Shown piece by piece: positions 1 to 64,000 of a stretch of 64,000 nucleotides of DNA. Source of the stretch: Siphonodentalium dalli (Eukaryota > Mollusca > Scaphopoda > Gadilida > Siphonodentaliidae); contig CP136066.1 in NCBI GenBank assembly GCA_032622095.1, positions 111,747,319-111,811,318 on the forward strand. Reading direction: 5' to 3'. The notes under the pieces were generated by a model. The model did no database searches. It saw only the letters and a list, made by a program, of their open reading frames with translations, and had not been told where the DNA came from. A program made the translations under genes and the position numbers. Every line of letters starts with the position of its first letter. The stretch's first letter is position 1.

Positions 1-95
1 TCATTTCCGAAAAAATTGACACATCGTGTTTAATGTTAAACCGGAAATTATACCACACTTCAGTTAGGTCAGAGCTGAATCAAATTAATTTTGTC

Positions 96-350
96 ATGTT
101 TTATTCAATAAAACAATAAATTACAATACATGTATATTCTAATATTAGGTACATAGTTTTATTATTTTATAGTACATTACAAACAAGGAGAAGAAGTCCG
201 GGAGGGGGGGCGGTATTCATATTTATTTTGAGCAAAGTTGAAAAGAAAATGAAAAAATAAAATAAAATGAAAAGCCACCCACCGGCCACTATTTTTTTCT
301 TGCATGTCACCAGAAACACAGGTATATTCTGTTTTGGCCTAATAAATAGG
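96..350. repeat. Dispersed repeat copy (family A), inverted relative to the copy at 16983-17225
   Basis: This stretch is the diverged reverse complement of 16983-17225. Shared landmarks are the TTTTATTCAATAAAACA word, the run of AAAATAAAATAAAATG, the block GCCACCCACC, and the end word GTCACCAGAAACACAGG. The same end word occurs at about 9749. No protein coding is visible, so this looks like a non-autonomous interspersed repeat; its class is not determined. Confidence 0.7.
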
Positions 351-1749
351 ACTTGCATTCTATTTTGATCAAATCTGGTCCATACGTGTATATGCTAGTT
401 TAATTTTTGGTTGACTCTATGTAGTTAATTTTTCACTAGGTGATTCTAGATATGCAATTGTTTGGCTTAGACTGATGAACACACTTACATGTACATAGAC
501 AATTTAACTTCAACACGGTTTTCTTATACTAACACTCAGAGTTTCATTAGTTAGTTACTCCAAAACCTGATCATAATCTGATAATTACATAACTCTATGA
601 TGATAAATCATTACCAGTACCAATACAATACTGGTAGCCTGCATCCGGGGCAGCTCGTCCCAGGGCCACCTCGGTCCAGACAGTTTTTAGGGTGAGCTGG
701 CCCAGCATTTATGGCCGAGTTGGCCCGGGAATTGAATTTGTGTTAAGTTAAGATATATTTATATATTAATTACTTAAGTTCAGACGATGATATATTTCAG
801 AGTTTTGTCCATCAATTTCGATAGTTAGATTACTTTGTTTACAAAGGTAATAGCCAGTAATCACATTAGTCGGTTTGAACGAGAAACCGGCAAATTCATA
901 AATAACAATAATGAACTGTTTTCACATTCTCTTATTCTCTATGAGTTCAAATTCAAATTGTTTATTTGGTATAGAATCCAATATTAGATTATTACCAACA
1001 CATATAAAGAACATAACAAAAGGACATTTACATCAATACATGTATACAATCAAGTACATAAATACACAAAGTGAAAGTGTAGGTTAGAGTATTCATGAGT
1101 TATCAAACTTTCTAATTAGAATAGAGGTTTGGGTGGATCTTACTGATATTAAATACATGTTTGCCAATATCTTGTTATATTTTGATAACATCACAAGAGC
1201 AGGTTTCAGTTCGCAAGCTCATTCCTTTTTTTATACATTTTGTAAACTCCCATCATACATATTTTCTTTATGGATGTGTCAACTTCATTTGGACTTAATA
1301 TGAAAATAACTTTTTCATCATCGCTATAGTTACTAAATTCTGGAATATTAGACTGAATTTTTCTCAAGCATTGTCTTCCTCTCACGGTTTAGGGGCTTAC
1401 AGTCTATAATAAAAATGCTTTTCATCCTCCACTCCATTCTTACAGATAGAACTTCATCTCACTATCTCTGGGTTAATTTTTGGGAAACCCTTAGAAGTTA
1501 TTATTGTCCTCATTCCTATCAAAACAATATACGCAGGTTGTTTACACAGTAACCAATCAGCTAATCACACCTCACACTTCAGATATATATATAAGCAGTG
1601 CAATGATTATCGGATATCATATCGTGCTCCTGTCGCTCGACGGGAAGATCCGTATTATCCCTTAGGCGGAGCCAGCCCGGGGCAAGTTGGCTCGGGACGA
1701 CCTGCATGGCCCAGGTCGACTGGACCGAGTTGGCCCTTGGTTTCTGGTA
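351..1749. other. Non-coding stretch with a weak inverted repeat pair
   Basis: No gene is visible. About 655-690 and 1708-1740 are GC-rich blocks that match as inverted copies around GGACCGAG(T/G)TGGCCC, and could be the diverged ends of an old element of about 1.1 kb. The interior is AT-rich and unrecognised. No MESD exon could be found here on the minus strand. Confidence 0.4.
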
Positions 1750-3174
1750 GCTTCTTCTTCTTGTTCATATGTTCCCCCGTTGATTTGTCGAGGCACTCCG
1801 GTTATGGATGAATTTTGACTTTGCAGTCCACAAGTCTTTATCCTTGAATAATAGGCCTAATAGAATCCTCACAATTGCCTGTACATCATAGAGTTAGATA
1901 GTCGAATGTCACATTGAGCTCACAGCGGGGACTGCGAGAGTTTGGAAGCCACTTTTCCTTTTGACCTTAAGGATCGCAAATCTTCTTGAGTGGATCTGAT
2001 AGAGATACTCTCTTGAGTAGAGTTCAATCAGGGTGGGAGTGTCTTCTGCCCAGTCGATAGTGTCATCAGGAATGTCTGGATGGGTGTGGTCTAGAAGCAG
2101 TTGTGTAAGGTTTGCCGGGTTATGGAGAAGTAGTGGAGAATCGATTTTGGGAAGTACTGATTGGAGTCTGATTCGCAGTTTGGAGCGCTCCTTTTCATAA
2201 GTAGGGCAGGTCGCAATGACGTGTTCTCTGTCTTCTGCCGCCAGGTTGCAGGTAGGGCATGTCGGATTTACTTTATGTTGGTTGAAAACAGCCTTGTTTG
2301 CTTTTAGAGTGTAGGTACCGGAGAGGAATTTTGCCTTCACCTCTGCTCTTCTGGCATCATAGATGCTTGGTCTGACATGTTTGTAGATACTATGGACGGA
2401 ATTCCAATGGAGACTTTCTGGGTTAAGGTATCTAAGTGTTGACTTTGTAGGAATGTCATTTTTCCATTGTGTGGAGATGTTTTCCTTAACCGCTTCTTCA
2501 AGTAGTGAATGCCAGGTAGCCTTGCTGGGGGGGTGTTCGATGATGGAAAATGCTGACGGTAGATAATATTTTATAAGAAGCCTCCTGATGTTTGAGAACC
2601 AACTCTTGTCTTCTAGGTTTCTAGACGTAAGCTGTCTGCAGGCAATTTTATGCTCTATAGATTCTGGGGAGCTGGCGATCCGGAGAAATAGGTTCAACAT
2701 ATTCTTGTGAATGATAGTGGAAATAGGTGGGATGCCTAGGAGTAATTTAACTGCTGTTGATGAGGTCCTCTTGGGTAGGTTCTGTATCTGACGTAAGATT
2801 TTGTCTTGGAAGCTGTCAAGTTTATTGTAGTGTGTTGTGGCGAGTTCCATTGCTTCCAACCCGTATACTATACGCGGGACTACATAAGTTTTCCATAGCT
2901 GAACCTTGACTGTCTGGGTGACGCCAGTTCTTCCATGGAATCCTGATCCCATTAGTGAGTAAGCGGTACGACGTCCAAGTGCAATCTTTCCTTCGATGTC
3001 TGGTTTGCGCTTCCGGTCTCTCAGTATTCCGAGGTGTTTAGTCTGCGGTGGCTGGGGAATTTCTTGGCCAAAGATGAAGAGATTTTCTGTGAGTTTTGCG
3101 TTATAGACTAAGCAGTTGCTCTTAGGAGCGTTGATTTTATATCTGTTATTGGTTGAGAAGTCCTCTACTGTAGC
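1750..3174 (-). pseudogene. 5'-truncated non-LTR retrotransposon (LINE), 3' part of the reverse transcriptase ORF
   Basis: On the minus strand an open frame runs from the codon after a stop at 3175-3177 down to a stop at 1909, about 421 residues. The apparent ATG at 2952 is internal. The translation looks like the end of a LINE ORF2. First comes a piece ending TKHLGI, as found just after the RT palm. Then comes a thumb-like segment (WKTYVVPRIVYGLEAM, DSFQDKILRQIQNLP). Near the C-terminus is a zinc-knuckle-like C-x2-C-x8-H-x4-C motif (CPTCN...H...C). After the stop a short 3' region ends in a GAAGAAGAAG run near 1751-1763, a common LINE tail form. The catalytic YADD part is missing, so the copy is dead. 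It probably sits in the first intron of MESD in the same orientation. The clade (CR1, Jockey, RTE or other) is not resolved. Confidence 0.8.
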
Positions 3175-3417
3175 CTACCAATGTACCATACACACGTACA
3201 TTAATCGCGATTACCACAGAAATCAATTAAGTTATTAACTTCTACTGGGTGAAACCCACATACGGGGTCAATCCACATAGGGGGCCATATACACAAATTA
3301 AGCTACATACTGCAAACAGTGCAGCCGCCATGATATTATTGGTGGAAAAAATAAATGTGCCACGCCCCCCCTGGCCCAGAATTTGAAGAAATTAGCAGCG
3401 GCACAAAAGTTGCACAC

Positions 3418-3591
3418 CTCCCATTGGTCATACAGCCGTTCTAGATCAGCGTCACTGTAATCTCGTATGTCCTTTTTCTTCCACTTCTCGCTATCTTTAA
3501 CTTCTTTGTCATTACTTTTCCCGTGAATTGTCAAAACTATAAGAAAAGTAACAAAAAATAACACAGCACACTTTTCAAACCGACACGCCAT
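3418..3591 (-). CDS. MESD: MESD exon 1 (LRP receptor chaperone, N-terminal 58 residues, partial gene)
   Basis: MESD (mesoderm development, formerly MESDC2) is an ER chaperone that helps fold LDL-receptor-family proteins such as LRP5/6 in the Wnt pathway. The exon begins at ATG 3591 (MACRFEK...). A hydrophobic signal peptide covers about residues 8-23 (CAVLFFVTFLIVLTI). A charged stretch then leads into KKKDIRDYSDADLERLYDQWE, nearly identical to the conserved start of mature MESD (KKKDIRDYNDAD...QWE in vertebrates, from memory). The open frame continues to 3298 without family resemblance, and a GAG|GTGTGC donor lies at 3417/3418, so the exon ends after QWE. An in-frame ATG at 3606 would add five residues; the 3591 start fits the family better. 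The rest of the gene lies at lower coordinates and was not found in the window. It runs head-to-head with USP8, separated by about 11 kb of transposons. Confidence 0.85.
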
Positions 3592-3637
3592 CCTTAAGTA
3601 TATCATCCAAAATAGGAATAGGAAATGGAAACATAAT

Positions 3638-3661
3638 TTTTTTTTTTTTTTTTTTTTTTTT
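3638..3661. repeat. T homopolymer (24 nt)
   Basis: A run of about 24 T residues lies just upstream of the MESD start, read as poly(A) on the minus strand. It could be a nucleosome-poor promoter element or the tail of an old retroposed copy. No coding sequence is visible between here and 4236. Confidence 0.7.
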
Positions 3662-4980
3662 GCAACGGCGAGACAGGACTGTAGGCTATATCTACAAAAA
3701 TATAAAAGATTTATGTTGAAAATAATTTTAAAATAATACTAGCAAATTTGTCAGAAGGTCGGCAGATTGTTAGAAATTTGCTTATGATCGTTTTGTAATC
3801 CGTTTCATAATCTTGGTTTTTACTTAATTGTTTCGAGCGACGAACGAACCCACCCATATTTATTTCAAGGAAACGGCCGAATTTTGTGTTTTTATTTGCG
3901 TCTTATATGATAACTCTCAGTTTACCTGACCGTTACCTAATCGCATTATGATATGTAAATTGGAAGGTCCATCATAAAGGTAAATATCTTTATGAAATAC
4001 GCATCAAATGAATAAATCTTACTATTCCCTTTTGAATTTGAGTTGTGTATTTTTAGATTTTCATTTATTTTTTGGCAAATAAAATCTCTGGAACAAAAGT
4101 TAAGTTCAACCAACCCTAAATTGGCCAGGCCAAAGCTAAGGCTAAACAAGACATTATGGCATTGGAATGAATGTAAAAAAAAATTAAACAACCACACTGG
4201 GCTAAGTAGATTCTATTAGAATAAAGTGTAATTTATCAGGTCTGGCAAATGTGAGAATACAGCTACAATAGCTGTATTCAGCTAACCTAGCTGTATTCAG
4301 CTATATATTATACTCTCAAAGTGGCTGTTTTTCGATAATAAACTAGAAGCGCTAATTTGCGCATCAAAATTAGGCTACCCTATTCTCCGGTCACCCTCAA
4401 CCAAATCAAAATCGTAGCTTGTGTTCTGACAAAGTGTTGCCTTTTGTCGGCACGACGATGGTGATTATGTGTGAAAACTTACTACGGCAGTCGATGTCGG
4501 TCATAACGGTTAATAACTCTCTTATGCAATGCGGAATACCTTGAAAAATACATTAAATACAATATTTATCGCCGAAGATGGAACATCTTAATCATTCCCG
4601 GAAGTATCAATATGTTGCTGCTAAAACTCAGTTTGGTTGGTGCGTTAAAACAGGTAAAAAGGGGAACATCTCTAGCCAGAGTTTAACCGAGCGAGTTCCA
4701 CTCACTGCTTGAGCTGATTCTCTCCAAAAATATGGAAACGCATACATGTATGTCGAATCGCGAAAATACAAATACCAATGTTATGTTTAGTAAGTTTTCA
4801 CACATTATATATTTTCCCGCCAAAACAGATTGAATAGTTCTGACTCGCTAACGACCAGGACTTCATGTTTGAAATACTTCAGAAATTAGATAAGTCGCAT
4901 TTTCATTTCAGTTGTCCCTATGTTGTGCCATACATTTGCAATAAGCCGCACACTATCTGTATATACCGTTATGAATAGTT

Positions 4981-5060
4981 AGGCCAAATAAAAAAGATAA
5001 TATGTTTCCGTACATCGACCGACCCTAAAAATAACCCGCCGACCCTAATCTTTTTATTGA
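4981..5060. repeat. Dispersed repeat end (GGCCAAATAAAAAAG family), inverted to 6420-6497
   Basis: Starts AGGCCAAATAAAAAAGATAA, then ATGTTTCCG and CCGACCCTAA blocks. The same sequence in reverse orientation closes the interval at 6420-6497 (TTATCTTTTTTATTTGGCCT). Further family ends, more diverged, lie at about 9848, 16983, 52120 and 55365, and perhaps at 10910. The inverted pair lies inside the arms of the foldback element and may mark an older inner inverted repeat. Confidence 0.7.
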
Positions 5061-5460
5061 TATATTGAGAAAAAGCTCATAAATATTGATAATCATTAGG
5101 TGCAAAACACATGGTTTCTAACATAAGCCTGTGATAAGTGACATGAGGTGTGACAGTTGTCTCAAAAGCCACAGGTGTGTGATGGGTTGTGGATTGATAG
5201 GCATGAATCTTGCAATTTTAATTTCAAGAGAGTGGATCTCATGCCTGCTTTACCATTATGCCTTGTTTGGGACTTATGGAACATATTCATGAGTTCCAAA
5301 TAAACATGCATGCCCATTTATTATTTTCTTGACAGCATGAGAAATGTACATTTCCATTTCGTTTGACACTTAATATTCAAACAACATTTTACTGGTACAC
5401 TTCATTGCTTCACCCACCATGTTTCTTTTGCACACATTTAAAAATGCTGGGTGCTATCTA

Positions 5461-5781
5461 AAGGGGTACTGGGGTACTGGGACCATCTCCTTTTATACTC
5501 AAGAGAATATATGCAGCAAATTAATGCATTTGAGCCATGGATTAGTGCCAAATACACTGATGTGTTCTATGAGAACGATGCAAACAACATGGTAATTTAT
5601 ATGACTGGAGTCATAAATTCATTTTCGATATACTTACCATGTTGTTTGCACCATTCATAGAGCACATAAGTGTATTTGGCATTAATACATGCCTCAAATT
5701 CATTCATTTGTTGCATATATTCTGTTGAGTATACAAGGAGATAGTCCTACAAATAACCGGATTCAGGGTACAGTACCCCTT
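5461..5781. mobile_element. Palindromic MITE with TA target duplication (Tc1/mariner-like), nested in the foldback element
   Basis: The ends are AAGGGGTACTG and its complement, flanked by TA on both sides (5459-5460 and 5782-5783). The two halves are inverted copies over roughly 130 bp each: about 5500-5592 matches the reverse complement of about 5634-5735 through blocks such as CAAACAACATGGTAA and ATACACTGATGTGTTCTATG. The short open frame at 5451-5660 is only a by-product of this hairpin. A TA duplication is the hallmark of the Tc1/mariner group. No transposase is present. Confidence 0.85.
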
Positions 5782-6419
5782 TAATATATTATTTTGTTCA
5801 AAATAAATGTTTTGTTTTGATAAACTTGCTTTTATAATTGACACCAACTAATGCTACACAGGTTTTGAAAATGTGCTGAACAGTATATTCGTGTCATGAT
5901 TTCTGTTAGAGGATCTTTGTATAGGTTGCAAGGAAATTTAAAATTAACTGAAGACGAACTGCTGGTGGCTGCCAGACTTTCGGGAACACACTTAAAGTAA
6001 CTGCATTAGTGCTGATCACAAACCCTGTGTACCCTTCAGCAGATTTTCAAAACCTGTGTACCGTAAAATACCCTTCAGCACTTTTATTTGGTGAGTGACC
6101 CCCTTCAGCCCAACTGACATCTTCAACAATCAGGCAGAATATCCCATATGAACAATTCAAATATATAGGTTCTATAATATTTTCGGACAGTCGGAGAATA
6201 TGAAGCCCCATCCCTCTGAGTTTATGGCCAAAATCAGTATGTGAATACTGAAACACACTATTAAGAATAACAGCAAGTTTGATATCTTGTTCAATGTTAA
6301 TGTATATTTCCACAAGTAAAACTTTCCACAAGTAATACAAGTAGGCATTTTATGTCATTTCGGTCGAGGTAGTTCAATATTTCTGCAGCTGGAAAAAAAT
6401 ATAAAAAAATAATAAAAAA

Positions 6420-6497
6420 AAAACATTTCCCTACCTACCTACCCTAATTTTTTCTCTCCGTTATCGGAAACATATTATCTTTTTTATTTGGCCTTAC
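6420..6497. repeat. Dispersed repeat end, inverted partner of 4981-5060
   Basis: Contains CCCTACCTACCTACCCTAA followed by GGAAACATATTATCTTTTTT and ATTTGGCCT, the reverse complement of the 4981 copy. An A-rich run precedes it at about 6394-6423. Confidence 0.7.
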
Positions 6498-6918
6498 CAT
6501 GTATCGCTCATAAACCGCTAGTGGTATGTAATTCTAAATGCTCGATATAGGTACATCATTCTAACGCCCCCTACCGGTTTAGCATCGGGAAGAAGTAAAC
6601 GAGTGTTTGGGATGAATTTGATCTTTATTTTATAAGTTAGTTAATGAATGCATTTGCAGAAAATAGTCCCCAGAATATTTACTGACATCGACCACCGTAG
6701 TAAGTTTTCACACAAAATCAGAATTGCCGTGTCGACAAAAGGCAACACTTTGTCAGAACACAAGCGACTATTTTGATTTGGTTGAGGGTGACCGGAGAAT
6801 ATGGTAGCCTAATTTTGATGCGCAAATTAGCGCTTCTAGTTTATTATCGAAAAACAGCCGGTTTGAGAGTATAATTTATAGCTGAATACAGCTAGGTTAG
6901 CTGAATACAGCTATTGTA

Positions 6919-7304
6919 CTCTTGAGTGCCTAATAAACATACATGTACGATTATTAAAATCGAGGTAAAATTCCCACCTGTACGATCGTTATTTGGTCCT
7001 GTACATTTATTAAATTAACCAACAGAAATAATTCACCAATCTTAAATTGTGTTATTCATAGATAAATGAACTCTTGTTGTTAACAGTGATCAGCATACTG
7101 TAGATTCCCAGACCTGGCTATACATCGAAACTATTTCTGTCACATGGCATCAGTAAACCTGTCAGATGGTGTGTTTTGTTGGGATGTATGGTACTAATAT
7201 TTCCAGTCTGTACATTTATTCCGCCCTGTACTATTATTCAGTTATGCGACTTTTTCCAACCTGTACTATTATTCCACCCTGTACTTTTATTAGGCACTCA
7301 AGAG
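6919..7304. mobile_element. 386-bp TA-flanked MITE inserted into the right arm of the foldback element
   Basis: Perfect 19-bp terminal inverted repeats (CTCTTGAGTGCCTAATAAA) are flanked by TA at 6917-6918 and 7305-7306. Removing the element restores the sequence found, inverted and uninterrupted, in the left foldback arm near 4262-4275. The filled and empty sites are therefore both in this window. Subterminal copies of the CTGTAC(A/T)(T/A)TTATT word occur inside both halves. No coding capacity is seen. Confidence 0.9.
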
Positions 7305-7869
7305 TAGCTGTATTCTCACATTTGCCAGACCTGTTTATTGTTTTATTGAATAAAACATGGAAAAACATGATGTTTACAATAGAGATCAATATTTGCCATG
7401 AATAAGCTTCAGAATGCAAGGAAAGAACTTCACATACATCTATGTACTGCATACGGTAATGGTGATCTTAAAGCCACATGGTAGTTTGAGCTCCAAAATA
7501 GACTTAATAGTATATATGCTTTTGAATTTTTCCCAGGATCGAAATAGGTCGATAAATACTTTATCTACATTTCTATTGAATTCACAAGAATTTAAAGAAA
7601 TACAACTTTAAACACGGTGTTTGGGTCCCAAACAAACAGTCATGTGCAAGACATTGAACAGAATAGAGCATTCCGTGCTAGTCTATTCCTGATATGGTAG
7701 AAATAATTAGTGTTGTTTCACTTCTTTGGGAAAAATTTAAAACAGCTGGAACATGGCTATGGCCATGGACAGTATTTTTATGTAGCCATTAAATATACTA
7801 TATACCGGTAGCATATGTAGCCATTACAAGTATGTTGATATTTTGTTTATTTGTTAATCTATCGTATCA

Positions 7870-8288
7870 CTCCATTGCAGTGGCTATGCCATAATAGCAT
7901 GCTGTGTGAAAGCATGAGTTCCCTGTATGTGAACAATATTCAACCCGCTTAAAAAATCACCACCCAACCACTAATGTTCAATGTTAGCATCCATACTAGT
8001 GTTACACCTTTTAATGACTGCCTATCACAACAACAGAACTCGAATTTAACTTCAGAATGTTGAGAAAATCTATGTCCAAACTCATTTAAATGCTATTAAC
8101 CAATACCCTTTCACATATCAAATTGAGTTAAACGTATATAGGCTCAATCATGAACCATAAGCCTAAAAGACATCGTTTATTCTTGCTTCATGTTCCATAT
8201 TTTCGAGGTAGTCCGTTATTTTGCGATGAAATTCCCGTTTTTGGATGTTTGATGTGTTTTCTGAGCATGCTTTACACAGTTAATTACC
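7870..8288. repeat. Diverged duplicated segment, left part of copy 1 (partner 10345-10740)
   Basis: Blocks such as AAAGCATGAGTTCCCTGTAT, GAACAATATT, GTTGAGAA and CCTAAAAGAC occur in the same order and orientation in 10345-10740. Copy 1 resumes after the piggyBac-like element at 9580 (GCTAATGACTCATTGA) and continues to about 9790. It is an old segmental or interspersed duplication of about 0.6 kb. Its nature is unknown. Confidence 0.7.
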
Positions 8289-9583
8289 TTAACTCTTTCG
8301 CTGCCAAACGCGCATAAATGCGAACTTCGAAGACGCTGCCAATCGCGCATAAATGCGAATTTGGTATGTAGTCTAATGTATGGGATATAACTCTATTCTT
8401 TCTGGCATGTTTGACAGTGTACAATGTATTTATCTGTAGTACTGTTGCGCGCGAACAATTTAAAGCAACAATGTCCTCAAGGTCATGCTATTTCTGACGT
8501 TATGGGAGTACAGTCAGAGCCGGAATATTGCGTCATTATTGTTAGCACGTGGTTATCAGTCGAAAATGGCTGCTCGCAAAAGACTCAGGACTGAAGAAGT
8601 TATTGTTATTACCTCTATACTCTATTGATCGAGGGGCGCCTGTGGCGCATAAGTTACTTATACCTATTATTTATGTGGGCAGTAGCCTCTATAGGGGCGC
8701 ATACGATACTATGGGTGGCGGGATGGAGTGGTGGGTGGGTAACTAACCTCTATACTCTAATGATCGGGTGGCGCCTGCGGCGCATTAGATACTTATACCT
8801 ATTATTTATAATACACCTTGACTGGTTTTGAACAACCCTTGTCTATTGTATCATTTTCCAGTGGTGATTACAGGCAACTAAATTAATTATGCTGGTGAGT
8901 TGACCATGCGTACGCCCGCGTGACCCATATAATTCACATAAATCATCGTAAAACCCAATTTTTCCTGAAATTCAAGATGGCCGTCAAGATCACGTGACTT
9001 ATAAGGGGCGGAGCAGGGTCATACGTCCCCCTGCAGGTATATATATATATGGGTATGGTTATATATATATATCTATATTTGGAATTGTACCTATCAGGGA
9101 ATATTCAAGCAACAAAAGCACGAACTCAACAAAGTGCGCTATTGTATCCCATTTTGCTACAAATAGGTGGCAACTTGCATAAATCCAAGATGGATGCCAA
9201 GGTCACGTGACCTATTTTATGTCCAAAGTGGGTTCATATAGGTTACTCCCGTGTACCTTACTGTTGGACATCGTATAATTGTGTTGAAAATTAGAAAACA
9301 AACAACACACCCATTCATACCCACACAAACTGTACATATACCGGCAAATAGCCACTAATCCAAGATGGCCGCCATTGTCACGTGACCTTGGTGGGCGTGT
9401 CCACGGCGGAATTCGACAGGGTATACCTATGTCTATATACATGTGAAGTTTCAACTAATTATATTAGAAACTGCTTGAGATATAATGTATTACCCATATA
9501 TATCTGAAATACATGGATATATGTACAGGATGCGTGGCACTGGGGGGTACGTCTGTGGTGGCGGGTGGCAGCGAAAGAGTTAA
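8289..9583. mobile_element. piggyBac-like non-autonomous element flanked by TTAA
   Basis: Terminal inverted repeats CTCTTTCGCTGCCA (8293-8306) and TGGCAGCGAAAGAG (9566-9579) are directly flanked by TTAA on each side, the target duplication of the piggyBac superfamily. Length is 1287 bp without the TTAA. A subterminal direct repeat, CGCATAAATGCGAA, occurs twice within 8310-8360. At 8566 an ATG opens MAARKRLRTEEV..., which resembles the start of piggyBac-type transposases, then breaks down, as expected for an internal-deletion derivative. The interior contains two copies of a CTCTATACTCTA(A/T)TGATCG block (about 8613 and 8741), a TA-rich microsatellite (9039-9077) and three AAGATGG...CACGTGAC modules. 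It is inserted in copy 1 of a duplicated segment whose copy 2 lacks it. Confidence 0.8.
8972..9389. repeat. Three AAGATGG + CACGTG modules
   Basis: At about 8972, 9186 and 9361 the sequence reads (T/C)CAAGATGG, followed 5-9 nt later by TCACGTGAC. AAGATGGC(C/G)GC-type words fit the YY1 site and CACGTG is a canonical E-box; both are established animal transcription-factor words. The spacing is about 170-215 bp and the surrounding bases are weakly similar, so the modules may be a decayed tandem repeat. Function is not shown. Confidence 0.6.
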
Positions 9584-10344
9584 TTATGCTAATGACTCAT
9601 TGAGTTAAATTAATGAGTGCAACTAATAGAAAATGGAAGATGGTTTTGCATATTTTTCCAGATGGCACGAAAATAAAACCGGATGCGGACTAATTTTGCA
9701 AAATGAATAAAATGAAAACCGTCGGGAGGACCCAAATAGGGGCGGCGGGTCACCAGAAACACAGGTCTTTTTTTTTTTGGCCCTATCCAGAACCCTGTGT
9801 TGGCTTATAAGTTATGTCATACTCATAGTACTTGTAGTTGTACTTATAAGGCCAAATAAAAAAGTACCTTCGTTTCTGGTAACGGAGGGGGGAAAATTAG
9901 GGTAGGGAGGGGGGTTTAAAACTCTTTTGTTTCCCATAACGCACAAGGTAATAACAGCCCTTAATGTATTGTAGATACAGATATACTATGTAATAATGTA
10001 TATAGTCTATCTAGATATAATATTGTAATGAACTTGCAAGGCACTTTATTTCATATTTTTTTATTTAAGTTTTTATTTAGCATATGACCTGGCAATAACA
10101 GGAGCCAGACTGCCCTTTGTACAAATCTCGCAGGAGTGGCTGTCTTGAATTTTTTGTCTTAGGGAAGCTTTCACCACACCACTACAATCCCCATATTGGA
10201 CACAAAAATACTAAGTCAATACCTCTATAAAACTGATATAGACATTATTCTAGTAGTTGAAATTATTATTTACAAATTATAGTCAGGACTATTATATATG
10301 ATTGATTCTTGGTATAATTTAGTACATGCATGTAGAATTAAGTA
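9584..10344. repeat. Non-coding stretch with dispersed-repeat ends
   Basis: 9584-9790 finishes copy 1 of the duplicated segment and ends with GTCACCAGAAACACAGG and a T-run. 9848-9920 is another family end (GGCCAAATAAAAAAGTACC, then TTTCTGGTAACGGAGG), inverted to the preceding one. 9920-10344 is AT-rich and unrecognised. Confidence 0.6.
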
Positions 10345-10935
10345 GTTATTCCATAATAACATGTTGCGTTAAAGCATGAGTTCCCTGTATGCGAACAATA
10401 TTGACCTGCTAAAAAAATTCCCCACCTCCCAGCACCTTCCCACAAATCATCAATGTTCATACTGGGGTTACATGCTTCAGAGCCTAACTATAAGAAAATT
10501 TAACAACAGATTGTTGAGAATTTGTATGAAATAATCAATTGTCATATATGTCAAAAGCCATTTAATTTCTATTAATCAACACCCCCAAACATAGTTAATA
10601 AACATATTCCATACCCATCAGTCTAAAAGACTTTGGGTTAAAGTTGCCTATTTTTGAGGAATCATGTTTTTGGATGTTTGTTAGCCCACTATATATCCCT
10701 GGTTTGGTGTGTTTTGTGAGTGCGATTTTGCAAGTTAATTAGGCTAATGACTCATTGAATTGAAACCAGCAACTTAAACTAATAGAAACTGGAAGAATAA
10801 AGTCAAGTTGGGAGAATGAGATTGGTAATTTTCAGACTGTCAATTGGGAACTTTGGAATTTTTTTATTTTGCAGGGGTAGGGGGGGGGGGGGGAATTTTA
10901 CCAGAAACAAAGCTATTTTTTTTTTATGCCTAAGT
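10345..10935. repeat. Diverged duplicated segment, copy 2 (no piggyBac-like insertion)
   Basis: Parallels 7870-8288 plus 9580-9790, and reads through the insertion point as GTTAATTAGGCTAATGACTC. It ends in a G-run (10870-10890), ACCAGAAACAAAG and a T-run, matching the end of copy 1. Confidence 0.65.
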
Positions 10936-10983
10936 TATATTAATCTAATGGGGTGGGGTGAGTATAAACTCCATACAGCCTTA

Positions 10984-13763
10984 TTAGCTCAACTTTACTT
11001 TGTAAAGTTTGACCTATTGCCATGGCTTTGTCGTCCGTCGTTCGTGTGTACATGTGTACGTAAGGCGTCAACAATGCAGGCTACAGGTCGTACCTTTGGT
11101 CGGATCATTATGAAATTTTTCATAGCTGTTGACATCAACATTTAGACCAGAATGATTAATTTTGGGGTCATTCGGAAGAAAAAAAATGGCCGCCAGTGGC
11201 CATATTGGATTTAAAAATTCAATCCATTAGCACAGGCTACAGGCCGTACTGTTTGTCTGATCATCATGAAATTTGTCATGGATGTTAATATTGACATGTA
11301 GATGGGAATGAGTAATTTTGGGGTCATTCGGCCCAAAAACATGGCCGCCAGCAGCCATCTTGGATTTTACTCTTTGTATGACTAAATTCTTTAGCACGGG
11401 CTACAGGTCGTACTTTTAGTCTGATCATCATAAAATTTGTCAAGAATGTTAATAATGACATGTAGATGGGAACGAGTCATTTTGGGGTCATTCGGCCAAA
11501 AAACATGGCCGACAGCAGCCATCTTGGATTTTACTCTTTGTATGACTAAATCCTTTAGCACGGGCTACAGGTCGTACCTTAAGTCTGATCATCATAAAAT
11601 TTGTCATGGCTGTTGAAATTGGAATGTAGATGGGAACGAGTCATTTTGGGGTCATTCGGACAAAAAACATGGCCGCCAGTGGCCATCTTGGATTTAAAAA
11701 TTTAATCCATTAGCACGGGCCACAGGTCGTACTGTTCGTCTGATCATCATGAAATTTGTCATGGATGATAATATTGACATGTAGATGGGAACGAGTAATT
11801 TTGGGGTCATTCGGCCAAAAAACTTGGCCGCCAGCAGCCATCTTGGATTTTACTCTTTGTATGACTAAATTCTTTAGCACGGGCTGCAGGTCGTACCTTT
11901 AGTCTGATCATCATAAAATTTGTCATGGATATTAACAATGACATGTAGATGGGAACGAGTAATTTTGGGGTCATTCAGCCAAAAAACATGATCGCCAGCA
12001 GCCATCTTGGATTTTACTCTTTGTATGACTAAATCCTTTAGCACGGGCTACAGGTTGTACCTTTAGTCTGATCATCATGAAATTTGTTATGAATGTTAAT
12101 AATGACATGTAGATGGGAACGAGTCATTTTGGGGTCATTCGGCTGAAAAACATGGCCGCCAGCAGCCATCTTGGATTTTACTCTTTGTATGACTAAATCC
12201 TTTAGCACGGGCTACAGGTCGTACCTTTAGTCTGATCATCATAAAATTTGTCATGGCTGTTGAAATTGGAATGTAGATGGGAACGAGTCATTTTGGGGTC
12301 ATTCGGACAAAAAACGTGGCCGCCAGTGGCCATCTTGGATTAAAAAAATTAATCCATTAGCACGGGCCACAGGTCGTACTGTTCGTCTGATCATCATGAA
12401 ATTTGTCATGGATGATAATATTGACATGTAGATGGGAACGAGTAATTTTGGGGTCATTTGGCCAAAAAACATGGCCACCAGCAGCCATCTTGAATTTTAC
12501 TCTTTGTATGACTAAATTCTTTAGCACGGGCTGCAGGTCGTACCTTTAGTCTGATCATCATAAAATTTGTCATGGATGTTAACAATGACATGTAGATGTG
12601 AACGAGTAATTTTTGGGGTCATTCGGCCGAAAAACATGGCCGTCAGCAGCCATCTTGGATTTTACTCTTTGTATGACTAAATCCTTTAGCACGGGCTACA
12701 GGTCGTACCTTTAGTCTGATCATCATAAAATTTGTCATGGCTGTTGAAATTGGAATGTAAATGGGAACGAGTCATTTTGGGGTCATTCGGACAAAAAACA
12801 TGGCCGCCAGCAGCCATCTTGGATTTCAAAATTTAATCCATTAGCATGGGCCACAGGTCGTACTGTTCGTCTTATCATCATGATATTTGTCATGGATGTT
12901 AATATTGACATGTAGATGGGAACGAGTAATTTTGGGGTCATTTGGCCAAAAAACATGGCCGCCAGCAGCCATCTTGGATTTTACTCTTTGTATGACTAAA
13001 TTCTTTAGCAAGGGCTACAGGTCCTACCTTTAGTCTGATTGTCATAACATTTGTCATGGATGATAACGATGACATGTAAATGGGAACGACTCATTTTGGG
13101 GTCATTTGGCCGAAAACATGGCCGCCAGGAGCCGTCTTGGATTTTACTCTTTGTATGACTAAATTCTTTAGCACGGGCTACATGTCATACCTTTAGTCTG
13201 ATCATCATAAAATTTGTCATGAATGTTAATAATGACATGTAGATGGGAACGAGTCATTTTGGGGTCATTCGGCTGAAAAACATGGCCGCCAGCAGCCATC
13301 TTGGATTTTACTCTTTGTATGACTAAATTCTTTAGCACGGGCTACATGTAATACCTTTAGTCTGATCATCATAAAATTTGTCATGAATGTTAATAATGAC
13401 ATGTAGATGGGAACGAGTCATTTTGGGATCATTCGGCCAAAAAACATGGCCGCCAGCAACCATCTTTGATTTTACTCTTTGTATGACTAAATTCTTTAGC
13501 ATGGGCTACAGGTCGTACCTTTAGTCTGATCGTCATAAAATTTGTCATGGATGTTAACGATGACATGTAGATGGGAACGACTCATTTTGGGGTCATTCGG
13601 CCGAAAACATGGCCGCCAGCAGCCATCTTGGATTTTACTTTTCTCTTCATGTCTATAAACTAGTATTAGACATTCAACTTTCCACATTCCTAATTGCTCC
13701 ATTGACTGTAATACATTAAATTATTCCCTTTCCAAGTTGAGCTACAGTGTCATTGACACTTTC
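10984..13763. mobile_element. Non-autonomous element with a tandem-repeat core, copy A (copy B at 61725-63141)
   Basis: The left end reads TTAGCTCAACTTTACTTTG... and continues with a TATTGCCATGGCTTTGTCGTCC block. The right end reads AAGTTGAGCTACAGTGTCAT and TGACACTTTCA. Both ends recur in the same order at 61725-63141. AGCTCAACTT and AAGTTGAGCT form a short terminal inverted repeat, but similarity between copies runs about 20 bp past the right one (a GTGTCATTGACAC palindrome), so the true boundary is uncertain. No transposase is seen. The core is an expanded tandem array. Confidence 0.75.
11160..13655. repeat. Tandem array, ~164-bp unit (155-bp variant), about 16 copies
   Basis: The TTTTGGGGTCATTCGG landmark recurs about every 164 bp, with shorter 155-bp spacings at intervals (near 11648-11803, 12295-12450 and 12779-12933). 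Each unit carries AACATGGCCGCCAGCAGCCA, CTTGGATTTTACTCTTTG and the GGGCTACAGGTCGTACC block. Units marked by GAAATTGGAATGTA recur near 11620, 12270 and 12750, showing higher-order groups of three to four units (about 484 and 647 bp). Homologous but diverged units of about 280-300 bp lie at 62230-63000. Most units contain GCCATCTTGGAT, which includes a YY1-like CCAT core. Confidence 0.9.
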
Positions 13764-13916
13764 ATAGTAAGTTATACTGTTATAGGGTGCTTTGATTCCT
13801 ACCTTCACTTGGGCCAATAAGGACAAAAGCATATGTTTAAAATGATACTTTTGATTTTATAATCGATATCAATACATTATAAAACACAATATCGAGTAAA
13901 TGTATATATAAAAGAA

Positions 13917-14379
13917 TCTTGTCTGTCTGTCTGTCTTTGGATTTTTCTCCCAGAACCCTAGAGCGATTTCAACCAAATTTGGTGTGGTGACTCGGGTATC
14001 CTGGAAGAGGTTATAACGGCATTAGTTTTTCAAAATTATGATTTAAAAAAATTTAATTCAATAAATAAAACAACACACAAATTAAAATGAGCTCATTATG
14101 GGCCTATTTAAGAATCAAATAAATGTGAATATTTAGGCTCAAATAATTTAATCTACTTGCAGACTAGATGTACGCTCTTTATATATGTGTTTTCACTGTG
14201 GCCCGTGCCATCCAACATAATAACGGGTATAAGTAAAGTCCAATTGATATGGGCTTGGCTTATTTCAGAATTAAATAAGTCAAATATGAACCTACATGTA
14301 TGTGAATATTTAGGTCCAAATGTACGTGAAGCGCACACAGGGGCCACAGGCTCAAAGGAAGGGAGCCTGGTTCAGCTAG
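13917..14379 (+). mobile_element. Short Helitron-like non-autonomous element
   Basis: The left end starts TC after an A (AA|TCTTGTCTGTCTGTC). The right end is CTAG followed by T. Seven bases before the CTAG is a hairpin with a perfect 7-bp stem, CAGGCTC (14347-14353) and GAGCCTG (14363-14369), separated by a 9-nt loop. A 5' TC, a 3' hairpin just upstream of CTRR and insertion between A and T are the defining marks of Helitrons. Length is 463 bp with no Rep/helicase. The interior has two diverged copies of a GTGAATATTTAGG(C/T)(T/C)CAAAT block. Confidence 0.65.
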
Positions 14380-15064
14380 TAATCATATAAAATAAAAGAA
14401 CACAGTAAACATTTATTCACTTAAGCAGTGTTGTGGCTATCAGTGATAAGCACTGGAATATTGGACATCATTTTTAGGGTCTAGCTGGTCAGAAGGGTTT
14501 CAAACCCAGAAAACATAATTTATAACCCCTGTGAGCCCCATCACTGATGAGTTGTTAATTGGCAGGGGTCATGTTGTTATTTTAACTGTATTATGATTAA
14601 TTTCATGATAAACTAAAAGCATGACTATATATATACCATGAATCTTGCACACCTCAATAAAATATCTTTGAAATATAAAAGAATCTCTTCCTGTTGGCAC
14701 CTTCAACTAAAGTCAGTATAATTGTGGAGAAATGCATAGTTATAATGTAAAAAAAAGTTCATAGTGTTATTACAATAATGCAGACATGACTGTAATCTTC
14801 TGCAATCTTGTAATCCATCTAAAGTTACCAAGCATATTTTTTAGTTTTCCATTTCAGAAATCTATGTACACTTATAAGAATACTTTATGCAAATGGTGGT
14901 ATACATCTCTTGTTCAGACCACTCACATTTCAGAGTATTTTTTTATTCAATATAAATTGATAAAACTGCAGGACGTTATTGAAATTTACAAATAATCAAG
15001 CATCTAAGACTATGTGGTACAACCGTACAATTAATAAATTCATTCAATTTTCCTTTGTTTGCAG
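14380..15064 (+). other. Probable USP8 first intron or upstream region
   Basis: AT-rich with no recognised feature. The next exon starts after a canonical acceptor and carries 23 nt of 5' UTR, so at least one non-coding first exon must lie upstream. It could not be identified. Confidence 0.5.
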
Positions 15065-15191
15065 GTTGAAGCTCTGCTAATTTCAACATGCCATCTTCAT
15101 CCTCAGTGGATCTGTATATGGGCAAGAGTCTTGGAGATTTAAATAACCAGACAGATATATCTAGGGCTTATAAGAACACAAGTGCCAGAGC
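15065..15191 (+). CDS. USP8: USP8 first coding exon (residues 1-35)
   Basis: Acceptor TTTGTTTGCAG at 15064. The ATG at 15088 begins MPSSSSVDLYMGKSLGDLNN, matching the start of USP8 (LYxxxSLxDLN). The donor is AGAGC|GTTAGT at 15191/15192, phase 2, a weaker donor than consensus. The preceding 23 nt are 5' UTR. Confidence 0.88.
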
Positions 15192-18100
15192 GTTAGTATA
15201 CATTATATCACAACTACGTGTTGTTTTCTCATCTCATTACTAAATCTACACTGTCATTGGATATAAAAGCACATTCACTGAATAAAATTCTCTATGATGT
15301 AATTCTGTGTCTATGTTAGATTTAGCGAGGACAGATTTATCACAATGATCAGTTATATTGATGGAAATTTTCTGCAATAATAACTTGGCCTTAGGTCAAA
15401 TAAATGAAAAGTTAGTGTTCTCAGACACCTCCCTCATCACGTCCCTCATCAGTATTATTTTCAAAGTTGAGCCAATTGATGTATAATACTACTGACAAGC
15501 AATTGGCATTGTGTTGCTTCAGTTGTAAAGATGCAAATCAAACTTCATAGTACAAGTAACAGCCCTCTTAATTCAGATTGTTTGGCTTTGGCAATCTGCT
15601 ACATGGCAACCCATTACTGTGGGTTAGTTTGCTTCAGCAAATTGCATAGGCATTGCTGAATAGACGTAGCCAATTATGAGGGCTGAAGTAATGAAAAAAT
15701 GGTTCTGTTTTTGCTATCCACTGTCAATTACATCATCATTCTGATGTCCTTCGATTTGCTTCGAAAGACCACCTTCCAATTAAAACTTCTTATCTGAATA
15801 TTTTCCAATATGATTCAATTAAGCCGATGTGTCATTCAATCATAGTTTGAGTTTCCTGAGCACTGTTTACGTTATTGTCTATAGGACAGAAGGAACTTCC
15901 TAGAGATCTGCAAGATGCTTTATATTTTTTATCAGTGAGCAGGACTCTAGCTTGTATGCATGCGTCAAGGTACGCAATTGTAATATATTACTATACCCAC
16001 ACATGTTCTCACCTGGGCGATCAATCAATCAGCACCCATAAAAACAGTGAGGAATCACGTGGTTTCGAGGTTGGTGAGTACCACGCATTTCAAAATGTGC
16101 AAATGCACAAAAACATAATATATGTGGAATTGACACAAAACATAGCATTTTGACTGTTACGAGCATATAGATGCTAGTTTATTTTTAAAACAAGTTGATA
16201 CCTTATTTGTTCAGAAATACTCAGTAGTTTTCTATAACATTTTTACCAAAGTTGCTAGTCGGAGATTCGTGCAATACACCAGTCCATATATCTTGCAGAA
16301 TCCTTCGACAGACAACATTGGTCTGAATGTTAGAGCAAACAGCTGAGGTATCAGCTTGTTTGAAAAATAGTATAGCATATGCTCGAAGCTGCCAAAACAC
16401 TATGTAATATAGCATTATCATAGTTTATTACCTTTTTCTTCTTTTCTGGTCGCGTTTGCGATCGCCTCGACCATTTTGAATGTGTGATACTCATCAACTC
16501 GAAACCACGTGATTCCCCACCATGATAAAATCAAAGTTACTTGTTTGGGAGCTAAATGAGTGAATAAGATTGTGAAATAAACTTCAGTAATAGTTTCATT
16601 CAATTTAATTTGAACAGATTGGTGAAGACATCATGTAAGTTAATGAAAGAAGCTCAGAACAGTTACAAGCTTGGCGATGAAGAACGATCATATATCTTAT
16701 TTATGCGATATTTCAACATAATTCAGATGGTCAAGAAGTCATCTGAATACAAAGGACAAAAGGTGAGCTAGAACACTCAAGTGAGATAACAGAGTCCAGG
16801 GCCAGAATTCATAAAATACTTGTTTTCCCATCCAATTTTCATATGTAGGTCAATTGTTTATGCATTTAAAAACATTTATCTTAAATCAGGTGATCTTCCC
16901 TGGAGATTAACCTCTCACCTCTCCTTATCTTAAATCAGGTGATCTTCCCTGGAGATTAACCTCTCACCTCTCCTTATATTAAATCAGGTACGGCCAAAAC
17001 AATATATAACTGTGTTTCTGGTGACACGCAAGAACAAAATAAGGGGATGGGTGGCTTTTCATTTTATTTTATTTTTTAATTTTATTTTCCATTTTGCTCA
17101 AAATAAATATATAATACCCCCCAGACTGCTTCTCCTTGTTTGTAATTGACTATAAAATAATAAAAATAAGTAGATAATATTAGAATATAGCATAATTTAT
17201 TGTTCTGTTGAATAAAACATGGAAAAATAATCAATACCATACATTATCATAGAGATGAAATTAAACCATTAATCTGTGAGGAAGTTAATTAAATTAACTT
17301 CCTCAATAGCTCTTTATATCACTACCAATTAAGATAGTGATATAAAGAGCTATACATTAACTTTGTCACATGTGCATGGCGTAAAACTTAAAAATTACTT
17401 CTGTCATATCGGTGTGTTCATCAGTCTTCTCTGTTTAAAACACCACTAGGGAACATTTTTAAGTTCCCATGACACCAGGGCTGTGACCTAATGGAAGTGT
17501 TGTGTAATTCCCGATTTAACAGCACACCCAATGTGTCTGTTTTACATGGAAATGAATCGGTCTACGCTGACACACAGAGTTTTTGTTTGGTATCAATCGG
17601 TTTAGAAAACATTAACACTTTCCATCCACATGCTATCAATAATCCAATCCTTGCCAGCTAGCCACTTTGAATTATCTATCCAATATGCCATAAGCAGACA
17701 CATATACCTGTCTGAAATATGACCAGGGCTATAGTTTCAACTGAGTTGAACATATTAAGTACTATTAATAGGCACCCACACCAGGTACCCACAATGCACA
17801 ATTGTACTGATTTGACACTATGAGTACTGTGGGGGGGGGAATTCTGCAGCCCAAAACTGTGCAGCGGCACATTGTATTTTAGAGTGACTTTATGTCTCAC
17901 TGGTTTGACCTTCATGTATACATGTATATGAATTGAAATATGCACAGATTCATGTTCAGATTTCATACACAAGAATATTTCATTCTTTTAAACATTTTCA
18001 GGACTTCTATGAAAGCTTGATAGGCAAGAAGGATGTTCTTGAAGCGATCGGCAGGGCTGAGGATCTTGCTAAAAGTTTGAAAGAAAGGTAAGTTAGGCAT

Positions 18101-21100
18101 GTGTAAATCCCAGGCTTATTCGAGAGCCAAAGGCATACCTCATTTCAAATGTATGAAAGTTATTTGCAAATAGTTTAGAACAGATTATCATCGCTTAAAT
18201 TATCAAACTGAAAATATCGATTGACACCTGAGTAGGTACTTATTTAACGCATGAGTGCTCTGATATAATCATGAATTAAGTATCTTGTTCAAGGGAACAA
18301 CACACATGATTCAGGTTTCGAATCACAGTCTGGGTACTACTGTTGCAGAAAGTGCTGGCCCAAAATTATAATTTGCCAAATAGAAATATTTTGTGCCAAA
18401 TTCTCTTATGGGAGAGTTATTCCTATGTATTGACAATTACGTATTGGATAGATCATCTCAACACGTGTCTGCAGAATTAAGAAGGGTGGTGTTAGTCATG
18501 ATTGGAAGTTATTACATGTAACTCTATTTGCGAGTGCACAGCACGAGTGAGTAGATTTAATATCTCCAAATCAAGACTGACGTCACCCTTCTTAATTCTG
18601 AAGGCACAAGTGAGATGATCTAGCCAATTTGGACGATTCATGATTATATGATTCACGATTATATGCAATTCATTATTTCTGACTCACTATATTCGCCCTA
18701 ATCGCAAAATGAACTCTTGAGTTTGGAAATTTTAACCCAGAATATTACCTCAGCCAACTTGATGAGGTATCGTTGGAAAGTTTCTTTTAATCATTTGGAG
18801 CGGTGTTTATGAAAAATGAGCAGACAACCGACATGCAAAAAGATAATAGAAGTGCAGAAGGATTGATTTTCGTTGGAAGGAAATGTTCAGATATGGTCAT
18901 TTGTTGAATTTATTATCTGAACATTTCTTTATGGAACAATGAGAATTTAGTAAAGAAAAGGTTAATACATTATTATAGTGCACTGTAATCTGAATTGGAT
19001 GATATCTCAGCATGTTCATATCTGACTTTTCTATAATTTTTATACATCTAGATATGCATACAAGGAGGCACTTGAGGTTGCTGAGAAACTGGACAAATTG
19101 AGAATAAAGGAAGAGAAAATTGTTGCTGAGGAGAAAAATATACATAAAACAGAGAAGGAATCATCACCTGAACCACCTGATCCAGATGGTAAGATATAAA
19201 TGTACATAAAATAGAGACGGAATCATCACCTGAACCACCTGATCCAAATGGTAAGATATAAATGTACATAAAATAGAGACGGAATCATCACCTGAACCAC
19301 CTGATCCAGATGGTAAGATATAAATGTACATAAAATAGAGACGGAATCATCACCTGAACCACCTGATCCAGATGGTAAGATATAAATGCACATAAAATAG
19401 AGACTGAGTCATCACCTGAACCACCTGCTCCAAATGGTAAGATATAAATGTACATAAAATAGAGACGGAATCATCACCTGAACCACCTGATCCAGATGGT
19501 AAGATATAAATGTACATAAAATAGAGACGGAATCATCACCTGAACCACCTGCTCCAAATGGTAAGATATAAATGTACATATAACAGAGAAGGAATCATCA
19601 CCTGAACCACCTGATCCAGATGGTAAGATATAAATGTACATAAAATAGAGACGGAATCATCACCTGAACCACCTGATCCAGATGGTAAGATATAAATGTA
19701 CATAAAATAGAGACGGAATCATCACCTGAACCACCTGATCCAAATGGTAAGATATAAACGTACATAAAATAGAGACGGAATCATCACCTGAACCACCTGA
19801 TCCAGATGGTAAGATATAAATGCACATAAAATAGAGACTGAGTCATCACCTGAACCACCTGCTCCAAATGGTAAGATATAAATGTACATAAAATAGAGAC
19901 GGAATCATCACCTGAACCACCTGATCCAGATGGTAAGATATAAATGCACATAAAATAGAGACTGAGTCATCACCTGAACCACCTGCTCCAAATGGTAAGA
20001 TATAAATGTACATAAAATAGAGACGGAATCATCACCTGAACCACCTGATCCAGATGGTAAGATATAAATGTACATAAAATAGAGACGGAATCATCACCTG
20101 AACCACCTGCTCCAAATGGTAAGATATAAATGTACATAAAATAGAGACAGAATCATCACCTGAACCACCTGCTCCAAATGGTAAGATATAAATGTACATA
20201 AAATAGAGACGGAATCATCACCTGAACCACCTGCTCCAAATGGTAAGATATAAATGTACATAAAACAGAGAAGGAATCATCACCTGAACCACCTGATCCA
20301 GATGGTAAGATATAAATGTACATAAAACAGAGAAGGAATCATCACCTGAACCACCTGCTCCAAATGGTAAGATATAAATGTACATAAAACAGAGAAGGAA
20401 TCATCACCTGAACCACCTGCTCCAAATGGTAAGATATAAATGTACATAAAATAGAGACGGAATCATCACCTGAACCACCTGCTCCAAATGGTAAGATATA
20501 AACGTACATAAAACAGAGACGGAATCATCACTTGTACCACCTGATCCAGATGGTAAGATATAAATGTACATAAAATAGAGACGGAATCATCACCTGAACC
20601 ACCTGCTCCAAATGGTAAGATATAAATGTACATAAAATAGAGACGGAATCATCACCTGAACCACCTGATCCAGATGGTAAGATATAAATGTACATAAAAT
20701 AGAGACAGAATCATCACCTGAACCACCTGCTCCAAATGGTAAGATATAAATGTACATAAAATAGAGACGGAATCATCACCTGAACCACCTGATCCAGATG
20801 GTAAGATATAAATGTACATAAAATAGAGACGGAATCATCACCTGAACCACCTGCTCCAAATGGTAAGATATAAATGTACATAAAATAGAGACAGAATCAT
20901 CACCTGAACCACCTGCTCCAAATGGTAAGATATAAATGTACATAAAATAGAGACGGAATCATCACCTGAACCACCTGCTCCAAATGGTAAGATATAAATG
21001 TACATAAAATAGAGACGGAATCATCACCTGAACCACCTGATCCAGATGGTAAGATATAAATGTAAATTTATAAATCAGAGAAGTAATCATCACCTGTACC

Positions 21101-24100
21101 ACCTGATCCAGATGGTAAGATATAAATGTACATAAATCAGAGAAGTAATCATCACTTGTACCACCTGATCCAGATGGTAAGATATAAATGTACATAAAAT
21201 AGAGACGGAATCATCACCTGAACCACCTGCTCCAAATGGTAAGATATAAATGTACATAAAATAGAGACGGAATCATCACCTGAACCACCTGATCCAGATG
21301 GTAAGATATAAATGTACATAAAATAGAGACAGAATCATCACCTGAACCACCTGCTCCAAATGGTAAGATATAAATGTACATAAAATAGAGACGGAATCAT
21401 CACCTGAACCACCTGATCCAGATGGTAAGATATAAATGTACATAAAATAGAGACGGAATCATCAACTGAGCCACCTGCTCCAAATGGTAAGATATAAATG
21501 TACATAAAACAGAGACAGAATCATCACCTGAACCACCTGCTCCAAATGGTAAGATATAAATGTACATAAAATAGAGACAGAATCATCACCTGAACCACCT
21601 GATCCAGATGGTAAGATATAAATGTACATAAAATAGAGACGGAATCATCAACTGAGCCACCTGCTCCAAATGGTAAGATATAAATGTACATAAAACAGAG
21701 ACAGAATCATCACCTGAACCACCTGCTCCAAATGGTAAGATATAAATGTACATAAAATAGAGACGGAATCATCACCTGAACCACCTGATCCAGATGGTAA
21801 GATATAAATGTACATACAATAGAGACGGAATCATCACCTGAACCACCTGATCCAGATGGTAAGATATAAATGTACATAAAATAGAGACAGAATCATCACC
21901 TGAACCACCTGCTCCAAATGGTAAGATATAAATGTACATAAAATAGAGACGGAATCATCACCTGAACCACCTGATCCAGATGGTAAGATATAAATGTACA
22001 TAAAACAGAGAAGGAATCATCACCTGAACCACCTGCTCCAAATGGTAAGATATAAATGTACATAAAATAGAGACGGAATCATCACCTGATCCAGATGGTA
22101 AGATATAAATGTACATAAAATAGAGACGGAATCATCACCTGAACCACCTGCTCCAAATGGTAAGATATAAATGTACATAAAATAGAGACGGAATCATCAC
22201 CTGAACCACCTGCTCCAAATGGTAAGATATAAATGTACATAAAATAGAGACGGAATCATCACCTGAACCACCTGATCCAGATGGTAAGATATAAATGTAC
22301 ATAAAATAGAGACGGAATCATCACCTGAACCACCTGATCCAGATGGTAAGATATAAATGTACATAAAATAGAGACGGAATCATCACCTGAACCACCTGAT
22401 CCAGATGGTAAGATATAAATGTACATAAAATAGAGACAGAATCATCACCTGAACCACCTGCTCCAAATGGTAAGATATAAATGTACATAAAATAGAGACG
22501 GAATCATCACCTGAACCACCTGATCCAGATGGTAAGATATAAATGTACATAAAACAGAGAAGGAATCATCACCTGAACCACCTGCTCCAAATGGTAAGAT
22601 ATAAATGTACATAAAATAGAGACGGAATCATCACCTGAACCACCTGCTCCAAATGGTAAGATATAAATGTACATAAAATAGAGACGGAATCATCACCTGA
22701 ACCACCTGCTCCAAATGGTAAGATATAAATGTACATAAAATAGAGACGGAATCATCACCTGAACCACCTGATCCAGATGGTAAGATATAAATGTACATAA
22801 AATAGAGAAGGAATCATCACCTGAACCACCTGCTCCAAATGGTAAGATATAAATGTACATAAAATAGAGACGGAATCATCACCTGAACCACCTGCTCCAA
22901 ATGGTAAGATATAAACGTACATAAAATAGAGACGGAATCATCACCTGAACCACCTGATCCAGATGGTAAGATATAAATGTACATAAAATAGAGACGGAAT
23001 CATCACCTGAACCACCTGCTCCAAATGGTAAGATATAAATGTACATAAAATAGAGACGGAATCATCACCTGAACCACCTGCTCCAAATGGTAAGATATAA
23101 ATGTACATAAAATAGAGACGGAATCATCACCTGAACCACCTGCTCCAAATGGTAAGATATAAATGTACATAAAATAGAGACGGAATCATCACCTGAACCA
23201 CCTGCTCCAAATGGTAAGATATAAATGTACATAAAATAGAGACGGAATCATCACCTGAACCACCTGCTCCAAATGGTAAGATATAAACGTACATAAAACA
23301 GAGACGGAATCATCACCTGAACCACCTGCTCCAAATGGTAAGATATAAATGTACATAAAATAGAGACGGAATCATCACCTGAACCACCTGCTCCAAATGG
23401 TAAGATATAAATGTACATAAAATAGAGACGGAATCATCACCTGAACCACCTGCTCCAAATGGTAAGATATAAATGTACATAAAATAGAGACGGAATCATC
23501 ACCTGAACCACCTGATCCAGATGGTAAGATATAAATGTACATAAAATAGAGACGGAATCATCACCTGAACCACCTGCTCCAAATGGTAAGATATAAATGT
23601 ACATAAAATAGAGACAGAATCATCACCTGAACCACCTGCTCCAAATGGTAAGATATAAATGTACATAAAATAGAGACGGAATCATCACCTGAACCACCTG
23701 CTCCAAATGGTAAGATATAAATGTACATAAAATAGAGACGGAATCATCACCTGAACCACCTGATCCAGATGGTAAGATATAAATGTACATAAAATAGAGA
23801 CGGAATCATCACCTGAACCACCTGCTCCAAATGGTAAGATATAAACGTACATAAAACAGAGAAGGAATCATCACCTGAACCACCTGATCCAGATGGTAAG
23901 ATATAAATGTACATAAAATAGAGACAGAATCATCACCTGAACCACCTGATCCAGATGGTAAGATATAAATGTACATAAAATAGAGAAGGAATCATCACCT
24001 GAACCACCTGCTCCAAATGGTAAGATATAAATGTACATAAAATAGAGAAGGAATCATCAACTGAGCCACCTGATCCAGATGGTAAGATATAAATGTACAT

Positions 24101-27100
24101 AAAATAGAGACTGAGTCATCACCTGAACCACCTGCTCCAAATGGTAAGATATAAATGTACATAAAATAGAGAAGGAATCATCACCTGAACCACCTGCTCC
24201 AAATGGTAAGATATAAATGTACATAAAATAGAGAAGGAATCATCACCTGAACCACCTGCTCCAAATGGTAAGATATAAATGTACATAAAATAGAGAAGTA
24301 ATCATCACCTGAACCACCTGATCCAGATGGTAAGATATAAATGTACATAAAATAGAGAAGTAATCATCACCTGAACCACCTGATCCAGATGGTAAGATAT
24401 AAATGTACATAAAATAGAGACGGAATCATCACCTGAACCACCTGCTCCAAATGGTAAGATATAAATGTACATAAAATAGAGAAGGAATCATCACCTGAAC
24501 CACCTGCTCCAAATGGTAAGATATAAATGTACATAAAATAGAGAAGGAATCATCACCTGAACCACCTGCTCCAAATGGTAAGATATAAATGTACATAAAA
24601 TAGAGAAGGAATCATCACCTGAACCACCTGCTCCAAATGGTAAGATATAAATGTACATAAAATAGAGAAGGAATCATCACCTGAACCACCTGCTCCAAAT
24701 GGTAAGATATAAATGTACATAAAATAGAGACGGAATCATCACCTGAACCACCTGATCCAAATGGTAAGATATAAATGTACATAAAATAGAGAAGGAATCA
24801 TCACCTGAACCACCTGCTCCAAATGGTAAGATATAAATGTACATATAACAGAGAAGGAATCATCACCTGAACCACCTGATCCAGATGGTAAGATATAAAT
24901 GTACATAAAATAGAGACGGAATCATCACCTGAACCACCTGCTCCAAATGGTAAGATATAAATGTACATAAAATAGAGAAGGAATCATCACCTGAACCACC
25001 TGCTCCAAATGGTAAGATATAAATGTACATATAACAGAGAAGGAATCATCACCTGAACCACCTGATCCAGATGGTAAGATATAAATGTACATAAAATAGA
25101 GACGGAATCATCACCTGAACCACCTGCTCCAAATGGTAAGATATAAATGTACATAAAATAGAGAAGGAATCATCACCTGAACCACCTGCTCCAAATGGTA
25201 AGATATAAATGTACATAAAATAGAGAAGGAATCATCACCTGAACCACCTGCTCCAAATGGTAAGATATAAATGTACATAAAATAGAGAAGGAATCATCAC
25301 CTGAACCACCTGCTCCAAATGGTAAGATATAAATGTACATAAAATAGAGACGGAATCATCACCTGAACCACCTGATCCAGATGGTAAGATATAAATGTAC
25401 ATAAAACAGAGACAGAATCATCACCTGAACCACCTGATCCAGATGGTAATATATAAATGTACATAAAATAGAGAAGGAATCATCACCTGAACCACCTGAT
25501 CCAGATGGTAAGATATAAATGTACATAAAATAGAGAAGGAATCATCACCTGAACCACCTGCTCCAAATGGTAAGATATAAATGTACATAAAATAGAGAAG
25601 GAATCATCACCTGAACCACCTGCTCCAAATGGTAAGATATAAATGTACATAAAACAGAGACGGAATCATCACCTGAACCACCTGATCCAGATGGTAAGAT
25701 ATAAACGTACATAAAACAGAGAAGGAATCATCACCTGAACCACCTGATCCAGATGGTAAGATATAAATGTACATAAAACAGAGAAGGAATCATCACCTGA
25801 ACCACCTGATCCAGATGGTAAGATATAAATGTACATAAAATAGAGACGGAATCATCACCTGAACCACCTGATCCAGATGGTAAGATATAAATGTACATAA
25901 AATAGAGAAGGAATCATCACCTGAACCACCTGCTCCAAATGGTAAGATATAAATGTACATAAAATAGAGAAGGAATCATCACCTGAACCACCTGCTCCAA
26001 ATGGTAAGATATAAATGTACATAAAATAGAGATGGAATCATCACCTGAACCACCTGATCCAGATGGTAAGATATAAATGTACATAAAATAGAGACGGAAT
26101 CATCACCTGAACCACCTGATCCAGATGGTAAGATATAAATGTACATAAAATAGAGAAGGAATCATCACCTGAACCACCTGCTCCAAATGGTAAGATATAA
26201 ATGTACATAAAATAGAGACGGAATCATCACCTGAACCACCTGATCCAGATGGTAAGATATAAATGTACATAAAATAGAGAAGGAATCATCACCTGAACCA
26301 CCTGCTCCAAATGGTAAGATATAAATGTACATAAAATAGAGACGGAATCATCACCTGAACCACCTGCTCCAAATGGTAAGATATAAATGTACATAAAATA
26401 GAGAAGGAATCATCACCTGAACCACCTGCTCCAAATGGTAAGATATAAATGTACATAAAATAGAGAAGGAATCATCACCTGAACCACCTGCTCCAAATGG
26501 TAAGATATAAATGTACATAAAATAGAGAAGGAATCATCACCTGAACCACCTGCTCCAAATGGTAAGATATAAATGTACATAAAATAGAGAAGGAATCATC
26601 ACCTGAACCACCTGCTCCAAATGGTAAGATATAAATGTACATAAAATAGAGAAGGAATCATCACCTGAACCACCTGCTCCAAATGGTAAGATATAAATGT
26701 ACATAAAATAGAGAAGGAATCATCACCTGTACCACCTGCTCCAAATGGTAAGATATAAATGTACATAAAATAGAGAAGGAATCATCACCTGAACCACCTG
26801 ATCCAGATGGTAAGATATAAATGTACATAAAATAGAGACAGAATCATCACCTGAACCACCTGATCCAGATGGTAAGATATAAATGTACATAAAATAGAGA
26901 CAGAATCATCACCTGAACCACCTGATCCAGATGGTAAGATATAAATGTACATAAAATAGAGACGGAATCATCACCTGAACCACCTGCTCCAAATGGTAAG
27001 ATATAAATGTACATAAAATAGAGAAGGAATCATCACCTGAACCACCTGCTCCAAATGGTAAGATATAAATGTACATAAAATAGAGAAGGAATCATCACCT

Positions 27101-30100
27101 GAACCACCTGATCCAGATGGTAAGATATAAATGTACATAAAATAGAGACAGAATCATCACCTGAACCACCTGATCCAGATGGTAAGATATAAATGTACAT
27201 AAAATAGAGACGGAATCATCACCTGAACCACCTGCTCCAAATGGTAAGATATAAATGTACATAAAATAGAGACGGAATCATCACCTGAACCACCTGATCC
27301 AGATGGTAAGATATAAATGTACATAAAATAGAGACGGAATCATCACCTGAACCACCTGCTCCAAATGGTAAGATATAAATGTACATAAAATAGAGAAGGA
27401 ATCATCACCTGAACCACCTGCTCCAAATGGTAAGATATAAATGTACATAAAATAGAGACAGAATCATCACCTGAACCACCTGATCCAGATGGTAAGATAT
27501 AAATGTACATAAAATAGAGACAGAATCATCACCTGAACCACCTGATCCAGATGGTAAGATATAAATGTACATAAAATAGAGACAGAATCATCACCTGAAC
27601 CACCTGATCCAGATGGTAAGATATAAATGTACATAAAATAGAGACAGAATCATCACCTGAACCACCTGATCCAGATGGTAAGATATAAATGTACATAAAA
27701 TAGAGACAGAATCATCACCTGAACCACCTGATCCAGATGGTAAGATATAAATGTACATAAAATAGAGACGGAATCATCACCTGAACCACCTGATCCAGAT
27801 GGTAAGATATAAATGTACATAAAATAGAGACGGAATCATCACCTGAACCACCTGATCCAGATGGTAAGATATAAACGTACATAAAATAGAGACAGAATCA
27901 TCACCTGAACCACCTGATCCAGATGGTAAGATATAAATGTACATAAAATAGAGACAGAATCATCACCTGAACCACCTGATCCAGATGGTAAGATATAAAT
28001 GTACATAAAATAGAGAAGGAATCATCACCTGAACCACCTGATCCAGATGGTAAGATATAAATGTACATAAAATAGAGAAGGAATCATCACCTGAACCACC
28101 TGATCCAGATGGTAAGATATAAACGTACATAAAATAGAGACGGAATCATCACCTGAACCACCTGATCCAGATGGTAAGATATAAATGTACATAAAACAGA
28201 GAAGGAATCATCACCTGAACCACCTGATCCAGATGGTAAGATATAAACGTACATAAAACAGAGAAGGAATCATCACCTGAACCACCTGATCCAGATGGTA
28301 AGATATAAATGTACATAAAATAGAGAAGGAATCATCACCTGAACCACCTGATCCAGATGGTAAGATATAAACGTACATAAAATAGAGACGGAATCATCAC
28401 CTGAACCACCTGATCCAGATGGTAAGATATAAATGTACATAAAACAGAGAAGGAATCATCACCTGAACCACCTGATCCAGATGGTAAGATATAAATGTAC
28501 ATAAAATAGAGACGGAATCATCACCTGAACCACCTGATCCAGATGGTAAGATATAAATGTACATAAAACAGAGAAGGAATCATCACCTGAACCACCTGAT
28601 CCAGATGGTAAGATATAAACGTACATAAAACAGAGAAGGAATCATCACCTGAACCACCTGATCCAGATGGTAAGATATAAATGTACATAAAACAGAGAAG
28701 GAATCATCACCTGAACCACCTGATCCAGATGGTAAGATATAAACGTACATAAAACAGAGAAGGAATCATCACCTGAACCACCTGATCCAGATGGTAAGAT
28801 ATAAATGTACATAAAACAGAGAAGGAATCATCACCTGAACCACCTGATCCAGATGGTAAGATATAAATGTACATAAAATAGAGACGGAATCATCACCTGA
28901 ACCACCTGATCCAGATGGTAAGATATAAATGTACATAAAACAGAGAAGGAATCATCACCTGAACCACCATATCCAGATGGTAAGATATAAATGTACATAA
29001 AATAGAGACGGAATCATCACCTGAACCACCTGCTCCAAATGGTAAGATATAAATGTACATAAAATAGAGACGGAATCATCACCTGAACCACCTGCTCCAA
29101 ATGGTAAGATATAAATGTACATAAAATAGAGACGGAATCATCACCTGAACCACCTGCTCCAAATGGTAAGATATAAATGTACATAAAACAGAGAAGGAAT
29201 CATCACCTGAACCACCTGATCCAGATGGTAAGATATAAACGTACATAAAACAGAGAAGGAATCATCACCTGAACCACCTGATCCAGATGGTAAGATATAA
29301 ACGTACATAAATCAGAGAAGGAATCATCACCTGAACCACCTGATCCAGATGGTAAGATATAAATGTACATAAAACAGAGAAGGAATCATCACCTGAACCA
29401 CCTGATCCAGATGGTAAGATATAAATGTACATAAAATAGAGAAGGAATCATCACCTGAACCACCATATCCAGATGGTAAGATATAAATGTACATAAAACA
29501 GAGAAGGAATCATCACCTGAACCACCTGATCCAGATGGTAAGATATAAACGTACATAAAACAGAGAAGGAATCATCACCTGAACCACCTGATCCAGATGG
29601 TAAGATATAAATGTACATAAAATATAGAAGGAATCATCACCTGAACCACCATATCCAGATGGTAAGATATAAATGTACATAAAACAGAGAAGGAATCATC
29701 ACCTGAACCACCATATCCAGATGGTAAGATATAAACGTACATAAAATAGAGAAGGAATCATCACCTGAACCACCTGATCCAGATGGTAAGATATAAATGT
29801 ACATAAAATAGAGAAGGAATCATCACCTGAACCACCTGATCCAGATGGTAAGATATAAATGTACATAAAATAGAGAAGGAATCATCACCTGAACCACCTG
29901 ATCCAGATGGTAAGATATAAATGTACATAAAATAGAGACGGAATCATCACCTGAACCACCTGATCCAGATGGTAAGATATAAACGTACATAAAACAGAGA
30001 AGGAATCATCACCTGAACCACCATATCCAGATGGTAAGATATAAACGTACATAAAATAGAGAAGGAATCATCACCTGAACCACCTGATCCAGATGGTAAG

Positions 30101-33100
30101 ATATAAATGTACATAAAATAGAGAAGGAATCATCACCTGAACCACCTGATCCAGATGGTAAGATATAAATGTACATAAAATAGAGAAGGAATCATCACCT
30201 GAACCACCTGATCCAGATGGTAAGATATAAATGTACATAAAATAGAGACGGAATCATCACCTGAACCACCTGATCCAGATGGTAAGATATAAACGTACAT
30301 AAAACAGAGAAGGAATCATCACCTGAACCACCTGATCCAGATGGTAAGATATAAACGTACATAAAACAGAGAAGGAATCATCACCTGAACCACCATATCC
30401 AGATGGTAAGATATAAACGTACATAAAACAGAGAAGGAATCATCACCTGAACCACCTGATCCAGATGGTAAGATATAAATGTAAATAAAACAGAGACGGA
30501 ATCATCACCTGAACCACCTGATCCAGATGGTAAGATATAAACGTACATAAAATAGAGACAGAATCATCACCTGAACCACCTGATCCAGATGGTAAGATAT
30601 AAATGTACATAAAACAGAGAAGGAATCATCACCTGAACCACCTGATCCAGATGGTAAGATATAAATGTAAATAAAACAGAGACGGAATCATCACCTGAAC
30701 CACCTGATCCAGATGGTAAGATATAAACGTACATAAAATAGAGACAGAATCATCACCTGAACCACCTGATCCAGATGGTAAGATATAAACGTACATAAAA
30801 TAGAGACGGAATCATCACCTGAACCACCATATCCAAATGGTAAGATATAAACGTACATAAAATAGAGAAGGAATCATCACCTGAACCACCTGATCCAGAT
30901 GGTAAGATATAAATGTACATAAAACAGAGAAGGAATCATCACCTGAACCACCTGATCCAGATGGTAAGATATAAATGTACATAAAACAGAGAAGGAATCA
31001 TCACCTGAACCACCTGATCCAGATGGTAAGATATAAATGTACATAAAACAGAGAAGGAATCATCACCTGAACCACCTGATCCAGATGGTAAGATATAAAT
31101 GTACATAAAACAGAGAAGGAATCATCACCTGAACCACCTGATCCAGATGGTAAGATATAAACGTACATAAAATAGAGACGGAATCATCACCTGAACCACC
31201 TGATCCAGATGGTAAGATATAAACGTACATAAAATAGAGACAGAATCATCACCTGAACCACCTGATCCAGATGGTAAGATATAAATGTACATAAAACAGA
31301 GAAGGAATCATCACCTGAACCACCTGATCCAGATGGTAAGATATAAATGTACATAAAACAGAGAAGGAATCATCACCTGAACCACCTGATCCAGATGGTA
31401 AGATATAAACGTACATAAAACAGAGAAGGAATCATCACCTGAACCACCTGATCCAGATGGTAAGATATAAATGTACATAAAATAGAGACGGAATCATCAC
31501 CTGAACCACCTGATCCAGATGGTAAGATATAAACGTACATAAAACAGAGAAGGAATCATCACCTGAACCACCTGATCCAGATGGTAAGATATAAACGTAC
31601 ATAAAATAGAGACGGAATCATCACCTGAACCACCTGATCCAGATGGTAAGATATAAATGTACATAAAATAGAGACGGAATCATCACCTGAACCACCTGAT
31701 CCAGATGGTAAGATATAAACGTACATAAAATAGAGACGGAATCATCACCTGAACCACCTGATCCAGATGGTAAGATATAAATGTACATAAAACAGAGAAG
31801 GAATCATCACCTGAACCACCTGATCCAGATGGTAAGATATAAACGTACATAAAATAGAGACGGAATCATCACCTGAACCACCTGATCCAGATGGTAAGAT
31901 ATAAATGTACATAAAATAGAGACGGAATCATCACCTGAACCACCTGATCCAGATGGTAAGATATAAACGTACATAAAATAGAGACGGAATCATCACCTGA
32001 ACCACCTGATCCAGATGGTAAGATATAAATGTACATAAAACAGAGAAGGAATCATCACCTGAACCACCTGATCCAGATGGTAAGATATAAACGTACATAA
32101 AATAGAGACGGAATCATCACCTGAACCACCATATCCAGATGGTAAGATATAAATGTACATAAAATAGAGACGGAATCATCACCTGAACCACCTGATCCAG
32201 ATGGTAAGATATAAACGTACATAAAATAGAGACGGAATCATCACCTGAACCACCTGATCCAGATGGTAAGATATAAATGTACATAAAATAGAGACGGAAT
32301 CATCACCTGAACCACCTGATCCAGATGGTAAGATATAAATGTACATAAAACAGAGAAGGAATCATCACCTGAACCACCTGATCCAGATGGTAAGATATAA
32401 ATGTACATAAAACAGAGAAGGAATCATCACCTGAACCACCTGATCCAGATGGTAAGATATAAATGTACATAAAACAGAGAAGGAATCATCACCTGAACCA
32501 CCATATCCAGATGGTAAGATATAAACGTACATAAAATAGAGACGGAATCATCACCTGAACCACCTGCTCCAGATGGTAAGATATAAATGTACATAAAACA
32601 GAGAAGGAATCATCACCTGAACCACCTGATCCAGATGGTAAGATATAAATGTACATAAAACAGAGAAGGAATCATCACCTGAACCACCATATCCAGATGG
32701 TAAGATATAAATGTACATAAAATAGAGACGGAATCATCACCTGAACCACCTGATCCAGATGGTAAGATATAAATGTACATAAAACAGAGAAGGAATCATC
32801 ACCTGAACCACCTGATCCAGATGGTAAGATATAAATGTACATAAAACAGAGAAGGAATCATCACCTGAACCACCTGATCCAGATGGTAAGATATAAATGT
32901 ACATAAAACAGAGAAGGAATCATCACCTGAACCACCATATCCAGATGGTAAGATATAAATGTACATAAAATAGAGAAGGAATCATCACCTGAACCACCTG
33001 ATCCAGATGGTAAGATATAAATGTACATAAAACAGAGAAGGAATCATCACCTGAACCACCTGATCCAGATGGTAAGATATAAATGTACATAAAATAGAGA

Positions 33101-36100
33101 CGGAATCATCACCTGAACCACCTGATCCAGATGGTAAGATATAAATGTACATAAAACAGAGAAGGAATCATCACCTGAACCACCTGATCCAGATGGTAAG
33201 ATATAAACGTACATAAAACAGAGAAGGAATCATCACCTGAACCACCTGATCCAGATGGTAAGATATAAATGTACATAAAATAGAGACGGAATCATCACCT
33301 GAACCACCTGATCCAGATGGTAAGATATAAATGTACATAAAATAGAGAAGGAATCATCACCTGAACCACCTGATCCAGATGGTAAGATATAAATGTACAT
33401 AAAACAGAGAAGGAATCATCACCTGAACCACCATATCCAGATGGTAAGATATAAATGTACATAAAATAGAGACGGAATCATCACCTGAACCACCTGATCC
33501 AGATGGTAAGATATAAATGTACATAAAACAGAGAAGGAATCATCACCTGAACCACCATATCCAGATGGTAAGATATAAATGTACATAAAACAGAGAAGGA
33601 ATCATCACCTGAACCACCATATCCAGATGGTAAGATATAAATGTACATAAAACAGAGAAGGAATCATCACCTGAACCACCTGATCCAGATGGTAAGATAT
33701 AAATGTACATAAAATAGAGACGGAATCATCACCTGAACCACCTGATCCAGATGGTAAGATATAAATGTACATAAAACAGAGAAGGAATCATCACCTGAAC
33801 CACCATATCCAGATGGTAAGATATAAATGTACATAAAACAGAGAAGGAATCATCACCTGAACCACCTGATCCAGATGGTAAGATATAAATGTACATAAAA
33901 TAGAGACGGAATCATCACCTGAACCACCTGATCCAGATGGTAAGATATAAATGTACATAAAATAGAGACGGAATCATCACCTGAACCACCTGATCCAGAT
34001 GGTAAGATATAAACGTACATAAAACAGAGAAGGAATCATCACCTGAACCACCTGATCCAGATGGTAAGATATAAACGTACATAAAATAGAGACGGAATCA
34101 TCACCTGAACCACCTGATCCAGATGGTAAGATATAAATGTACATAAAATAAAGAAGGAATCATCACCTGAACCACCATATCCAGATGGTAAGATATAAAT
34201 GTACATAAAACAGAGAAGGAATCATCACCTGAACCACCTGATCCAGATGGTAAGATATAAATGTACATAAAATAGAGAAGGAATCATCACCTGAACCACC
34301 TGATCCAGATGGTAAGATATAAATGAACATAAAACAGAGAAGGAATCATCACCTGAACCACCTGATCCAGATGGTAAGATATAAATGTACATAAAACAGA
34401 GAAGGAATCATCACCTGAACCACCATATCCAGATGGTAAGATATAAATGTACATAAAACAGAGAAGGAATCATCACCTGAACCACCTGATCCAGATGGTA
34501 AGATATAAATGTACATAAAATAGAGACGGAATCATCACCTGAACCACCTGATCCAGATGGTAAGATATAAATGTACATAAAATAGAGACGGAATCATCAC
34601 CTGAACCACCTGATCCAGATGGTAAGATATAAATGTACATAAAATAGAGACGGAATCATCACCTGAACCACCTGATCCAGATGGTAAGATATAAACGTAC
34701 ATAAAACAGAGAAGGAATCATCACCTGAACCACCTGATCCAGATGGTAAGATATAAATGTACATAAAATAGAGAAGGAATCATCACCTGAACCACCATAT
34801 CCAGATGGTAAGATATAAATGTACATAAAACAGAGAAGGAATCATCACCTGAACCACCTGATCCAGATGGTAAGATATAAATGTACATAAAACAGAGAAG
34901 GAATCATCACCTGAACCACCATATCCAGATGGTAAGATATAAATGTACATAAAACAGAGAAGGAATCATCACCTGAACCACCTGATCCAGATGGTAAGAT
35001 ATAAATGTACATAAAATAGAGACGGAATCATCACCTGAACCACCTGATCCAGATGGTAAGATATAAATGTACATAAAATAGAGACGGAATCATCACCTGA
35101 ACCACCTGATCCAGATGGTAAGATATAAATGTACATAAAATAGAGAAGGAATCATCACCTGAACCACCTGATCCAGATGGTAAGATATAAATGTACATAA
35201 AACAGAGAAGGAATCATCACCTGAACCACCTGATCCAGATGGTAAGATATAAACGTACATAAAACAGAGAAGGAATCATCACCTGAACCACCTGATCCAG
35301 ATGGTAAGATATAAACGTACATAAAATAGAGAAGGAATCATCACCTGAACCACCTGATCCAGATGGTAAGATATAAATGTACATAAAATAGAGAAGGAAT
35401 CATCACCTGAACCACCTGATCCAGATGGTAAGATATAAATGTACATAAAACAGAGAAGGAATCATCACCTGAACCACCATATCCAGATGGTAAGATATAA
35501 ATGTACATAAAATAGAGAAGGAATCATCACCTGAACCACCTGATCCAGATGGTAAGATATAAATGTACATAAAACAGAGAAGGAATCATCACCTGAACCA
35601 CCTGATCCAGATGGTAAGATATAAATGTACATAAAATAGAGAAGGAATCATCACCTGAACCACCTGATCCAGATGGTAAGATATAAATGTACATAAAACA
35701 GAGAAGGAATCATCACCTGAACCACCTGATCCAGATGGTAAGATATAAACGTACATAAAACAGAGAAGGAATCATCACCTGAACCACCTGATCCAGATGG
35801 TAAGATATAAATGTACATAAAATAGAGAAGGAATCATCACCTGAACCACCTGATCCAGATGGTAAGATATAAATGTACATAAAATAGAGAAGGAATCATC
35901 ACCTGAACCACCTGATCCAGATGGTAAGATATAAATGTACATAAAACAGAGAAGGAATCATCACCTGAACCACCATATCCAGATGGTAAGATATAAATGT
36001 ACATAAAATAGAGAAGGAATCATCACCTGAACCACCTGATCCAGATGGTAAGATATAAACGTACATAAAACAGAGACGGAATCATCACCTGAACCACCTG

Positions 36101-39100
36101 ATCCAGATAGTAAGATATAAATGTACATAAAACAGAGAAGGAATCATCACCTGAACCACCTGATCCAGATGGTAAGATATAAACGTACATAAAACAGAGA
36201 CGGAATCATCACCTGAACCACCTGCTCCAAATGGTAAGATATAAATGTACATAAAACAGAGACGGAATCATCACCTGAACCACCTGATCCAGATAGTAAG
36301 ATATAAATGTACATAAAACAGAGAAGGAATCATCACCTGAACCACCTGATCCAGATGGTAAGATATAAACGTACATAAAACAGAGACGGAATCATCACCT
36401 GAACCACCTGCTCCAAATGGTAAGATATAAATGTACATAAAACAGAGACGGAATCATCACCTGAACCACCTGATCCAGATAGTAAGATATAAATGTACAT
36501 AAAACAGAGAAGGAATCATCACCTGAACCACCTGATCCAAATGGTAAGATATAAACGTACATAAAACAGAGACGGAATCATCACCTGAACCACCTGATCC
36601 AGATGGTAAGATATAAATGTACATAAAATAGAGAAGGAATCATCACCTGAACCACCTGATCCAGATGGTAAGATATAAACGTACATAAAACAGAGACGGA
36701 ATCATCACCTGAACCACCTGATCCAGATAGTAAGATATAAATGTACATAAAACAGAGAAGGAATCATCACCTGAACCACCTGATCCAGATGGTAAGATAT
36801 AAATGTACATAAAATAGAGACGGAATCATCACCTGAACCACCTGATCCAGATGGTAAGATATAAATGTACATAAAACAGAGAAGTAATCATCACCTGAAC
36901 CACCTGATCCAGATGGTAAGATATAAATGTACATAAAACAGAGAAGGAATCATCACCTGAACCACCTGATCCAAATGGTAAGATATAAATGTACATAAAA
37001 CAGAGAAGGAATCATCACCTGAACCACCTGATCCAGATGGTAAGATATAAATGTACATAAAACAGAGAAGTAATCATCACCTGAACCACCATATCCAGAT
37101 GGTAAGATATAAATGTACATAAAACAGAGATGGAATCATCACCTGAACCACCTGATCCAGATGGTAAGATATAAATGTACATAAAATAGAGACGGAATCA
37201 TCACCTGAACCACCTGATCCAGATGGTAAGATATAAATGTACATAAAACAGAGAAGGAATCATCACCTGAACCACCTGATCCAAATGGTAAGATATAAAT
37301 GTACATAAAACAGAGACGGAATCATCACCTGAACCACCTGCTCCAAATGGTAAGATATAAACGTACATAAAATAGAGACGGAATCATCACCTGAACCACC
37401 TGATCCAGATGGTAAGATATAAATGTACATAAAACAGAGAAGGAATCATCACCTGAACCACCTGATCCAGATAGTAAGATATAAATGTACATAAAACAGA
37501 GAAGGAATCATCACCTGAATCACCTGATCCAGATGGTAAGATATAAATGTACATAAAACAGAGAAGTAATCATCACCTGAACCACCTGATCCAGATGGTA
37601 AGATATAAATGTACATAAAACAGAGAAGTAATCATCACCTGAACCACCTGATCCAGATGGTAAGATATAAATGTACATAAAACAGAGAAGGAATCATCAC
37701 CTGAACCACCTGATCCAGATGGTAAGATATAAATGTACATAAAACAGAGAAGGAATCATCACCTGAATCACCTGATCCAGATGGTAAGATATAAATGTAC
37801 ATAAAACAGAGAAGGAATCATCACCTGAATCACCTGATCCAGATGGTAAGATATAAATGTACATAAAACAGAGAAGGAATCATCACCTGAATCACCTGAT
37901 CCAGATGGTAAGATATAAATGTACATAAAACAGAGAAGGAATCATCACCTGAACCACCTGATCCAGATGGTAAGATATAAATGTACATAAAACAGAGAAG
38001 GAATCATCACCTGAACCACCTGATCCAGATGGTAAGATATAAATGTACATAAAACAGAGAAGGAATCATCACCTGAATCACCTGATCCAGATAGTAAGAT
38101 ATAAATGTACATAAAACAGAGAAGGAATCATCACCTGAACCACCTGATCCAGATGGTAAGATATAAACGTACATAAAACAGAGAAGGAATCATCACCTGA
38201 ACCACCTGATCCAGATGGTAAGATATAAACGTACATAAAACAGAGAAGGAATCATCACCTGAACCACCTGATCCAGATGGTAAGATATAAATGTACATAA
38301 AACAGAGAAGGAATCATCACCTGAACCACCTGATCCAAATGGTAAGATATAAACGTACATAAAACAGAGAAGGAATCATCACCTGAACCACCTGATCCAG
38401 ATGGTAAGATATAAATGTACATAAAACAGAGAAGGAATCATCACCTGAACCACCTGATCCAAATGGTAAGATATAAACGTACATAAAACAGAGACGGAAT
38501 CATCACCTGAACCACCTGATCCAGATGGTAAGATATAAACGTACATAAAACAGAGACGGAATCATCACCTGAACCACCTGATCCAGATGGTAAGATATAA
38601 ACGTACATAAAACAGAGACGGAATCATCACCTGAACCACCTGATCCAGATGGTAAGATATAAACGTACATAAAACAGAGAAGGAATCATCACCTGAACCA
38701 CCTGATCCAGATGGTAAGATATAAACGTACATAAAACAGAGACGGAATCATCACCTGAACCACCTGATCCAGATGGTAAGATATAAACGTACATAAAACA
38801 GAGACGGAATCATCACCTGAACCACCTGATCCAGATGGTAAGATATAAACGTACATAAAACAGAGAAGGAATCATCACCTGAACCACCTGATCCAGATGG
38901 TAAGATATAAACGTACATAAAACAGAGAAGGAATCATCACCTGAACCACCTGATCCAGATGGTAAGATATAAACGTACATAAAACAGAGACGGAATCATC
39001 ACCTGAACCACCTGATCCAGATGGTAAGATATAAACGTACATAAAACAGAGAAGGAATCATCACCTGAACCACCTGATCCAGATGGTAAGATATAAATGT

Positions 39101-42100
39101 ACATAAAACAGAGAAGGAATCATCACCTGAACCACCTGATCCAAATGGTAAGATATAAACGTACATAAAACAGAGAAGGAATCATCACCTGAACCACCTG
39201 ATCCAGATGGTAAGATATAAATGTACATAAAACAGAGAAGGAATCATCACCTGAACCACCTGATCCAAATGGTAAGATATAAACGTACATAAAACAGAGA
39301 CGGAATCATCACCTGAACCACCTGATCCAGATGGTAAGATATAAACGTACATAAAACAGAGAAGGAATCATCACCTGAACCACCTGATCCAGATGGTAAG
39401 ATATAAACGTACATAAAACAGAGACGGAATCATCACCTGAACCACCTGATCCAGATGGTAAGATATAAACGTACATAAAACAGAGAAGGAATCATCACCT
39501 GAACCACCTGATCCAGATGGTAAGATATAAATGTACATAAAACAGAGAAGGAATCATCACCTGAACCACCTGATCCAAATGGTAAGATATAAACGTACAT
39601 AAAACAGAGAAGGAATCATCACCTGAACCACCTGATCCAGATGGTAAGATATAAATGTACATAAAACAGAGAAGGAATCATCACCTGAACCACCTGATCC
39701 AAATGGTAAGATATAAACGTACATAAAACAGAGACGGAATCATCACCTGAATCACCTGATCCAAATGGTAAGATATAAATGTACATAAAATAGAGAAGGA
39801 ATCATCACCTGAACCACCTGATCCAGATGGTAAGATATAAATGTACATAAAACAGAGACGGAATCATCACCTGAACCACCTGATCCAGATGGTAAGATAT
39901 AAATGTACATAAATCAGAGAAGTAATCATCACCTGAACCACCTGCTCCAAATGGTAAGATTTAAATGTACATAAATCAGAGAAGTAATCATCACCTGAAC
40001 CACCTGATCCAGATGGTAAGATATAAACGTACATAAAACAGAGAAGGAATCATCACCTGAATCACCTGATCCAGATGGTAAGATATAAACGTACATAAAA
40101 CAGAGAAGGAATCATCACCTGAACCACCTGATCCAGATGGTAAGATATAAATGTACATAAAACAGAGAAGGAATCATCACCTGAACCACCTGATCCAGAT
40201 GGTAAGATATAAACGTACATAAAACAGAGAAGGAATCATCACCTGAATCACCTGATCCAAATGGTAAGATATAAACGTACATAAAACAGAGAAGGAATCA
40301 TCACCTGAACCACCTGATCCAGATGGTAAGATATAAATGTACATAAAACAGAGAAGGAATCATCACCTGAACCACCTGATCCAAATGGTAAGATATAAAC
40401 GTACATAAAACAGAGACGGAATCATCACCTGAACCACCTGATCCAGATGGTAAGATATAAACGTACATAAAACAGAGAAGGAATCATCACCTGAACCACC
40501 TGATCCAGATGGTAAGATATAAATGTACATAAAACAGAGAAGGAATCATCACCTGAACCACCATATCCAGATGGTAAGATATAAATGTACATAAAACAGA
40601 GAAGGAATCATCACCTGAACCACCTGATCCAGATGGTAAGATATAAATGTACATAAAACAGAGAAGGAATCATCACCTGAACCACCATATCCAGATGGTA
40701 AGATATAAATGTACATAAAACAGAGAAGGAATCATCACCTGAACCACCTGATCCAGATGGTAAGATATAAATGTACATAAAACAGAGAAGGAATCATCAC
40801 CTGAACCACCTGATCCAGATGGTAAGATATAAATGTACATAAAACAGAGAAGGAATCATCACCTGAACCACCTGATCCAGATGGTAAGATATAAATGTAC
40901 ATAAAACAGAGAAGGAATCATCACCTGAACCACCATATCCAGATGGTAAGATATAAATGTACATAAAACAGAGAAGGAATCATCACCTGAACCACCTGAT
41001 CCAGATGGTAAGATATAAATGTACATAAAACAGAGAAGGAATCATCACCTGAACCACCTGATCCAGATGGTAAGATATAAATGTACATAAAACAGAGAAG
41101 GAATCATCACCTGAACCACCTGATCCAGATGGTAAGATATAAATGTACATAAAACAGAGAAGGAATCATCACCTGAACCACCTGATCCAGATGGTAAGAT
41201 ATAAATGTACATAAAACAGAGAAGGAATCATCACCTGAACCACCTGATCCAGATGGTAAGATATAAATGTACATAAAACAGAGAAGGAATCATCACCTGA
41301 ACCACCTGATCCAGATGGTAAGATATAAATGTACATAAAACAGAGAAGGAATCATCACCTGAACCACCTGATCCAAATGGTAAGATATAAACGTACATAA
41401 AACAGAGACGGAATCATCACCTGAACCACCTGATCCAGATGGTAAGATATAAACGTACATAAAACAGAGAAGGAATCATCACCTGAACCACCTGATCCAG
41501 ATGGTAAGATATAAATGTACATAAAACAGAGAAGGAATCATCACCTGAACCACCATATCCAGATGGTAAGATATAAATGTACATAAAACAGAGAAGGAAT
41601 CATCACCTGAACCACCTGATCCAGATGGTAAGATATAAATGTACATAAAACAGAGAAGGAATCATCACCTGAACCACCATATCCAGATGGTAAGATATAA
41701 ATGTACATAAAACAGAGAAGGAATCATCACCTGAACCACCTGATCCAGATGGTAAGATATAAATGTACATAAAACAGAGAAGGAATCATCACCTGAACCA
41801 CCTGATCCAGATGGTAAGATATAAATGTACATAAAACAGAGAAGGAATCATCACCTGAACCACCTGATCCAGATGGTAAGATATAAATGTACATAAAACA
41901 GAGAAGGAATCATCACCTGAACCACCTGATCCAGATGGTAAGATATAAATGTACATAAAACAGAGAAGGAATCATCACCTGAACCACCTGATCCAGATGG
42001 TAAGATATAAATGTACATAAAACAGAGAAGGAATCATCACCTGAACCACCTGATCCAAATGGTAAGATATAAACGTACATAAAACAGAGACGGAATCATC

Positions 42101-45100
42101 ACCTGAACCACCTGATCCAGATGGTAAGATATAAACGTACATAAAACAGAGAAGGAATCATCACCTGAACCACCTGATCCAGATGGTAAGATATAAATGT
42201 ACATAAAACAGAGAAGGAATCATCACCTGAACCACCTGCTCCAAATGGTAAGATATAAATGTACATAAAATAGAGAAGGAATCATCACCTGAACCACCTG
42301 ATCCAGATGGTAAGATATAAATGTACATAAAACAGAGAAGGAATCATCACCTGAACCACCTGATCCAGATGGTAAGATATAAATGTACATAAAACAGAGA
42401 AGGAATCATCACCTGAACCACCTGATCCAGATGGTAAGATATAAACGTACATAAAACAGAGAAGGAATCATCACCTGAACCACCTGATCCAGATGGTAAG
42501 ATATAAACGTACATAAAATAGAGAAGGAATCATCACCTGAACCACCTGATCCAGATGGTAAGATATAAATGTACATAAAACAGAGAAGGAATCATCACCT
42601 GAACCACCTGATCCAAATGGTAAGATATAAACGTACATAAAACAGAGACGGAATCATCACCTGAACCACCTGATCCAGATGGTAAGATATAAACGTACAT
42701 AAAACAGAGAAGGAATCATCACCTGAACCACCTGATCCAGATGGTAAGATATAAATGTACATAAAACAGAGAAGGAATCATCACCTGAACCACCTGATCC
42801 AGATGGTAAGATATAAATGTACATAAAACAGAGAAGGAATCATCACCTGAACCACCTGATCCAAATGGTAAGATATAAATGTACATAAAACAGAGAAGGA
42901 ATCATCACCTGAACCACCTGATCCAAATGGTAAGATATAAATGTACATAAAACAGAGAAGTAATCATCACCTGAACCACCTGCTCCAAATGGTAAGATAT
43001 AAATGTACATAAAACAGAGAAGGAATCATCACCTGAACCACCTGCTCCAAATGGTAAGATATAAATGTACATAAAACAGAGAAGGAATCATCACCTGAAC
43101 CACCTGATCCAAATGGTAAGATATAAATGTACATAAAACAGAGAAGTAATCATCACCTGAACCACCTGATCCAGATGGTAAGATATAAACGTACATAAAA
43201 CAGAGAAGGAATCATCACCTGAATCACCTGATCCAGATGGTAAGATATAAATGTACATAAAACAGAGAAGGAATCATCACCTGAATCACCTGATCCAGAT
43301 GGTAAGATATAAATGTACATAAAACAGAGAAGGAATCATCACCTGAATCACCTGATCCAGATGGTAAGATATAAATGTACATAAAACAGAGAAGGAATCA
43401 TCACCTGAACCACCTGATCCAGATAGTAAGATATAAATGTACATAAAACAGAGACGGAATCATCACCTGAACCACCTGATCCAGATGGTAAGATATAAAT
43501 GTACATAAAACAGAGAAGGAATCATCACCTGAACCACCTGATCCAGATGGTAAGATATAAATGTACATAAAACAGAGACGGAATCATCACCTGAACCACC
43601 TGATCCAGATGGTAAGATATAAATGTACATAAAACAGAGAAGGAATCATCACCTGAACCACCTGATCCAGATGGTAAGATATAAATGTACATAAAACAGA
43701 GAAGGAATCATCACCTGAACCACCTGATCCAGATGGTAAGATATAAACGTACATAAAACAGAGAAGGAATCATCACCTGAACCACCTGATCCAGATGGTA
43801 AGATATAAATGTACATAAAACAGAGAAGGAATCATCACCTGAACCACCTGATCCAGATGGTAAGATATAAATGTACATAAAACAGAGAAGGAATCATCAC
43901 CTGAACCACCTGATCCAGATGGTAAGATATAAACGTACATAAAACAGAGAAGGAATCATCACCTGAACCACCTGATCCAGATAGTAAGATATAAATGTAC
44001 ATAAAACAGAGAAGGAATCATCACCTGAACCACCTGATCCAGATGGTAAGATATAAACGTACATAAAACAGAGAAGGAATCATCACCTGAACCACCTGAT
44101 CCAGATGGTAAGATATAAACGTACATAAAACAGAGAAGGAATCATCACCTGAACCACCTGATCCAGATGGTAAGATATAAACGTACATAAAATAGAGACA
44201 GAATCATCACCTGAACCACCTGATCCAGATGGTAAGATATAAACGTACATAAAACAGAGAAGGAATCATCACCTGAACCACCTGATCCAGATGGTAAGAT
44301 ATAAACGTACATAAAATAGAGACGGAATCATCACCTGAACCACCTGATCCAGATGGTAAGATATAAATGTACATAAAATAGAGACAGAATCATCACCTGA
44401 ACCACATGATCCAGATGGTAAGATATAAATGTAAATTTATAAATCAGAGAAGTAATCATCACCTGAACCACCTGATCCAGATGGTAAGATATAAATGTTC
44501 ATAAAATAGAGACAGAATCATCACCTGAACCACCTGATCCAGATGGTAAGATATAAACGTACATAAAATAGAGACAGAATCATCACCTGAACCACCTGAT
44601 CCAGATGGTAAGATATAAATGTACATAAAACAGAGACAGAATCATCACCTGAACCACCTGATCCAGATGGTAAGATATAAATGTACATAAAACAGAGACA
44701 GAATCATCACCTGAACCACCTGATCCAGATGGTAAGATATAAACGTACATAAAATAGAGACGGAATCATCACCTGAACCACCTGATCCAGATGGTAAGAT
44801 ATAAATGTACATAAAATAGAGACAGAATCATCACCTGAACCACCTGATCCAGATGGTAAGATATAAACGTACATAAAATAGAGACGGAATCATCACCTGA
44901 ACCACCTGATCCAGATGGTAAGATATAAATGTACATAAAACAGAGACAGAATCATCACCTGAACCACCTGATCCAGATGGTAAGATATAAATGTACATAA
45001 AATAGAGACGGAATCATCACCTGAACCACCTGATCCAGATGGTAAGATATAAATGTACATAAAATAGAGACAGAATCATCACCTGAACCACCTGATCCAG

Positions 45101-48100
45101 ATGGTAAGATATAAATGTACATAAAACAGAGACAGAATCATCACCTGAACCACCTGATCCAGATGGTAAGATATAAATGTACATAAAATAGAGACGGAAT
45201 CATCACCTGAACCACCTGATCCAGATGGTAAGATATAAATGTACATAAAACAGAGACAGAATCATCACCTGAACCACCTGATCCAGATGGTAAGATATAA
45301 ATGTACATAAAATAGAGACGGAATCATCACCTGAACCACCTGATCCAGATGGTAAGATATAAACGTACATAAAATAGAGACGGAATCATCACCTGAACCA
45401 CCATATCCAGATGGTAAGATATAAATGTACATAAAATAGAGACGGAATCATCACCTGAACCACCTGATCCAGATGGTAAGATATAAATGTACATAAAATA
45501 GAGACGGAATCATCACCTGAACCACCTGATCCAGATGGTAAGATATAAACGTACATAAAATAGAGACAGAATCATCACCTGAACCACCTGATCCAGATGG
45601 TAAGATATAAATGTACATAAAATAGAGAAGGAATCATCACCTGAACCACCTGATCCAGATGGTAAGATATAAACGTACATAAAACAGAGAAGGAATCATC
45701 ACCTGAACCACCTGATCCAGATGGTAAGATATAAACGTACATAAAACAGAGAAGGAATCATCACCTGAACCACCTGATCCAAATGGTAAGATATAAACGT
45801 ACATAAATCAGAGAAGGAATCATCACCTGAACCACCTGATCTAGATGGTAAGATATAAACGTACATAAAACAGAGAAGGAATCATCACCTGAACCACCAT
45901 ATCCAAATGGTAAGATATAAACGTACATAAAACAGAGAAGGAATCATCACCTGAACCACCTGATCCAGATGGTAAGATATAAACGTACATAAAACAGAGA
46001 AGGAATCATCACCTGAACCACCTGATCCAGATGGTAAGATATAAACGTACATAAAATAGAGACTGAGTCATCAACTGAACCACCTGATCCAAATGGTAAG
46101 ATATAAACGTACATAAATCAGAGAAGTAATCATCACCTGTACCACCTGATCCAGATGGTAAGATATAAATGTACATAAAACAGAGAAGGAATCATCAACT
46201 GAACCACCTGATCCAGATGGTAAGATATAAACGTACATAAAATAGAGACGGAATCATCACCTGAACCACCTGATCCAGATGGTAAGATATAAACGTACAT
46301 AAAATAGAGAAGGAATCATCAACTGAGCCACCTGATCCAGATGGTAAGATATAAATGTACATAAAATAGAGACTGAGTCATCACCTGAACCACCATATCC
46401 AAATGGTAAGATATAAATGTACATAAAATAGAGACGGAATCATCACCTGATCCAGATGGTAAGATATAAATGTACATAAAACAGAGAAGGAATCATCAAC
46501 TGAACCACCTGATCCAGATGGTAAGATATAAATGTAAATTTATAAATCAGAGAAGTAATCATCACCTGTACCACCATATCCAGATGGTAAGATATAAACG
46601 TACATAAAATAGAGAAGGAATCATCAACTGAGCCACCTGATCCAGATGGTAAGATATAAATGTACATAAAATAGAGACTGAGTCATCACCTGAACCACCA
46701 TATCCAAATGGTAAGATATAAACGTACATAAAACAGAGAAGTAATCATCACTTGAGCCACCTGCTCCAAATGTTAAACTTATATTGACTATCAATTTATT
46801 TAAAGATATATTATGGACTTATTCGGGTGCGTTAAACTGTCAAGTCAGTATTCGGGCAGTATGCCAACTGGATGAATGAAACATTCTACTACATCGCTGA
46901 AAAAATCTGCAGGAAATTGACCGTACCACTCCATAGAAAACATCGTCTGAACTATGCTCAAATGTAAATATTTACTTCTCGATTCGGGACGCAACAATCG
47001 GCGATAAAATAACGAAAATTATTTCGCCGTCGAGAGTCACTGAATTTAATTCATATATAATAATGGTGGTGTGTGTTATCAAGTTTGGATGTAAGATTTG
47101 TAAAAATAACTACTTTGAGCAAGATTATCCTCCATTTCAATTTGATCACCCAGCCGGAGTGTTTCACATCACTTTAATAAATCGAGGAAGTGAATTTGAT
47201 CATTATGTTATCATTATGGCATTATTGTCTCAAAAGTTCCCTGTATATCAATGTGATTTATCAGGGCAATAGTTCATCTAATTTGCAGAGTAATTTGGTG
47301 ACAACAGTAACCCAAATAGTCTTCAATACTATGAGGTACATGTATACTCTATCTAAATACTCAATTTTTTAGATTAAATAATATATCTAGTACCAACATA
47401 AATTTTTGATGCTGCAAGCTACAGCTTCAGGGATGAACACTAAACATAGAGCGACACAGTGTCATCAAATGGTTAACATGTTATTACACTAAACATAGAG
47501 CGACACAGTGGCATCAAATGGTTAACATGTTATTACATTAAACATAGAGCGACACAGTGTCATCAAATGGTTAACATCCTATTAAACATAGAGCGACACA
47601 GTGGCATCAAATGGTTAACATGTTATTACACTAAACATAGAGCGACACAGTGGCATCAAATGGTTAACATGTTATTAAACATAGAGCGACACAGTGGCAT
47701 CAAATGGTTAACATGTTATTACACTAAACATAGAGCGACACAGTGGCATCAAATGGTTAACATGTTATTACATTAAACATAGAGCGACACAGTGGCATCA
47801 AATGGTTAACATGTTATTACACTAAACATAGAGCGACACAGTGTCATCAAATGGTTAACATCTTATTAAACATAGAGCGACACAGTGGCATCAAATGGTT
47901 AACATGTTATTACACTAAACATAGAGCGACACAGTGGCATCAAATGGTTAAAATCTTATTACACTAAACATAGAGCGACACAGTGGCATCAAATGGTTAA
48001 CATGTTATTACACTAAACATAGAGCGACACAGTGGCATCAAATGGTTAACATGTTATTACACTAAACATAGAGCGACACAGTGGCATCAAATGGTTAACA

Positions 48101-51100
48101 TGTTATTACATTAAACATAGAGCGACACAGTGGCATCAAATGGTTAACATGTTATTACACTAAACATAGAGCGACACAGTGGCATCAAATGGTTAACATG
48201 TTATTACACTAAACATAGAGCGACACAGTGGCATCAAATGGTTAACATGTTATTACACTAAACATAGAGCGACACAGTGGCATCAAATGGTTAACATCTT
48301 ATTACACTAAACATAGAGCGACACAGTGGCATCAAATGGTTAACATGTTATTAAACATAGAGCGACACAGTGGCATCAAATGGTTAACATGTTATTACAC
48401 TAAACATAGAGCGACACAGTGGCATCAAATGGTTAACATCTTATTACACTAAACATAGAGCGACACAGTGGCATCAAATGGTTAACATGTTATTACACTA
48501 AACATAGAGCGACACAGTGGCATCAAATGGTTAACATGTTATTACACTAAACATAGAGCGACACAGTGGCATCAAATGGTTAACATGTTATTACACTAAA
48601 CATAGAGCGACACAGTGGCATCAAATGGTTAACATGTTATTACATTAAACATAGAGCGACACAGTGGCATCAAATGGTTAACATGTTATTACACTAAACA
48701 TAGAGCGACACAGTGGCATCAAATGGTTAACATGTTATTACACTAAACATAGAGCGACACAGTGGCATCAAATGGTTAACATGTTATTACATTAAACATA
48801 GAGCGACACAGTGGCATCAAATGGTTAACATGTTATTACACTAAACATAGAGCGACACAGTGTCATCAAATGGTTAACATCTTATTAAACATAGAGCGAC
48901 ACAGTGGCATCAAATGGTTAACATGTTATTACACTAAACATAGAGCGACACAGTGGCATCAAATGGTTAACATCTTATTACACTAAACATAGAGCGACAC
49001 AGTGGCATCAAATGGTTAACATGTTATTACACTAAACATAGAGCGACACAGTGGCATCAAATGGTTAACATGTTATTACATTAAACATAGAGCGACACAG
49101 TGGCATCAAATGGTTAACATGTTATTACACTAAACATAGAGCGACACAGTGGCATCAAATGGTTAACATGTTATTACACTAAACATAGAGCGACACAGTG
49201 GCATCAAATGGTTAACATGTTATTACACTAAACATAGAGCGACACAGTGGCATCAAATGGTTAACATGTTATTACATTAAACATAGAGCGACACAGTGTC
49301 ATCAAATGGTTAACATCTTATTAAACATAGAGCGACACAGCGGCATCAAATGGTTAACATGTTATTACACTAAACATAGAGCGACACAGTGGCATCAAAT
49401 GGTTAACATCTTATTACACTAAACATAGAGCGACACAGTGGCATCAAATGGTTAACATGTTATTACACTAAACATAGAGCGACACAGTGGCATCAAATGG
49501 TTAACATGTTATTACATTAAACATAGAGCGACACAGTGGCATCAAATGGTTAACATGTTATTACACTAAACATAGAGTGACACAGTGTCATCAAATGGTT
49601 AACATCTTATTAAACATAGAGCGACACAGTGGCATCAAATGGTTAACATGTTATTACACTAAACATAGAGCAACACAGTGTCATCAAATGGTTAACATCT
49701 TATTTCACTAAACATAGAGCGACACAGTGGCATCAAATGGTTAACATGTTATTACACTAAACATAGAGTGACACAGTGTCATCAAATGGTTAACATGTTA
49801 TTACACTAAACATAGAGCGACACAGTGGCATCAAATGGTTAACATGTTATTACACTAAACATAGAGCGACACAGTGGCATCAAATGGTTAACATCTTATT
49901 ACACTAAACATAGAGCTACACAGTGGCATCAAATGGTTAACATGTTATTACACTTGTGCTGTGAGGTACAATGCGAACTTCCGGTTCTCGTACCATCGCA
50001 TCAAAACAAACTTGTGCGATAATTTTGACCAGGTCACACACTTGCATCTTTCTATATATTTCTATTTTATTCCACAGAATCTTCAAAGGTGCCATTGCCA
50101 TCATCTATTGATTGTATGAAACTCTATGATGATCTGGAAGACTCAAAGGTCAAGGTGATTATCATGGATGTTAGGAGCAGGGTCGATTTCACAGAATCGA
50201 GAATAAATCATACAAGTTGTATAAGTGTTCCACAGGATATCATAACAGCTGGGTAAGCATTAGTTTTTATCATACATCCGAAGCTTTATTTTTGTGAATG
50301 TGGTATAAAGATGGTTGGCTGATCTTTTAGTGGCCAATGATATTTTTAATAACGATGATAGTTCCATCAACAAGACCTAATTTTCTACACAAAAATAACA
50401 AGCAACAAATCAAGTTGTGACACATGAATATCATTATAACAATATGCTATGTATAGGGAATAGAGATGTGGCCTCACTTATTCTACTCTACTTCTCCTTC
50501 TCTTCTAACTCACCAGTCTTGTCAGCTAGTATATATGTTATCTACCAACAGAATGACTGGTATTGTGACTTGCTTTTTCAATTTAGGAGAGAAACAAATT
50601 ATTCAGGGTTACTGCATGTACATGTCAACTGCGGTAGAATTGGTCAAGTGTATTAACCTCTTCACGGCTAATGACATTATGATGTACAGTGCTGGGCCAA
50701 TGATGTCATTTCCATTTTACAGTGGAAAAATATAACGGGAATATCATGAAAACCATAAAACTGACTCAGTTAAAAGACTGCCATCATTCACAATCGTGGA
50801 ACATCATACACTATTTGAAACTTTGAGATACAGTACTATCAGTAGTAGTAGTATTTATTTATTTGTACAATATTTATAGATATATACTAACAATAATATT
50901 TAAAAAAATGAACATAAATATATTGTTCAGTAACGGCATGACCAAATGGTCATCTTCCTGTCGCCCCTATATATAACTGGAATATACAGTCATTCCAACA
51001 CACCAGACTCTGAGTTCAAGTTATGAATAATGGTCAACTGCTAGTGTGCTGAAGTAGGTTGATACTCAGTACGGACATTTAGCACACAACTTGACATTTT

Positions 51101-54100
51101 ACATCCAATCTCAGTACTGACGTATAGTAGCTATTAAAGAGGTCAATAATCGTTAGTCAATATCACTGCATGCATAACATATCCTATGCAAAATACATAA
51201 AATATACTCATATCGATCTGCTATTCGACACGTCATATAACAAGTTACAGAAAAATTTCAAAATATTCAAACAGGCCTGATACTTTGAGGCAAGCGATAG
51301 CCCTCACTTGCCTCCACCATCCTGGATTGAAAATAATGCGCCCTCATGATTTCAACTTGTGTTGGCGAACCATACCTGATAAGATCACATATAAAGATCA
51401 TGTGGAACTGTGCTACAATTGTTGGGATTCTCAGATAAATGTGGTCAATTACTCTGTAATGTGATTTGGCTTCAACGTATACTACAGTGGTATGTTTATT
51501 TCTTATGGAAATATAAGTTAATATCAAAATATTATGAGTTATATGGTAAATGGCTCGCCTGCATTGAAATAATGGATCTCATGGAATTAATTGAGGAGGG
51601 TAGGTGTTGTTCTCCTGCAATTTTGGAACGACCAAACTATTCAATAAAAAAATTTGCAGCTTACAACATGAAGTAGATGACTACAATTAAGAAAATGATT
51701 AGCTGATCCTCATGTTCTTCTTACAATTAGTCATTGTGAACTAACTTACAATAATTGTAACTCCATACAATTGAAAGGCACAGGAATAAATTCAGGATCA
51801 CATATTAGAACGGGGGGGGGGGGGGGGGGGGGGTTATCAGTTTTTAAACAACAATAACAGTAGTTAATGTCAGGGGCATTATATAATGTTAGGTAATCCC
51901 AGTCATAAACTGGTAGTACAATGTCATTTTTATATAAGATTAAATGAGTTTAAATGCATAACAGTTCCCTCTACATTTCTAGTTATTACTAGACAGAGGA
52001 GGGTATCTTTGTCCATGCTTACTATGTGCAGAAAAAAATAAAAATAAAACCCTCCCTCCCTCATTGATTTGAAAAAAAAATTGCCCGAGAACCAAAACTC
52101 TTTTTTTGTTTGGCCTTAATGGATGTACTAAAGCTCTTATTCTAATATAAGTGAAAACTTGTAGTTCACATTAAATTGCAAATGATGTAGAAATGTAAAT
52201 TAATTAAATCAACATTACTGAATTTATGGAACACTTTCAAAATGTTTATGCATAAATGTTTTTATATGATAAAAATAAATCAACTTGCTGAAACAACGAT
52301 AGAGGCTTGATTGAACTCTCGCTAATCTAGAGTCCTATGACAACAACTATCTGATGACAACTTCCCATTGGTCAACATGACAATGACTTCTCCATCCCCA
52401 ATTTACATTATCTCACGGACTGTGAATACAATTGCTAATCTAAGTAAGTGCTTGAAAAATATCATGACAATGTTTATGATGACAATGTCAAAAGGGTGAG
52501 AAATGATTTAATTGATTTCTGTTATGTACCCTGTATAGTGCTACCTAGGTCAATTAATTACATTGTATTGACATCAAGTTGTGTGTTTTACAGACCTAAG
52601 TTGGATTGAATAATAAATATGAATGGCAATGTTTTTGGGCAGATTGACATGTCATACTCATTTGTCATTAGCATTGTAGAACTTGAGTCTTTGGTTCACA
52701 TCACATAATCATGTCACAATAAACTTGTGTGATACTGTCGGTCGACAATTACTGTTATGAGTTCTGATGATTGCCTGTTGAAATATCACATTCAAGAAAG
52801 ATATACCCAGTGTTACTAGATATGATAATGTTACAATAGTTACAGACTGATGAAGGCTGGCTCTGAGCTGCTAAAATTTGTTTAATTTAATTTGATATAA
52901 AGTGGTGTTAACATCAAACCAGATGTTTATATCTTGCTCCAAATTTTCATATTATTGTATAATAATGTTATCTGATATTGATTATATTTGTTTCCACAGA
53001 ACTACTGTGCCATACATTGAGAAATCCTTGCCATCAGACTCGATATTACTTTGGAAAAAAAGAGTAGAAGTTGACAAAATTATTCTACTTGATTGGTCAT
53101 CTACTCTAGCCAAGGTCACACTGGGGACAACTCTGCAGTCACTGAAAGATGCACTTTTCAAGGTGAAATTTTTAATAAAAACATGACTTTTGGTTTGATG
53201 AGGGTTCGAGCACTTGTTTCTATTTATATATTAATGTGCATTAGAGCGATAACCTGAACAAACGTCAATCAAATTCATTCATATTTCATATATGGATCGA
53301 GATCGAGTTCAAAAATAAGTTTTTCCGATTTCTTTTGTGAGCAAAAACACTCCACCGATAATCAACTGTTGTTATTTATTGATTTATTGTTTTTTTTGAG
53401 AAATTAATTCAAGTTAAACATTTCTCACTAAACATGCATTTTAAGGAATGAGAATGCCTAATCTTATTGTTCTGTTCATCAGCATTTCCTGCTGATAATG
53501 ATCGTCCACTTATTTGATTGAATAAAGCTTAATAGTAAGTGTCCAGTGAGGGAAAATTCCAATAAAATAAATTTGCTAAAAGTCTAAAAATCAACAAGTA
53601 CATGTAAAAGTAGCTTGACTTTATTCTAATTTCATTATTAATAACTCTCAAATTGGCATTACCGATCAAAGTCCAATTAGTTCAATAAGAACTAATTCAA
53701 ACTTATTCAAAACTTGAATAAACAGACACATGAGTGTAACTGTTTTGTTTACCTAACAATGGTTTTGTTTACCTAACAATGGTTTTGTTTACCTAACAAT
53801 GGTTTTGTTTACCTAACAATGGTTTTTGTTTACCTAACAATGGTTTTGTTTACCTAACAATGGTTTTTGTTTACCTAACAATGGTTTTGTTTACCTAACA
53901 ATGGTTTTGTTTACCTAACAATGGTTTTGTTTACCTAACAATGGTTTTGTTTACCTAACAATGGTTTTGTTTACCTAACAATGGTTTTTGTTTACCTAAC
54001 AATGGTTTTGTTTACCTAACAACGGTTTTGTTTACCTAACAACGGTTTTGTTTACCTAACAACGGTTTTGTTTACCTAACAATGGTTTTGTTTACCTAAC

Positions 54101-57100
54101 AATGGTTTTGTTTACCTAACAACGGTTTTGTTTACCTAACAATGGTTTTGACATGCAAACTTTCGTTATTTGAGAGCTATCCAGTCTGAGCTATCAATAA
54201 TTAATATAAGAATAAAGTTTATCTATTTTCTCTTTTTCTTCTTGGTGGTGATGTTTTTACAGACTTTTATAACTTTCGGACATTTACCCACTGTGATGGT
54301 CATGGGTCCCTTTAATTTTATTTCATGTAGTAAAAATAATCTGAGTAATCTGATCTTTGAACTTATTATTTTCTTTGACAGTACGACTCATCTGTGATAC
54401 TTTCTAAGGAACCTCTTATATTAGAGGGAGGCTATGAGCAATGGATACTACATTATCCAATGTTGACAACTAACTCAAATGTATCACGACCCACACCGAC
54501 ACCACTCTCTTTTGTACCATCAAGTAAGTAGCCTTTAATAAGTACAGATGTACTCAGGGTTCCAGACCTCCAGTTACAACAACAACATTTTTGCTTTGTT
54601 CCACTGAAAAAATAAGGAGAACCAAATGTGACATATAAACAACCCATACATTGAAAAATAAAAAAAATAATTGTTGCAGTCCCTCTGAAACATCGAAATA
54701 ATATGAAATAAAATGGATAGAAAATTAGATGTCAAATAAGATAGTGCCTTTCAGATTGCACTTCTCATTCCAAATGTGTCATTTTATGCACTAAAATTGG
54801 CCTGGAACCCTGAATACATCTTTAATAATAGCCATGTCTAATTATGTTTGAAAGGGAGGACCCAGTGCCACATACATGTACACGTACTTATGATAGAGAG
54901 CTAAAATATCTTCTGGCCCAGTCTGACAACTTTCTTTCATACTCTCTCCCTCTCTGTCATCCATCGCGGTACATATGGTCTCTAATTAGTCAGTGGAATA
55001 AGTGAATCAAGACTTTCTATGATAGTTTGAAAGATCACTTTATCTTTTCATTTTGACTGTATTTACGTTCCGTATTTTTATTCGAATCGGATATGCAGTT
55101 CTGCTTATTCAAAATTATTGTGCTGAAACTAAAATCATCTCAATATTTATATCATGCATATGTAGTACAATGTCATAATTTGTCATTCTTTATATGAGAT
55201 TAAATTAGTTTATATCCATTACAAAGTTCTCCTTACACTTTCTGGACATGTGAAGGTATAATAACCCATGCTTTAATACTGTGGGCAGAAAAAACAAAAC
55301 AAAAACCCTCGTGCCCACATTGATTTAAAAAAAAAATTGCCTGATAATCACATTTTTTTTTTTTTTGGCCTGAACACCATTATTTATTATGTTTTTTAAC
55401 CATTACTTGAATGACTGATCTTACGGAGGAGAGCATTCAGAGGTCCTTTTAAATTTGGGTTTCGTGGTGCACATGCTTCAAATTGGCACCATGGGGGTAT
55501 GCCAGCACCCAAGGTGCAACCTCTTTTTCAATTTGATATGATCATCTTTGCAAATAAATGAATTGAAATGCATAGAGTGTTCTGCTGGCTGTTGTCTGCA
55601 AATATGATCTGAACATTTCTACAATTGAAGAATAGACCCTGCCATTGTAGTCTATTTTGACTGAATAAGGGTTAATTTCTGGTAATATTGCATTTCAGTG
55701 GACTTTGATTACCCAGATTTTGATACAGCATTCATGCAAACACCTTCACCTGCTTCAAATAAAGATGACAGAGTTAAAGAGAGCAATAAGGACAGTATAA
55801 ATAGTCAGAATGATGCCACTATGCAAATTACATCAGCAAGCATTCCAAAAATAGATCGTTCAAAGAAACCAATGTCTAGTCTAACAAATGGTCCTGTTTC
55901 CTCCACACGAGATAACCAGGCAGTTAATCCTGGATCAATGTATCCTGATCTGAATAATGTGTTAAGCAAACCAAAAACTGTTAACACTGCAGAAGAGTCA
56001 GCTCGTTCAAAGCAGATAAACGCAAGTGTCATTAGCGATGATTCTCAAAAGGAGGTTGACGACATAAAAAGACTAAAAGTTCGACGAGAGGAGGAGCTAA
56101 GAAAATTTCAGGAGGAACAAGACAGAATAATGCAGGACCGTGCCAGCAAGTTGGAAAAACTGAAGGAGGAGGAAGCGCGGTATGAAGAGATAGCTCGTCT
56201 CCGAAAATCTGAGGAGAAATCACTAGCTGATATCATGAGAAAGAAGAAAAACATTCAAGATGATATGAAAGAGGAACATTTAAAGCAGGTGGAAGAGGAG
56301 AAAAAGAGAGAAGCAGAAGAAATAAGAAGGTATATTTAATAGGTTATATTGGAATAACCTCACAATTACACATATGGCTGAAGTAATCTGTTTCTATCTG
56401 TTACCCCCAAATTTTTTATAGAAATGAGTGGTTAAGACTGTTCTTTCAAACGTTTGTTGTCAAACGTCTGATGTCTGTTCAGATCATAACTTGAACAGTG
56501 GTGCTCAAATCTCAAAAATTTGGTATGGATATTCACTACCGGTACTATGAGGTCATTCAACAGAGGGTTCCATCATTTTGTTCTGATTTTTCATTCTAGA
56601 GTTATTCATCTTTGTTATCTGGAAATGTTGGCTTTTTGGTCCGTCCAATGTCTGTTCAGGTCATAACTTGAACAGTTGTGCTCGGATCTCAATGAAATGT
56701 GGTATGGATGTTCACTACGATGAGGAATTTCAATAGAGGGTTCAATCGTTTTGTTCAGATTTTCCATTCTAGAGTTATTCATCATTGTTTATCTGGAAAT
56801 GTTGGCTTTTTGGTCCATCCGATGTCTATTCAGGCCATAACTTAAACAGTAATGCTCAGATCTCAATGAAATTTGGTATGGATGTTCACCACTATAAGTA
56901 CATTCAACGGCATATGTTCAATCGTTTTGTTTAGGTTTTTCGTTCTATAGTTATTCACCTTTGTTTATTTAAAAATTCTGATTTTTGGATCCATCCAGAG
57001 TATATTAGTCAGAGGTTATAGGTATGCCCACACTAGGCAGTATGCCACAAAGGGGTATGCACCGGATGACAGTCTATCTTGTGTTATGTTCCCCCCAATG

Positions 57101-60100
57101 TATAACCCTTTCATTCTCTTATATATGTGAGTCTCCCATGGGAAGCCTTGGATATATAAGAGAATGCACTGGCTTACAAGGTCAAGGTAAATATTGTTAG
57201 GCAAATGTATCTCTTATATACAGTATGTGAGGCTCCCTATGGGAGACTCGCATATATAAGAGAATGTATTGGCACATGGTTTTCGCAAAATTTAGGAAGC
57301 TCCAGTCATGGAAGGGTTAATATAAGAAAAACAACATGTTCATATGGAAAGTGCCTGCCTGCCATTGTATAATTCCAAAATTAATGATTAGGACTGCGGT
57401 CCTTGAAAATTTCTTAAATGGTGCTTTAATTTGATTAGTAGAAATATGTGGAAACCCAATATGTATTTATATGTATTTATTAAGCCTTGATTGCACAAAA
57501 TCATACCACAAAATAAACAAACCTCTAATAATACAGAACTAGCATATTAGGACAAATATCACAGATGCAGCATTCCTATATTTCATCATCACCCTGATTA
57601 AAATGACCAACATAGTGTCAATGATGGGACCAATTGGATATTCAAAAATACTCGAATCAGTGGTCCGATTCGGTGTTGACCCAATCTCTGGATCTCTAGT
57701 GATATCGACATTGGATCGAATCAAGGAATATTCGCATGGCCCTAAACAAAACGATAGGCTATTTTATATGAATTTGTTATGTTTTGTCTCGCCTTCTGGG
57801 TTTTATTACATCCATTTTACGACATGCCAAAAATGCACATAACTTCCATATTTTGCCCCTATTTCGGAGAGTGATAAAATATTTTGTTCACCGATGGAAT
57901 GTCAACTATGTGTATTTTGTTGGCTCTTGATTTCTTGGTTTGGCCATTCCACAAAATCAACGAATAATAGACCCCCAAGAATTAACATAATTTTACCTCA
58001 ATATATCAATTATTTTGAATTGTTAACTAATTAAACAGGAGAGAAGAGCTGAGACAAATACAGGAAGAAAAGGAAAAGAAGGAAAAGCTTCTAGCTGATG
58101 TCGAACTTCTTAGATTGGAAAGAAAGAAAAAAGAACAAGATAAACTTGACATGGAAATTCAAGAAAAACAACAGCGTGAGGTACTGTACACAAAATGCAT
58201 TTTAAATAGCAGAGAATGTTACTGATATTTGGTAGAGCAAGTGAAACCAGGTTTTTAGTTTGCTAAATTTGTATTCCTTGTTGTTTGTTTTAGCAAGGGC
58301 ATTTATATGTAAGGACATTAATACTAGTATCTGGAAACCTCTGATGTCAGTGTTGCCAGTTGGAGCGCAAATATGTATGGATCACTGGGGTTGAAGTGTT
58401 GAATATCTAATTGAATAACTAATCAAGAGCAAGTATTTAGACTGAAAACATTTCAGGAGTTGTACACATTTAAGGTTGAAAGGGTTAAATTTTGTTTATT
58501 AGATTATTTAGCTATATGTGAATATTACATCCCCTTCAGTTTCTATAGTATTTTGCCACTGGTTTCCAAAATGATAATGCATTTAAAGGTGTCAATCCGA
58601 TTCGATGGTCCCCATATCATCAGATTCCAACAACAACATTTTGTTTTTAAATACCGCTTCAGTTATCAGAATCGATTAATTGCCCAAAAATAATGCTTAC
58701 CACAGTCAACTGTAGTATACAATTGCAACAAAATTTTGCCGGTTTGTCAAATATCTGACACAAAAAAGCCACTTGATTTTAGATTTATCCACCTTCATTC
58801 GCAATTTGGTCCGAGACATTCTTCTCGACGACTGTTATTGGGCCACTAAATATTCCAAGTGGTGAAAAATAATAGATTTTAAAAATCGATATCTCATCAC
58901 TCTGAGCTTTGATGGGTGGGTTCCTCGGCTCGAATCAAATATTTTTTACCCCCGAAGCCAAATAAATAGTAATTGAGGGGGAAATAGGATACTAGTAATT
59001 ACATTGGGGTGGAAGTGAATATAGAGGAGTGTAGGAATTTCGTCACAGCAACACGCCATGTCGCAGTAACTTCCCCATGAAGTTCCCAATATTTAACGCT
59101 ATTTCCAACTCAATATGTATTTCAGGTTGATATTTTTTATTTAAATGTAATTATAAGTAATAATCTTGGATTCTAATATAATTACACAGTTCAAAGACAT
59201 CATGCCAAATCACAAATTCAAATTGTTCGTGATTTGCTTGTTTGTGATATGGCACGGCACATTTAAACTGCGTAATTAGATTAAAGGCCCATTTAATTTT
59301 CGAGTCACCGATTATTTTTGTTCATAGTGGCCTTGATATACGGTTTTAATAACAATCTATGACATAAAATATGATTAAATACTATAATTCATCACCATTG
59401 TCTCAGAAGGTGCCCATAGAGTAATATAAAATAGCTGAAATCATAGAAACATTTCCCCCATTTTGCTCCCATAATGCAACATAATTAAAACTAAGATATA
59501 GAGTTATTCCCCTTCCATTAAAAATAATATACTTTGCAGTACAGTCCATATGAAAGTTAAGAACAGAAAACACATCATTACCTCAACAAAAACAACATTT
59601 TTATTACACAGTTTATTACACCAGATAATTTGATAATACAATGTTTTGGAGCTTCCTCTTTCATATGGTATATAATATGGCATATATTTTATATAATGTG
59701 ATCTGGGTGTTCGAAAAATTAATTGGGCATTTAAGGAACTGAGATTATTCTTTAACTAATGGTTGTGATGAAGAAGGGTTTCGGCATTTGAGTCAGTGAT
59801 TTGACTATGAATGTTTCTAAATGGAAGGCAGAAGATAAGGTGTCACAGAAGCGAGCAGACGATCTTGCCAAGAGAGATGACGAAGCTAGAAATCAAGCAG
59901 AGGAAAAAGCTGCCCAGGAATACGCAAAACTGAAGGAGGCTCAAGAGAGGATTTCAAAGGAACGTGCTGAAGCAACTGCAGCCGAAGCTCAGAGAAAAGC
60001 TGATGAAATGAAGGCTCTCGAGGAAATAAAAAAGGCAAGTGAACTCTACAAGTTATTTTTGTTAATTGACGGTAATATGGTGTAACATTGACTGCTTGAA

Positions 60101-60869
60101 CCGAGTCGCGGAGTGATGAAGTTGAACATAGGCTCCAAGCCATTGTCAATGTTACACCATTTTACTGTCAATCAAGCACAATAATGGAAAGTTCTGTTAG
60201 CAAATTATTTATAGTTATTTTGGACATTTTTCTCAGAATAATGATTATCACAAAATGTCAAAATTTCTGATTGGTCTCGCCATAACATTGTTCAACATAA
60301 GTGACTACATTAAGAAGCTGTCCAGATGACATGATATTGTAGGAGCTTTGTTTCCCTTATGTTGGTAAATTGGCAACATGTGACTTTTAGCACATTTGGG
60401 AGATCCTGGGTTTCTATTTGCACATTTAGGAGATCCTGTGTGTCTTTTTGCATGAAACTATGCAGGCACTTACTAATTAATTCTCATGATCATTAAACTA
60501 AATTAACTAATACACTTAATTGATATTTTCTACCTTTGGAGCCTGTGCTCCTGTGATTGTGAGATTGGTTGAATTTTAACAGGGGTATCAGCTTTTTTTT
60601 AACTTAAAAATTATTTGAAAATAATAAAAAGAGTAAATTCTGAAATTAATGAACTGAGCTTTCTATGTCATTTCCTGCATCAGTAATTGTTTTTTTTTTT
60701 GCATAGGAGGAACAACGAAAAACTGAAGAAACAGCGAAGACAGAAAAGCTAAAAAAGGATCTAAAAGACAGAGAATCATTTGAACTGAAAAATATAAAAG
60801 AAAAAGCTGAACAAAGTATGGCAGATAAAGCTGTCCAAGATGCCCAGGAGAAGCTCAAGAGAATCGAAG
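15065..60869 (+). CDS. USP8: USP8 ubiquitin-specific protease, N-terminal ~698 residues over 11 coding exons (partial)
   Basis: USP8 (UBPY) removes ubiquitin from endosomal cargo and from ESCRT-0 (HRS/STAM). Reading the exons in phase gives one continuous frame with the USP8 domain order. Residues 1 to about 140 form the helical MIT/dimerisation domain, with the conserved DEERSYILFMRYF segment. About residues 158-318 form the rhodanese-like domain, containing VIIMDVRSRVDF, LLDW, TLQSLKDALFK and LEGGYEQW. A STAM-SH3 motif, PKIDRSKKP, follows at about residue 367, and a long Lys/Glu-rich coiled coil covers about 430-698. In typical rhodaneses the active-site loop has Cys; here the position after LL is Asp-Trp, as in USP8, so this domain is a binding module. 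The C19 peptidase domain must lie beyond 64000. Every junction is GT-AG except one GC-AG. Exon phases add up exactly (2095 nt, phase 1 at the last donor). One 30.9-kb intron is almost wholly tandem repeat. Confidence 0.92.
15192..16617 (+). other. USP8 intron with an inverted repeat around CACGTG
   Basis: No coding is seen. 16050-16096 and 16471-16517 are inverted copies, roughly 85 percent identical by eye. Each contains GAATCACGTGGTTTCGAG and ends in CAAAATG. The 370 bp between them is unrecognised. It may be a foldback MITE with decayed ends. Confidence 0.65.
16618..16762 (+). CDS. USP8: USP8 exon, MIT/dimerisation domain (residues 35-83)
   Basis: Acceptor TTTGAACAG at 16617, donor CAAAAG|GTGAGC at 16762/16763, phase 2 in and phase 0 out. 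It encodes LVKTSCKLMKEAQ through DEERSYILFMRYFNIIQMVK, the best conserved helix of the N-terminal domain. This domain binds ESCRT-III CHMP proteins and dimerises in the known family. Confidence 0.9.
16763..18001 (+). other. USP8 intron: 48-bp duplication, dispersed repeat, two adjacent palindromes
   Basis: 16879-16980 holds two perfect or near-perfect copies of a 48-bp block (TTAAATCAGGTGATCTTCCC...). 16983-17225 is the reverse-oriented partner of the 96-350 dispersed repeat. 17278-17304 is a palindrome (GAGGAAGTTAAT and complement) directly followed at 17306-17356 by a second (ATAGCTCTTTATATCACTA and complement around a ~10-nt loop). The remainder is featureless. Confidence 0.75.
18002..18087 (+). 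CDS. USP8: USP8 exon (residues 84-112)
   Basis: Acceptor AACATTTTCAG at 18001, donor AAAG|GTAAGT at 18087/18088, phase 0 in and phase 2 out. It encodes DFYESLIGKKDVLEAIGRAE, which aligns with the DYFHSILGxxNIKKAVEEAE part of the vertebrate protein. Confidence 0.9.
18088..19051 (+). other. USP8 intron with a hairpin element
   Basis: About 18450-18500 and 18580-18630 are inverted copies (GATCATCTCAACACGTGTCT... against GGCACAAGTGAGATGATC), including AGAATTAAGAAGGGTG and its complement around a loop of about 85 nt. It looks like a small foldback MITE. The rest is unrecognised. Confidence 0.7.
19052..19188 (+). CDS. USP8: USP8 exon ending in the founder copy of the 62-bp satellite (residues 112-158)
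   Basis: Acceptor TATACATCTAG at 19051; donor CCAGATG|GTAAGATAT at 19188/19189; phase 2 in, phase 1 out. It encodes YAYKEALEVAEKLDKLRIKE, a coiled-coil helix, and then an acidic Pro/Ser linker ending TEKESSPEPPDPDG. The linker joins the MIT domain to the rhodanese domain and is expected to tolerate length change. The last 48 nt of this exon plus the first 14 nt of the following intron make up unit 1 of the giant tandem array, so exon and satellite share one sequence. Confidence 0.9.
19141..46773 (+). repeat. Giant tandem array of an exon-intron boundary, 62-bp unit, ~445 copies
   Basis: Unit 1 starts TACATAAAACAGAGAAGG at 19141 and ends at 19202. It contains the last 48 nt of the USP8 exon, the donor GTAAGA and 12 more intronic bases. 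The period is 62 bp throughout; 27,633 bp divided by 62 gives about 445 copies. Rare length changes include 9-bp deletions (near 22081 and 46441) and 5-bp insertions with TGTAAATTTATAAATC (near 21061, 44432 and 46532). Variation is limited to a few sites: A(T/C)AGAG before the exon-like part; GA(A/C)GGAA with rarer GACTGAG and GAAGTAA; CTGATCCAGATG, CTGCTCCAAATG, CTGATCCAAATG or CCATATCCAGATG; and A(T/C)GTACATA. Nearly all units keep GTAAG; one at about 25446 reads GTAATA. The last copy ends ATGTTAAAC and lacks the donor. Because 62 is not a multiple of 3 and each unit has stops, the array is not a long ORF on either strand; the short minus-strand frames in it are artefacts. Confidence 0.97.
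46774..47436 (+). other. Unique intronic spacer between the two satellites
   Basis: AT-rich single-copy sequence. A TTCGGG word recurs (46820, 46852, 46982). No conserved protein is recognisable in the short open frames. Confidence 0.6.
47437..49954 (+). repeat. Second intronic tandem array, 49-bp unit (44-bp variant), about 51 copies
   Basis: The unit runs TAAACATAGAGCGACACAGT, GGCATCAAATGGTTAACATG, TTATTACAC. A 44-bp variant lacks ACACT before AAACATAG (for example near 47583, 47675, 47868 and 48891). The variant GTGTCATC plus AACATCTTATTAAAC recurs as a linked set near 47850, 48870, 49300 and 49590, marking higher-order copies. Each unit has the near-palindrome TAACATGTTA. The ORF over 47567-47776 is a repeat artefact. 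The array ends about 120 bp before the acceptor of the next USP8 exon. Confidence 0.95.
50078..50252 (+). CDS. USP8: USP8 exon, rhodanese-like domain part 1 (residues 158-216)
   Basis: Acceptor TTATTCCACAG at 50077, donor GCTGG|GTAAGC at 50252/50253, phase 1 in and phase 2 out. It encodes SIDCMKLYDDLED, then the rhodanese core strand VKVIIMDVRSRVDFTES and SCISVPQDII, which matches IIMDARRMQDYQDS...LSVPEEAI of the vertebrate protein. The phase-1 entry fits the phase-1 exit at 19188. Confidence 0.92.
50253..52999 (+). other. USP8 intron with a G22 run and a dispersed repeat copy
   Basis: 51812-51833 is an uninterrupted run of 22 G. About 51900-52130 is a dispersed repeat ending TTTGGCCTTAA, with a diverged copy at 55165-55378 in the same orientation (shared: GTAGTACAATGTCAT, AGATTAAAT, TTGATTT followed by an A-run and TTGCC). 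Short frames at 50417-50735 and 51410-51676 show no family resemblance. Confidence 0.65.
53000..53162 (+). CDS. USP8: USP8 exon, rhodanese-like domain part 2 (residues 216-270)
   Basis: Acceptor TTTCCACAG at 52999, donor TTCAAG|GTGAAA at 53162/53163, phase 2 in and phase 0 out. It encodes VPYIEKSLPSDSILLWKKR, then VDKIILLDWSSTLAKVTLGT and LQSLKDALFK. The LLDW segment stands where active rhodaneses have the catalytic Cys loop, so no sulfurtransferase activity is expected. In vertebrate USP8 this domain binds the ubiquitin ligase NRDP1 (RNF41). Confidence 0.93.
53163..54381 (+). other. USP8 intron carrying the 20-bp FOX-word array
   Basis: Apart from the tandem array at 53741-54150 the intron is AT-rich and unrecognised. 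The array ends 231 bp before the next acceptor. Confidence 0.7.
53741..54150 (+). repeat. Tandem array, 20-bp unit (21-bp variant), about 20 copies
   Basis: The unit is GGTTTTGTTTACCTAACAAT; some copies have one extra T, and several read AACAACGG in place of AACAATGG. Each copy includes TTGTTTAC, the reverse complement of GTAAACAA, the established FOXO/DAF-16 family binding word. The array is very uniform, so it is young or homogenised. Confidence 0.95.
54382..54523 (+). CDS. USP8: USP8 exon, rhodanese-like domain C-terminal part (residues 271-318)
   Basis: Acceptor TTTCTTTGACAG at 54381, donor CATCAA|GTAAGTA at 54523/54524, phase 0 in and phase 1 out. It encodes SSVILSKEPLILEGGYEQWI and LHYPMLTTNSNVSRPTPTP, matching vertebrate LEGGYENWLLCYPQYTTN. 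Confidence 0.93.
54524..55698 (+). other. USP8 intron with a dispersed repeat copy
   Basis: About 55165-55378 is the second copy of the repeat at 51900-52130, ending in a T-run and TTTGGCCTGAAC. Nothing else is recognised. Confidence 0.6.
55699..56329 (+). CDS. USP8: USP8 large exon: STAM-SH3 motif and start of coiled coil (residues 318-528)
   Basis: Acceptor GCATTTCAG at 55698; the codon ATG is split by the intron (A|TG). Donor AGAAG|GTATAT at 56329/56330; phase 1 in, phase 2 out. It opens with DFDYPDFD, equivalent to LDFTYPSLE after the vertebrate rhodanese domain. A disordered Ser/Asn/Lys-rich part follows. At 55845-55871 it encodes PKIDRSKKP, an exact match to the Px(V/I)(D/N)RxxKP motif bound by STAM and HBP SH3 domains. 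From about residue 435 it is a charged coiled coil (RREEELRKFQEEQDRIMQDR). Intron retention would add only two codons (YI) before a stop. Confidence 0.93.
56330..58038 (+). other. USP8 intron: three-copy ~177-bp repeat and two hairpins
   Basis: About 56450-57000 holds three diverged tandem copies with a period near 177 bp (landmarks ATAACTTGAACAG at about 56485, 56662 and 56838; GGAAATGTTGGCTTTTTGGT twice). 57113-57165 and 57211-57267 are two separate hairpins with similar arms (TTCTCTTATATA...CTCCCATGGGA...TATATAAGAGAA). 57539-57842 has overlapping short frames on both strands with no recognisable family. Confidence 0.75.
58039..58180 (+). CDS. USP8: USP8 coiled-coil exon (residues 528-575)
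   Basis: Acceptor ATTAAACAG at 58038, donor CGTGAG|GTACTG at 58180/58181, phase 2 in and phase 0 out. It encodes RREELRQIQEEKEKKEKLLA and LLRLERKKKEQDKLDMEIQE, the continuation of the Lys/Glu-rich coiled coil. Confidence 0.9.
58181..59827 (+). other. USP8 intron, nothing recognised
   Basis: AT-rich. I searched by eye for an extra coiled-coil exon and saw none. The ORF at 58460-58693 shows no family resemblance. An imperfect inverted repeat (TCTAATATAATTACACAGTT and a diverged complement) lies within about 59170-59282. Confidence 0.5.
59828..60034 (+). CDS. USP8: USP8 coiled-coil exon with a GC donor (residues 576-644)
   Basis: It encodes KRADDLAKRDDEARNQAEEK and ISKERAEATAAEAQRKADEM, clearly coiled coil in frame with its neighbours. 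The 5' boundary is ambiguous: phase-0 acceptors are possible after AAG at 59827 or after CAG at 59848, and neither has a good pyrimidine tract. The 3' boundary is AAAAAG|GCAAGT at 60034/60035. A GC donor with this strong context is the recognised GC-AG intron class, and it joins in phase 0 to the next exon. Confidence 0.8.
60035..60706 (+). other. USP8 GC-AG intron
   Basis: Begins GCAAGT and ends in a T10 tract plus GCATAG. It contains a short direct repeat (CACATTT(G/A)GGAGATCCTG at about 60391 and 60420). 60060-60175 has inverted GGTGTAACATTGAC words, an apparent small foldback. Confidence 0.7.
60707..60869 (+). CDS. USP8: USP8 coiled-coil exon, last one visible (residues 645-699)
   Basis: Acceptor T-tract plus GCATAG at 60706, donor ATCGAAG|GTTAAT at 60869/60870 (weak), phase 0 in and phase 1 out. 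It encodes EEQRKTEETAKTEKLKKDLK and MADKAVQDAQEKLKRIE. Reading through the donor would meet a stop at once, supporting the splice. Confidence 0.85.
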
Positions 60870-63800
60870 GTTAATTAGTGCATTCTATGTGAAATGTGTA
60901 AGAGTGTCTTTAAAGACATACTGTTGGCTTATGTCAGTGAATCATACTGACAAATTTAGTAATACAAACACTCTCTCCACTCAAACAATGTAGCAATCAA
61001 CTGAGATTGTCAGAAATGCCAACCACATCGACTTTACCATTTCAGAGAATACAAATCTAGAAATACTTACTACTTCATTCAAGATAAATTATTGGGTGAT
61101 AAACAGGCGACTATGATTCCGTCAACAATAGTCACTGCATGTAATATGTTTATAACAATGGTGAGAGGCTGGGTGACAAAATATTCATCCTAATTTACTG
61201 TCGACATTGATTGAACCTAGTTATCCATTGACACTGTCGTAGATAACACCATAGTTACTATTAACATCTGTATTAATCTGATTTGGGAGCATATTCACAC
61301 CTGAGTGTTGATTTATTATAATAATATTATTAACATTTTTACTATCGTCAAGTGACTGATATTATAAATGGGAACTCGACAGGAAAAACATGTCAGTTAT
61401 GCAAACGTTACAATGAGATCTTGCTTATCTGTGACCATTTTAGAACTGGCAAAAATAAATCTATTTTGCACAATTTGAAAATAAAAAATCACTATCTAAG
61501 AAATAACACATAATCCAATATAAATTTCAAGTGGTCGATGTCACTCAGATTGCCATCGTTGCCCTGCAAAACCGAGTCAACAAGAAAGCGTCTCTGAAAA
61601 TGTGATGGCAGCTTCGCCAATATTTTTGTTGTTGGAAATAAAAGCTATGTTGAAACATTTACAATGTGAATATCTTCATAAACTCAATCCAAAGTACAAA
61701 ATAATGAGAAAGATAGGTATATTATTAGCTCAACTTGACGAAGTTAAGCTTGAGTTATTGCCATGGATTGGCATTCCTCGTCCGCGTGTGTGTGCATCCA
61801 TCTGTGCTTCCATTTGGATACTTATGTGGCTATCAATAAGAAAAATGGATATTTATGTGTCTAATTTCCATTAAGTGGATAGCCAATTAACAGCAGTTAG
61901 ATGAAACCTCAAAAATTATATATTTGGCATAATCAGCCTATTTAATTTTGAAGCCACTCAAAAGTTGGAATAATCCATGATCTGTCAATAGGAGGTGTTT
62001 CGACAGTTATGTGGCTCGTCACCCAATCATGGACATTCAGTTTCTCCTATTCCACTGTCCTAGTTGCTATATGCAAGATTTTTAGTTTCAACCAGCTACG
62101 TCTGCTATAATTCCTACATGCTCTGATTCCATAATCTGAAAATTTTATTAACTACACAATTATTTAGCCACATAACTCAATAGCCACATATCTACCATAT
62201 GTTGGTATGTCTATCAACAATTTACTTTGGCTCACCCTACAGGCCGCATCCCTTATCCGATCATCACCAAACTTCATATGGATCTTCGGGGTGACCTCTA
62301 GACGGGAGCCATCATTTTTTTCTGAAATTAATTTTGGATTTCAAATTTTAATACATCAGCACACTCTGCAGCCCACATTTATTGGAGAAATTTTGAAAGT
62401 TTACAGGCATGTTTTGGTTCACCTCCAGCTATCAAATTTTAGTGACTTTCGATGAAAAACATTGCCGCCAGCAGCCATCTTGAATTTTACTCTTTGCATG
62501 ACTAAATCCTTTGACCCTAGAGACCCTATCTCTCATTTGATCACCACGAAACTTCATATGGATCTTCGGGGTGAGCTCTAGATGGGAGCCATCAATTATT
62601 TCTGAATTTGTTAAAAAACATTGGATTTCAAATTTGAATCCCATCGGCACACCCTGCAGCCCGTATATATAGAAGAAATGTCTTGTAAATTTACATGCAT
62701 GATTATGATCACCTCTAGATGAGAGCTATCGAATTGGAAAGATTTTCAATGAAAAACATGGCCGCCGGCAGCCATCTTAAATTTTAATCTTTGCATGACT
62801 AAATCCTTCGGCAAACCCTACAGGCCACATCCCTCATCAGATCGTCACCAAACTTCATATGGATCTTCCGGTGACCTCTAGATTGGAGGCATCGATTATT
62901 TCCGAAATTCATTATAAAACATTGATGCCAGAAGCCATCTTGGATTTCAAATTTGAATCCATTGGCACACCCTCCAGCCCACATTTATTGGTGAAATGTT
63001 TGAAATGAAAATAATTCATCTGCACAATACAAGACCTTTAGTGTAACTTTTTTACTTTCCTTCTTATTTATTGTTCTATTCATTGCTCAGCAAAAGATTA
63101 AATCCTTCCCATGTTGAGCTACAGTGTCATTGACACTTTCAAAATCTCAGCTTTCCATAGATAACAAAACTGTTGGTTATTGATTTGATAAAAAAGTTTA
63201 AATGTGGTGCCAAACAGAGTAGACAATATCCCTTTTTACGGTCGTAAAAGTCCTTCTGTCCACTAAGTGGGCAGCCATAAAAAGTTCTTCTGTTTGCGAC
63301 GTGGGCAGCCGTATAAAGTCCTGTTATAATAGGGTTAAGAAAGTCCATTTTTGTAGTGATGAACAATCTTGTAATGTATTTTAATAGTTAACACATGAAA
63401 AATAACTTTATGGCCAAATTATCCAATATTTGAGGAGACGATGGAAGGTTGGAGGTATGACAATCTAGCAGTTGTTATTGTTATTGGCCTCAACTTAAAA
63501 TCTTATTAAAACCTTTTAAATAACTAACGTTAAAATATAAGAACAAATGTTCCATAGATTCCTTATTTAGGAGAAAATTTGGCAAAAAATAATTTGCTTT
63601 GGCAAACCACTTGTACTTGTTTTGATTTTGATTTATTGAGTCGAGTATTTCCATTCATGTTTGGTATATGAATCTTTAACAACAATATCTCGATCAAGTA
63701 CAAACATAATGTCTGTGAGATTTTTTTTGTACCTGAATTATGGTTCCTTAGTTTGTCCATTTTTAGTGATTCTCGGTCAGACAGGTTCACTCTTAAGGAA

Positions 63801-64000
63801 AAAACCTCATGAGCACCATCTTCGATGTCATCCCTTGTTTAGATTCTAGTGTGTAAAATAACACATTTTAATGAGATGGTCACCTGATGAACACTATCAA
63901 GTTGTTTGATCCAGAATTTTATTTCCATTTATTTCTTATTATTTAGATTATTTAGAGTTTATAAATTTATTCATTACTAAAACACCAATAAGTTTCAAAA
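60870..64000 (+). other. Probable USP8 intron; no peptidase exon found
   Basis: No stretch with the C19 peptidase hallmarks (Cys box with GLxNxGNTCYMNS-like pattern, His box) was seen on the plus strand. The stretch contains repeat element copy B (61725-63141) and AT-rich sequence. The short frames at 62207-62984 are within that element. 63139-63849 contains only unrecognised short frames. Confidence 0.6.
61725..63141. mobile_element. Non-autonomous element with a tandem-repeat core, copy B
   Basis: The left end TTAGCTCAACTTGACG... with TATTGCCATGG, and the right end GTTGAGCTACAGTGTCATTG ACACTTTC, match copy A at 10984-13763. The core has about three units with spacing near 280-300 bp (ACTTCATATGGATCTTC at about 62270, 62550 and 62853), each with GCCGCC(A/G)GCAGCCATCTT and TCTTTGCATGACTAAATCC, the same words as in copy A. 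The array here is short and diverged, while in copy A it expanded. Confidence 0.75.

Follow-up and report, generated by a model that had tools for sequence, protein, structure and literature searches.

A 445-copy minisatellite spanning an exon-intron boundary of USP8 in the scaphopod Siphonodentalium dalli

Intron 4 of the USP8 (UBPY) gene of Siphonodentalium dalli opens with a tandem array whose 62-bp unit joins about 47 bases of the end of exon 4 to about 15 bases of the start of the intron. The present analysis of a 64,000-nucleotide stretch of contig CP136066.1 (the window) identified 445 donors in this array, the putative authentic one and 444 decoys. The array is probably a mirage minisatellite of giant size that is neutral or carries a mild cost, with splicing from its first donor.

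The host gene is USP8. Its exons match PF08969 (USP8_dimer, E 1.1e-24) and PF00581 (rhodanese, E 1.4e-4), and the rhodanese part matches the USP8 structures 1whb and 2gwf. Pieces of the UCH domain, amounting to a partial domain only, lie on the + strand at C6:111815394 and 111822018, about 4 and 11 kb past the window; the dimerisation, rhodanese and C-terminal UCH domains that characterise USP8 are all found. The genome search for a second USP8 copy revealed none: its seven matches all lie in the window, with 125 of the 247 candidates scored. All exons are on the + strand. Exon 1 (15065..15191, coding from the ATG at 15088, donor GTTAGT) has an open frame and forms part of the PF08969 match, while exons 2 (16618..16762) and 3 (18002..18087) are backed by an acceptor, a donor, the Pfam search and an open frame. 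Exon 4 (19052..19188) is 137 nt long, and its last ~47-55 bases form the exonic portion of the repeat. Exon 5 (50078..50252), in which the rhodanese domain starts, is supported by its splice sites, its open frame and the two USP8 structures; exons 6 (53000..53162) and 7 (54382..54523) by the genome and structure searches, splice sites and open frames; and exon 8 (55699..56329), with no family match of its own, by splice sites and an open frame. Matches to Rad60-SLD and DUF6446 domains were distrusted because no single stretch passes alone. Joined, exons 1-8 give 527 stop-free codons. Connecting 19188 to 50078 keeps the frame into exon 5 across an intron of 30.9 kb, 89% of which is occupied by the array, and designates GTAAGA at 19189..19194 (+ strand), the first donor of the array, as the putative authentic 5′ splice site. 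The exon part of the unit codes for a linker that connects the USP8_dimer domain to the rhodanese domain.

TRF reports a single 62-bp array at 19136..46776 (+ strand), with 445.9 copies, 96% matches and a score of 48594. When the array is walked from the exon donor, the donors extend from 19189 to 46711, with a unit length of 62 bp in 440/445 cases, 66 bp in three and 53 bp in two. The donor hexamer is GTAAGA in 444/445 and GTAATA in the remaining one, GT being present in all 445, and the donor context is ATGGTAAGA in 436/445 copies, ATAGTAAGA in eight and ATGGTAATA in one. The array comprises 73 distinct unit sequences; its consensus exactly matches the 47 bases with which the exon ends at the first donor, and these same bases are present in 111 of the 445 units. 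The initial annotation of this DNA had proposed a ~445-copy array at 19141-46773 derived from an exon-intron boundary of USP8, with hundreds of working-looking donors in an intron of ~31 kb, and all these points hold. The same intron carries a second array detected by TRF (47437..49954, + strand; 52 copies of a 49-bp unit), whose unit was not found elsewhere in the genome, all 51 places detected with ≤3 mismatches lying in the window.

The 62-bp unit was found at one locus only at the sensitivity searched, in a genome sequence in which some stretches read N and could hide a copy. A 34-base pattern of the unit has 272 matches in the genome (272 forward and none reverse), all in the window, and its reversed-motif control has none in the genome; a 39-base pattern allowing ≤3 mismatches gives 427 genome matches, again all in the window, and none for the control. 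Chance does not account for these matches. Within the window, ATGGTAAGA is absent outside the array on both strands. Both exact (272/272) and near (427/427) matches therefore differ from the several loci expected of a dispersed satellite. Insertion of a satellite beside the exon was rejected, since the unit was found at no other locus and the part of it shared with exon 4 is coding sequence, in frame, at the end of that exon. Furthermore, the base composition of the unit (43% GC in the exon part and 20% in the intron part) favours an exon that existed first and an array that came later over the reverse order, in which the exon would have been extended into a pre-existing array.

Variation among copies indicates how the array evolves. 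Mean pairwise identity is 95.4% (20,000 pairs drawn at random among the 440 full-length units). Units two positions apart are identical in 89/443 pairs compared to 6.7% expected, and the longest copied block is nine units compared to a maximum of five in 50 shuffles, which shows local homogenisation. Within-bin divergence reaches 3.93 and 7.33 at the right edge, where the last, degraded copy (46711..46776, + strand) belongs to the most diverged part, compared to 1.31-2.94 in the other bins and 2.81 at the exon-side edge. Mean differences from the exon copy amount to 3.38 in units 1-45 and to 0.69 in units 361-405; the copies nearest the exon are thus not the most exon-like, and growth was therefore not simple outward copying from the exon. 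Selection on the donor was looked for by column variability and was not found: two of the nine donor columns are variable compared to 24 of the 53 others (Fisher p = 0.28). Columns 1-12 of the unit are somewhat less variable (2/12 vs 24/50, p = 0.058), a pattern compatible with weak constraint. In the exon part, the 22 variable columns occupy all three codon positions (9, 8 and 5).

Arrays of this kind have precedents. Minisatellites spanning exon-intron boundaries, called mirages, are described in the available part of an amphioxus study in Adh3 and in the globin genes BflGb6 and BflGb9 (PMC3087553). There, Adh3 units measure 10-72 bp, BflGb6 has six and three units in two haplotypes with the acceptor side repeated, and a 3′ exon boundary is present as a single duplicate in BflGb9 (PMC3087553). 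According to the same part of that source, GT/AG signals are kept by many but not all copies, and the data suggest that regular splicing is undisturbed (PMC3087553). Further traits expected of the class are concerted evolution within the cluster, boundaries that escape homogenisation, and copy-number polymorphism with somatic instability. The USP8 array resembles these elements: its unit appears, from the open frame that backs the donor, to comprise exon end, junction and adjoining intron, the splice signals are kept (GT in 445/445), and the 62-bp unit shows concerted evolution in its lag-2 identity. As far as that text describes them, the amphioxus mirages also affect several genes in one genome and have similar unit lengths. 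By contrast, they are far smaller (six and three units in BflGb6 compared to 445 copies and 27.6 kb here), so that the forces at work may be balanced differently in USP8; BflGb6 repeats the acceptor side and USP8 the donor side, which is also the side of the BflGb9 duplicate.

In human IFI6 (6-16, G1P3), a minisatellite giving multiple splice donor sites was reportedly described by Turri et al. in 1995; the IFI6 array is much shorter than that of USP8. In the part of the literature consulted, this minisatellite supplies several donors, two of which, in downstream repeats, are used for isoforms (PMC4526556). As in USP8, the repeat units add 5′ splice sites where an exon ends, and decoys of such a kind are therefore usable; however, the downstream donors of IFI6 make isoforms, whereas predicted use of the USP8 decoys would truncate the protein. 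Intron gain through tandem duplication of AGGT-containing exon sequence, as outlined in part of PMC4974935, likewise creates extra splice sites from duplicated exonic sequence, but in USP8 an existing boundary lies within the duplicated stretch, and no gain of an intron is seen. The initial statement that no such case was known therefore does not stand for the class, given amphioxus (PMC3087553) and IFI6 (PMC4526556); it stands for hundreds of copies, neither example coming near 440 in the parts of these sources considered.

Further genes of this genome carry similar arrays. Boundary arrays of about 4 to 16 copies are present in USP47 (exon with PF19718, E 2e-10; no trusted structure match, best E 1), a LEM-domain gene (PF03020, E 6.8e-9), NAA35 (structure 7rb3, E 6.1e-5, with a query whose last residue was taken from the first intron codon) and a plexin-like gene (PSI domain PF24479, E 6.8e-8). 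The structure search with the LEM exon gave top rows of pentatricopeptide repeats without a single passing stretch, and LAP2 at E 0.0013. Pfam or structure searches gave no trusted match for L025, L028, L030, L039, L040 and L042; only the four named genes have family or structure support, the other candidates being unsupported. The first ten loci were picked by eye, hence with bias, among the 100 places that open the list of each of three motif-pair scans, and six appeared exon-like (L025, L027, L028, L029, L030 and L032). Nine more loci and USP47, which make up 10 of the 11 distinct arrays among 100 listed places on one chromosome (the C1:231.98-Mb array being left out), included five exon-like ones by eye (L027, L039, L040, L042 and L043). 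A fixed rule (an acceptor rich in pyrimidines and a frame open over 60-300 nt), set after the loci had been read, was passed by 7/18 array loci compared to 3/34 GGTAAG sites in 18 sampled 10-kb stretches (p = 0.022), although the 18 loci are not independent, L037 and L038 being near copies of each other. L028, L029 and L040 fail this rule, and L031 was omitted because its stretch lacks the upstream end of the array. General enrichment of donor motifs in the arrays of this genome was not established by four scans, whose counts of donor-motif compared to reversed-motif pairs, on both strands, were mixed: 2523 vs 2246, 3640 vs 3619, 714 vs 2010 (551 forward in the genome, 426 of them in the window) and 1950 vs 610 (listed places mostly from two large arrays). 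The genome is repeat-rich, with 17,148 of 180,000 sampled bases in repeats of period 10 or more. Since similar arrays are found at other genes, they point to a general mutational process.

How the USP8 array arose can be proposed as follows, the order of events being the one we infer. A short tandem duplication would have started ~47 bases before the end of exon 4 and run across its 5′ splice site to ~15 bases inside intron 4, and repeated unequal exchange or slippage would then have expanded it to ~445 copies within the intron. Exon definition would pair the acceptor of exon 4 with the nearest donor, yielding the 137-nt exon. The sequence gives no obvious reason for choosing the first donor, since in predicted folds this site is no more accessible than the decoys (0.48 unpaired compared to a mean of 0.53, 97/445 being lower). 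The decoys are also as strong, with identical -3 to +6 bases in 436/445; U1 pairing of the array donor amounts to -8.0 kcal/mol, the fifth rank among 11 donors measured in the window. If used, each of donors 2-5 leads to the same in-frame stop codon four codons on (DGKI*), and later donors to the same stop, since the same bases are retained. Isoforms from decoy donors would thus be truncated, and their transcripts should go to nonsense-mediated decay. Because decoy use adds this stop, the decoys are presumably noise or a mild cost rather than a device. The array would persist because the coding part of its unit is a non-domain linker and all added copies are intronic.

It is unlikely that the array acts instead as a poison-splicing rheostat, in which a share of transcripts uses decoys, gains the stop and is degraded, array length setting USP8 output. 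The identity of the decoys with the first site, the single stop shared by donors 2-5 and the IFI6 precedent, as partly documented in PMC4526556, agree with it, but donor columns lack special conservation, unrelated genes carry similar arrays and the amphioxus data seen in PMC3087553 suggest undisturbed splicing. A related conjecture, for which we see little probability, is that in this lineage mirages keep forming throughout the genome and that the USP8 array is long enough to act, in that stochastic use of its hundreds of equal decoys makes the length of the USP8 array a heritable, fast-mutating dial on output. A U1-binding device is very unlikely; dense sites would shield the long intron from premature polyadenylation or titrate U1, telescripting, in the part of PMC10404622 considered, likewise working via U1 at intronic donor-like sites. 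The 445 U1-complementary sites and the canonical 5′ end of U1 in 6/6 loci read are compatible with such a device. Beside the donors, the region 19189-46776 contains 447 copies of TATAAA, which is a weak variant of the poly(A) signal. However, the array itself is most of the intron needing protection, it contains only three AATAAA and no ATTAAA, and its donor columns are not specially conserved; titration is implausible, nascent transcripts being few and U1 very abundant. As the donor columns show no higher conservation than the others, nothing here supports a device. Therefore, the regulatory or U1-binding role initially considered is not borne out, and the tolerated accident, offered at that time as its alternative, fits best with donor columns that are not specially conserved and arrays at other genes.

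Two further readings concern the array itself. It is highly improbable that an assembly artefact conceals a much shorter or longer array. Arrays of 27.6 kb made of 95% identical 62-bp units do exceed many long reads. One mirage of the amphioxus draft genome also appears misassembled, according to the available part of PMC3087553. Nevertheless, the longest exact repeat within the array is 658 bp, so that there is no sign of false duplication on the kilobase scale, the variants form clusters rather than being random, and there is no N anywhere in the window. Finally, acceptor-like AAACAG/AAATAG and the donor could bound an in-frame mini-exon, some copies entering the mRNA as repeats of a EKESSPEPPDPD linker. 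The interval of 36 nt and a phase compatible with the junctions of exons 4 and 5 agree with this, but the pyrimidine share before the AAACAG of the unit is 0.38, compared to 0.50-0.88 in nine real USP8 acceptors, and the variable columns of the exon part are spread over all codon positions, which makes this reading extremely improbable.

Overall, the USP8 array is an extreme example of the known but little-studied mirage class, the spliceosome most likely ignoring the decoys by using the first copy. What is new in this case is the size of the array and the recurrence of such arrays within one genome; mirages, known from amphioxus genes in the part of PMC3087553 cited, are extended here to a far larger size. 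Hundreds of equal-strength 5′ splice sites behind the authentic one constitute a natural test of donor choice: as the donors are equal in sequence strength, position and exon definition must decide. The smaller arrays at the USP47, NAA35, LEM and plexin-like loci could make the effect of copy number readable across genes.

The 5′ part of the USP8 gene lies on the + strand of the 64,000-base window, which contains zero N. The protein deduced from the first seven exons matches the USP8 dimerisation domain (PF08969, E 1.1e-24) and the rhodanese domain (PF00581, E 1.4e-4). It also matches solved structures of USP8 (1whb, 2gwf, 8y9a and 2a9u). Joined exons 1-8 form 527 codons without any stop, AG precedes exons 2-8 and GT follows each of the eight exons. 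UCH-domain pieces are found on the same strand ~4 and ~11 kb past the window. When the seven-exon protein was searched against the 2.23-Gb genome, 125 of 247 candidates were scored; all seven matches fell within the window, and no second USP8 copy emerged at this sensitivity. The gene is apparently intact. Its intron after exon 10 is likely of the GC-AG type (60034/60035, AAAAAG exon end followed by GCAAGT). The window also carries a 421-aa open frame (1909-3174, - strand) that resembles, by eye, part of a non-LTR retrotransposon protein. Upstream of USP8, a 164-bp repeat (11079-13639) and one of the same unit length on a different chromosome (L019:4013-4406) have sequence in common when compared by eye, so that both probably belong to a dispersed tandem family.

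Exon 4 of USP8 (19052-19188, + strand) ends at the donor ATG/GTAAGA, from which a tandem array of a 62-bp unit extends into the intron. The initial annotation had described a boundary satellite of ~445 copies at 19141-46773; this description holds, since TRF reports 445.9 copies at 19136-46776 (+ strand) and 445 donors were counted from the exon 4 donor to 46711, with steps nearly all of 62 bp. Each unit comprises ~47 bases of exon end and 15 bases of intron start, and the array consensus is identical to the last 47 bases of exon 4. As the reading frame is kept when 19188 is joined to the acceptor 50077/50078, the authentic donor is very probably the first. This choice would give an intron of 30,889 bases, with the array making up 89% of it. 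A second minisatellite (47437-49954; 52 copies of a 49-bp unit) lies in the same intron close to the acceptor, and this unit is locus-specific (51/51 genome places inside the window).

All exact (272/272, for a 34-base pattern) and near (427/427, for a 39-base pattern) matches of the array's unit across the genome fall within the window, and these searches thus found, at their sensitivity, no outside match indicating a satellite imported from elsewhere. Mean pairwise identity reaches 95.4% (20,000 random pairs among 440 full-length units). Units two apart are identical in 89/443 pairs, compared to 6.7% expected at random, and copied unit order extends over blocks of up to nine units, compared to at most five in 50 shuffles. 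No exact repeat in the array exceeds 658 bp, which argues against false duplication at the kilobase scale during assembly. Divergence is highest at the right edge of the array and not at the exon-side edge. Furthermore, the units nearest to the exon resemble it less than those near 41-44 kb do; the array therefore grew in a patchy way, with no steady outward march from the exon.

Judged by their sequence, the later donors (decoys) should be able to work. The U1 gene starts with ATACTTACCTG in the six loci read (at least 42 U1 gene matches lie above the cut-off), and pairing of the exon 4 donor with U1 is predicted at -8.0 kcal/mol, ranking fifth among 11 donors measured in the window. Positions -3 to +6 are the same in 436 of the 445 array donors, GT is present in all of them and the first donor does not stand out in predicted folds. 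If used, donors 2-5 would all give one stop, DGKI*, and every later donor would give the same stop because it would keep the same first unit. We thus infer that a working USP8 would require the choice of the first donor, which exon definition would favour. The initial annotation left open whether the array is a regulatory device or a tolerated accident. From the sequence data, it is most likely that the array is tolerated and USP8 spliced from the first donor. The device found no supporting evidence: 36 of the 62 unit columns are invariant among the 440 full-length units and no special conservation of donor columns was seen (two of nine variable vs 24/53 of the others, p = 0.28), columns 1-12 being slightly less variable (2/12 vs 24/50, p = 0.058).

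Tandem repeats are abundant in this genome: those with a period of 10 or more cover 17,148 of 180,000 sampled bases. Boundary arrays were sought across it through pairs of donor motifs, and 19 loci were read. Further arrays whose unit combines an exon end and a donor turned up among them. Protein evidence backs four of them, of about 4-16 copies each: the USP47 C-terminal region (L027; 41-bp unit, 11 copies), a LEM-domain exon (L029; 49 bp, seven copies) and a plexin PSI exon (L043; 46 bp, ~4 copies), supported by protein families, and NAA35/Mak10 (L032; 39 bp, ~16 copies), supported by structure. Six other loci (L025, L028, L030, L039, L040 and L042) look exon-like without family or structure support. 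A fixed rule for exon-like arrays, drawn up only after the loci had been read, was passed by 7/18 array loci, picked non-randomly and not all independent of each other, compared to 3/34 sampled GGTAAG sites (p = 0.022). Three motif-pair searches showed no general enrichment of donor motifs in arrays over the reversed motif; a fourth gave a higher value. Given these picks and the lack of general enrichment, we claim that boundary arrays recur in this genome, not at what rate. The 39-bp NAA35 unit also forms a second array at a distance of ~264 kb, in the opposite orientation (C3:244884331-244885628, - strand), suggesting either that the end of the gene was duplicated in inverted form or that there is a second copy. 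On another chromosome, places of a 26-bp unit, GTAAGTCTCGTACATACAACTAACAG, recur from C1:231979802 to at least 232046664 (- strand); this unit alone resembles a minimal intron with donor, CTAAC and AG.

The initial annotation knew of no case with hundreds of working-looking donors next to the real one. This kind of repeat is already known from two other systems, and it recurs in this genome. According to the passages of PMC3087553 on mirages, these minisatellite-like tandem duplications of exon-intron boundaries are described in the globin genes of amphioxus, following an earlier description in Adh3; RT-PCR and Adh3 data suggest that regular splicing is undisturbed, clusters are unstable in length (at Adh3 also somatically) and one mirage appears misassembled in the draft genome. 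In the human IFI6 minisatellite (Turri et al. 1995, as cited in PMC4526556), two downstream repeat units serve as donors. The USP8 array stands out clearly in the assembly and belongs to the mirage minisatellites, as a very large one. The passages on mirages and on IFI6 to which this comparison is limited mention no array near 445 copies, so that the 'hundreds' of the initial annotation still stands. This case contributes the size of the array and the set of further genes with boundary arrays in one genome. Overall, the USP8 array lends itself well, as a natural experiment, to the study of how splice sites are chosen.
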